44,707 nucleotides of DNA from Nitrosomonas sp. Its GTDB lineage: Bacteria; Pseudomonadota; Gammaproteobacteria; Burkholderiales; Nitrosomonadaceae. The DNA lies in the NCBI GenBank assembly GCA_017984435.1, contig JAGNZK010000023.1, positions 1 to 44,707 of the forward strand. The letters are read 5' to 3'. The notes under the pieces were generated by a model that had not been told where the DNA came from, ran no database searches, and worked only from the letters and a program-made list of their open reading frames with translations. Below are positions 1-44,707 of this stretch, one piece after another. A program made the position numbers and the translations under genes. Positions within the stretch are counted from its first letter, which is position 1; the number at the start of each line of letters is the position of its first letter.

Positions 1-225
1 CTACACCTCTCAGGCTAGTCGACCTTACCCCTTAAAGTCAAGTCATTTGTCATAAAATCCCATAACACCTCCAGGAAATCTTATCTCCTCATCTCCCATT
101 TTCCACTTTAGGTACAAGGACTAAAAAAATGAAACCACTTCACAAAAATTTTATAAATTTTCTGTCATATCATCAAAAAATATTCCTGTTGCTAATCGGA
201 AAATTAGATTTCTTTTGAAATTTCA

Positions 226-254
226 AATAAAGCCCCCCGCCGCAAGCGGCGAGG
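226..254 (-). terminator. Rho-independent terminator after the AddA-like gene
   Basis: On the minus strand a 9-bp GC-rich stem (CCTCGCCGC / GCGGCGGGG, one G-U pair) closes a two-base loop and runs into a T-rich stretch (CTTTATTT). It lies about 40 bases beyond the stop codon at 291, which is where the transcript of the fdxA-AddB-AddA group would be expected to end. The remaining 225 bases to the window edge are AT-rich and show no gene. Confidence 0.75.
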
Positions 255-290
255 AATTAAACCCAAAGATATTCAAGTATCTATTCCAGT

Positions 291-3200
291 TCACCATTCG
301 CGCCAACCACAGATCAATGGAAAATAAATTCCTAATTTAATTGACCGCGAATCCATTTGCTGCACGAGCTTTGCATAGCGATTAAGTTGATATTGATAAC
401 GAATCTGTTCACGATCAAGAAAACCTTCTATATCCGAACCTTCGTGACTGCTTGTCTTATAATCTATTATCCATCGAATTCCATTGAAATCGCAGAAAGT
501 TCTGTCAATCACCCAGCTCATAGGCACATTATCGAAGATATCGGTAATCTTCAATTCATTTTGTGCAAACTGTTGAGTCCCCAGAATCCACTGTCCGCGC
601 TTATCGCTAATTGCATTTGTCAATGCCAGAATAATACGTTCAACAGCATCCCCTATTGCCTTGCTGTCTCCGCTCATTCCGCTGGCAAACAGATTCTGTC
701 TAAATTGATCGCGCATCATTTGTATGCGTGCAGTATGCCAGCCATGCATTTCATCTTCCGCAATTTGCTGTAACCACCGATGCACTACATTGCCTACATG
801 GCGAGCCATTTCACTCACCCAGGAAAACTCAATCTCTTCTCGTATTTGTGCACTGCCACATGGCTCTTGCCAAATCACCGATTCCGGTGCATCCGGTAAT
901 ACCCAGTCTGGCCTCAATCTGCAAATACTTTGATTATTAATAATCTTAACGCTGATTTCACTAGCTTTATCTTCTAACTGGCAATTCGCAGATACAGTAT
1001 TTTGTTCTACTGCATCACTATAAATCGGTCGCACAATTGACCAGAGTCTATTCAACAATGAACCAGTGATCGGTTTTTTAAGTAAGACGTTTCCATCGGT
1101 ATCCAAGGTCAGACTTACATGACCCAGTAAGTGTAAGCATTTCTTTGCACGCGTGGCGGCGACATACAGCAAGCGATCTGCCTCAAATTGCTCTTTATCT
1201 CGATCCAGTTTCTCCATCCATCGATAAATTAAATCATTCTCTATCCCCGTTTCCTGGATGGGTGCAAGTAATAAATCGGCAACCGACACCTTCCTTTCAC
1301 CCATCACTTCACTATGGGGCTGTTCCATCCATTTGAGCAATCGCTTGTCATTGTTACGCGATACCCGGCCAAGTCCAGGGACGATAACTGTATCAAATTC
1401 AAGTCCTTTGGCCTTATGGATCGTCATGATCTGTAGGCCATCGTCTGCATTCAGATCCGGTGAGGCATACAATGCATGTAATCCCCGTTCAAAGCCGATC
1501 AAATCTTGAATATCACCGGCTTCTTCCTGATTCTCAAGATAATCCAGATAAATCATGACATCATCCAGATCGTTTGCACTGTGATTTCTACCTGCTGCGA
1601 CCGGATTCAAGCAGCCTGGGCCACCCAGCACTTGCCAGACTGCTTCCACTGTCACGCGTAATGATTGCCGCTGCCGGTGATCCATACAAGGTTTCAGCGC
1701 CTCGCGTACCCGGCGTATACGCACTATCGCATCAGTTGAAATACCATGCCAGTGGCTTTCATCACACATCAAATCCCACACAATCGCTTCTTTGGTCATC
1801 ACGTCACGATCATTTCCTTTTTGTTCGATACCCGCCAACGCCGCAATATCCTTAAGCAAAAGACCGCACCATGGCGCACGCAGCAATGCAAACCAGGCAA
1901 GACGGTCAGCCGGATTGATTAACGCACGGGTAATTGTCAGCAAATCCTGCACGATGGGTTTGTGATGCAGCAGTTCAATATCAATGGCACGAAACCGTAC
2001 ATTGACTTCTTTTATTTGTTGCACTATTTCACTTAAATGACTGCGATTACGTACCAAAATAGCAATCGTACCGGTCGGGTAATCACGTCGCGTTTGCAGG
2101 ATAATTTCTACAATCTGCCGGGCTTCTGCCGCATGATTGCTCGCAAAAAAAGGATGTACTCTCACTGCATCGCCAGCAAGCATGGGATGTGTCGCAATGG
2201 AAGGCGTATATGCCACTGCACCCGATGCAATATCTTCCCGAATGGACATAATTTGCGCAAAAGCCATATTAACCCAAGCAATAATGCCTTGCTGTGAACG
2301 GAAATTCGCACTGAGCGTGATCGGCTGCAAAACAAGGTTGCCAATCCCTGCATTGCGTGCTTGTAAAAAAAGCCCCACTTCCGCCTCCCGGAACCGATAA
2401 ATGGATTGCATCGGATCGCCCACGGCAAACAAGCTACGACCGTCCCCCGCTTCCCACCCGGCAATCAGTTTCTCGATCAATTTAAACTGACTGATTGAAG
2501 TATCCTGAAACTCATCAATCATTAAATGCCTGATACGGTAATCCAGTGCCAATGCCAGATCTGTCGGTGATTCGGAATCACCCAATGCAAACAATGCACG
2601 CTGAGCGACCTCTGAGAAATCAACTGTGCCACTCACCTGAAAAATAACTTTGAGTTGCGCCACGGCATAGGGCAGCAATCGGGTGATTGCATCTAATATC
2701 TCCCATTGCTGATCAGAGTAACAAGGTGGCGGCAGTTGACGCGTGTCATGCAACACTTGCCGGAAAACATCTTCCGGATTCAGTGAATCGATCAGCATTT
2801 CCAATCGATTCTTCCATGCTTTCGCTTCATTCTTTTCGGTCTTAGTATTACCTGGCGGAAAACCTTCGTTCACAGAGATTCTTTTTCGCCAATCACCTTC
2901 CTTAGTCAGTAGCAATTCAGCAATGCCGCACCAATGTTCGATGTCCGCCGCTGACAATGCCTCCAGCTGATCACAGAGAATAACCGCTGACGACTTACCC
3001 TCAGCGATAAGATTGACAACCGCATAACGCAGCAATTTCAACAATTCATCGTGCATTGCCTGAGGAAATAACTGAAAAATACGTTGCAATGCATGGCGAC
3101 GTGAATTTTGCAGCGATGTTTCCAGCTCCTCCCGGGTTCTACCATGAAGATGGCGCAACCAATGATCGCGCCGCGCCAGCATCTCAGCAAGCAATGTTTC

Positions 3201-3770
3201 AATGCGTGCCAGGTCGTTATCCAGATGTTCGAGTAACCGCTCTACATCACCAGCAATCACATGATCTTGTTCCACCAGCTCCAACGTGGCTCGCGCTGCT
3301 TCCAAGTAAAAATCAGCAGCATCTTCCGTTGTTTCCGGTTGTGCGCCAAACTTTGACAGCATCGGCATCTGCCGTGTCAATGCAGCACATAATGAATCAA
3401 TTGTTTGTATCCGCAACCGTTCCGGATTCTCGGCGATATGCCAACCAGCCTGCCGGTCGCGCCGCAAAACAGCTGTCGACAATTCACGGTTCAATTTCTC
3501 ATAAGCAGTTTCAGTATCGGCAGGCTCCTCTTTAACTGCGAACGCGGCCAGAACACGCGCACGCATTTCCGCCGCAGCTTTCCGTGTAAACGTAATCGCC
3601 ACAATCTCTTCCGGTGCATCAACGCACGCTAGCAAGCGGAGATAACGTTGAATCAGCAGCGCCGTCTTACCCGATCCTGCCGGTGCCTGCACAATGAACG
3701 ACTGAGCGGGATCCAGCGCCCGGTAACGTTCAGCTGCGTCAGGAGTGCGTGTAGTATCAGACACTTTCAT
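291..3770 (-). CDS. AddA-like UvrD-family helicase with C-terminal nuclease
   Basis: This is a superfamily 1A DNA helicase fused to a PD-(D/E)XK nuclease, probably the large subunit of a double-strand-break end-resection complex (AddA/RecB type) acting with the next gene. The Walker A motif APAGSGKTA is near residues 29-37. Further motifs follow in order: TFTRKAAAEMR, DEFQDT near 419, GDPMQSIYRFRE, NFRSQ, TIHKAKGLEFD and YVAATRAKK. The C-terminal nuclease has an IDRTF element followed by IIDYKTS near residue 1100. At 1159 residues the length fits AddA. The ATG start lies inside the end of the upstream gene (14-base overlap), so translation is probably coupled. RecB of the RecBCD type is less likely because the partner is AddB-like and no RecC or RecD is seen. 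Confidence 0.88.
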   Translation of the reverse strand: MKVSDTTRTPDAAERYRALDPAQSFIVQAPAGSGKTALLIQRYLRLLACVDAPEEIVAITFTRKAAAEMRARVLAAFAVKEEPADTETAYEKLNRELSTAVLRRDRQAGWHIAENPERLRIQTIDSLCAALTRQMPMLSKFGAQPETTEDAADFYLEAARATLELVEQDHVIAGDVERLLEHLDNDLARIETLLAEMLARRDHWLRHLHGRTREELETSLQNSRRHALQRIFQLFPQAMHDELLKLLRYAVVNLIAEGKSSAVILCDQLEALSAADIEHWCGIAELLLTKEGDWRKRISVNEGFPPGNTKTEKNEAKAWKNRLEMLIDSLNPEDVFRQVLHDTRQLPPPCYSDQQWEILDAITRLLPYAVAQLKVIFQVSGTVDFSEVAQRALFALGDSESPTDLALALDYRIRHLMIDEFQDTSISQFKLIEKLIAGWEAGDGRSLFAVGDPMQSIYRFREAEVGLFLQARNAGIGNLVLQPITLSANFRSQQGIIAWVNMAFAQIMSIREDIASGAVAYTPSIATHPMLAGDAVRVHPFFASNHAAEARQIVEIILQTRRDYPTGTIAILVRNRSHLSEIVQQIKEVNVRFRAIDIELLHHKPIVQDLLTITRALINPADRLAWFALLRAPWCGLLLKDIAALAGIEQKGNDRDVMTKEAIVWDLMCDESHWHGISTDAIVRIRRVREALKPCMDHRQRQSLRVTVEAVWQVLGGPGCLNPVAAGRNHSANDLDDVMIYLDYLENQEEAGDIQDLIGFERGLHALYASPDLNADDGLQIMTIHKAKGLEFDTVIVPGLGRVSRNNDKRLLKWMEQPHSEVMGERKVSVADLLLAPIQETGIENDLIYRWMEKLDRDKEQFEADRLLYVAATRAKKCLHLLGHVSLTLDTDGNVLLKKPITGSLLNRLWSIVRPIYSDAVEQNTVSANCQLEDKASEISVKIINNQSICRLRPDWVLPDAPESVIWQEPCGSAQIREEIEFSWVSEMARHVGNVVHRWLQQIAEDEMHGWHTARIQMMRDQFRQNLFASGMSGDSKAIGDAVERIILALTNAISDKRGQWILGTQQFAQNELKITDIFDNVPMSWVIDRTFCDFNGIRWIIDYKTSSHEGSDIEGFLDREQIRYQYQLNRYAKLVQQMDSRSIKLGIYFPLICGWREW

Positions 3771-6522
3771 CGTCCGGTTCAGTCAAGTTCTCGCTCATTC
3801 GCTCATGAATCCGGCAAAACAATTGCATATCGCAATATTCGCAGGTTGCCGGAAAATTCTTGGGATCTACCTTGGCATCACCGCTGCAAAAACCTGTCGC
3901 CAGATCCGTCAAATGCTGCCGCCATGCTGCAATCAATTCTTCCCAGGTACCAAATTGCTTGCATCCATTTAATTGCGAAAAAGCTTTCACACCCGGCAGC
4001 AAATCCGCATCCCGCACAATCGCCGCAAATCCCATGTCACCTCGCTTGATAAAAGCAAATGCAACACCGGCAGCCTGCTGCTGTGCTTCGCTCATAACCA
4101 GATATAAAGGCAGCTGCGGTTCATCGGGGCGTTCTCCGATCATGGTCTGAATGGATGGTTTCCTGGTTTTGTAATCAATGACGATATGTTGCCCATCCTC
4201 CAATTCATCGACTCGATCCAGACGAGCGCTTAAGACCAGATCACCGACCTGGATGAAACGTTTCTCCTCGGTTGCAACCACCGTAAAATAGCCGCGCTTC
4301 TTTTCTTCATCCAGCCATTCGCGCACCAGGCGCACCAGGCGCCGTTGCTCAATCTGCGCGAAACGGCCTGAAAGCGCAATCGGCCTATCCTGCTGCATTT
4401 GTAAAACTGCGCTATTGGCCGCACTTGTCAGCATACTTTCAAGCGCTTGATCGCCGATAGCATCAAGCGCTGCTTTGGTTCCCAGCTGACGCCATAATTG
4501 TGCCAATACCTGATGCACTAATGAACCTCGTTCCATGGCATCTAAACCGGTGTGCGGCACATCCGGATTTTTAATATGCAACCGATGCTTTGCCCAAGCG
4601 CGAAATGGACACGCAGCATAATCCTTGATTACCGACGTACCGCCTTTGATGCCTTGCTTGATCATTTCTTTATCCAGCGGTGACACTTGACTGTCTTCTA
4701 TCTGTTCCAGTTCACAGGACTGGATAATCAGATCACGATGCTGTGTCATCACAGGAAAAACCGGTTTAGTTTCCGCTATCGCTTGAATCAGCGGACTGGG
4801 CTTTAATTCATGCCCGTCACGATCATCACTATATTTTGGGTAACTTAAAATGACTGTTTGAGCACTACCTAACCATCCATCCGTCAATCGTCGGCAATAA
4901 GCCAGTGATTCCAGCGTAGAACCCAATGGCAATTTTGCCTTGCGTTGCAATTCCAGGGGTAGAAATGGGTTGGGACGGGCACGCAAAGGCCATTGCTCAT
5001 CAGACAACCCCATCACCCACAGATAATCGAATTCCATTCCCGCGGCTTCCAGCACGCCCAGAATTTGAATGGGTACCTCAGGTGTTTCAGGCTGAAACAA
5101 GGTATCGTTTGCCATGCGTTTCAGGCGACCGATAGCTTCGTGATAGCTGGTTTTCGCAATGACATGATCCAGCGTTGCAAAATCCGCAACTAACGCCTGC
5201 CATTTTTTAAGTGCCTGGTATTCCGTGGAATCCAGACTGCGTTCTCCGGGAAAACCGGCAATTTGTAATACTTCCGAGATAATTTTAGCAAAAATAGCAG
5301 GACTTGCCGATCGAGGTAATTCTGTTTGGCGGAATGCAATTAATGCCGACAAGCGCTGCAACAGCACCGGGCAAGCTGCTTGACCGCCTTTTTGTTGTAC
5401 GAGTGTTATCAATCGTTCCAGCGTAATCACCGGCTCGACGTATCGGCGTATACGTGCATCCAGCAGTGCACGTTGTCCCATTTCCGTTTCTCCTCCGGCT
5501 AAAAATGGTGAACGCAGCCAATGACTCACACGGCTAAACTCCGCTTCTTGATCCAATAACGCCAAAATTGCAAATGCCGCATCAATCAGTGGATACGACG
5601 TTAGCGCCAAACCCAAAGAAACATTAAATGGCGCAACCGAACGCATAGCACCCGGCAACCCCAACGTGATATCCGGATGCATCACCGTATTAAAAATCCG
5701 CATCAGCGCATTACGATAACTGGCCAATGCCGGCACCACGATGCCGATGCGGACAGCATGATCCGTATTTTCTATTTTTGATCGCGCCCATACGGCCGCC
5801 TGATAGATTTCATCACGACTGCTGATATATTCGATACGCTGGGTACCATTCAGCGGTTGTTGACAGCTGGCGATTGGACTCGCAACCGCCACTTCACACC
5901 CGGTAGTGGTCAGCTTCTTTAAGAAAAAGATTTGCTGCGGCGTAAAAATATCAAAACCATAACAAACCAGCGAAAATGGCTTCTTGATGTCCAGAGACTC
6001 ATATTGCTCTGTGAGCAGATCACAAATACGCGCTTGATCTGTTTGCCGATTACGTGCTGTTATCTGTCGATAGGACTCTGTCCACTCCAGAAATGCTTTG
6101 CCGTCTTCATTCGGATGAAAATCTCCAAGACTCCGGATAAGCCGCCATGCATGTGCCAGTTGCCATGCTTCCCGAACCGATTGCGCTGTCTGCGGAATGC
6201 GGAGTAACGTTTTGCCCGCTTCAGAATGTTGAATGATCAATTCCCATAGCGCCTGCTCCTGCGCTATCGAAAGTAACAGGGGTAATGTCAATGCCTGCTT
6301 TGAATAAAGCGTATCAAAGTAGATACGCTCAATCAAAGCCGTGAACGGCAGAATATCCGCTGAATACCAAGCTGCCGCTCTTTGGCTGATTCGTTCTTGA
6401 TTGAATTTCTCTTTAAGCGCTAATGCAAGTCTCCGGTTTGGTGTTACAACCGTAGTACCGGCATTTATGCGCTCAAAAACTTCACTACAAGGAATTTGCG
6501 GGAATTGTGAAAAATCAGACAT
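3757..6522 (-). CDS. AddB-like PD-(D/E)XK nuclease with Fe-S cysteines (probable DNA repair protein)
   Basis: The 921-residue protein resembles the family annotated as 'probable DNA repair protein' that is related to AddB. Near the C-terminus the nuclease core reads LSARLDRVDE followed by VIDYKTRKPS. Four cysteines match the AddB 4Fe-4S arrangement: one in the YAACPFRAW segment before the nuclease and CEYCDMQLFC (CxxCx5C) after it. The N-terminus has VVTPNRRLALAL where AddB proteins can carry a Walker A, and no GKT/GKS is present, so this subunit probably does not hydrolyse ATP. It overlaps the helicase gene downstream by 14 bases and follows fdxA by 28 bases, suggesting one transcript. The complex would process DNA ends for RecA loading; that role is inferred from the family. 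Confidence 0.85.
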   Translation of the reverse strand: MSDFSQFPQIPCSEVFERINAGTTVVTPNRRLALALKEKFNQERISQRAAAWYSADILPFTALIERIYFDTLYSKQALTLPLLLSIAQEQALWELIIQHSEAGKTLLRIPQTAQSVREAWQLAHAWRLIRSLGDFHPNEDGKAFLEWTESYRQITARNRQTDQARICDLLTEQYESLDIKKPFSLVCYGFDIFTPQQIFFLKKLTTTGCEVAVASPIASCQQPLNGTQRIEYISSRDEIYQAAVWARSKIENTDHAVRIGIVVPALASYRNALMRIFNTVMHPDITLGLPGAMRSVAPFNVSLGLALTSYPLIDAAFAILALLDQEAEFSRVSHWLRSPFLAGGETEMGQRALLDARIRRYVEPVITLERLITLVQQKGGQAACPVLLQRLSALIAFRQTELPRSASPAIFAKIISEVLQIAGFPGERSLDSTEYQALKKWQALVADFATLDHVIAKTSYHEAIGRLKRMANDTLFQPETPEVPIQILGVLEAAGMEFDYLWVMGLSDEQWPLRARPNPFLPLELQRKAKLPLGSTLESLAYCRRLTDGWLGSAQTVILSYPKYSDDRDGHELKPSPLIQAIAETKPVFPVMTQHRDLIIQSCELEQIEDSQVSPLDKEMIKQGIKGGTSVIKDYAACPFRAWAKHRLHIKNPDVPHTGLDAMERGSLVHQVLAQLWRQLGTKAALDAIGDQALESMLTSAANSAVLQMQQDRPIALSGRFAQIEQRRLVRLVREWLDEEKKRGYFTVVATEEKRFIQVGDLVLSARLDRVDELEDGQHIVIDYKTRKPSIQTMIGERPDEPQLPLYLVMSEAQQQAAGVAFAFIKRGDMGFAAIVRDADLLPGVKAFSQLNGCKQFGTWEELIAAWRQHLTDLATGFCSGDAKVDPKNFPATCEYCDMQLFCRIHERMSENLTEPDDESV

Positions 6523-6550
6523 GCGGTATCTGAATTACCGCCGCTGCTGC

Positions 6551-6874
6551 TTAGCGTTCTAGGTGGTCCAGTTTATCTTTAACATTTGCCCAATCATCCG
6601 CATCAGGCAATGCATCTTTTTTCTCAATGATGGGCTTCCATTTTTTCGATAGCTCAGCATTCAACTCGATAAAATGCAGTTGCTCATCAGGCACATCATC
6701 TTCAGCACAAATCGCTTCCACTGGACATTCTGCAACACATAATGTGCAATCAATACATTCGTCCGGATCAATAACCAAGATATTGGGACCTTCACGGAAA
6801 CAATCCACCGGACATACATCCACGCAATCGGTATATTTACATTTAATGCAACTTTCAGTTACTACATAAGCCAT
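6551..6874 (-). CDS. fdxA: 7Fe ferredoxin FdxA ([3Fe-4S][4Fe-4S])
   Basis: This 107-residue cytoplasmic electron carrier closely resembles Azotobacter vinelandii ferredoxin I in length and sequence. Cysteines 9, 17 and 50 fit the 3Fe-4S cluster and cysteines 21, 40, 43 and 46 the 4Fe-4S cluster (segments [14 protein letters not shown] and [12 protein letters not shown]). The C-terminal extension ending in KLDHLER is typical of this family. A good ribosome site (AGGAAGA) precedes the ATG. It is the first gene of a group with the AddB/AddA-like pair 28 bases downstream. Whether the ferredoxin supplies electrons or clusters to the Fe-S nuclease is unknown; the adjacency is only suggestive. Confidence 0.95.
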
Positions 6875-7165
6875 GACAACTCTTCCTTGCTTGATACTTT
6901 TATAGAATTTCGCATTTTAACAGAATTATCATAAACAACGCCATCATCAAAACCATCGACACCATCTAATGATTCAGCAACAATCGGCGTCATACTTTTC
7001 AGCAGGCACACATAATCTTCTTTTAAGGCCTATTTACTTACTAAATACTGATCTCAAGGAGTAGACAATCAAACCCAAGAGATTAAATGAGAGAGCCATA
7101 AAACCATTGCTTCATCTTGATTTCTGTCAGAGAATTCTATTTTAGCTTTAATATATTCAATCGCT
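6875..7165. other. Intergenic region between divergent fdxA and cyclophilin genes
   Basis: About 290 bases of AT-rich sequence must hold the promoters of both divergent genes. The fdxA side has T/A-rich hexamers, but I could not identify a convincing -35/-10 pair on either strand. No RNA gene, repeat or credible small coding region was recognised. Confidence 0.5.
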
Positions 7166-8098
7166 ATGCGCCTAACTCAAAAGTATTATAAAACCGCACT
7201 ACTTACTTGCCTGTTTTTTTTATCATCCAGTACGCAAGCTAACTCGGTCGCTTGCCTTAATACCAATATGGGTCAATTCTGTATCGAGCTTTTTGACACA
7301 CAGACACCGGTAACGACCACTAATTTTCTTAACTACATTAATAACGATGCCTACACAAATGGCATCTTTCATCGCAGTATCCCTGGTTTTGTCATTCAAG
7401 GCGGCGGTTTTAAGATCGTTGACGGCAGTAGTGGAAAAACACTCGCTCCCGTCAGCACATCCACTCCGATTATCAATGAATTCAAAATCTCCAATACACG
7501 CGGAACTGTTGCCATGGCAAAGCTTCCCGATAATCCCGACAGTGCCACCAGCCAATGGTTTATCAACCTTGCTGATCAAAACTCCCTGAATCTGGATTTT
7601 CAAAATGGTGGTTTTACCGTATTTGGGCGCGTTATTTTTGGTGGCATGAGTGTCATCGATGCTATTGAAGATTTGCCCATTACCAACCTCACTCTGAATG
7701 GTAGCCGCACTCCCATGCCGTTGGTAGGTTATGATGGTTCACATGTTTTAGTGAGTAACCTGGTACAGATTGATCATGTTGCAGTAACCGATATCACCGG
7801 TGTATTCAGTGAAGGAACTGTAAGTTTTTCTGTTGATATCGGAACGAGTGAAGCATTAGCAGTTAATTTACGGTTGATCGAAGATAATCCCAATCTCGTA
7901 TTCGAACTTGACCAGGCCAGCATTGCATCATTACCAACAAAACCGGCCAATATCGCAACTTTCTCGAGCCAAAGCGGCCAATTACATATTCCATCCGTGA
8001 TGATTAATGCATCAACAGTGGTCAACAATGTACGGATGCAATTAACCAATCCACTATCGTTTCAATTCACTTTGTTAAGCTTTGACCCGGTCAACTAA
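7166..8098 (+). CDS. Exported cyclophilin-type peptidyl-prolyl isomerase with C-terminal extension
   Basis: The enzyme should interconvert cis and trans prolyl bonds in periplasmic or secreted proteins. A signal peptide is visible (residues 1-25, hydrophobic TALLTCLFFLSSS followed by TQANS). The cyclophilin domain follows at about 27-180: NFLNYINNDAYTNGIFHR, PGFVIQGGGF, the GTVAMAKL strand and SQWFINLADQNSLN, ending with FTVFGRVIFGGMSVID. The catalytic Arg is in the FHR motif and the active-site Phe/Asn are in SQWFINL. Residues ~200-310 form an extra, probably beta-rich segment not present in minimal PpiA/PpiB proteins. The start has no strong ribosome site. It converges with the Ada-AlkA gene, leaving 48 bases with no clear terminator. 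Confidence 0.9.
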   Translation: MRLTQKYYKTALLTCLFFLSSSTQANSVACLNTNMGQFCIELFDTQTPVTTTNFLNYINNDAYTNGIFHRSIPGFVIQGGGFKIVDGSSGKTLAPVSTSTPIINEFKISNTRGTVAMAKLPDNPDSATSQWFINLADQNSLNLDFQNGGFTVFGRVIFGGMSVIDAIEDLPITNLTLNGSRTPMPLVGYDGSHVLVSNLVQIDHVAVTDITGVFSEGTVSFSVDIGTSEALAVNLRLIEDNPNLVFELDQASIASLPTKPANIATFSSQSGQLHIPSVMINASTVVNNVRMQLTNPLSFQFTLLSFDPVN

Positions 8099-8146
8099 TC
8101 GGCAAAGCAATGCGTAATGCGACGAGACATTGTTCTGCCGATTGCA

Positions 8147-9601
8147 TCATTTTCTCCAGATATGAAGAACTGCGTAGCTACGCCATGGGCGCCAGGATTG
8201 CGACATCGCTTCCGCCTGCTTCGCAGTAATGCCACCCAGATTATTGCGAATGGCAATATCTCCTTGCGGGAAAGCATCGGGCCAGTGCAGTACCCGCATC
8301 GCGATGTAATGCGCCGTCCATTGACCAATACCAGGTAATTCGACCAGACGTTTGATTGTCTCCTCAGGGTATTGATGAGCACCGCTATCGAGTGATAATG
8401 CGCCGGATACCTGCGCTTGAGCGAGCGCAATAATACTTTTGCACCGGACGCTCACGATTCCGCTTTTAGCAAGATCATCGACGCTCGCCTGGGCAATACG
8501 CGCTGGCGCAGGTGTTAAACGATTCAGTTCGGGATATGGTGTAACAATCGGTTCCCCAAATGTCGTGACAAGCCGTCCGGCAATGGTAGTTGCGGATTTT
8601 ACGGTTACCTGCTGACCCAGAATGGCACGCAGGCCAATTTCAAATCCATCGAATGCACCCGGTACGCGCATACCCGGGTTGGCTTTGACCAAGGGGCCCA
8701 ACAACTCATCCTTGCCAAGTTGCTCAACAATAACATCAGGCCGTGCATTCAAATCAAATAAATCACGTACCCGGCGCAACAGCGAGGGCAAAACGGGCAT
8801 CAGGCTATGCGTGAATTCCAGCATCAATGCATCCTTCTTTTCCGCCTGCGTGACCTTAATCCAACCTGTGCAATTTCCCAGATGTACAGTGCGGGCATAG
8901 CAGTCATCCGTGACCCACTCAACACCCTTCAATTCACGGCCTTTAAGAAATGCCAGCACACCCTGCCAGTCATAAGGCGGACGGTAAGAAAGTTGCAGTG
9001 TTGAAGTATCGGCATCGCTCTGTGTGCCGCCATCTTCAACGACTTTCTTACGCAGGCGCGTGGGTGGCATGCGGTAGCGGCTATTAAATGCATCATTGAA
9101 GCGGCGCAAACTCAAAAAACCGCTGGCAAATGCTATCTCCGTAACCGGCAATTTCGTTTCGGTGAGGAGCTGCTTGGCAAGCAGCAAGCGACGAGTGAGC
9201 AGCAACTGCATCGGCGGCACACCGAGTTCTTTTTGGATAATGCGACGAATTTGGCGAGCGCTCAATTCAAATTGATCGGCAATCGTCGCCAGTCCCACTT
9301 TGTCATCCAAGGATCCCTCCTCGATGCGCTGGACAATCAAGTGAGCAATACGTTGAGAATCATCGATAGGTGCATTGCCAGGAGCCAATTCAGGGCGGCA
9401 GCGCAAACAGGGACGAAAACCCGCTTGCTCCGCTTCTTGTGGATTATTGAAGAATAGGCAATTCGCTTCCTTGGGTGGTTTCACCGGGCAAATGGGACGA
9501 CAATAGATATCGGTTGAGGTCACGCCCACAAAAAACAGCCCATCAAAGCGCGAGTCGCGGGCAATCAATGCTTTATAAAGTGATTGATGATTCTGTGTCA
9601 T
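8147..9601 (-). CDS. alkA: Ada-type regulator / AlkA 3-methyladenine DNA glycosylase fusion
   Basis: This is a repair enzyme and probable regulator of the adaptive response. The domains, in order, are: an Ada zinc-binding domain (residues ~5-75) with Cys34, Cys38, Cys65 and Cys68 in IYCRPIC and RPCLRCRPE; an AraC-type helix-turn-helix (~85-185, with LGVPPMQLLLTRRLLLAKQLL and ASGFLSLRRFNDAF); an AlkA N-terminal domain; and a helix-hairpin-helix glycosylase (LPGIGQWTAHYIAMR, then the catalytic Asp in FPQGDIAI). The Ada domain would accept methyl groups from phosphotriesters and activate transcription; the AlkA part excises alkylated purines. The O6-methylguanine transferase domain of classical Ada is absent and is supplied by the divergent ogt gene. 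The ribosome site before the ATG is weak. Confidence 0.92.
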   Translation of the reverse strand: MTQNHQSLYKALIARDSRFDGLFFVGVTSTDIYCRPICPVKPPKEANCLFFNNPQEAEQAGFRPCLRCRPELAPGNAPIDDSQRIAHLIVQRIEEGSLDDKVGLATIADQFELSARQIRRIIQKELGVPPMQLLLTRRLLLAKQLLTETKLPVTEIAFASGFLSLRRFNDAFNSRYRMPPTRLRKKVVEDGGTQSDADTSTLQLSYRPPYDWQGVLAFLKGRELKGVEWVTDDCYARTVHLGNCTGWIKVTQAEKKDALMLEFTHSLMPVLPSLLRRVRDLFDLNARPDVIVEQLGKDELLGPLVKANPGMRVPGAFDGFEIGLRAILGQQVTVKSATTIAGRLVTTFGEPIVTPYPELNRLTPAPARIAQASVDDLAKSGIVSVRCKSIIALAQAQVSGALSLDSGAHQYPEETIKRLVELPGIGQWTAHYIAMRVLHWPDAFPQGDIAIRNNLGGITAKQAEAMSQSWRPWRSYAVLHIWRK

Positions 9602-9637
9602 ACCGTCAGCATATAGCAGACCGTCTTCTCGAATCTA

Positions 9638-9685
9638 GCCATTTTCGGACAGTGGAACGATTTTGTTTTCATGTCCGAAAATGGC
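9638..9685. promoter_or_regulatory. Long inverted repeat in the alkA-ogt divergent intergenic region
   Basis: GCCATTTTCGGAC at 9638-9650 is the exact reverse complement of 9673-9685, with 22 bases between the arms. Past one mismatch the arms extend by three more matching bases. It sits between two divergently transcribed alkylation-repair genes, a natural place for a shared operator, possibly for the Ada-type regulator encoded next to it. It has no T-run on either side, so it is not a typical terminator. The regulatory role is inferred. Confidence 0.55.
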
Positions 9686-9751
9686 GAGAATGCTGGCTGA
9701 TTTCGGTTAATTTAGAAATATGCAACATAGTATGACGCAAGGAAAACACAA

Positions 9752-10240
9752 ATGACCTACTTTTATAAAACCATGCAATCACCCGTCGGTGAATTGAAAC
9801 TGATCGCAAGCGACAATGGTTTGGCTGCAATTCTCTGGGAAAACGATAATCCGGAACGCGTTCGGTTGAGTCTGGTTGTGGAAGACAACAATCATCCCAT
9901 ACTTGTTGAAACCGAACGCCAGCTCCAAGATTATTTTGCCGGCAAGCTCACATCATTTTCGCTCAAGCTCGATTTTAAAGGCACTGAATTTCAGAAAAAG
10001 GTTTGGGCGGCACTGCTGACCATCCCTTTCGGAGAAACCCGAAGTTACGGGCAAATTGCGCAACAAATCAAAAATCCTAAAGCGGTGCGTGCCGTGGGTG
10101 CCGCCAATGGAAAAAATCCCATTTCCATTATCGCGCCGTGCCATCGCGTCATCGGCTCGACAGGTAAATTGACCGGATTTGCAGGCGGACTCGAAATCAA
10201 GGCGCGGTTACTGGCTCTGGAAGGAAAACATCGAGATTGA
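9752..10240 (+). CDS. ogt: Methylated-DNA-[protein]-cysteine S-methyltransferase
   Basis: This 162-residue suicide enzyme removes methyl groups from O6-methylguanine by transferring them to its own cysteine. The acceptor site PCHRV (Cys130) and the surrounding IIAPCHRVIGSTGKLTGFAGG are intact. Before it come the DNA-recognition helix-turn-helix region TIPFGETRSYGQIAQQI and the AVGAANGKNP segment. An AAGGAA ribosome site precedes the ATG. It is divergent from the Ada-AlkA gene, which lacks this domain, so the two genes together reproduce the functions of Ada. Confidence 0.95.
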   Translation: MTYFYKTMQSPVGELKLIASDNGLAAILWENDNPERVRLSLVVEDNNHPILVETERQLQDYFAGKLTSFSLKLDFKGTEFQKKVWAALLTIPFGETRSYGQIAQQIKNPKAVRAVGAANGKNPISIIAPCHRVIGSTGKLTGFAGGLEIKARLLALEGKHRD

Positions 10241-10297
10241 TTTTTCCACCCTAAGACTGAGAATATCCGGCATTTTGCCAGAGCACCTCGACACGTT

Positions 10298-11236
10298 TTA
10301 ACAGTCCTGTTGCAAATGATGAATAGTCACCTCGGGTGGACAATTAAATCGCGCGTTTACGATCGATGTACCGGCCCCCACCGAGGTATAACCCTGCATC
10401 TGCTGATAGCGCCATTTTCCGGCCCCCATGTAGCGCGGGCATTTGGAATCTAGCGTCAGCGGAATTCCGCCCGGCAGGCAAATCTGGCCGCCGTGCGTGT
10501 GACCGCAGAACATGACGTCAAAATCAGCATATGCCGCCTGACGATAAATCTCCGGCGTGTGGGAAAGCAGCAAGGACACAGCATCTTGTGGAATACCGTG
10601 GGCCGCTTTCTCAAGATTATCCACGCGGAAATAATGCGGGTCATCCACACCCGCCAGAAAAATCCGCGCATCGTCTTTTTCCAGCGCAACCACTTCATTC
10701 ATCAGCATGATCACGCCCATAGATTCCAATTCCGGCAACATCCGTATCGAGTCATGATTCCCCAGAATGCCATAAACAGGCTGTTTCAACATCGTGACAA
10801 GCCGCTGCATACCGGCTACCGCGCCTTCAATCGCACCAAAAGTGCGGGCACGATAATCGCCCGTCAAAACGCAGATATCATAGTGCAAATTGGCAACCGT
10901 CTGAATCAATGCAGTCAGGTTGCGATCATCCATATCGACGTGCAGATCGGTGAGATGCAAGATTCTGAAATCATGGAATGCTTTGGGCAAATGCGGCAAA
11001 TGAATCGAATTCTTCTTTACTTGCAGATTACGTGCGTTAGATTGGCCACGCTCATACATCCCAACCAACTGAATGGCAAAGCGGACCAATGCATGAGCGG
11101 AATACCAGTTTTCCGGATGAAAAAAGTTCAGCCCGCGGCCAAATACCCGATGCCCACGCTCAGCTTCAATACCAAGCCGTTGCCGCGCGTGTATTCGACC
11201 GAGGCGTGCTTCTAATTTTTGTTCGATGCTATCCAA
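10298..11236 (-). CDS. YaeI/YkuE-like metallophosphoesterase
   Basis: This is a calcineurin-like phosphoesterase with all the metal-binding motifs: LTDLHVD (about residue 95), LTGDY, GNHDS, a mid-domain LSHTPE and CGHTHGGQ. The substrate cannot be read from the sequence; related proteins include phosphodiesterases and lipid pyrophosphatases. The first ~85 residues contain NWYSAHALVRFAIQLVGMYERG, a probable membrane-associating helix, but no signal peptide. No ATG is available near the start. The TTG at 11236 has a GGAG 12 bases upstream, which is why it was chosen, though the exact start is uncertain. Confidence 0.8.
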   Translation of the reverse strand: MDSIEQKLEARLGRIHARQRLGIEAERGHRVFGRGLNFFHPENWYSAHALVRFAIQLVGMYERGQSNARNLQVKKNSIHLPHLPKAFHDFRILHLTDLHVDMDDRNLTALIQTVANLHYDICVLTGDYRARTFGAIEGAVAGMQRLVTMLKQPVYGILGNHDSIRMLPELESMGVIMLMNEVVALEKDDARIFLAGVDDPHYFRVDNLEKAAHGIPQDAVSLLLSHTPEIYRQAAYADFDVMFCGHTHGGQICLPGGIPLTLDSKCPRYMGAGKWRYQQMQGYTSVGAGTSIVNARFNCPPEVTIHHLQQDC

Positions 11237-11328
11237 ATGATTTGACGACTCCGCAATATCAATTTAACCAATACCCGTTTCTACTACTCAAGCGCCGAGA
11301 AATAACAAAGACCCTATTCAAAGGTTCG

Positions 11329-14300
11329 CTAAATCACCACAAAATCCGCATTGGTCATCGCCAGCCCCGCACTGAGCGTAGCAATTTGCACCACAGCACC
11401 TGCGCTACTGCCATTCGCATCGTATAGCAAGGCACCGGTTACATTGTTATAAATGATGAAATCATCGGCATCCAATGCTTGCGTACCTATTTTAAACTGA
11501 CTGACCGCCAAAGTACCTGCCGTCGTTAATGCCGTAAACGCGGCATTTTCCAGCTGGATGGTGTCATTCACGACATTGAAGTCAGTAATCGTATCAATGT
11601 GACCCTTTGTCGTAAATCTGAAGATATCGTTACCGGCGCCACCGGTTAAGCTATTCGTGCCTGCACCGCCATCCAGCGTATCATTGCCCGCTCCGCCATT
11701 TAACTGATTGGCAGCCGAATTTCCAGTCATTCCATTTGCCAGACCGTTGCCTGTGCCATTGACCGCCGCGGTGCCCGTCAGTATCAGATTCTCCACATTC
11801 GCGGGTAATGTGTAAGCCAGCCTGCTACTGACTGTATCCGTGCCCTGGTTGAGGTTCTCAGTGACGACATCACCCACGTTCTCAACCAAATAAGTGTCGT
11901 TACCCAAGCCGCCGATCATGATGTCTGCGCCAGACCACCCAATGAGAGTGTCGTCACCGCCACCACCATTCAGCGTATCGTTGCCTGCTTGGCCATTTAA
12001 CTGATTGGCGGCGCTATTTCCCGTAATGCTATTGTCCAGATCGTTACCCGTGCCATTGATTACAGATGTACCGGTTAATGTGAGGTTTTCTACATTGACG
12101 AGTAAGGTGTAAGCCAATCGGCTACTGACCGTGTCCGTGCCTTCGTTGAGATTCTCAGTGACCACATCGCCTGTATTCTCAACCAAATAAGTGTCGTTGC
12201 CTAAGCCGCCGATCATGGTATCCGCGCCAGACCACCCAGTCAGCGTATCGTCACCGCCGCCGCCATTCAGTGTATCGTTGCCTGCTTGCCCATTTAACTG
12301 ATTGGCGGCACTATTTCCTATGATGACGTTATCCAGATCATTGCCTATGCCATCGATCACCAGTGTACCGGTCAATGTCAGATTCTCTATATTGAGTGGC
12401 AATGTGTACGTGATGTTGCTGTTGACTTTATCGGTGCCTTCATTCGGGAATTCGGTGCTGACATCGCCCACATTGTTCACAACAAACGTATCATTGCCCA
12501 GCCCGCCGATCATCGTATCTGCACCACCAGCGCCATTGAGCGTATCGTTGCCAGCTCCACCTTCCAGAGCGTTATTTTGTCCGTTGCCCGTCAAAGTATC
12601 GTTGAGATCGCTGCCAATCAGATTATTGATATTGGTCAAAGTATCCAATCCTGCACCAATGGTATTTTGCTGCACTGCGGTAGCCAAGGAAACTGTGACT
12701 GGTGTGGTGGCGGAGGCATAGGTCACGGTATCGTTGGCTATCGTACCGGCCAAAACATCGTTGCCTGCTGTGCTAACCAGCAATTTGCCTGCGTTAAAGA
12801 TAGTTACTGCCACAGTCAGAGGCGCACTGATGCTAGATCCGTGAGTATCGGATGCCTTCACAATTAGAGAATAAGTACCGCGATCGTTTATGCTTGGTGT
12901 GCCGGTGATCAACCCAGAAGCTACATTAATCTGCATCCAGGTGGGCAAGGGACTGCCATTGGCAAGCAAAGCACTGTAACTCAGCGAATCGGAAGTATCC
13001 ACATCACTAAAAGATGCACTGGCATTGTAGTTCCAATCTAGCGCATCGTATTTGATGGCTTGATTCACCAAAGGCGTGATAAGAGTCGGTGCATGATTGC
13101 CAGCATTAATGTTCGATGAGTCGATGGTAGTTATCTGAGTAATAGACGCGGTAATAGAACCGACTTGTATAGGTAATACATCAGAAGATTGTCGGGATAG
13201 CATAGTACCCACGAGATCTCTTTGGTTACCTGCTTCTACGACAAATGGATCGCCAGTTATCCCTTCAAATTTAATGGCCACATCAATGTTACTCTGATCT
13301 GTTGATGATGCCATTATCTGAAATCTTTGCCCTTCAGGTACGGAAAAATTAATGGTATCACCTGCATTGACAGTTTCGGCGAGAAGCTGCAAACCACCAA
13401 AAGTATCATTTACATCGCTTCCGGCAGAACTGGATTCTGGAAGAAACACAATGCTCAGATGCTTTATGGGTGTTGTAAGTGAGGAAAAACTGAGTGTGTA
13501 TCCGAATAGAGTAAAAAGCCCGGTATCCCAAGAGCCAGGTAAAATTCCTTCAGTCCTTAAATCTGCGTCACTTTCACCTACAACATATCGACGAAGATGA
13601 TAAGTAGGGTTGTGAGTTACTGCGGTAGGAGGCTCACCATCGTTGGGTGGTTCTACAACAGCGGTGACTTGATTCCAAAACTGTGGAGAACTGCTAGGTT
13701 GATAATCCATAACCTCACTACTCGTACCCGGTACGGGATTTATATGCCTGGCACCAAAAGAATGGGCAGCTTCATGCGCAACAGTCTCAACAATACTTGA
13801 AATGGCATCGGATCCATCCATGAACACCGCGACAATATTATTATCATCATTATTGAACCGATCTAGGCCCTCATATGCCTGGCCTTCAAGACGAACTTTT
13901 GGTGTTGTACCATTCCCATCATGATCATAAGTTAGAGCAGATGAAAACCGAACGGTACTAAACGACCCAATAGTTAGTGTTGAGTCGATTACTGATATAT
14001 TGATACCACTCCGGTCAAAGACATCTTGCACGCCCTGTAAAATTTTCTGAGTGTCAGTAAAACTCCCAAGTGACATACTGCCTATCCCTCGAACAACGTC
14101 TTCTCTCCATAGATTTTTTGAAGGATCGAATACTGGTACTACATGAAAATTAAACGGTATTGGATTTGAGAAATCCAATACCAGAGCAGGCCCCAGTGCA
14201 ATTTTAGTGCCGTCAGCAAACGTTGCCAATTCCATATCAACCAGCTCATCTTCAGCTCCATTTGTTAAGTCTACAATTCGTACATGTCCCTTTGGAAGCG

Positions 14301-16479
14301 GATTTCCATCCTTGTCTTCTTTAATAATCTCAACATCACTATACGATGTCGTAAGATATCTAGCTGTATCTATACCTGTATCGCCATATAAAATATCATT
14401 GCCCGCGCCTCCATTCAAAGTATCGTTGCCTGTACCACCAAACAGAGTGTCATCACTGCTCCCGCCGCGCAGTTCATCGTTACCATCCAGTCCCTGCAAT
14501 TCAACGGGCTTATTCAGTGTTGTATCAATAATTATATGATCGTTATTTGTGCCGCCCGTTAATGTGAGGTCTCCCACAGTCTTTCCTTCAGCATCATAAC
14601 GTTGAGCATAAATGCCAAAGTCACTTCCATCCTGAGCAGAAGACGACCAGGCTACTACAAAACCACCATCGTTCAGAGCGGTAATTGATGGCTGAATCTG
14701 ATCATCAGTTGTATAAGTGTTAATCCTAAATTCACTACCTTGAGCAACTCCATGGGCATCATAACGCTGAGCATAAATGCCATAGCCACTTCCATCTTGA
14801 CCAGAAGACGACCAAGTCACTACAAAGCCACCATCTTTCAGAGCTATGGTTGATGGCTGAAGCTGATTGCCAGTTGTGTAAGTGTTGATCCTAAATTCAC
14901 TGCCTTGAACAACTCCATGGGCATCATAACGTTGGGCATAGATACCATAATCACTGCCATCTTGCCCCATAGACTGCCATACAACCACAAAGCTACCATC
15001 GGTTAGGGTAGTGATCGATGGATGATCTTGATTATTGTATGTATAAGTATTAACCCTGAATTCACTCATACCATCGACATCATAGCGCTTTGCAAAAATT
15101 CCCATGACACTGCCATCCTTATCAGGAACAGACCAAGTCACTGCAAAACCACTATTCGTTAGCGCAATAATCGATGGTGATTGGAATTCTGAGTTTGAAT
15201 AGAAAGTATTGACCCTAAATTCACTACTACGGGTCATACCATTAGCATCATAAAGTTGAGCATAAATGCCATAGCGCATAACAGACGTCCAAGCCACTGC
15301 AAACCCACCATCGGTTAGTGCAGTGATAGAAGGTTCAAATTGCGAGTCGCCTGTATAAGAATTGACCAAAAATTCATTGCCCAGTGTCACTCCATTAGCA
15401 TCATAACGTTGAGCATAGACACCATTATAACTGCCATCCTGACCATCAGACTGCCAGACAACAACAAAGTCCCCATTAGTCAGTTTCGTAATCGAAGACG
15501 CAGCTTGACTGTTAGTTGTATAGGAATTGACGCGAAACTCGTTGCCCTGTGCCGTTCCATTATTATCATAACGCTGAGCATAAATGTTATAGTCACTTCC
15601 ATCCTGGTCAGACGACCAGGTAACTACAAAACCACCATTAGTTAGTGCAATAATCGAAGATAAACTTTGATTATTAGTTGTATTGGTATTAACACGGAAC
15701 TCTTCATATTTTGTTGTAGAGTTCTGGATATCTCCATCAGAAAAATGGAAAGTTTCAATACTTGTCAGAGTATCCGCACCTTCGTCACCATTAGCAGTAT
15801 TAGTGTCGCGTACAATAATTTGATCATTTGAATCGAGCGAGAATACATAATCAGCCTGATTGCCGAAAAAGAATGCTTCGTCATTACCAGCACCACCGAC
15901 AAGTGTGTCGTTGCCTGAATCACCGGTCAGTGTGTCATCAGCAGCAGTTCCAGTTAATACATCATCGCCAATCGTACCTGTGATAATTGCCAAGATACCG
16001 TTGTAGGACAGTTGTAATATTGACGACTTAATCATACCGATTTGTGCTTCCAGTACCCAATCTCCACCCAAGTCAGCAGCACCGGTTAGATTGGTTGAAG
16101 CGGCAACATTTACTCCGGCTAATTGTGCCAGTTGTTTGATAAAAGCTTGTCCTACTTTTCCTTGTGCCACTTCACAACCATACAGAAAAATATCGCCACG
16201 ATCATTGAGGTGCTTGCCGATTTGGGCTAATGGTTCAGCATAATCCGCTAGATTGGCGCTATTTAATTCACCAGCGCCCAATGTTAATGCGCCGGGAGAA
16301 CCGTGAGAGATGATGTCGATCGCATCAATATCCGTTTTGCCTTGCAAAACAGCAGCGATTTGCATCACGCCATCTCGTTCCGCATCTAGCAGAACAACCT
16401 CAGATCCGGCTGGTAGTTGTGTAATCAGAGTATGGTAGTTGGCGACACGGGAATCAATGAAGATAATGCGGCTTGGCAT
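11329..16479 (-). CDS. Giant DUF4347 / metzincin / RTX secreted protein
   Basis: A predicted 1716-residue type I-secreted protein. Domains in order are: DUF4347 (~1-165, with SHG at His59 and YGC at Cys102); a short RTX stretch with GNDTLVGGAGND; seven repeats of about 53 residues (~255-626), each with EFRVN, GGFVVTWSS and IYAQRYD; a second RTX stretch; and a zinc-protease-like domain (~760-960). The zinc motif is HEAAHSFGARH at 902-912, matching HExxHxxGxxH, followed by SEVMDY as a possible Met-turn. Next come a cadherin/Ig-like domain (FSDVDTSDSLSYSA), three 99-residue serralysin-type RTX blocks, and a C-terminus ending in ADFVVI of the kind that carries a type I secretion signal. The ATG at 16479 has a GAGG 11 bases upstream; an in-frame GTG at 16533 has none. 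No secretion pump is encoded in the window. The protein could be a protease, an adhesin or both. Confidence 0.82.
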   Translation of the reverse strand: MPSRIIFIDSRVANYHTLITQLPAGSEVVLLDAERDGVMQIAAVLQGKTDIDAIDIISHGSPGALTLGAGELNSANLADYAEPLAQIGKHLNDRGDIFLYGCEVAQGKVGQAFIKQLAQLAGVNVAASTNLTGAADLGGDWVLEAQIGMIKSSILQLSYNGILAIITGTIGDDVLTGTAADDTLTGDSGNDTLVGGAGNDEAFFFGNQADYVFSLDSNDQIIVRDTNTANGDEGADTLTSIETFHFSDGDIQNSTTKYEEFRVNTNTTNNQSLSSIIALTNGGFVVTWSSDQDGSDYNIYAQRYDNNGTAQGNEFRVNSYTTNSQAASSITKLTNGDFVVVWQSDGQDGSYNGVYAQRYDANGVTLGNEFLVNSYTGDSQFEPSITALTDGGFAVAWTSVMRYGIYAQLYDANGMTRSSEFRVNTFYSNSEFQSPSIIALTNSGFAVTWSVPDKDGSVMGIFAKRYDVDGMSEFRVNTYTYNNQDHPSITTLTDGSFVVVWQSMGQDGSDYGIYAQRYDAHGVVQGSEFRINTYTTGNQLQPSTIALKDGGFVVTWSSSGQDGSGYGIYAQRYDAHGVAQGSEFRINTYTTDDQIQPSITALNDGGFVVAWSSSAQDGSDFGIYAQRYDAEGKTVGDLTLTGGTNNDHIIIDTTLNKPVELQGLDGNDELRGGSSDDTLFGGTGNDTLNGGAGNDILYGDTGIDTARYLTTSYSDVEIIKEDKDGNPLPKGHVRIVDLTNGAEDELVDMELATFADGTKIALGPALVLDFSNPIPFNFHVVPVFDPSKNLWREDVVRGIGSMSLGSFTDTQKILQGVQDVFDRSGINISVIDSTLTIGSFSTVRFSSALTYDHDGNGTTPKVRLEGQAYEGLDRFNNDDNNIVAVFMDGSDAISSIVETVAHEAAHSFGARHINPVPGTSSEVMDYQPSSSPQFWNQVTAVVEPPNDGEPPTAVTHNPTYHLRRYVVGESDADLRTEGILPGSWDTGLFTLFGYTLSFSSLTTPIKHLSIVFLPESSSAGSDVNDTFGGLQLLAETVNAGDTINFSVPEGQRFQIMASSTDQSNIDVAIKFEGITGDPFVVEAGNQRDLVGTMLSRQSSDVLPIQVGSITASITQITTIDSSNINAGNHAPTLITPLVNQAIKYDALDWNYNASASFSDVDTSDSLSYSALLANGSPLPTWMQINVASGLITGTPSINDRGTYSLIVKASDTHGSSISAPLTVAVTIFNAGKLLVSTAGNDVLAGTIANDTVTYASATTPVTVSLATAVQQNTIGAGLDTLTNINNLIGSDLNDTLTGNGQNNALEGGAGNDTLNGAGGADTMIGGLGNDTFVVNNVGDVSTEFPNEGTDKVNSNITYTLPLNIENLTLTGTLVIDGIGNDLDNVIIGNSAANQLNGQAGNDTLNGGGGDDTLTGWSGADTMIGGLGNDTYLVENTGDVVTENLNEGTDTVSSRLAYTLLVNVENLTLTGTSVINGTGNDLDNSITGNSAANQLNGQAGNDTLNGGGGDDTLIGWSGADIMIGGLGNDTYLVENVGDVVTENLNQGTDTVSSRLAYTLPANVENLILTGTAAVNGTGNGLANGMTGNSAANQLNGGAGNDTLDGGAGTNSLTGGAGNDIFRFTTKGHIDTITDFNVVNDTIQLENAAFTALTTAGTLAVSQFKIGTQALDADDFIIYNNVTGALLYDANGSSAGAVVQIATLSAGLAMTNADFVVI
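11753..12643 (-). repeat. Three 297-bp tandem units encoding RTX blocks
   Basis: Within the giant gene the same landmark (the codons around TGTGCCATTGA) recurs at 11753, 12050 and 12347, exactly 297 bases apart (99 codons). Each unit encodes NVENLTLTGT, a GNxLDNxITGN segment, two GGxGND calcium-binding turns and a GTDTVSS segment. The first two units are more alike than either is to the third. This is typical of serralysin-like repeat arrays that expand by unequal recombination. Confidence 0.8.
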
Positions 16480-16726
16480 AGCAATTTTTTCCTCGATCAA
16501 ATTAATAAATAGCCGGGTAGATTCAGAAGTCACTCACGACCGCTTCTTTGATAGAGAAGCGGGCTATCATCCAAACCTCGATACTTATTCGATTTTACCC
16601 GAACTCAATTGGCATAGCGTGCCAGCATACTAAATAAAGCTTAAGGCCTATAACCGGTCAAATAAGGCCGGATACTTTGCATCCATGCGCTTTGTACCGG
16701 CTTTCTTCCACCCTATTGATCTGGTT
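16480..16726. other. Region between the giant RTX gene and rpsO
   Basis: The region is the leader of the minus-strand giant gene on one side and the rpsO upstream region on the other. A hairpin with an 8-bp perfect stem (16540-16547 with 16555-16562, 7-base loop) lies about 60 bases before the giant gene's ATG. It has no T-run, so it is more likely a leader structure than a terminator. No other gene was recognised. Confidence 0.45.
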
Positions 16727-16755
16727 TGGACAAGAACCATATTAAAGAGTAAAAT
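16727..16755 (+). promoter_or_regulatory. Probable sigma-70 promoter of rpsO
   Basis: TTGGAC (-35, ~16727) and TAAAAT (-10, ~16750) are separated by 17-18 bases and lie about 50 bases before the rpsO start. Both hexamers are close to consensus and no other gene intervenes. Confidence 0.55.
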
Positions 16756-16801
16756 TCCGGCTCTTCTTTACGCTGGTAATTTAATTGGGAAATAATTTAT
16801 T

Positions 16802-17071
16802 ATGTCAGTCACAATCGACCAAAAAGCACAGGTAGTGCGCGATTATCAAAGAGCCGATGGAGATACTGGCTCTCCGGAAGTCCAAGTTGCGCTATTAACC
16901 ACCCGAATCAATGACTTGATCGGGCATTTCAAAACACATGTCAAGGATCATCATTCTCGTAGAGGTCTGTTACGCATGGTGAGCCGTCGCCGTAAGTTGC
17001 TTGATTATCTTAAGCGCCGCAATGTTGGTACCTATCAAACGCTGATTGAGCGCCTTGGTTTGCGCAAATAA
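16802..17071 (+). CDS. rpsO: 30S ribosomal protein S15
   Basis: The 89-residue protein binds 16S rRNA early in small-subunit assembly. The family pattern is complete: an N-terminal helix, [20 protein letters not shown], the rRNA-binding segment [16 protein letters not shown] and [13 protein letters not shown]. Length matches S15 exactly. It lies directly upstream of pnp, the classical conserved pairing, and the two genes are probably co-transcribed. S15 usually represses its own translation through its leader mRNA; no specific structure was assigned here. Confidence 0.98.
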
Positions 17072-17130
17072 ATGCTTTCCGTAAATCCGGCTGGCAGCAA
17101 ATTAAGTCGATCATTTTCCATGCAAATTAC

Positions 17131-17157
17131 CAATCATCCCGAAATAGGGATTGATTG
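17131..17157 (+). promoter_or_regulatory. Hairpin in the rpsO-pnp intercistronic leader
   Basis: CAATCATCCC pairs with GGGAT-TGATTG around a six-base loop, giving a 10-bp stem with one bulged T. There is no T-run. It lies 42 bases before the pnp start. In E. coli the pnp leader hairpin is cut by RNase III and then used by PNPase to control its own mRNA. This structure occupies the equivalent place, but the mechanism here is inferred. Confidence 0.55.
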
Positions 17158-17199
17158 TGATTTGGCATTTGGAAAAATTTATCAGAAAAGGATTGTTAA

Positions 17200-19323
17200 T
17201 TGAAACCTATCAAGAAGAGTATTTCCTACGGACGTCATCAACTTACCCTGGAAACAGGAGAAATAGCAAGACAAGCGCATGGCGCGGTGATGGTGACAAT
17301 GGACGATACCGTAGTACTTGTTACCGTAGTTGGCGCAAAAAACATGAAACCTGGACAGGACTTCTTTCCACTTACTGTGGATTACCAGGAAAAATTTTAT
17401 GCGGCAGGCAGAATACCCGGTAGCTTCTTTAAACGAGAAGGCCGTCCATCAGAAAAAGAAACACTTACCTCCAGATTAATCGATCGCCCCATCCGCCCGC
17501 TCTTTCCCGAAGGTTTCTATAATGAAGTGCAAATCGTCGCCACTGTCATGTCCGCTGACAATGAAGTGGATGCAGATATTCCTTCCATCATTGGCACTTC
17601 TGCAGCACTGATCCTTTCCGGCATACCGTTTGATGGCCCTCTTGGCGCTGCCCGGGTTGGCTATATTAATAATGAGTATGTACTGAATCCAACCGTTTCA
17701 GAGCTTAAAGACACCCAATTGAATCTAGTGGTCGCCGGCACGCAGAAAGCCGTTCTAATGGTCGAATCCGAAGCCATGGAGTTGTCTGAAGAAATCATGC
17801 TGGGAGCTGTTACGTATGGCCACGAGCAGATGCAAACCGTTATTAATGCGATCAATGAATTCGCGGATGAAGCTGGTGTAACCGCCTGGGACTGGACGCC
17901 GCCTGCAAAAGATACTGTGCTTGAAGAAAAACTTGCCGGCATGATAGAAACTGATTTGCGCCAGGCTTTTAAAATAAAACAGAAGCAAGCGCGTTCTGAA
18001 GCGATCGAAGCGATCAGCCAGCGTGTATCTGCTGAGCTGGGTGTTGATACCGAAAATGGACCCGATTTGCAGTCTTTTAAGGAAGCTTTCTTTACGCTGG
18101 AATCTAAAATCGTACGCAATCAAATTCTGGATGGAGAACCGCGTATTGATGGTCGCGGCACACGTACCGTCAGAGCTATAACCATCAGAAATGGCGTACT
18201 GCCTCGCACACATGGCTCCGCATTATTTACACGTGGCGAAACTCAAGCACTTGCGGTCGCAACACTGGGCACAGCGCGTGATGAACAAAAAATTGATTCC
18301 CTACAGGGCGATTACAGCGATCGCTTTATGCTGCATTACAACATGCCACCCTACGCCACCGGAGAAATAGGACGTGTAGGTACGCCAAAACGCCGCGAAA
18401 TCGGCCATGGGCGTCTTGCCAAGCGTGCGCTTGTCGCCGTTCTGCCCTCGCCCGAAGAATTTGGTTATTCCTTACGGGTCGTATCCGAAATTACAGAATC
18501 CAATGGTTCCAGTTCAATGGCATCGGTTTGCGGCGGTTGCTTGGCACTCATGGATGCCGGTGTTCCATTGAAGGCTCATGTGGCAGGTATCGCCATGGGA
18601 CTCATCAAAGACGGCAATCGCTTTGCTGTACTGACCGATATTCTGGGTGACGAAGATCATCTGGGCGACATGGACTTTAAAGTAGCCGGCACTGAAAAAG
18701 GTATTACTGCATTGCAGATGGATATTAAAATTCAAGGCATCACTAAAGAAATCATGCATGCGGCATTAATACAAGCGCATGAAGGACGGATGCACATTCT
18801 GCAAATCATGAAGCAAGCATTGCCCTCGATTCGCGAAGATATTTCGGTGCATGCGCCCCGTATCATTAAGCTTAAAATCAATCCGGAGAAAATTCGTGAT
18901 GTCATTGGTAAAGGCGGTGCTGTCATACGTGCATTGACAGAAGAAACAGGCACTACTATCGATATCACGGATGATGGCCAAGTTACTATTGCATGCGTTA
19001 GCGCAGAAGGCGGAGAGTTAGCCAAAAAACGGATCGAAGATATTACCGCCGAAGTTGAAGTTGGCAAGGTTTATGATGGTGTAGTGTTAAAACTACTTGA
19101 TTTCGGCGCTATTGTCAGTGTTCTTCCCGGTAAAGACGGGCTTTTACATATTTCACAAATAGCGAATGAACGTGTCAATAATGTTTCTGATCACCTGAGT
19201 GAGGGTCAACAAGTACGCGTCAAGGTACTTGAGGCTGATGATAAAGGAAGACTGCGGCTAAGCATGAAAGCATTATCTGCTGATGAAGATACTACTGACT
19301 CTACTACAGAAGAATCATCATAA
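17200..19323 (+). CDS. pnp: Polyribonucleotide nucleotidyltransferase (PNPase)
   Basis: This 3'-to-5' phosphorolytic exoribonuclease works in mRNA decay, normally as a trimer. Two RNase PH domains are visible (about 5-220 and 310-545), including [38 protein letters not shown]-type catalytic-core sequence (read as [12 protein letters not shown]) and [19 protein letters not shown] domain ([17 protein letters not shown], ~565) and an S1 domain ([17 protein letters not shown], ~625) follow. Length is 707 residues, typical of the family. The start is TTG with an AGGA site about 9 bases upstream; E. coli pnp also starts at TTG. It is downstream of rpsO and ends before a strong terminator. Confidence 0.97.
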
Positions 19324-19369
19324 ATATAGAATAATGTTGTTTTCTTATTCTGTTATATTCCATTAAATA

Positions 19370-19402
19370 AAAAAACCCTGTTCGACACAAAACAGGGTTT
19401 TT
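19370..19402. terminator. Bidirectional terminator between pnp and dksA
   Basis: A-run plus CCCTG pairs with CAGGG plus T-run across a 12-base loop, so a T-run follows the stem on both strands. It sits between the converging pnp and dksA genes and should stop transcription from both sides. Confidence 0.88.
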
Positions 19403-19442
19403 TTATTTCCACCACTAATGCAAACCTAGTATGCGCCACAAC

Positions 19443-19868
19443 TTACTTGGCTATTTGCTTCTCACGCATTTCATCCAGTGTTTTGCAATCAATGCATAAT
19501 GTCGCTGTCGGCCTAGCTTCAAGCCGTTTTAATCCAATCTCTATGCCGCAACTCTCACAATAGCCATAATCCCCGGAATCTATTTTGCCAACTATTTCAT
19601 CAATCTTTTTGATAAGCTTACGTTCACGATCGCGGTTACGTAACTCAAGCGTCATATCAGATTCTTGACTCGCACGATCATTAGGATCAGCAAAAACTGT
19701 CGCTTCGTCCTGCATGGTATGCACTGCACGATCAATCTCCTGACTTAATCCAATTTTCATATCTTCTAGTATCTTGCGAAAATGCGTCAGCTGATCTGGA
19801 TTCATGTAATCCTCACCCGCTTTTAGTTCATAGGGAGTCACCTGTTTACTTTGTTGCTTTTGTGGCAT
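19443..19868 (-). CDS. dksA: RNA polymerase-binding transcription factor DksA
   Basis: DksA binds in the secondary channel of RNA polymerase and, with ppGpp, reprograms transcription in the stringent response. The coiled-coil tip carries DPNDRASQESD, matching the acidic tip residues needed for function. The zinc-binding end has CESCGIEIGLKRL and CIDCK, so all four cysteines are present. At 141 residues it is slightly shorter than E. coli DksA (151), with the difference at the N-terminus. An AGGAG site is 10 bases before the ATG. Confidence 0.96.
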   Translation of the reverse strand: MPQKQQSKQVTPYELKAGEDYMNPDQLTHFRKILEDMKIGLSQEIDRAVHTMQDEATVFADPNDRASQESDMTLELRNRDRERKLIKKIDEIVGKIDSGDYGYCESCGIEIGLKRLEARPTATLCIDCKTLDEMREKQIAK

Positions 19869-20119
19869 CTTTTAAGGCTCCTGTTTAATCCGGCAGCGTA
19901 CAAAAAAATTGTATACTATTATCAGAAAATGCATTATACAACAAGTTATTTCTTCAGCTCAGTGTACACAGCATATCTTACGATAAGATGAAGTTTAAAA
20001 ATAATAGGTGGGATTTGTCACATTGTAATTTTATTCGTGTTTTAAAAATAGCGTATTGCGATAAGTAGACACGAAGAAATTGACGTTTTATGCCTAAGAA
20101 GGTATAGTGACGCCTTTTC

Positions 20120-20196
20120 CGGGGTGTAGCGTAGCCTGGTAGCGCGCCTGGTTTGGGACCAGGATGTCGGGAGTTCAAATCTCTCCACCCCGACCA
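20120..20196 (+). tRNA. tRNA-Pro (anticodon TGG)
   Basis: A 77-base cloverleaf with acceptor arms CGGGGTG / CACCCCG, an anticodon stem CCTGG / CCAGG around the loop TTTGGGA, a GTTCAAAT T-loop and an encoded ACCA end. First of three clustered tRNA genes. Confidence 0.96.
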
Positions 20197-20232
20197 ATTT
20201 ATGCTCTAAAGTTTTACAATAAGTCCGACTTG

Positions 20233-20309
20233 GTGCCCGTAGCTCAATTGGATAGAGCACCAGCCTTCTAAGCTGGGGGTTACAGGTTCGATCCCTGTCG
20301 GGCATGCCA
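20233..20309 (+). tRNA. tRNA-Arg (anticodon TCT)
   Basis: A 77-base cloverleaf with acceptor arms GTGCCCG / CGGGCAT (the first pair is G-U), anticodon stem CCAGC / GCTGG around CTTCTAA, T-loop GTTCGATC and an encoded GCCA end. It reads AGA codons. It lies 36 bases after tRNA-Pro. Confidence 0.96.
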
Positions 20310-20388
20310 CAAATTCTATATCGCGTGGATACATTGCTCAATTCAGAGTTTGTGTATTGTGTAAATAACAAGTCTTTTTCTTTTTTGT

Positions 20389-20465
20389 GGTGGCTGTAGC
20401 TCAGTTGGTAGAGTCCCGGATTGTGATTCCGGTTGTCGTGGGTTCGAGCCCCATCAGTCACCCCA
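20389..20465 (+). tRNA. tRNA-His (anticodon GTG)
   Basis: Acceptor arms GTGGCTG / CAGTCAC, anticodon stem CCGGA / TCCGG around TTGTGAT, T-loop GTTCGAGC and an encoded CCA end. The extra 5' G (20389) and discriminator C (20462) are the identity features of tRNA-His. Probably transcribed with the two preceding tRNAs. Confidence 0.96.
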
Positions 20466-20976
20466 CTTAATCAATTACCTACACATTTTCAAACGTCATT
20501 CTTGCAAGATGAAAAAGCCTGAGTAACCACTCACTCCAATTAATAATGAGTATATTAATAATCGACATGCATCATTTGTTAAAACCCTTCCTTGTCCATC
20601 TTTACAAAATCCAACATCAGTAATTGTTTTCCTGCCTATGGCCAGTAGTAGCGACATAGATGACGTTAAATCGGCCTGCGCAATCCACAGCTAACAAAAT
20701 TTGAGCTTGTAATGTACCGGTGGACGATGTGCGCTGCATAATAGGCTCTCCTATAAACTTTGTGAAGAACCTTTAAATCCATCGATGCAGGTAATAGAAT
20801 TCCTGTACACCATGTACAACCCTTCGCGATTAATTGGTGACGATAGACTATTCAGTAGACTTGCTTTCAATAGCGCTTAACTGTGATGGTTAGTTCTTGA
20901 ATCCGCCGTTTTGCAAGGACTTAATCCAATTTACAATGAACAAAAAATATTAAGCAATCTTGCCGGATAATATCAG
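20466..20976. other. 511-base region between tRNA-His and the cupin gene
   Basis: The region is AT-rich and holds no conserved gene that I recognise. It contains one possible 40-codon minus-strand reading frame (listed separately) and a TGTACA-CCA-TGTACA symmetric element at about 20811-20825. tRNA 3' flanks are common sites of integration and decay, but no integrase, direct repeat of the tRNA end or insertion-sequence end was found. Confidence 0.4.
20617..20739 (-). CDS. Possible small protein of 40 residues, unknown
   Basis: An ATG preceded at 8 bases by AGGAGA opens a 40-codon frame starting MQRTSSTGTLQ and containing AVDCAGRFNVIYVATT. The ribosome site is one of the best in the area, which is the main reason to list it. 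No homologous family is recognised. It could equally be the 5' fragment of a decayed gene. Confidence 0.25.
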   Translation of the reverse strand: MQRTSSTGTLQAQILLAVDCAGRFNVIYVATTGHRQENNY

Positions 20977-21294
20977 ATGAAATCACAAAACATTTTCTCA
21001 AATATTCCTCATAACTCAGGAAAAGAGTTGTTTGAGCTTCTGATCAAGAACAATACGGTAACAATAGAAAGAATTGTCTCAAAAGGCCAGAAATCCCCGG
21101 AATCCGGTTGGTACGATCAGGAAAAAAATGAGTGGGTAATCGTTCTGAAAGGAAAAGCGATATTGTCTTTTGAAGATCAATCGTCCATACACCTCGGTGA
21201 GGGGGATTTTATTAACATTCCCTCTCATAAAAAACACAAAGTTGCATGGACAGACCCAGATAATGAGACTATCTGGCTTGCTGTGCACTATTGA
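20977..21294 (+). CDS. Small cupin-domain protein
   Basis: The 105-residue single-domain beta-barrel protein has cupin motif 1-like sequence (SGWYDQEKNEWVIVLKGKA) and motif 2 (GDFINIPSHKKHKVAW). Histidines in the second motif and a glutamate in the first could bind a metal. Its substrate cannot be told from sequence; related small cupins are often annotated only by domain. It stands alone between the tRNA cluster and rpmE, with a weak ribosome site. Confidence 0.82.
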   Translation: MKSQNIFSNIPHNSGKELFELLIKNNTVTIERIVSKGQKSPESGWYDQEKNEWVIVLKGKAILSFEDQSSIHLGEGDFINIPSHKKHKVAWTDPDNETIWLAVHY

Positions 21295-21408
21295 AAAAAT
21301 CGCTCTGATTCAAACCAAGAATCAGGACAATCAAGAAAGCAGTTTATCCAAGCAACTTGAAAAAGTACCTTTTGTAGTCAATCAAATTAATATACCAGCT
21401 TTACACGA

Positions 21409-21621
21409 TTATTTAGCCGCTTGCTTGCCATATTTTTGACGGAACTTCTCGACTCTACCCGCCGTATCCACAATCTTCTGCTTACCCGTATAAAATGGGT
21501 GGCACATCGAACATACCTCAATATTCAAAGCCTTGTTCATGGTAGAGCGTGTCTTAAAAACATTGCCGCAACTGCAAGTTACGGTTATCTCCTGGTAGTC
21601 CGGATGAATGTCTGCCTTCAT
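21409..21621 (-). CDS. rpmE: 50S ribosomal protein L31
   Basis: The 70-residue large-subunit protein starts MKADIHPDY. It has the zinc-ribbon cysteines of the zinc-binding form (CSCG and CSMC) followed by [20 protein letters not shown]. The ATG at 21621 is preferred because the upstream in-frame TTG overlaps the GAGG ribosome site that serves it. It lies about 100 bases downstream of rho in the same direction, a frequent arrangement in proteobacteria. Confidence 0.96.
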
Positions 21622-21717
21622 TGCCAATATCCTCAATTATTCAGTTCCCAAGGGGAACATTAAAAAGCCGTGATTATCCTTTAATGTGCGTATTGGTGCA
21701 ACTATCAAAATCCGCAC

Positions 21718-22977
21718 TTAAACTCGCCGCATCGAATCAAAAAAATCAGAATTACTCTTAGTTGCCTTAATTTTATCCAATAAGAACGCCATCGCATCCA
21801 TATCATCCATGGGATGCAGTAATTTACGCAACACCCAGATCTTTTGTAAAACATCGGGTGGAATTAATAATTCTTCTCGACGTGTACCCGATCGATTGAC
21901 ATTAATGGCAGGATAAATACGCTTCTCAGCCATTTTCCGGTCAAGATGGATTTCCATATTACCGGTACCCTTGAATTCCTCATAAATTACGTCATCCATG
22001 CGTGATCCTGTATCAATCAACGCGGTCGCAATGATAGTCAACGACCCTCCTTCTTCGATATTACGGGCAGCACCAAAGAAACGCTTGGGACGTTGCAATG
22101 CACTAGCATCCACGCCACCGGTCAATACTTTCCCGGATGCAGGTACCACCGTATTATAAGCGCGTGCCAGTCGTGTGATCGAATCAAGCAATATGACGAC
22201 ATCCTTCTTATGTTCTACCAGGCGCTTGGCTTTCTCAATCACCATATCGGCTACTTGCACATGGCGCATGGCGGATTCATCAAACGTCGAGGAAATCACT
22301 TCCCCTCTGACAGAACGAATCATCTCGGTCACTTCTTCAGGACGTTCATCAATCAACAACACCATCAGAATCACATCCGGATAATTAGCCGCAATCGCAT
22401 GTGCGATGTGCTGCAACATGACGGTTTTACCGGATTTTGGACTGGCAACCAGCAAACCACGTTGGCCTTTACCAATGGGCGCAATCAAATCGATAATACG
22501 ACTGGTAATATTCTCTTCAGCCTTAATGTCACGTTCAAGTACCAGCCGCTCGTCAGGAAATAGTGGCGTTAGATTCTCAAACAGGATTTTTTGTTTGGAA
22601 TTTTCTGGCGGCTCATTATTAACTTTATCAACCTTTACCAACGCAAAATAGCGTTCACCATCTTTGGGTGGACGAATTTCGCCGTCGATTGAATCCCCGG
22701 TGTGTAGATTGAAACGTCTGATTTGACTGGGAGAAATATAAATATCATCCGGACCGGCCAAATATGAAGTATCCGGAGAGCGCAAAAAACCAAAACCATC
22801 CTGCAGCACTTCCAATGTTCCATGACCATAAATATTTTCACCTTTACGCGCCTGATTTTTAAGCAATGCAAAAATCAGATCCTGCTTTCGCATTCGATTA
22901 GCGCCATCAATTTCATTTTCGATGGCCATTTTTACTAATTCTGTTACATGTAGGTTTTTTAGATCGGATAAGCGCAT
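21718..22977 (-). CDS. rho: Transcription termination factor Rho
   Basis: This hexameric RNA-dependent ATPase terminates transcription. The 419-residue protein has the N-terminal Rho domain ([15 protein letters not shown]), a cold-shock-like RNA-binding domain ([22 protein letters not shown]) and an ATPase core with Walker A SPKSGKT near residue 180. Further core motifs are [13 protein letters not shown], the Q-loop region and the R-loop [20 protein letters not shown] (split here by name only). Length and motifs are complete. rpmE follows downstream and trxA lies upstream. Confidence 0.97.
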
Positions 22978-23118
22978 GAAGAAGCTCGTGAAAAAAGAAT
23001 ACTCAGGTGAAAGATAGCGACGTTGGAAGGAAAGTTGTTACAGATGGGATAACTAAATGGTATTGCGGCCTTTACAAATCCACACAACCCACAAATTTAT
23101 GCCGTAAGACTAACGGGT

Positions 23119-23445
23119 TTAAATGTGGCTGTCAATAAATGCTGTCAATTGTGATTTTGATAATGCACCCACTTTGGTTGCTTCGATATTTCCATTCTTA
23201 AACAGCATCAAAGTTGGGATACCGCGAATACCATACTTTGGCGGAGTTAACTGATTTTCATCAATATTCAGTTTGGCCACCTTTAGACGCTCGCCATATT
23301 CACTTGCAATCTCATCCAGTATAGGCGCTATCATCTTACAAGGACCACACCACTCTGCCCAGTAATCTACCAATACAGGTGTTTCAGATTGTAGGACTTC
23401 TGCCTCAAAATTAGCATCAGTAACGTAATGAATATGCTGACTCAT
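23119..23445 (-). CDS. trxA: Thioredoxin 1
   Basis: The 108-residue cytoplasmic disulfide reductase has the active site WCGPCK (Cys33 and Cys36), the cis-proline segment [11 protein letters not shown] and a C-terminal helix. No signal peptide. A GAGGATT ribosome site is close to the ATG. The trxA-rho neighbourhood is common in proteobacteria. Confidence 0.97.
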
Positions 23446-23683
23446 ATAATCCTCATTTAAATAATTCAGTTTTAAGCGTAATAAACCCCAACATTATTTT
23501 TTAGATCTTAATTAACGGGGGTATTGGGAATAAAGTTCAATAGAAAGGTATAAACACTGCCGACTCATTATGCTATAGAAAAAAGAGCTAAAAGGGAAGT
23601 ACCATTTCTCCAGAAAAGTGACTTAAAAGTTGAATCCGCCAAAGAATCATTAACAGCAATTTGTGCACATTATCATTTCAGGA

Positions 23684-24745
23684 TTACTGTGACGACAACT
23701 GCTGGTTAAATGCCACAATGTGGTCAGCCTCAAGTCGGATACCTATTTTCTCGCCAATCACATGATTATGATGACTAGGTACAAGCGACAGCACTTTTGC
23801 CCCGCTCGCAAGACGCAATGTATACAAAATCTCTGCACCGCGGAATGCTTTGTAAACCACGGTTGCCTGTAAAGAACTGCTATCAGCATGCACAATGTCG
23901 TCCGGGCGCAATAACACATCGACCGTACAACCATCCGTACATTGTTGCGGCACTTCCCCTTCCAGAATTCCCAGTTCAACTTCAACCTGATGTATATTCA
24001 ACACCTTACCCGGAAGAAACACACCTTGACCGATAAAATTGGCGACAAAACGATTGACCGGACGATGATAAAGATTAAAAGCAGTATCCCATTGCTGAAT
24101 TTCACCTTGATGCATCACGCCGATCTCGTCGGCAATTGCAAATGCCTCGGCCTGATCGTGAGTGACCAGAATAGCCGTGATTCCTTGGCTCTTAATAATT
24201 TCACGCACTTCCATACTTAAGCGTTCACGTAAACTGACATCCAGATTAGAAAAAGGCTCATCCAACAACAATAGCTCCGGCCTAGGTGCCAGCGCACGCG
24301 CAAGTGCCACGCGTTGCTGCTGGCCACCCGACAATTCATGCGGATATTTCCCAGCTACGCCAACCAGATGCACAACCTGTAACAGTTCATCAATGCGCCG
24401 TTCACGCTCCGCTTTGGTCAACCGATGTAAACCAAAACCGATATTGGCAACCACGTCAAGATGTGGAAATAAAGCATAGTCCTGAAAAACCATACCGATC
24501 CGCCTTTGTTCCGGTGGCATAAAGAAATCCACACCGCTCACACAAATACCATTGAGTAGAATCTCACCTGCGGATACCCGCTCGAAACCAGCAATACAAC
24601 GTAATGCTGTGGTCTTGCCACAACCGCTTGGTCCCAGCAAACAACCAATATCCCCTTTATCCAATGCCAGGGATAAATCATGAATCACGACTTGCTTACC
24701 ATAAGCCTGCCGGACATTATGCAATTGCAGCAATACTGTACTCAT
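23684..24745 (-). CDS. fbpC: Ferric-iron ABC transporter, ATP-binding protein
   Basis: The 353-residue ATPase powers iron import with the next two genes. Walker A (LGPSGCGKTT, 38-47), Q-loop (VFQDYALFP), signature (LSGGQQQR, 138-145), Walker B (LLLLDEP, 158-164) and the switch His (LVTHDQAEA) are all present. A TOBE-like C-terminal domain follows (~235-353). The ATG at 24745 starts four bases after the stop of the permease gene, so translation is probably coupled. An in-frame TTG one codon earlier is less likely. Confidence 0.92.
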   Translation of the reverse strand: MSTVLLQLHNVRQAYGKQVVIHDLSLALDKGDIGCLLGPSGCGKTTALRCIAGFERVSAGEILLNGICVSGVDFFMPPEQRRIGMVFQDYALFPHLDVVANIGFGLHRLTKAERERRIDELLQVVHLVGVAGKYPHELSGGQQQRVALARALAPRPELLLLDEPFSNLDVSLRERLSMEVREIIKSQGITAILVTHDQAEAFAIADEIGVMHQGEIQQWDTAFNLYHRPVNRFVANFIGQGVFLPGKVLNIHQVEVELGILEGEVPQQCTDGCTVDVLLRPDDIVHADSSSLQATVVYKAFRGAEILYTLRLASGAKVLSLVPSHHNHVIGEKIGIRLEADHIVAFNQQLSSQ

Positions 24746-24749
24746 CAAT

Positions 24750-26351
24750 TTAGTTTTCAGTCTGGCGCATAAACAGAAAAATCGGTATCAATCCGGCCAA
24801 TACCAGCGTCACAGCGGGCAAAGCCGCTTGTTCCCACTGCCCTTCCGAAGTCATCTCATAAATCCTAACAGCCAGCGTATCCCAACCGAATGGGCGGGTC
24901 ATCAGCGTGATCGGCATCTCCTTCATGACATCCACAAACACCAAGGTAGCCGCCGTAAAAATACCCGGCTTCAATATCGGAATATGCACTCTGCGTATCA
25001 TAGTCCAACCATGCAACCCCAAACTCATTGCCGCTTCGTCAATGCTGTGGGTAATACGTTGCATCGCACCATCAATCGGATAATGACTGACCGCCATAAA
25101 GCGTATTAAATAGACTATCAACATGATCATCAGCGTGCCTTGAATCAATTGCCCAGTTTCAATTTGAAACCACTGCAAGGCTAATTCACTGAGTTGTCCA
25201 TCCAACCAGGCAAGCGGTACATACACACCGATCGCCAGAACCGTACCGGGTAATGCATAACCAATGATCGCAGTACGCACCGCATAACGCGTGGCTGCAC
25301 CAGGATAACGCCGTGCCGCATAGGTCATGGCCATCACAACCAGACAGATCAGCAAAGCTGCCAAGCCGGACAATGACAATGAATGCCAGAGAAACTCCGC
25401 ATAACGGGCTACATCATAATCTTGCGTAAATGATTGTATGGCCCAAATACACAATTGTGTAACCGGCAACAAAAATGCCAAAAACAACACACTCAAAACA
25501 AAACCAGTAACCAGCCAAGTATGCCAACCTGTTAACTGAATGCGCTGCGCCCGTTCAGTTCTTTTATTTTCCGCGTAGCGCATGCGCAATCTGAACTGTT
25601 GCTCCACAACGATCACCACGAAAACGATGATAATCAACAAGGAAGCAAGTTGGGAAGCCGCGTGCAGGGAAAACATACTGAACCATGCTTTATAGATCGC
25701 TGTTGTAAACGTATTGTAATTAAAGACTGCGACCGTACCAAAATCCGCTAATGTTTCCATCAGCACCAGCATGATGCCCCCGGCTATCCAAGGGCGCGCC
25801 ATGGGTAACACCACTTTAAAAAAACCCTGCGTACGGTTTAAGCCGAGTGATTGTGCCACTTCTAACGAACGCTTGCCTTGGCTCAAAAAAGCATTTCGTG
25901 CCAATAAATAAACATAGGGATAGAAAGCCAAGGTCATCACCGCAATGACGCCTGCCCTGCTGCGTATATCCGGGAACCAGGATAAATCCGTATCCAACCA
26001 AGCACGTAATGCGGTCTGTATCGGTCCGGTAAAATCAAACAGACCCAATGCGACAAATGCCGTCACATAAGCAGGCATCGCCATTGGCAATAATAATGCC
26101 CAGGAAAAAAAACGACGCCCGGGAAATTCATAAACAGCAGTAAACCAAGCCAGACTGATCCCCAATAATGCAGTGCCTGTGATCACCCCCAATGCAAGCC
26201 AGAACGTATTGATCAGCAAAAGCGGCAGCGTAGTCTCAACCAGATGCTGCCAAATATCAGTGACAGGTGCAAACAGTGATGAAACGATCACACCAATAGG
26301 CGCCAATACCAAGGCAGCCGCTATAAAGGGAACCAAGCGCCAGAGAACCAT
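24750..26351 (-). CDS. fbpB: Ferric-iron ABC transporter, fused permease
   Basis: The 533-residue inner-membrane protein has about 12 hydrophobic segments and two permease halves. Each half carries an EAA-type loop that contacts the ATPase: EVAQSLGLNRTQGFF in the first and EAAMSLGLHGWTMIRR in the second. The double-length form is typical of FbpB/ThiP-like importers. The ribosome site is weak. It is 100 bases downstream of fbpA and almost abuts fbpC. Confidence 0.92.
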   Translation of the reverse strand: MVLWRLVPFIAAALVLAPIGVIVSSLFAPVTDIWQHLVETTLPLLLINTFWLALGVITGTALLGISLAWFTAVYEFPGRRFFSWALLLPMAMPAYVTAFVALGLFDFTGPIQTALRAWLDTDLSWFPDIRSRAGVIAVMTLAFYPYVYLLARNAFLSQGKRSLEVAQSLGLNRTQGFFKVVLPMARPWIAGGIMLVLMETLADFGTVAVFNYNTFTTAIYKAWFSMFSLHAASQLASLLIIIVFVVIVVEQQFRLRMRYAENKRTERAQRIQLTGWHTWLVTGFVLSVLFLAFLLPVTQLCIWAIQSFTQDYDVARYAEFLWHSLSLSGLAALLICLVVMAMTYAARRYPGAATRYAVRTAIIGYALPGTVLAIGVYVPLAWLDGQLSELALQWFQIETGQLIQGTLMIMLIVYLIRFMAVSHYPIDGAMQRITHSIDEAAMSLGLHGWTMIRRVHIPILKPGIFTAATLVFVDVMKEMPITLMTRPFGWDTLAVRIYEMTSEGQWEQAALPAVTLVLAGLIPIFLFMRQTEN

Positions 26352-26451
26352 TAATCGAGTGAAATAAGACGGCGCAGAAGCATTCTTATTTGAGAAGGGT
26401 TCTTGCTACCCCCCGATGCATTACATCGTGCTGTGTACTTACTCCACATTT

Positions 26452-27465
26452 TTACCGGTAACCCGCACGATCCATCAGTTTCACCGCAGTTGTCTGTAAT
26501 TCACCGGCTTTCACCAGATTCATCGGATTCTGCTTAAAGCTGCCCCAAGATGCAACAAACGGATCGACCTTAATTTGTGGATTGGCCGGATATTCCATAT
26601 TCACGTCGGCAAAAAGATTTTGTGCTTTATCGGACGACAAAAATTCCAGCAGTTTGACCGCAGCCTGCTCATTACGACCATGACGCGTGACACCCGCGCC
26701 TGAAATATTGACATGCACACCATCATTCTTCTGGTTTGGCCAGAAAACCGCCAATGGCAGATTAGGATCTTTCTGCATCAACCGGCCGTAGTAATAGGTA
26801 TTCACCAAAGTCACATCACATTTGCCAGCGGCGACAAATTCCAAAGCCCGGGTGTCATCCGACAGCGGATCTGTTGCCAGGTTAGCCACCCAACCCCGGA
26901 CAATCTTCTCCGCTTGCGCTTCACCATGCTCGGCAATCATCATCGCCACCAAGGATTGGTTATACACTTTCTTCGAAGTACGCAAACATAAACGATTACG
27001 CCACTTAGGATCGGCCAGATCCTCATAGGTTGAAAGTTCCGTAGGATTCACTTTCTTAGTGTTATAAATCAGTGTGCGTGCACGTACTGACAAACCGAAC
27101 CACTCGTTCTGCGGATCGCGCAAATGTGCCGGGATATTGCTCTCCAGCACATCCGATTTGACGGGCTTCAGCAATCCTGCTCGCGCAGCAGCCCAGAGAT
27201 TACCCGCATCCGCCGTGATCAGCATATCAGCCGGCGTATTTTTCCCTTCCGCTTCCAGCCGTGCAAGCAGTGCGCCTTCATTATCCGTTGTATATTTGAC
27301 TTTGATTCCGGTTTCCTGAGTAAATGCATCAAACATCGGTTTAATCAACTGCTCAATGCGCGCAGAGTAAACGACGACTTCTTCCGCATGAGCCAGATGC
27401 GTAACAGGCAGAGAAAGAAGGCAAAAAATCACCACGAGAAAACAACTTAAATTAGATTTCGACAT
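26452..27465 (-). CDS. fbpA: Periplasmic ferric-iron-binding protein
   Basis: The protein captures Fe(III) in the periplasm for FbpBC. A signal peptide is visible (MSKSNLSCFLVVIFCLLSL, cleaved after AHA). The mature protein starts EEVVVYSARIEQLIKP and contains GVHVNISGAGVTRHGRN and the adjacent tyrosines in NTYYYGRL that are the expected iron ligands. The ATG at 27465 is chosen for its GGAAG site. An ATG nine codons upstream would disturb the signal peptide start. Expression is probably iron-controlled (see the Fur-box-like element). Confidence 0.93.
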   Translation of the reverse strand: MSKSNLSCFLVVIFCLLSLPVTHLAHAEEVVVYSARIEQLIKPMFDAFTQETGIKVKYTTDNEGALLARLEAEGKNTPADMLITADAGNLWAAARAGLLKPVKSDVLESNIPAHLRDPQNEWFGLSVRARTLIYNTKKVNPTELSTYEDLADPKWRNRLCLRTSKKVYNQSLVAMMIAEHGEAQAEKIVRGWVANLATDPLSDDTRALEFVAAGKCDVTLVNTYYYGRLMQKDPNLPLAVFWPNQKNDGVHVNISGAGVTRHGRNEQAAVKLLEFLSSDKAQNLFADVNMEYPANPQIKVDPFVASWGSFKQNPMNLVKAGELQTTAVKLMDRAGYR

Positions 27466-27516
27466 AACAAAACTTCCAGGAAAAATGTTCATAAACTCGG
27501 TACATCACTGTTATTT

Positions 27517-27545
27517 ACTATATTATGAATAAGAATAATTATCAA
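27517..27545 (-). promoter_or_regulatory. fbpA promoter overlapped by a Fur-box-like sequence
   Basis: On the minus strand TTGATA (-35, 27545-27540) and TATAGT (-10, 27522-27517) are separated by exactly 17 bases. The -35 and spacer contain GATAATTATTCTTATTC, which matches most positions of the Fur consensus. A repressor bound there would block RNA polymerase, the usual arrangement for iron-repressed uptake genes. Confidence 0.68.
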
Positions 27546-27591
27546 TTAAATGTCGCAAATTCAAGGTTTCACGATCATAACGACGGCTCAA

Positions 27592-28341
27592 TCACTGGCT
27601 GGAACCAGAATCAAGCTCCTTGCGCCCTACCAATGGCAATTTAATCGCCAGCGGATCCAGATCGACACCAAAAGACAGCCCCAGAAAGTTAAATTCTATC
27701 CCTTCCACCTCACTGAACAGTACGCCCATCAAACCAAACACTGAAATCTGCCAACCGCTGCCGCTCGGCGCCTGTGAAACCATCCGATAACCCAGATAGT
27801 CCTTACCAATCGCCGTTGGCGGCAAATCCAGTTGTAGCTCTGGAACAGCACGAGAAACCCATGCCGTGAAGGTATTGGAATTCGGTCCCGGCCAAATCGT
27901 GTAATTTCTTGCGTAAGGATAATTACGTGCGGCTTGATCAATTTTCTCAATTAGCGCATCCACACCGTCGCCACGTTTTTCCAGCAATATCTCCGGCATA
28001 TTACCGTACCAGCGCCTATCAGGTACGTTCTCGTAGATCACCACTACCGGCATTTTCCTGCGTTGCAACCATCCGATCACTTCGTAAATCGTATATGATT
28101 TTGCCAGCGTAGGCTTCACTGCAATCCAGGTATGAATCCCCAAATAGCCGCGCCAGCTATAGGCACGCGCGCCATAGACCTGAACAATCGCTTCCGGCGT
28201 TGCGGCAGGATCCGGCGCCAATCCGACCGGCTCACGGCTCGCATTCCACCAGTACTGCGCTTGCGCGCGCTCCGGAACAATCGCCAATGCTATCAAATTC
28301 AGCAAAAGAAACAGGGAGGGTACGTGTAAGACACGATTCAC
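27592..28341 (-). CDS. DUF3750-family secreted or membrane-anchored protein
   Basis: The 249-residue protein has an N-terminal hydrophobic export signal (SLFLLLNLIALAIV, cleavage likely after AQA). It matches the DUF3750 family by pattern: VYGARAYSWRGYLGIHTWIA, EVIGWLQRR, WYGNMPEI, YTIWPGPNSNTFTAWVSRAVPEL and a C-terminal EFNFLGLSFGVDLDP. Its function is unknown in the family. The HTW and NSNTF segments look like a possible active site of a papain-like fold, which is only an impression. The start is GTG with a weak GAG site. It stands between fbpA and the GTPase pair, in the same direction. Confidence 0.75.
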   Translation of the reverse strand: MNRVLHVPSLFLLLNLIALAIVPERAQAQYWWNASREPVGLAPDPAATPEAIVQVYGARAYSWRGYLGIHTWIAVKPTLAKSYTIYEVIGWLQRRKMPVVVIYENVPDRRWYGNMPEILLEKRGDGVDALIEKIDQAARNYPYARNYTIWPGPNSNTFTAWVSRAVPELQLDLPPTAIGKDYLGYRMVSQAPSGSGWQISVFGLMGVLFSEVEGIEFNFLGLSFGVDLDPLAIKLPLVGRKELDSGSSQ

Positions 28342-28510
28342 TTATCTACTCAACGAGGTTGATGGATTCAATTACAACTGCACAATACCAGATTAAAGCT
28401 AACGAAAGTATAGTAGAAATCCACGCTGCTGTTTAACATTTCACCGCATATCCAACGCAAGCAAAATAGGATTGCAATGATTACAACCGACTCAATTCAG
28501 CCAACACGCG

Positions 28511-30064
28511 CTACCGTCCGGAATGCTTCCCCACCATCTCCGGCAAATCCCGTAAAAACCGACCGGCACCTGCCATCTGGCGGCGCAATATAATCCAGTC
28601 TTCGTCGCGTTTTCTTGCATCCAGGCAACGCATCAAGCGTACTCTGAGTGCTTCATCTTGATGATTCAATATAGCGGCCCACAATGCATCCGTCACATTA
28701 TAAACTTTACCCGCCAGCAGGCAGACGGGAATAACCTGCGTAACCGGTACAGCAAGATCAGTGGCAATCGCACGTACTGCGGTACTTATATTGGCCGCTT
28801 TAATATTCAACCGGTCCGTCAAGTCATACGGAGGCCACCATTCATTCACCGGACGCAAACGATCAATATGACTGGCCACAACCAGCAAAGGCGGTGAACG
28901 GCGATCCATCCGTGCAGTCTGGGAAGCACGCAAAGCATCCAAACAATCGCGTTCCACCTGCCGATCCGGACGATTGACCGGACTAATCCAAAGAATCAAG
29001 TCAGCATTTTCAGCTGCCGCGAGCATTTGTTTTCTGTCAAACAACGGATTATCACACCCCGGACTATCGAAAATCAGTGCTTCGGTTAATCCTTCCCGGA
29101 GTAAAGCGAACGGTTTAAGCGTCTGAGTGGTGTCAGGCAGTATATCGGTGCCTGTCGTAAGCTCCCCAAACAAGGCATTGATCAAACTGGATTTACCCGA
29201 GCCGGCGCGGCCTAAAACAAGGATACGCAATGGTTCCGCGATGATCTTTGTTGTTGCTTCAACCTGTTGGATATCCGCTTTGGATAACGGTGTTGGAGAT
29301 GCCGTCGGCTCCTCATCATCCAACGGTAAACGTCCACTATAAAGATCAATGGCGTAGTAACCCACCTTACAGATATAGGCACGTAAAAACCAACGATGCA
29401 ACTCATTCCTGGCATGATCAAAACTGCGCGCGCGCAAATGCCGCCAAGCCTCTCCCAGCAACGCATTGACGGGGTTGATAATCATGCTGCCGGCACGATA
29501 AATATTAAATGCTTGTTCAGCTTTAGCTTTCCATCGCTGCATGCGCAGCAGATCCCCAATAGTCAGACGATTGCTGAAAGGTATTTTTTCGGCGACATCT
29601 CGACGCAAGTCGCGACTCGCCCGTTCGATAATGAACAAGGTATGCGGCACAGTCAATTCCAGCAACGGTTTTTCCACATCCGGATGATAGCTGTGCGCAA
29701 CGGTCTCCAGCGTTCGTTGCCCCAATTCCAGCATCCAGGTTCCTTGTTCAAGCGGCCAATCCTCGGGATTACATGTTTCCGCCAATGCCTCGACTTGTTG
29801 CCAAACCGCATCGGCACTCGGTGGCCAATCCGGATTGGGCTCGGTAATCACATCTGTTAATAATTGACGTTCGCGATGCACCAACCATTGCTGCAGACCG
29901 TAACCCAAACCACCGCAAACCACCATGGCAATCAGCCAATACTGTAGATTATTGCTTTGCCACAACCACAGCATGCCAAAACCAAATAATGCCAATAAAG
30001 GTAATATCAGTAGGATGAATACCAACAATCGTAGCGGATCAAAGCGTGGCAACGGCTTTTTCAT
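28511..30064 (-). CDS. Membrane-anchored dynamin/Era-like GTPase
   Basis: The 517-residue protein begins with two hydrophobic segments (LLVFILLILPLLALFGFGMLW and YWLIAMVVCGGLGYGL) that should anchor it in the inner membrane. The GTPase domain starts near residue 283 with G1 GRAGSGKSS; G3 is DSPGCDNP and G4 is SHIDRL. The preceding ~200 residues are helical. It overlaps the upstream GTPase gene by four bases, so the two are co-translated and may form a complex. The biological role is unknown. Confidence 0.8.
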   Translation of the reverse strand: MKKPLPRFDPLRLLVFILLILPLLALFGFGMLWLWQSNNLQYWLIAMVVCGGLGYGLQQWLVHRERQLLTDVITEPNPDWPPSADAVWQQVEALAETCNPEDWPLEQGTWMLELGQRTLETVAHSYHPDVEKPLLELTVPHTLFIIERASRDLRRDVAEKIPFSNRLTIGDLLRMQRWKAKAEQAFNIYRAGSMIINPVNALLGEAWRHLRARSFDHARNELHRWFLRAYICKVGYYAIDLYSGRLPLDDEEPTASPTPLSKADIQQVEATTKIIAEPLRILVLGRAGSGKSSLINALFGELTTGTDILPDTTQTLKPFALLREGLTEALIFDSPGCDNPLFDRKQMLAAAENADLILWISPVNRPDRQVERDCLDALRASQTARMDRRSPPLLVVASHIDRLRPVNEWWPPYDLTDRLNIKAANISTAVRAIATDLAVPVTQVIPVCLLAGKVYNVTDALWAAILNHQDEALRVRLMRCLDARKRDEDWIILRRQMAGAGRFLRDLPEMVGKHSGR

Positions 30065-31290
30065 TCGGATTTACCTCGTAGACGGTCTTTAAGTATGGCG
30101 GCGCCGCGTTCCAACTCTTCCGCATAGATCCGGCGCAATACATTAGGGTCAACATTCAAACCATCCTTGCGCCTGACAAAGAAATAGATGGCAGCTTTGC
30201 CCAACGCATACGTAGTGGCACCACTGGAACTGGCGCTCCATAACGCTCCTATGGTCTGCCCCCAGAAGGGAATCACCTTGACCACCGTACGACTCAGCAG
30301 TCGTGTGAGATAGCTGGATGCAATCCCCGCGCCGACCAATCCGAGAAATTCTGTGACGGTACTTTTATCCCAACGCTGCCCATAGAGAATCGCCAGACTA
30401 TGCAATAGTTTCGCCTGCACAGCCGATACGGCAACCAGATCCACGACAGGCAATGCACCTAACCCTGCCGCTGCAACCGCATGACCCACAATATGTTGAT
30501 GTGCGGTACGCTCATACAAATCATGCACTTCCTTGTCACCACTCAACTGGTGCTGCAAACCCAACGGCAATAACGTTTCAATCGCTTGCCACAATGCTTC
30601 CAGACCATAATCCGGCGGTACAAATCCATCTTCAGGCAGTGTCAGATCGACCGCCACCCAGCGCACCGGTGCAAAACCGAGTAATTGCTTAAATCCATCA
30701 CGTTGTGCCCTTATCGCACGACGCACATCCATCGGAACTGTTTCCGGCAGTGGATCATCGCCATAAGGCCAGGGATGCACGTGCCCGCACTCACCTGGAT
30801 AAAGTTCATGCAAGCCGGTTTGTACAATCAACAAAGACCATTCGGGATGATGCTGGCGGATGGTATGCAATACCTCAAACACCGCTGTTTGGTTGATATC
30901 AGCCACTTTCATCACGGCAATCAGCAAATGCGCCTGAGACTCACAATAATGAATATCGTCATCGGGATCATAGGAAACCTCACCCAAACCGCGCGTATCC
31001 AGAAATCTCACCACGGGTACTTCATCAGGAAAATCATAAAAACGGGAGTGACGCGTACACGGCTGAAAACCATTGCCGATTTCAGCCGCTGCGCTACCGG
31101 TCAACGCCCTGATGATCGAGGTCTTGCCAGCCTGCGTCTTACCCAATAACCATAACACAGGCACCGGCATCCTGACGCGCGCTTCGCGCAACGATTGCTC
31201 CAGCAGCTCGTTGTCAACTTTGGGTTCCAACAGTGTCTCCCGCAACTGTTCCCAATAGTCTGTCCAGTTTTTCAGGTCGCCTAATTTCAT
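30061..31290 (-). CDS. GTPase with C-terminal DUF697 membrane domain
   Basis: The 409-residue protein has G1 GKTQAGKTS near residue 50, G3 DTRGLGE and a G4-like TGLHE. From about 260 onward the sequence HAVAAAGLGALPVVDLVAVSA fits DUF697, a domain of YcjF/Era-like membrane GTPases, with hydrophobic helices that likely insert into the membrane. It is the first gene of a two-gene unit with the next GTPase. Confidence 0.82.
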   Translation of the reverse strand: MKLGDLKNWTDYWEQLRETLLEPKVDNELLEQSLREARVRMPVPVLWLLGKTQAGKTSIIRALTGSAAAEIGNGFQPCTRHSRFYDFPDEVPVVRFLDTRGLGEVSYDPDDDIHYCESQAHLLIAVMKVADINQTAVFEVLHTIRQHHPEWSLLIVQTGLHELYPGECGHVHPWPYGDDPLPETVPMDVRRAIRAQRDGFKQLLGFAPVRWVAVDLTLPEDGFVPPDYGLEALWQAIETLLPLGLQHQLSGDKEVHDLYERTAHQHIVGHAVAAAGLGALPVVDLVAVSAVQAKLLHSLAILYGQRWDKSTVTEFLGLVGAGIASSYLTRLLSRTVVKVIPFWGQTIGALWSASSSGATTYALGKAAIYFFVRRKDGLNVDPNVLRRIYAEELERGAAILKDRLRGKSE

Positions 31291-31397
31291 CGCATTGTTA
31301 TCTTATCTTTAGTACACAACACCGAGATTTCTTACAGAGAAACACATAATAAACGGAGGCAAACAAAGTCACGTTAAGAAAAAAGGCATCATAAAAT

Positions 31398-31411
31398 TAG
31401 GATAATTCCTA
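31398..31411. promoter_or_regulatory. TAGGA-N4-TCCTA dyad, site 1
   Basis: TAGGATAATTCCTA is a perfect five-base dyad with a 4-base spacer. Read on the minus strand and extended outward it is TGTAGGAATTATCCTA, nearly the same as the sites at 31583 and 35619. It lies about 340 bases before the GGDEF-EAL start and 108 bases before the divergent GTPase start. Probable operator; the regulator is unknown. Confidence 0.5.
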
Positions 31412-31581
31412 CAAATAAGGCATATTAATATTATAATACCCAAGTTGCACTCGAGGTATTGAGGCATTTTACGCAACTCGCTGCAATGCGTAATCGAACC
31501 TTATAGCGATGTCTCAAACGATATCAGTTACTAAATAAAGTCTATATCTAAAATCATGACATTAATATTTATCTACCCTAA

Positions 31582-31614
31582 ATGTAGGAATTCTTCTATT
31601 CAACTTTCCTACAT
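31582..31614. promoter_or_regulatory. TGTAGGAA dyad pair, site 2
   Basis: ATGTAGGA (31582-31589) is the exact reverse complement of TCCTACAT (31607-31614). The left half continues as TGTAGGAATTCTTCTA, a variant of the shared motif. The site ends 132 bases before the ATG of the GGDEF-EAL gene. Confidence 0.5.
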
Positions 31615-31746
31615 GAAACCAGCTCAATTTCCGACAACTTTATCGGCTGATCTACACAAATCACGTTTTATCAATCGCTGAAACCGGACCTAACAAAACC
31701 GAATAACGCCCATATCGCTTGCATAGTTCCCTTCTGAGTATATCTG

Positions 31747-34700
31747 ATGAAGAATCCCGGATACCTTATTGACATCATCGAACATAGCGATTTGATCATC
31801 TATATTAAGAACAGTCTTAATCAATTTCTGTTTGTAAACAAAAAATTCGAAATAATTTTTAACCTTCAACGCAATCATATTTTAGGCAAGACTTGCACCG
31901 AGCTTTTTCCTAAAAATATTGCCGCCATCCTGAATCGAAATGATCATAAGGTAATACAGTCTGGGAAAACTATTGAGTACGAGGATTATTTGAATCTTCC
32001 TCAATACCAACGTTATCTCATTTGCTCCAAATTCCCGCTGCATGATGCGTTCTGGCAAGAAACGGTTATTTGCGCCATATTAACTGATATTACCGAATGC
32101 AAGCAGGCCGAACTGTCACTGAAAAACATCAAGATTCATTATCGCAGCCTGTTTGAAGAATCGCATGATGCTCAGTTGATCATTATCCCGCCGACATGGG
32201 AGTTTCAGATCGCCAATCCGGCAGCTGTCAAGATGTTCGGTTTATCCGAGATTATGGATTTTATAACCTTGGAACTAAATCACTGGAACCTGTCACCCGA
32301 GCGACAACCGGACGGACGTCCTTCCATGGATGCCGCGTTCGCTATGATTGAAATAGCTCTACGCGAAGGATCGCACTATTTTGAGTGGCGGCACAAGCGA
32401 GTAAATGGAGAAGAGTTTCCCTGCATGGTGTTGCTGACCCGCATGCAATCCAACGGAGAGGATTACCTGCAATGTTCAATACGGGACATTACAGAGCAAA
32501 AACGAATTGAATTGGCATTGCGCTGTAGTGAAGAACGCTTATCCCATGCTTTCCAAGCCGCTAATGATGGTCTTTGGGATTTCAACCTGGAAACACAAAC
32601 CGTCTATTACTCGCCACGCTGGAAAGAAATGCTGGGCTACGACCCCGATGAATTCACGTCGGATCTTGATACTTGGACAATGCTGGTACATCCGGAAGAC
32701 AGGGAAAAGGCACTGGCACTGCTCAATGGTTATCTGGAAGGACGCCTGGATACTTACAGAGCGGAATTTCGTATGCACCATAAAGAAGGTCATTGGATTT
32801 ACATTCTGTCACGAGGCATCTTGGCGCACGATAGTCAAGGCAGACCCCTTTCACCCCGGCGCATCATCGGCACGCATCTGGATATTACCGAACAGAAACA
32901 AGCGGAAAATCAATTACGTGAGAGCGAAGCTCGTTACCGTACCCTGTTTGAAGGCTCTTATGATGCCATGATAATATTTAGGGCGAATCCATTGAAATTA
33001 GTCACCTGCAACTCCGCCGCTCTGGAAATGTTCGGTGTGCCCGATTTAGAAACATTTGCTTTACTGGAACCGCTGGATCTCTTTCCGGAAAAGCAGAATG
33101 ATCAGGCTTTATTGCAGGATAAACTGCAGCAAGTCACTGAATTGGCCATACGTAATGGCTTTCACTATTTTGAATGGATACACAAACGTTTGCATGGGGA
33201 TACCTTCCCGGCAACAGTGATGCTGAGCCGCTCTGAAATCAATGGTGAATTATGTCTGCAAGCAACAGTTCGTGATATTACCCAACAAAAGAATGCTGAA
33301 GAACAGCTCAGATTAGCTGCCGGGGTGTTCGCACACGCCCGTGAAGGCATCATGATTATGAATGCCGATTTCATTCTTATTAATGTCAACGCCGCTTTCA
33401 CGTATATCACCGGTTATGAGCACGATGACGTCATAGGCAAAAAACCGGGTATCCTTAAATCCGATCGACACAGTATAGATTTCTACGCCAGTATGTATCA
33501 ATCCCTGGACGGAAAAGGACATTGGTATGGAGAAATCTGGAATCGTCGCAAAAATGGTGAAGTATATGCCGCTTTGCTCAATATCAGTCAGATTCTTAGC
33601 AAGGATGGCGAAACTCGTCATTTTGTGGGAATTTTTACCGACATTACCTATATAAAAACCCATCAACGTGAACTTGAACATCTTGCTCATTATGACATCT
33701 TAACCGGTTTGCCCAATCGCGTGCTACTGACTACACGGCTACAACAAGCTATGGCACTCACAAAACGACTAAACAAATTCATTGCTGTCGTCTTTATTGA
33801 TCTGGATGGCTTTAAAGCCATCAATGATCGATATGGCCATGAAACTGGTGATAAACTGCTGATTAACATTGCTAAAAATATGAAATACTCATTTCGTAAA
33901 GTAGACACCCTGGCGCGTATTGGTGGCGATGAGTTTATTGCAGTATTCCAAAGCCTTAACTCAAAAACAGACTGCGAACCATTTGTTCGCCGTATTCTTA
34001 CCTCTGTAACCAAACCCATCGTCATTAATGAACAAACCCTCAACATCACTGCCAGCATCGGCATCAGCCTTTACCCACAAGACGAAGACGCATCTCCCGA
34101 TTTGCTACTGCGCCAGGCTGACCAAGCAATGTATGAAGCAAAACTGGCTGGCAAAAATCGCTTTCACTTCTTTGATGCGGCGCATGACCAACTGATTCGG
34201 AACCAAAACCTCAATCTTAAACGTATTAAACTGGCCTTGGATCAACGGGAATTTGTCCTCTACTATCAACCCAAGATCAATTTGCGTACAGGACATGTCT
34301 TTGGTGTCGAAGCTTTAATCCGCTGGCAACATCCGGAAAAAGGATTACTGGCACCGGCATCCTTCTTGCCGAACCTGGAAAATCACCCATTCAATATTGA
34401 GTTGGGTGAGTGGGTTATCGATACTGCACTCACACAAATCGAAACATGGCAGACGATGGATATCCATATGCAAATTAGCGTCAATGTCGGCGCACAACAA
34501 CTACAACAATCTGACTTCTTTACTAAATTATCTATCTGCCTAGAAAATCATCCCCATGTTCAACCGCATCAGCTAGAGCTGGAAGTTCTGGAAACCAGTG
34601 CTCTGGAAGACATTACTCATGTCACAAATCTGATTGAATCATGCAATAAAATCGGCGTCGGGTTTGTATTAGACGATTTTGGAACGGGCTATTCTTCACT

Positions 34701-35370
34701 GAGCTATCTTAAACGGTTACCCATCCGCTTGATCAAAATCGACCAAAGCTTTGTACGCGATATGCTTAAGGATAAGGAAGATCTGGCAATCATTAAAGGC
34801 GTATTAGATCTGGCAAGCGTGTTTCACCGCAATGTAGTTGCGGAAGGCATTGAAACCGCTCAGCATCATCGTTTACTCATCAGCCTTGGTTGCGAATTAG
34901 GGCAAGGATATGGTATTGCCCAGCCTATGCCGACGGAAGCGTTTCCAGCGTGGCTATCCGCCTGGCGGCCTGATCCTGACTGGTTATTGGTACCCATCGT
35001 CAATCATGATGACCTATCGTTACTATTCGCCAAGGTAGCCCATGACGCTGCTCTGATGTCAGATTCAACCCATTTGAACGGCGAGCGATCAACACCCAAT
35101 CCGATCAAATTATCCGATTGCTTGCTCAGTCAATGGCTGGAAGGTGAAGGCCAACAACGATTCGGCGCTACTTCCTGGTACCAAGGCATAACTGCATTGC
35201 ACCTTCAAACACATGCGTTAGCAACCCAGTTAGCGGAATCATCCAGAAACAATGATCATTGTGTTATAGACACACAATCTATTGATTATATTAATACGGA
35301 GAGGCAATTGACCATTGAGATTGAGAAATTATTTTGTTCTGCACCAACCAAAAAACACCCGTTAAGTTAG
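31747..35370 (+). CDS. Five-PAS GGDEF-EAL c-di-GMP enzyme with CZB-like C-terminus
   Basis: A 1207-residue soluble sensor of the c-di-GMP network. Five PAS-like segments occupy about 1-655; PAS 2 (from 131) and PAS 4 share the layout of RSLFEESHDA and RTLFEGSYDA. The GGDEF motif is intact (726-730). RKVD lies exactly five residues before it, so the inhibitory I-site is present. The EAL motif (855-857), DDFGTGYSSLSYL and KIDQSFV suggest an active phosphodiesterase too. Residues ~1120-1160 read CLLSQWLEGEGQQRFG with two later histidines, which resembles the CZB zinc-binding domain. No transmembrane helix is seen. It lies upstream of the DUF4347 gene in the same direction and shares its promoter motif. 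Confidence 0.9.
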   Translation: MKNPGYLIDIIEHSDLIIYIKNSLNQFLFVNKKFEIIFNLQRNHILGKTCTELFPKNIAAILNRNDHKVIQSGKTIEYEDYLNLPQYQRYLICSKFPLHDAFWQETVICAILTDITECKQAELSLKNIKIHYRSLFEESHDAQLIIIPPTWEFQIANPAAVKMFGLSEIMDFITLELNHWNLSPERQPDGRPSMDAAFAMIEIALREGSHYFEWRHKRVNGEEFPCMVLLTRMQSNGEDYLQCSIRDITEQKRIELALRCSEERLSHAFQAANDGLWDFNLETQTVYYSPRWKEMLGYDPDEFTSDLDTWTMLVHPEDREKALALLNGYLEGRLDTYRAEFRMHHKEGHWIYILSRGILAHDSQGRPLSPRRIIGTHLDITEQKQAENQLRESEARYRTLFEGSYDAMIIFRANPLKLVTCNSAALEMFGVPDLETFALLEPLDLFPEKQNDQALLQDKLQQVTELAIRNGFHYFEWIHKRLHGDTFPATVMLSRSEINGELCLQATVRDITQQKNAEEQLRLAAGVFAHAREGIMIMNADFILINVNAAFTYITGYEHDDVIGKKPGILKSDRHSIDFYASMYQSLDGKGHWYGEIWNRRKNGEVYAALLNISQILSKDGETRHFVGIFTDITYIKTHQRELEHLAHYDILTGLPNRVLLTTRLQQAMALTKRLNKFIAVVFIDLDGFKAINDRYGHETGDKLLINIAKNMKYSFRKVDTLARIGGDEFIAVFQSLNSKTDCEPFVRRILTSVTKPIVINEQTLNITASIGISLYPQDEDASPDLLLRQADQAMYEAKLAGKNRFHFFDAAHDQLIRNQNLNLKRIKLALDQREFVLYYQPKINLRTGHVFGVEALIRWQHPEKGLLAPASFLPNLENHPFNIELGEWVIDTALTQIETWQTMDIHMQISVNVGAQQLQQSDFFTKLSICLENHPHVQPHQLELEVLETSALEDITHVTNLIESCNKIGVGFVLDDFGTGYSSLSYLKRLPIRLIKIDQSFVRDMLKDKEDLAIIKGVLDLASVFHRNVVAEGIETAQHHRLLISLGCELGQGYGIAQPMPTEAFPAWLSAWRPDPDWLLVPIVNHDDLSLLFAKVAHDAALMSDSTHLNGERSTPNPIKLSDCLLSQWLEGEGQQRFGATSWYQGITALHLQTHALATQLAESSRNNDHCVIDTQSIDYINTERQLTIEIEKLFCSAPTKKHPLS

Positions 35371-35656
35371 TAAAAAGTATCCCATCACAAATATAAATTT
35401 CCTGTCTTTTCATCCTGATATCTGACTTAAGCGCTGCTAAATAATACTGCAATCGCGTTTATGTACATCCAGATTTAATAGGCCTTTGGAAAACTATCCG
35501 CATTGCCGATTTATCAAAGATTATCTGGATCAACCTCTATTCCCAATGGAATAAGAGGCGTAAAGCACGTCACATTAACATAATCAGCAGATTCACACAT
35601 TGTTAGAATGCACCATTCTGTAGGAATATTCCTCTATTATCTGTGGGAAAAATAAA
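35371..35656. other. 286-base region before the second DUF4347 gene
   Basis: A hairpin of CCTCTATTCC with GGAATAAGAGG (35534-35558, one bulged base) is present but has no T-run. Two dyads near the gene start are listed separately. No coding region is apparent. Confidence 0.45.
35605..35638. promoter_or_regulatory. Two adjacent dyads before the DUF4347 gene, site 3
   Basis: AGAATG-CAC-CATTCT (35605-35619) is a perfect inverted repeat. It is followed at once by TGTAGGAATATTCCTCTATT (35619-35638), in which AGGAATATTCCT is a perfect 12-base palindrome. The second element is the third copy of the TGTAGGAAT-N2-TCCTA motif seen upstream of the GGDEF-EAL gene. It ends 19 bases before the proposed start codon. 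Confidence 0.55.
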
Positions 35657-38600
35657 TTGTTAATAGGTATTATACATAAGGCTATAAATATCCAAACAAT
35701 ACAACCTCAACAATCTATTTTATTCATTGACAGTGGCGTAGCCGATTACCAAACTCTGATTAACGGCGTTAAAGCGGGAACAAAAGTTGTCATACTCAAT
35801 ACCGATCAGGATGGTGTACAGCAAATCACTGACGTACTGAATCAATCTTCCAATGTAGACAGTGTCCATATCCTGTCTCATGGCAATCAAGCCGAAGTGA
35901 TGCTTGGCAACGTCGCGTTGAATCGCAGTTCATTCGCTGCCTACCAGCCTGCTTTACAATCCTGGCGCAACGCGCTCTCAGAAACAGCAGAAGTTGTACT
36001 GTACGGCTGCCATGTGGCCAAAGGCGCTATCGGGCAACAATTCATCCGCCAGCTAAGCGCAACGATCCAAGCAAGTATCACCGCTTCTGTCGATCTGACC
36101 GGTGCTAAATCTCTCGGAGGAAACTGGGAACTCGCATTCCATTATGGACAAATCCATCATTCGCAGATTTTTGCACAAAATGCATTAGACAATTATGTCG
36201 GCATCTTAGCGACTGAAACCATTTCGTTTGATGCAGAGGAATTATCCAGCGCAAAAACTGATGTATCAGTTTACAGTTATACCAAAGCAACAAAAGGCTA
36301 TAGCGATTTAACCATCAAACTGACCGACTCGGATACTGACCAAGATTTCACTTCATTAAAATTGATGTCGGATAAAAGAGATGGTCTATGGGATGCTTCA
36401 TATCTATATGGGTATCCATCCGGAATAATCATTCGTGATGACAGTAGCTACAAAACGGGGACCTGGTTTGCATTTGCCACAGTAAAGGGCGACGAGTTTG
36501 ATTTGGTCTCAATAGATATCAGTGAAGCAAAAGGTAGCTTAGATACAGTAGAAATTCTTGGATACCGGGATGGAAAACAAGTTACCAGTGAAGACCCTAT
36601 TCCGTTGAAGACCGCCGGCACGACAGAATTCCAGACCATCAGTTTATCCACTGCTTTTGATAATGTGGATGAAGTGCGTATCCGTCATATCTCAAGCGGA
36701 ACATTTAACTACAAGGATTTTCCCGGTCAATTTGGCATGGTGTATGGAAACTTTGTTTTTCAACCGGCACTCACTCCCACCATCACGTCTGCCACTTACG
36801 ACGCCGGTGATAATTACCTGATAGTAACCGGCACCAACATGACTGCCACAGTAGGCGCTGCCAACGATATCGATGTCACCAAACTGACCCTGACCGGACA
36901 AGGCGGCGCCACGTATACGCTCACCTCGGCTAGCGTTGAAATCACATCGGCAACTGGATTTACCGTAACCCTGAATGCCACAGATCAAACGCATGTGGAA
37001 GGATTAGTGAATAAGAATGGCACTTCCGCCGTCGATGCCACAACGTTTAATATCGCCGCTGCGGCTGACTGGAATCCCTCCCAGACCGGTAATGTAGATA
37101 CCACCGGGAATGGGATTACCGTCAGTAATGTACAAACCCCCACCATCACGTCCGCCACTTACGATGCCAGCACCGGCGCATTAGTGGTAACCGGAACCAA
37201 CTTCGTAAACGCCAATGGTGCTGCCAACGATATCACCGCCAATAAATTCACGTTCACCGGTGAAGGTGGAACAACTTATACATTGACCGATTCCTCCAAT
37301 GTCGAGATTACTTCCGGCACGGCTTTCACCATCACATTGAGTGCGACGGACAAAGCCGCGATCAATCAGATTAGCAATAAGAATGGCACTTCATCAACGA
37401 GTGGCACCACCTATAACCTAGCTGCCGCCGATGACTGGAACACGGTGATCGGCAATGCGAATATCGCTGATCTCACCGGTAATGGCATTACTGTCAGTAA
37501 CGTTGCCGCACCAGTTATTATATCCGCCACTTACGATGCCAGTACCGACGCATTAGTGGTGACCGGCACAGGCTTATTGAAATTAAACGGCGTTACCAAC
37601 GATATCGTCGCCAACAAGTTCACTTTCACCGGTGAAGGTGGGGCAACTTATACATTAACCGATACTTCAAATGTCGAAATCACTTCCGGCACGGCTTTTA
37701 CACTTACATTGAGTGCGACGGATAAAGTTGGCATCAACCAAATCACCAACAAAAACGGCACCAGCTCTACCGGCGGCACGACCTACAATCTGGCTGCCGC
37801 AGAAGATTGGGCGGCTGGGGCTGACGCTGCGGTTGTCGTCGCCGATCTCACCGGCAATGGCATGACCGTCTCCAATGTGGCCGTTCCCACGATTACATCG
37901 GCGACTTATGACGCTTCCACCGGTGCATTGGTAGTCACCGGCTCAAACTTCCTGAGTACAAGCGGTGCTACCAACGATATCGTCGCCAACAAGTTCACTT
38001 TCACCGGTGAAGGTGGGGCAACTTATACATTAACCGATACTTCAAATGTCGAAATCACTTCCGGCACGGCTTTTACACTTACATTGAGTGCGACGGATAA
38101 AGCCGCTGTGAATCTGCTCCTGAATGAGGACGGCACGGCATCGAGCGATGCAACCACCTACAATGTCGCCGCGGCAGAGGATTGGGCGGCCGGTGCGGAC
38201 GCTGCGGTTGTCGTCGCCGATCTGGCAGGCAACGGCATAACCGTTACCATTCCACCCGCTTCATCCGGCGGTGGCGGCAACCCTGCACCGACTCCCACGA
38301 TTATTGATGGCGCCACTACCAGCACAACAACGCAATCGGATGGCACAGTGATCACCACTGTTTTGCCGATCAGTACTGATCGCCAAGATGATCCGAACAG
38401 CTTATTCCCTCAATATGCAGATGTCCCTGTCATTCGCAATTCAAATGGCGATACCTTGTTGACTGTCAGTCTGCCTGTCGGTGTCGGTTTGAATATTGCC
38501 GGCAAATTACAATTGCTGAATATACATGAGGCTACCGATGATCTAACTCAGCGCATTGAGCAAGAAACCGGCTCAGACAGTGCTTTAACTCAGGAAATTA

Positions 38601-40042
38601 TCAATCGCGCCAAGGATTTTCTCTCGACATTGGCCACCGATGAGCACGTCACTGTGCAGACCATCACGCCATCGATCAATAATAACCAATCACCCGATGT
38701 ACCCATTATTGTTACCGGATCGAATATCAATAACGACGATAAGCAAATTTTGATCATCGATGCCAGAAACCTCCCATCCGGCGCTATCATTCAACTGGAC
38801 AACGTTGCATTCGCACTCATTATCGGCGCTGTTCGGGTTGTCGGCGGCAACGGTGAGAACTTTGTTGTCGGCGATAATCAAAATCAATATATCGTGCTGG
38901 GTGCCGACGACGATATTTTGTTTGGTAGCGGCGGTAATGATACGGTCGGCAGCTTGGCCGGTAATGATCAGATTTCCGGCGACGTGGGTAATGATATTGT
39001 TTTCGGTGGCGCCGGCAATGACTTGTTGAGTGGCGGCACCGGCAATGATCAACTCAATGGTGGCTTGGGCTTTGACAGCGCATCTCAGGATGGGCAATTA
39101 TCGGACTATCAGGTTGAAACGCATGGTAGCGTAATCACGCTCACGCAAAGCAACGGTGAAGTCGATACATTGACCGATGTCGAGTCAATCCGTTTTGCCA
39201 CCGGCCCCAGTTTGTCCATCGCATACTCCGCCATTGAAGCGGTTGCACACCATTTGGTCAAAACCTGGCTGGGACGTGATTTGACCGTTATTGAGGGTGA
39301 TGCCGTACAAAACTGGCAAACAGCCACTACGGACGACATTTTAACTGCTTTTCACGACCTGCCTGAAGCAGCCGATCTACAAGACAAAACCAACAGCGAA
39401 TTACTGGCAGGCTTGGCAACCGACTTAACTATTGTTCAGTTGGATACAGCTCTTGAGATCATTGCTGGCGATAGTAACGATGAAGGGTATTTATCGTTAG
39501 GGTTAGGGTTGAAAGTAGACGGCGGCAAAGGTCATGATGTATTGCATATGCTGGGCGGTCGTGAAGATGTTCATCTGGCGTCAGTCAATGATCGTCTGGA
39601 ATTAACCCGCCTCAATGATGGCGCCATGCTGAGCCTCAGGAATACCGAAATGATTGCTTTTGACAGCGGTGAAACCGTGGTAATTGCACACAATCAGACC
39701 GAAGATATCCTAGCACGCCTGGTACATAGTTTCTTTGATCGGGATGCTACCCCGGAAGAATGGCAATCAGGGCGGGAAGCGCTGGATGTTCAGGTCAGTC
39801 ATCGCGCTATTTTGGATTGGTTTAAGCAGCATGCCGGTTTGGATGATCTGTCCAACACGGATTATGTGCAAACGATTTATACCCAGACATTAGGGCGTGC
39901 TGCGACGAGTGATGAACTCGACCAACAATTATTCCGCTTGGATAGTAATCAGGTGGATCGTGAATGGCTAGCGGTTGAGATCGCTCAGAGTACCGAAGCT
40001 GCCGTTCATTTGGTAGGCAGCGTCATGTTGCAAGAGGGATGA
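35657..40042 (+). CDS. DUF4347 RTX protein with ~123-residue beta repeats
   Basis: A predicted 1461-residue type I-secreted or surface protein. DUF4347 covers ~15-180 with SHG (His75) and YGC (Cys118). A beta-sandwich-like domain (~184-370, [18 protein letters not shown]) follows. Four repeats of about 121-125 residues come next (~373-868), each beginning near TSATYDA and containing [10 protein letters not shown] and a NKNGTSS-type segment. After a glycine-rich linker (PASSGGGG), a segment of unknown fold and RTX repeats ([16 protein letters not shown], ~1065-1140), the C-terminus carries DUF4214-like sequence ([22 protein letters not shown]). The only in-frame start is TTG; the paralogue at 42214 has an ATG at the equivalent place, where this gene reads ATA. 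The protein is probably an adhesin or matrix protein. Confidence 0.8.
36822..37371 (+). repeat. 550-bp block identical to 43331-43880
   Basis: Reading both copies base by base shows no difference over 550 bases, covering most of repeat 1 and the first two thirds of repeat 2. The flanking DNA differs: upstream, the codons before TAGTAACCGG are diverged; downstream, changes begin at the next base and remain sparse. The offset is constant at 6509 bases. Confidence 0.9.
37594..37727 (+). repeat. 134-bp internal repeat, identical to 37969-38102
   Basis: The segment encoding [16 protein letters not shown] through LSATDK occurs twice in this gene without a difference, 375 bases (125 codons) apart, marking repeats 3 and 4 as recent copies of one another. 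Confidence 0.88.
37969..38102 (+). repeat. 134-bp internal repeat, second copy
   Basis: Exact copy of 37594-37727, in repeat 4 of the same protein; the sequences after it diverge ([11 protein letters not shown] against [11 protein letters not shown]). Confidence 0.88.
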
Positions 40043-40208
40043 GTGTAAATTGACCGTTCGCCGAACAACACACGTTCCTCAGCGGAACTAAACATGGCGG
40101 ATTGAGGTACTGCTACGATACTTAGCACTTTGTATTAAAAACTAGGTAATATTTATCGTGGCAGTTGTTATCTATGAAATTAAAATCTTAATGAAAAGGA
40201 GATAATCT

Positions 40209-40937
40209 ATGAAACTCACCAAGAAAACACAAGGTTTTTTCACTGTTACGACAGCTATAGCACTCTTTGCTGCAATGCCTGACAACGCTACTGCAGGTAT
40301 GGAACCATTTATTGGAGAGATTAACTACGTTGCTTTTAATTACGCGCCTCAGGGTTGGCTCCCATGTAATGGACAATTACTGTCAATTAATCAATATCAA
40401 GCGGTGTTTGCCTTGCTCGGCACCACATACGGCGGTGATGGCACGACCACCTTTGCTTTGCCCGACATGCGCGGCAAGGTTCCCGTACACCAAGGGCAAT
40501 CTGCAGGAGGCTCAAACTTTGCGATGGGCCAAACAGCGGGTTCCGAGAATGTTACGCTGACGGTTAATCAAATGCCTACTCATTCTCATCCAGTCGATGC
40601 GACTTCGACTTCCACCTCTGTGGTCGCTCCCGGCGCATCCGCGACTTCGACATTGAAAGCAGTCAATGCGGCTGGTGATACAAATTCGCCAGGAGGTGGC
40701 GCAATTGCAATGTCTCCAGCGCTGACCAAGATATATGCCTCGGCAACTGCACCCAGTGTGAGTATGAATCAAGCTTCTATTGAAACCTCGCTCAGTGGTG
40801 TGAATGTGGCGACTACGACAATTACCACGGCGACTGCCGGTACTACCGGAGGATCTCAACCGTTCTCAATCATGCAACCATACACCACGATTAATTGCAT
40901 CATTGCAATCGATGGAATCTTTCCTTCGCGGCCCTAG
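40209..40937 (+). CDS. Secreted phage tail collar-domain (microcystin-dependent-protein-like) protein
   Basis: The 242-residue protein has a signal peptide (FFTVTTAIALFAAM, cleaved near NATAG). The tail-collar domain follows: EPFIGEINYVAFNYAPQGW, PCNGQLLSINQYQAVFALLG, TTYGGDGTTTFALPDMRGKVPV and HQG. A threonine/alanine/serine-rich central section with weak repeats leads to a conserved end (GGSQPFSIMQPYTTINCIIA). Related proteins are found on phage tails and as bacterial proteins named for microcystin dependence. Export here points to a cell-surface or matrix role and not to a phage. An AGGAG site precedes the ATG. It lies 166 bases after the DUF4347 gene, in the same direction. Confidence 0.88.
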   Translation: MKLTKKTQGFFTVTTAIALFAAMPDNATAGMEPFIGEINYVAFNYAPQGWLPCNGQLLSINQYQAVFALLGTTYGGDGTTTFALPDMRGKVPVHQGQSAGGSNFAMGQTAGSENVTLTVNQMPTHSHPVDATSTSTSVVAPGASATSTLKAVNAAGDTNSPGGGAIAMSPALTKIYASATAPSVSMNQASIETSLSGVNVATTTITTATAGTTGGSQPFSIMQPYTTINCIIAIDGIFPSRP

Positions 40938-41051
40938 ATAGCTGAATTACTTTACACTCTACTCAGGAGAGTCATCGGATTAATTGCACAGTCATCGGGT
41001 CAGTCCGACATTCACGGCAATTAACCGGTGGTTCCCGTTAACAAAACAAAA

Positions 41052-42014
41052 ATGAAAAATGCTGTGTTGATATTTCTGTCTATCGCAATGCTGTTGCCTG
41101 GAGAAAACGCCAGTGCGCAAACAGCAGGCACTCAGATCATGAAAGATGCCCAATCAGCACTGGCAACAGGAGATTATGAAAAAGCATTTGCCGGATATCA
41201 TGCAGCAGCCGACAATGATAAAAACGCCCTGGCACAATTTTCTCTGGGTCTTTTTTATCAGAACGGCTGGGGACGGTCAGTGGATAAAGTTGCTGCCTGC
41301 CAATGGTTCGAGAAAGCGGCACAAGGTGGTATTCCGGCAGCCCAGCATCTGACCGGCGTTTGTTTTGAAGAAGGCACACATCATTCGGCAGATCCCGCAG
41401 TCGCCGCGGATTGGTTTCAGAAAGCAGCCCAGGCAGGACATATTCATTCCTATTGCCATCTCGGCAATCTCTACATGACCGGCAAGGGATTTCCCCATGA
41501 TCCCATCAAAGCGCTTGCGCTTTGTCATCCTGCCGCGCAGCAGGGTTCGATTCCTGCACAAATATGGATGGGCAAATTTTATTTGCAAGGCGATGCATCC
41601 ATTCAGGACATACAAGAAGCTTACCGCTGGTTTGAAGCAGCCGCGCAAAAACAAAGCCCTGAAGCCTTTTATTATTTAGGCATCATTATTGATAAAGGCT
41701 TATCACAAGGACACACACCCCAGAAAGCCAGACAAATGTTTGAACAAGCCGCCGTACTAAAATACGTGCCGGCTTATTTTCAGATAGGAAAAAGTTTTTA
41801 TACCGCAGAACCGGATCCTGAAACACACCAATTATCGGCAGAGCATCTGGCAAAAGCTTATGTATGGCTTTCAGCCACCGTGCAACGGCCAGGAAATCCG
41901 GAAGAGATCAGTGCAGCAAAAGCGATGCTGCAGCAAATATTAGTCGTGATGCCAACGGCATGGCTTGCTGAACTTGATCATAAAGTCGCTCGGCATTTAC
42001 TGGAAAGCTATTGA
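41052..42014 (+). CDS. Exported Sel1-like repeat protein
   Basis: The 320-residue protein starts with a signal peptide (MKNAVLIFLSIAMLLPG, cleavage near ASAQ). About six Sel1/TPR-like repeats follow, with the AxxWFxKAAxxG pattern in CQWFEKAAQGG, ADWFQKAAQAG and YRWFEAAAQ. Such proteins act as periplasmic adaptors or scaffolds. A GTG eight codons upstream (41028) is possible, but the ATG gives a cleaner signal peptide; neither has a good ribosome site. It lies between the tail-collar gene and the third DUF4347 gene, in the same direction. Confidence 0.8.
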   Translation: MKNAVLIFLSIAMLLPGENASAQTAGTQIMKDAQSALATGDYEKAFAGYHAAADNDKNALAQFSLGLFYQNGWGRSVDKVAACQWFEKAAQGGIPAAQHLTGVCFEEGTHHSADPAVAADWFQKAAQAGHIHSYCHLGNLYMTGKGFPHDPIKALALCHPAAQQGSIPAQIWMGKFYLQGDASIQDIQEAYRWFEAAAQKQSPEAFYYLGIIIDKGLSQGHTPQKARQMFEQAAVLKYVPAYFQIGKSFYTAEPDPETHQLSAEHLAKAYVWLSATVQRPGNPEEISAAKAMLQQILVVMPTAWLAELDHKVARHLLESY

Positions 42015-42016
42015 AC

Positions 42017-42082
42017 ATATGTAGTATTTATTACCAATACATGTAATGTTTATTACCAATATATGTAATATTCATTGCAAAG
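42017..42082 (+). repeat. Three 22-bp tandem repeats
   Basis: ATATGTAGTATTTATTACCAAT, ACATGTAATGTTTATTACCAAT-like and ATATGTAATATTCATTGCAA-like units (shown shortened; 22 bases each at 42017, 42039 and 42061) follow one another right after the Sel1 stop codon. The third is the most diverged. Repeats and spacing do not fit CRISPR. Confidence 0.7.
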
Positions 42083-42213
42083 CCATTAAGCACATGTGAT
42101 TATTGCTATGCCCTGTTAATAGAATAAATAAGCAATTGTTTTACTGAACTAATCATGAAATAACGGTTTAATCAGCAGCTCCTCAATGAAACTGACAATA
42201 TAGGTATGAAACG

Positions 42214-44707
42214 ATGACTACTCAAATAATACAATCCGAGCAATCTATTTTATTCATTGACAGTGGCGTAGCCGATTACCAAACTCTGATTAACGGCGTT
42301 AAAGCGGGAACACAGGTTGTCATACTGAATGCTGAGCAAGATGGTGTACAGCAAATTACTGACGTGCTGAATCAATCCTCCAATGTAGACAGTGTCCATA
42401 TCCTATCTCATGGCAATCAAGCCGAAGTGATACTTGGCAACACCTCGTTGAATCACAGTTCATTCGCTGCCTACCAGCCTGCTTTACAATCCTGGCGCAA
42501 CGCGCTGTCAGAAACAGCAGAAGTTATACTGTACGGCTGCCATGTAGCCAAAGACACTATCGGGCAACAATTCGTCCGCCAGCTCAGCGCAACGATCCAA
42601 GCGAGTATCGCTGCTTCTGTCGATCTGACCGGTGCAAAATCTCTCGGAGGAAACTGGGAACTCGCATTCCATTGTGGGCAAATCCATCATTCGCAGATTC
42701 TTGCACAAAGCGCGTTAGACAGCTATGCCGGCACCCTGGCGACGGAAACGATTACATTCATTGAAAATGAGCTTTCAGGTGAACCGCTTGCCAGCTATAC
42801 CAAAGGAACCACCGGCTACGGCAATCTAACCATCAAAGGCACTGACTCCGGCACCGGAACAGCTTTTGGCTCATTAGTCAATTTATCCAACCCTGCCGGT
42901 TTATACGATTCAGATTCTCAGTTTGGACCGGGTGGTTCGGTAGGTATCGGATTAAACGATGGACTTAGTAACGCCACGACAGGCACTTGGTTTGTCTTTG
43001 CCACTGCCAACGGCGGAGAATTTGATCTGGTGTCGTTAAAAATGACCGAAGGCAATGGTGTATTCAGTTCAATGCAAGCCGTTGGCTTCCGCAATGGATT
43101 ACAAGTCGCCACCCAGTCACTAACGCTCACTACTGGTACAACGCAGCAAACCCTCAGCATGTCTTCCGACTTTGATAATGTTGACGAAATCCGTGTCCGG
43201 CAAACGACGTCCGGTTTTTTCGATAGCGGAATGCCCGGGCAGGATGGCATATTGTTCGAGAATTTTATTTTTCAGCCGATTCCCGTCACCATTACATCCG
43301 CCACTTACGATGCCAGCACCAATTCACTGGTAGTAACCGGCACCAACATGACTGCCACAGTAGGCGCTGCCAACGATATCGATGTCACCAAACTGACCCT
43401 GACCGGACAAGGCGGCGCCACGTATACGCTCACCTCGGCTAGCGTTGAAATCACATCGGCAACTGGATTTACCGTAACCCTGAATGCCACAGATCAAACG
43501 CATGTGGAAGGATTAGTGAATAAGAATGGCACTTCCGCCGTCGATGCCACAACGTTTAATATCGCCGCTGCGGCTGACTGGAATCCCTCCCAGACCGGTA
43601 ATGTAGATACCACCGGGAATGGGATTACCGTCAGTAATGTACAAACCCCCACCATCACGTCCGCCACTTACGATGCCAGCACCGGCGCATTAGTGGTAAC
43701 CGGAACCAACTTCGTAAACGCCAATGGTGCTGCCAACGATATCACCGCCAATAAATTCACGTTCACCGGTGAAGGTGGAACAACTTATACATTGACCGAT
43801 TCCTCCAATGTCGAGATTACTTCCGGCACGGCTTTCACCATCACATTGAGTGCGACGGACAAAGCCGCGATCAATCAGATCGTCAATAAAAATGGCACTT
43901 CATCAACGAGTGGCACCACCTATAACTTAGCTGCCGCCGATGACTGGAACACGGTGATCGGCAATGCGAATATCGCTGATCTCACCGGTAATGGCATTAC
44001 TGTCAGTAACGTTGCCGCACCAGTTATTACATCCGCCACTTACGATGCCAGTACCGGCGCATTAGTGGTGACCGGCACAGGCTTATTGAAATTAAACGGC
44101 GCTACCAACGATATCGTCGCCAACAAGTTCACTTTCACCGGTGAAGGTGGGGCAACTTATACATTAACCGATACTTCAAATGTCGAAATCACTTCCAGCA
44201 CGGCTTTTACGCTTACATTGAGTGCGACGGATAAAGTTGGCATCAACCAAATCACCAACAAAAACGGCACCAGCTCTACCGGCGGCACGACCTACAATCT
44301 GGCTGCCGCGGAAGATTGGGCGGCTGGGGCTGACGCTGCGGTTGTCGTCGCCGATCTCACCGGCAATGGCATGACCGTCTCCAATGTGGCCGTTCCCACG
44401 ATTACATCGGCGACTTATGACGCTTCCACCGGTGCATTGGTAGTCACCGGCTCAAACTTCCTGAGTACAAGCGGTGCTACCAACGATATCGTCGCCAGCA
44501 AGTTCACTTTCACCGGTGAAGGTGGGGCAACTTATACATTGACCGATACTTCAAATGTCGAAATCACTTCCAGCACGGCTTTTACGCTTACATTGAGTGC
44601 GACGGATAAAGTTGGCATCAACCAAATCACCAACAAAAACGGCACCAGCTCTACCGGCGGCACGACCTACAATCTGGCTGCCGCGGAAGATTGGGCGGCT
44701 GGGGCTG
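42214..44707 (+). CDS. DUF4347 protein, paralogue of the gene at 35657 (runs off the window)
   Basis: At least 831 residues are visible and the reading frame is open to the last base. DUF4347 covers ~5-170 with SHG (His66) and YGC (Cys109), followed by a beta-sandwich-like domain (~172-355, GTWFVFATANGGEFDLVS) and then the same ~123-residue repeats as the gene upstream. Four repeats are seen before the window ends, and the last differs from that in the upstream gene, so the array here may be longer. The ATG at 42214 has an AGG-containing leader. The N-terminal domain is about nine tenths identical to the upstream paralogue, the middle domain is more diverged, and the repeats are nearly identical. 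The C-terminus, and thus any RTX or secretion signal, is outside the window. Confidence 0.85.
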   Translation, partial: MTTQIIQSEQSILFIDSGVADYQTLINGVKAGTQVVILNAEQDGVQQITDVLNQSSNVDSVHILSHGNQAEVILGNTSLNHSSFAAYQPALQSWRNALSETAEVILYGCHVAKDTIGQQFVRQLSATIQASIAASVDLTGAKSLGGNWELAFHCGQIHHSQILAQSALDSYAGTLATETITFIENELSGEPLASYTKGTTGYGNLTIKGTDSGTGTAFGSLVNLSNPAGLYDSDSQFGPGGSVGIGLNDGLSNATTGTWFVFATANGGEFDLVSLKMTEGNGVFSSMQAVGFRNGLQVATQSLTLTTGTTQQTLSMSSDFDNVDEIRVRQTTSGFFDSGMPGQDGILFENFIFQPIPVTITSATYDASTNSLVVTGTNMTATVGAANDIDVTKLTLTGQGGATYTLTSASVEITSATGFTVTLNATDQTHVEGLVNKNGTSAVDATTFNIAAAADWNPSQTGNVDTTGNGITVSNVQTPTITSATYDASTGALVVTGTNFVNANGAANDITANKFTFTGEGGTTYTLTDSSNVEITSGTAFTITLSATDKAAINQIVNKNGTSSTSGTTYNLAAADDWNTVIGNANIADLTGNGITVSNVAAPVITSATYDASTGALVVTGTGLLKLNGATNDIVANKFTFTGEGGATYTLTDTSNVEITSSTAFTLTLSATDKVGINQITNKNGTSSTGGTTYNLAAAEDWAAGADAAVVVADLTGNGMTVSNVAVPTITSATYDASTGALVVTGSNFLSTSGATNDIVASKFTFTGEGGATYTLTDTSNVEITSSTAFTLTLSATDKVGINQITNKNGTSSTGGTTYNLAAAEDWAAGA
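43331..43880 (+). repeat. 550-bp block identical to 36822-37371
   Basis: Second copy of the block with no base difference, inside the repeat array of the third DUF4347 gene. Beyond it similarity stays very high, with scattered substitutions. Confidence 0.9.

Follow-up and report, generated by a model that had tools for sequence, protein, structure and literature searches.

DUF4347 domains heading giant adhesin-like proteins of Nitrosomonas as predicted C80-like cysteine peptidases, and their association with a TolC/adaptor/HlyD/M50-HlyD gene set

What does a DUF4347 domain do at the head of a very long, adhesin-like protein? Three such proteins are encoded in the window, the 44,707-nucleotide stretch of Nitrosomonas sp. 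DNA that was analysed. Protein A (1734 aa; 16533-11329, minus strand) has a GTG start and an in-frame ATG at residue 19, and its N-terminal DUF4347 domain is followed by RTX-type repeats and an Ig-like domain. Protein B (1461 aa; 35657..40042, plus strand) carries an N-terminal DUF4347 domain, long repeats, two RTX stretches and a C-terminal DUF4214 domain. Protein C (at least 831 aa; 42214..44706, plus strand) runs past the contig end, and its N-terminal DUF4347 domain precedes repeats resembling those of B. All three open reading frames exceeded the PF14252 (DUF4347) cut-off of 24.6 bits, with 187.7, 189.4 and 190.9 bits. In the genome search the domains themselves scored 192.8 bits in A (16018..16467, minus strand), 194.1 bits in B (35717..36208, plus strand) and 194.3 bits in C (42247..42738, plus strand). 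A, B and C add three new members to a predicted family that is already known. B and C were 84% identical over the domain and are close paralogues, so that the three window proteins amount to about two independent observations.

The sequence-only reading had reported SHG and YGC motifs in all three domains with the His and Cys exactly 43 residues apart, and this was confirmed. The predicted catalytic pair is His77 (16303..16305) and Cys120 (16174..16176) in A, both on the minus strand; His75 (35879-35881) and Cys118 (36008-36010) in B; and His66 (42409-42411) and Cys109 (42538-42540) in C, these four on the plus strand. The residues of A had been called His59 and Cys102, a numbering that starts from the in-frame ATG, and the span given for the observation (11329-44707) takes in unrelated genes too. 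Seven DUF4347 domains were found in the genome from which the window comes (hereafter the own genome), in six genes of which one holds a tandem pair, and both residues were present in all seven. With every own-genome domain keeping the dyad, the shared motif is more than chance.

The same pair was followed in an alignment of 164 unique rows, drawn from loci in public genomes, viral contigs and plasmids. Both residues were present in 152 of the 164 rows, while eight carried a substitution in one or both and four were without one or both columns, namely the partial rows of L054 and L103 and both halves of a stop-interrupted domain in L134. After removal of gappy and more than 80%-identical rows, 141 non-redundant domains were left, in which the His was kept in 136 and the Cys in 138. 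Loss of either residue in most homologues had been named as evidence against a protease; retention was found instead. YGC was part of one of the patterns used to find the genome-contig and viral loci, and Cys conservation is biased there. In the groups that were not picked by the YGC pattern, both residues occurred in 71 of 74 rows (own genome 8, divergent loci 32, plasmids 4, and 30 top scorers from the phylum, which are biased towards the consensus). The three exceptions were a Cys-to-Ser copy (the upstream tandem copy of L132) and the two halves in L134.

Upstream tandem copies had lost both residues in L078 and L099 and the Cys in L132, with the second copy intact in each case, and the upstream copy was without the conserved tail in all five tandem loci examined (L008, L070, L078, L099 and L132). 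In L073, L095 and L122, which have a single domain in the available DNA, the His was replaced by Lys, Glu or Asn and the Cys was kept. The tandem domains of L070 (L070:5572-6456) have a full dyad in neither copy; in copy 1 the His is kept and Ser replaces the Cys, and in copy 2 the Cys is kept and Glu replaces the His.

Clan CD peptidases have a His followed by Gly and, later in the chain, a Cys preceded by Ala or Gly, and SHG and YGC in A, B and C show this order. The relationship to clan CD proposed in the sequence-only reading gained further sequence support from three sources: C80 as runner-up family, a CHAT profile match and homology to Tce1. At E up to 1, Peptidase_C80 was the recurrent runner-up Pfam family. 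It was matched by 20 of 84 members, against 3 for the next family, and, when members were trimmed to the core, by 29 of 89, against 2; the best E was 1.3e-4, and the two sets overlap. Window A scored 17.3 to 18.0 bits (E 0.006 and 0.0038) against the C80 (PF11713) cut-off of 23.8 bits, and the domain is therefore named C80-like, not C80. None of five divergent DUF4347 members matched C80 in a scan at E up to 10. In hhalign, a profile of nine CHAT domains (PF12770; nine of the 14 listed matches) scored 35.2 with a probability of 48%, compared with 18.6 for the best of 60 column shuffles and 21.8 for the reversed profile, and the alignment placed HG on HG and GC on AC. CHAT, a clan CD family, has the dyad in aligned position and differs in architecture; no CHAT match was found in the own genome. 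The caspase family C14 (PF00656; profile from 12 of 22 listed matches) gave no profile signal, with 20.2 against 26.8 for the best shuffle.

A search of solved structures with the sequence of window A alone returned no match. Two alignment profiles, A3 (84 sequences) and the core profile A4 (89 of the 141 domains, without degenerate copies and others), were also used. The profiles matched 9qpe_G, which is named a DUF4347 domain-containing protein, with E-values of 0.0015 and 0.00026, and its THG and YGC were aligned. Designed TIM barrels were matched as well, by way of a single short segment that repeats; in the A4 search one of these, at 2.5e-5, outscored 9qpe_G at 2.6e-4, indicating that E-values of this type are soft. 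The barrels were discounted as relatives, as no single stretch passes alone. PMC13323088, which cites 9QPE, presents Tce1 (PA0256) and Tce2 as putative cysteine proteases. By its AlphaFold3 models both can be aligned with the protease domain of TcdB, including the dyad; His186 and Cys240 of Tce1 are placed like the TcdB dyad. The resolved residues of Tce1 in that source, 110-310, equal the 201-residue length of chain G, and chain G was therefore taken as Tce1. PA0256 contains DUF4347 according to PMC8262886, and PMC13323088 does not use the terms DUF4347, caspase or C80. The toxin protease domains belong to family C80 of clan CD (PMC2900308). The domains studied here resemble those of MARTX and clostridial glucosylating toxins in having the His before the Cys, in the HG and GC motifs and in being part of giant secreted proteins. 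The His-Cys spacing is 43 here and 45 in TcdB by the residue numbers given in PMC13323088; the profile similarity to C80 is recurrent but weak, with window A under the cut-off. These results support the prediction that DUF4347 is here a small clan CD cysteine-peptidase domain with C80 as its nearest family, its fold being read from its relatives.

The idea of a protease head is not new; it is about 17 years old and matches the CPDadh proposal of 2009, so that the protease reading has been a prediction since then. Pei, Lupardus, Garcia and Grishin (2009, Protein Sci 18:856) reportedly described CPDadh as a group of peptidase domains related to C80, located N-terminally in putative bacterial proteins of cell-cell interaction, and mentioned inactive eukaryotic members. 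That paper is not known to include an activity test or a link to an M50-HlyD gene set; DUF4347 and CPDadh are presumably the same family. The architecture, the dyad and the C80 similarity found here agree with the definition of CPDadh as an N-terminal C80-related His/Cys domain on a putative adhesin. PMC2900308 cites the CPDadh proposal of Pei et al. In the literature searched, no paper was found that tested the protease reading on an adhesin, and none that joined the DUF4347 domain with the term caspase-like.

If the domain is active, where might it cut? C80 enzymes cut after Leu (strict P1) and are activated by InsP6, and the MARTX site lies 30 residues before strand 1 (PMC4357240). A MARTX-style site about 30 residues ahead of the domain was ruled out for A and C, which have at most 22 and 17 upstream residues in the open frame. 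Of the 136 domains whose N-terminus is bounded, 24 have fewer than 30 upstream residues, making the MARTX geometry impossible there. With no room for such a site in A, C and others, a cut in cis would lie behind the domain. The final strongly conserved residue at that end is Leu181 of A (Leu163 from the ATG; 15991..15993, minus strand), in S-Y-N-G-I-L-A. A terminal Leu was present in 134 of 141 domains; of the other seven, six had no aligned residue at this position and L118 has Ala. An aromatic residue stood four positions before the Leu in 132 of the 134, and the next residue was Ala in 69 and Pro in 16. The distance from a conserved Trp to this Leu was 27 residues in 102 of the 134, and conservation stopped sharply past it. 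The Leu was also kept in the dyad-lost members L070 (copy 2), L073, L095 and L122. From its sequence context, a Leu-Ala cleavage site at this position is conceivable and distinctly doubtful. The simpler reading, favored over a flexible cut site, is that the domain ends structurally at this Leu, given the Pro that follows it in 16 domains, the prevailing spacing of 27 and the abrupt end of conservation.

An LEPR-XLL-like motif was noted upstream of the domain among L041-L120. Of the 99 non-redundant domains preceded by 60 residues or more, 76 had an LEx[RK]-type pattern of the LEPR-XLL motif (NF012209). As a general Arg cleavage site it was rejected, the motif being absent from the window proteins when inspected by eye. 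LEPR-XLL also occurs in surface proteins without DUF4347. Self-processing in some form is plausible by analogy with MARTX, and we consider that it could as readily prove right as wrong.

LapA-type adhesins are giant surface proteins in which the N-terminal part controls release, and they are freed by a separate enzyme, LapG (family C93). The proteins studied here are alike in size, location and the controlling role that their N-terminal part would have; the difference is that LapG is an enzyme apart. No LapG-type protease (PF06035) was found in the own genome, which is 92% complete. Were the DUF4347 domain active, a processing enzyme would be built into many giant surface proteins, and bacteria without LapG would have their own means of shedding or maturing adhesins.

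On contig C28 of the own genome (L008:4752-20000 and L162:2043-6494), genes for a TolC-like protein, an RND-type adaptor, HlyD and M50-HlyD flank the gene of a 3361-aa protein that has a tandem pair of DUF4347 domains. A GGDEF gene lies in between, the set contains no ABC ATPase, and it does not adjoin the window genes. Similar runs were found on plasmids. Downstream of the DUF4347 giant gene, plasmids of E. coli and Burkholderia carry one gene of the TolC family, one for an adaptor and two for HlyD proteins. The last gene of the set (checked for Burkholderia) encodes an M50 peptidase fused to HlyD; the beginning of the run was seen in a Hafnia plasmid. In L156, L157 and L160, from E. coli and Hafnia plasmids, the DUF4347 gene is 13.4 kb long and TolC and adaptor genes come next. 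The domain of A matched 122 plasmid records, 19 of them from Escherichia, and phage records yielded no match. The DUF4347 copy on an Azospirillum plasmid had no such transport genes within 15 kb on either side.

Among 20 sampled DUF4347 genes, an M50-HlyD relative was nearby in ten and all four components in eight; one had an ABC-type open reading frame and a HlyD relative instead. Across 299 genomes of the phylum, DUF4347 was present in 85, an M50-HlyD match in 84 and both in 71 (odds ratio 78, p 1e-40 in a Fisher test, which ignores kinship). DUF4347 carriers came from 31 families and M50-HlyD carriers from 29, and a genome with both was found in 25 families. The M50-HlyD match was missing in 14 of the 85 DUF4347 carriers. 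The ABC exporter LssB, counted at E up to 1e-180 (100 genomes, 93 of them over the cut-off), was present in 44 of the 85 carriers, with an odds ratio of 3.0. At most three candidates per genome were scored for M50-HlyD and LssB, and gene numbers are lower bounds. In a set of 26 genomes, 15 of 20 M50-HlyD places and none of 21 LssB places lay within 35 kb of a DUF4347 domain. Counted the other way, 16 of 46 DUF4347 places were within 35 kb of M50-HlyD, or 16 of 26 in the M50-HlyD-bearing genomes; this count used all 46 listed DUF4347 places, and the M50 place of one genome (G186) was taken from the neighbourhood survey. No HlyB- or LssB-type ABC exporter over the cut-off was found in the 92%-complete own genome, where the best ABC match was a cyanophycin-associated transporter.

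No report of the TolC/adaptor/HlyD/M50-HlyD set with DUF4347 was found in the library and with the terms searched. Within that scope, the tracking of DUF4347 with this ABC-ATPase-less set looks unreported and seems to be the new part of the analysis. Of all the results, this companion set most merits follow-up; through the association the export route of the DUF4347 proteins can be tested directly, and transport without the usual ABC motor may be what it represents. We propose tentatively, and at somewhat less than an even chance, that the DUF4347 giants are substrates of a dedicated ABC-less exporter of the envelope (TolC-like channel, RND-type adaptor, HlyD and an intramembrane M50 metalloprotease fused to HlyD) and that the C80-like and M50 proteases jointly time export and release. 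This would be a type-I-like pathway with two proteases, also found on the E. coli and Burkholderia plasmids.

For the locus as a whole, the best explanation is that the DUF4347 head is an active C80-like clan CD peptidase acting on its own giant protein during TolC-type export, and we give it an even chance of being correct. The domain in A, B and C, with its intact His-Gly/Gly-Cys dyad, would have a Tce1-/C80-like fold and catalytic activity. It would act on the giant protein to which it belongs, cutting at the C-terminal boundary of the domain or immediately past it, during passage through a TolC-type channel, and the adhesin-like remainder would be matured or released. Export would run through the set on contig C28, beside the two-DUF4347 giant. 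In favor of this explanation are the PF14252 match, the conserved dyad, the C80 and CHAT similarity, 9qpe_G/Tce1, the near-N-terminal position on long proteins, the co-occurrence and adjacency with M50-HlyD, and the own-genome searches that found neither a HlyB/LssB exporter over the cut-off nor LapG. Counted against it are the C80 scores of window A below the cut-off, the divergent members without a C80 match, the missing C14 signal and the soft structural E-values. The Tce1 result in yeast given below, the eight of 164 rows with a lost residue or residues (single-domain L073 and L095 among them), the spacing and Pro pattern at the tail Leu, and the location of the transport set away from the window genes were also counted against it.

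The strongest alternative keeps the peptidase fold and makes it mainly an export or docking leader for the M50-HlyD set, with cleavage left to the M50 protease or not occurring. The odds ratio of 78 and the closeness of 15 of 20 M50-HlyD places to a DUF4347 domain suit such a leader, as do the loss of the dyad in some single-domain members (L073 and L095) and the upstream tandem copies that are degenerate or without the C-terminal end in L070, L078, L099, L132 and L008. However, the predicted catalytic pair is strongly kept across the 141 non-redundant domains, which would be unexpected for mere docking, and 14 of 85 carrier genomes had no M50-HlyD match. We regard a docking leader as a credible but rather unlikely explanation.

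An active peptidase might also cut other proteins, in neighboring cells, a host or its own envelope, and leave its own chain intact. Tce1 and Tce2 are delivered proteins, and in PMC13323088 the yeast toxicity of Tce2 was alleviated by a change of the predicted active-site Cys, while Tce1 had no measurable effect in yeast. However, both are small T6SS cargo loaded in Hcp rings, with dyad spacings of 54 and 50, and they are not heads of giant adhesins. Here the domain heads very long proteins, unlike small cargo, and cleavage of foreign targets appears improbable.

An inactive structural module that keeps His and Cys for folding, metal or disulphide reasons is judged to be no more probable than cleavage of foreign targets. 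The A3 profile matched residues 291-466 of PDB 11xu_A1, an ECT2-like protein, over nearly its full length (E 0.0085) in a segment without both catalytic residues; 11xu was not among the matches of the core profile A4. The segment may be one of the inactive eukaryotic CPDadh relatives that the 2009 paper is said to mention, and such relatives, together with the A3 match, would fit an inactive module. The HG and GC motifs of clan CD nevertheless contain the His and Cys of the present family, and both residues align with the CHAT dyad, which counts against an inactive module. A fold unrelated to clan CD, with the motifs matching by chance, is very improbable, for although the single-sequence C80 similarity is weak and absent from all five divergent members, two clan CD families (C80 and CHAT) and a published homologue agree.

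Between B and C lies a gene for a phage-tail Collar-domain protein (40209..40937, plus strand), the sole PF07484 match found in the own genome. Collar relatives were near five of the 20 sampled DUF4347 genes, showing that this is a recurrent neighbor, and on the Burkholderia plasmid an annotated tail fiber protein is encoded immediately upstream of the DUF4347 gene. Just ahead of B, the window encodes a PAS-GGDEF-EAL protein (31747-35370), and the GGDEF protein within the C28 transport set is at L008:16360-17895. These neighbors make a link between cyclic-di-GMP and adhesin display possible.
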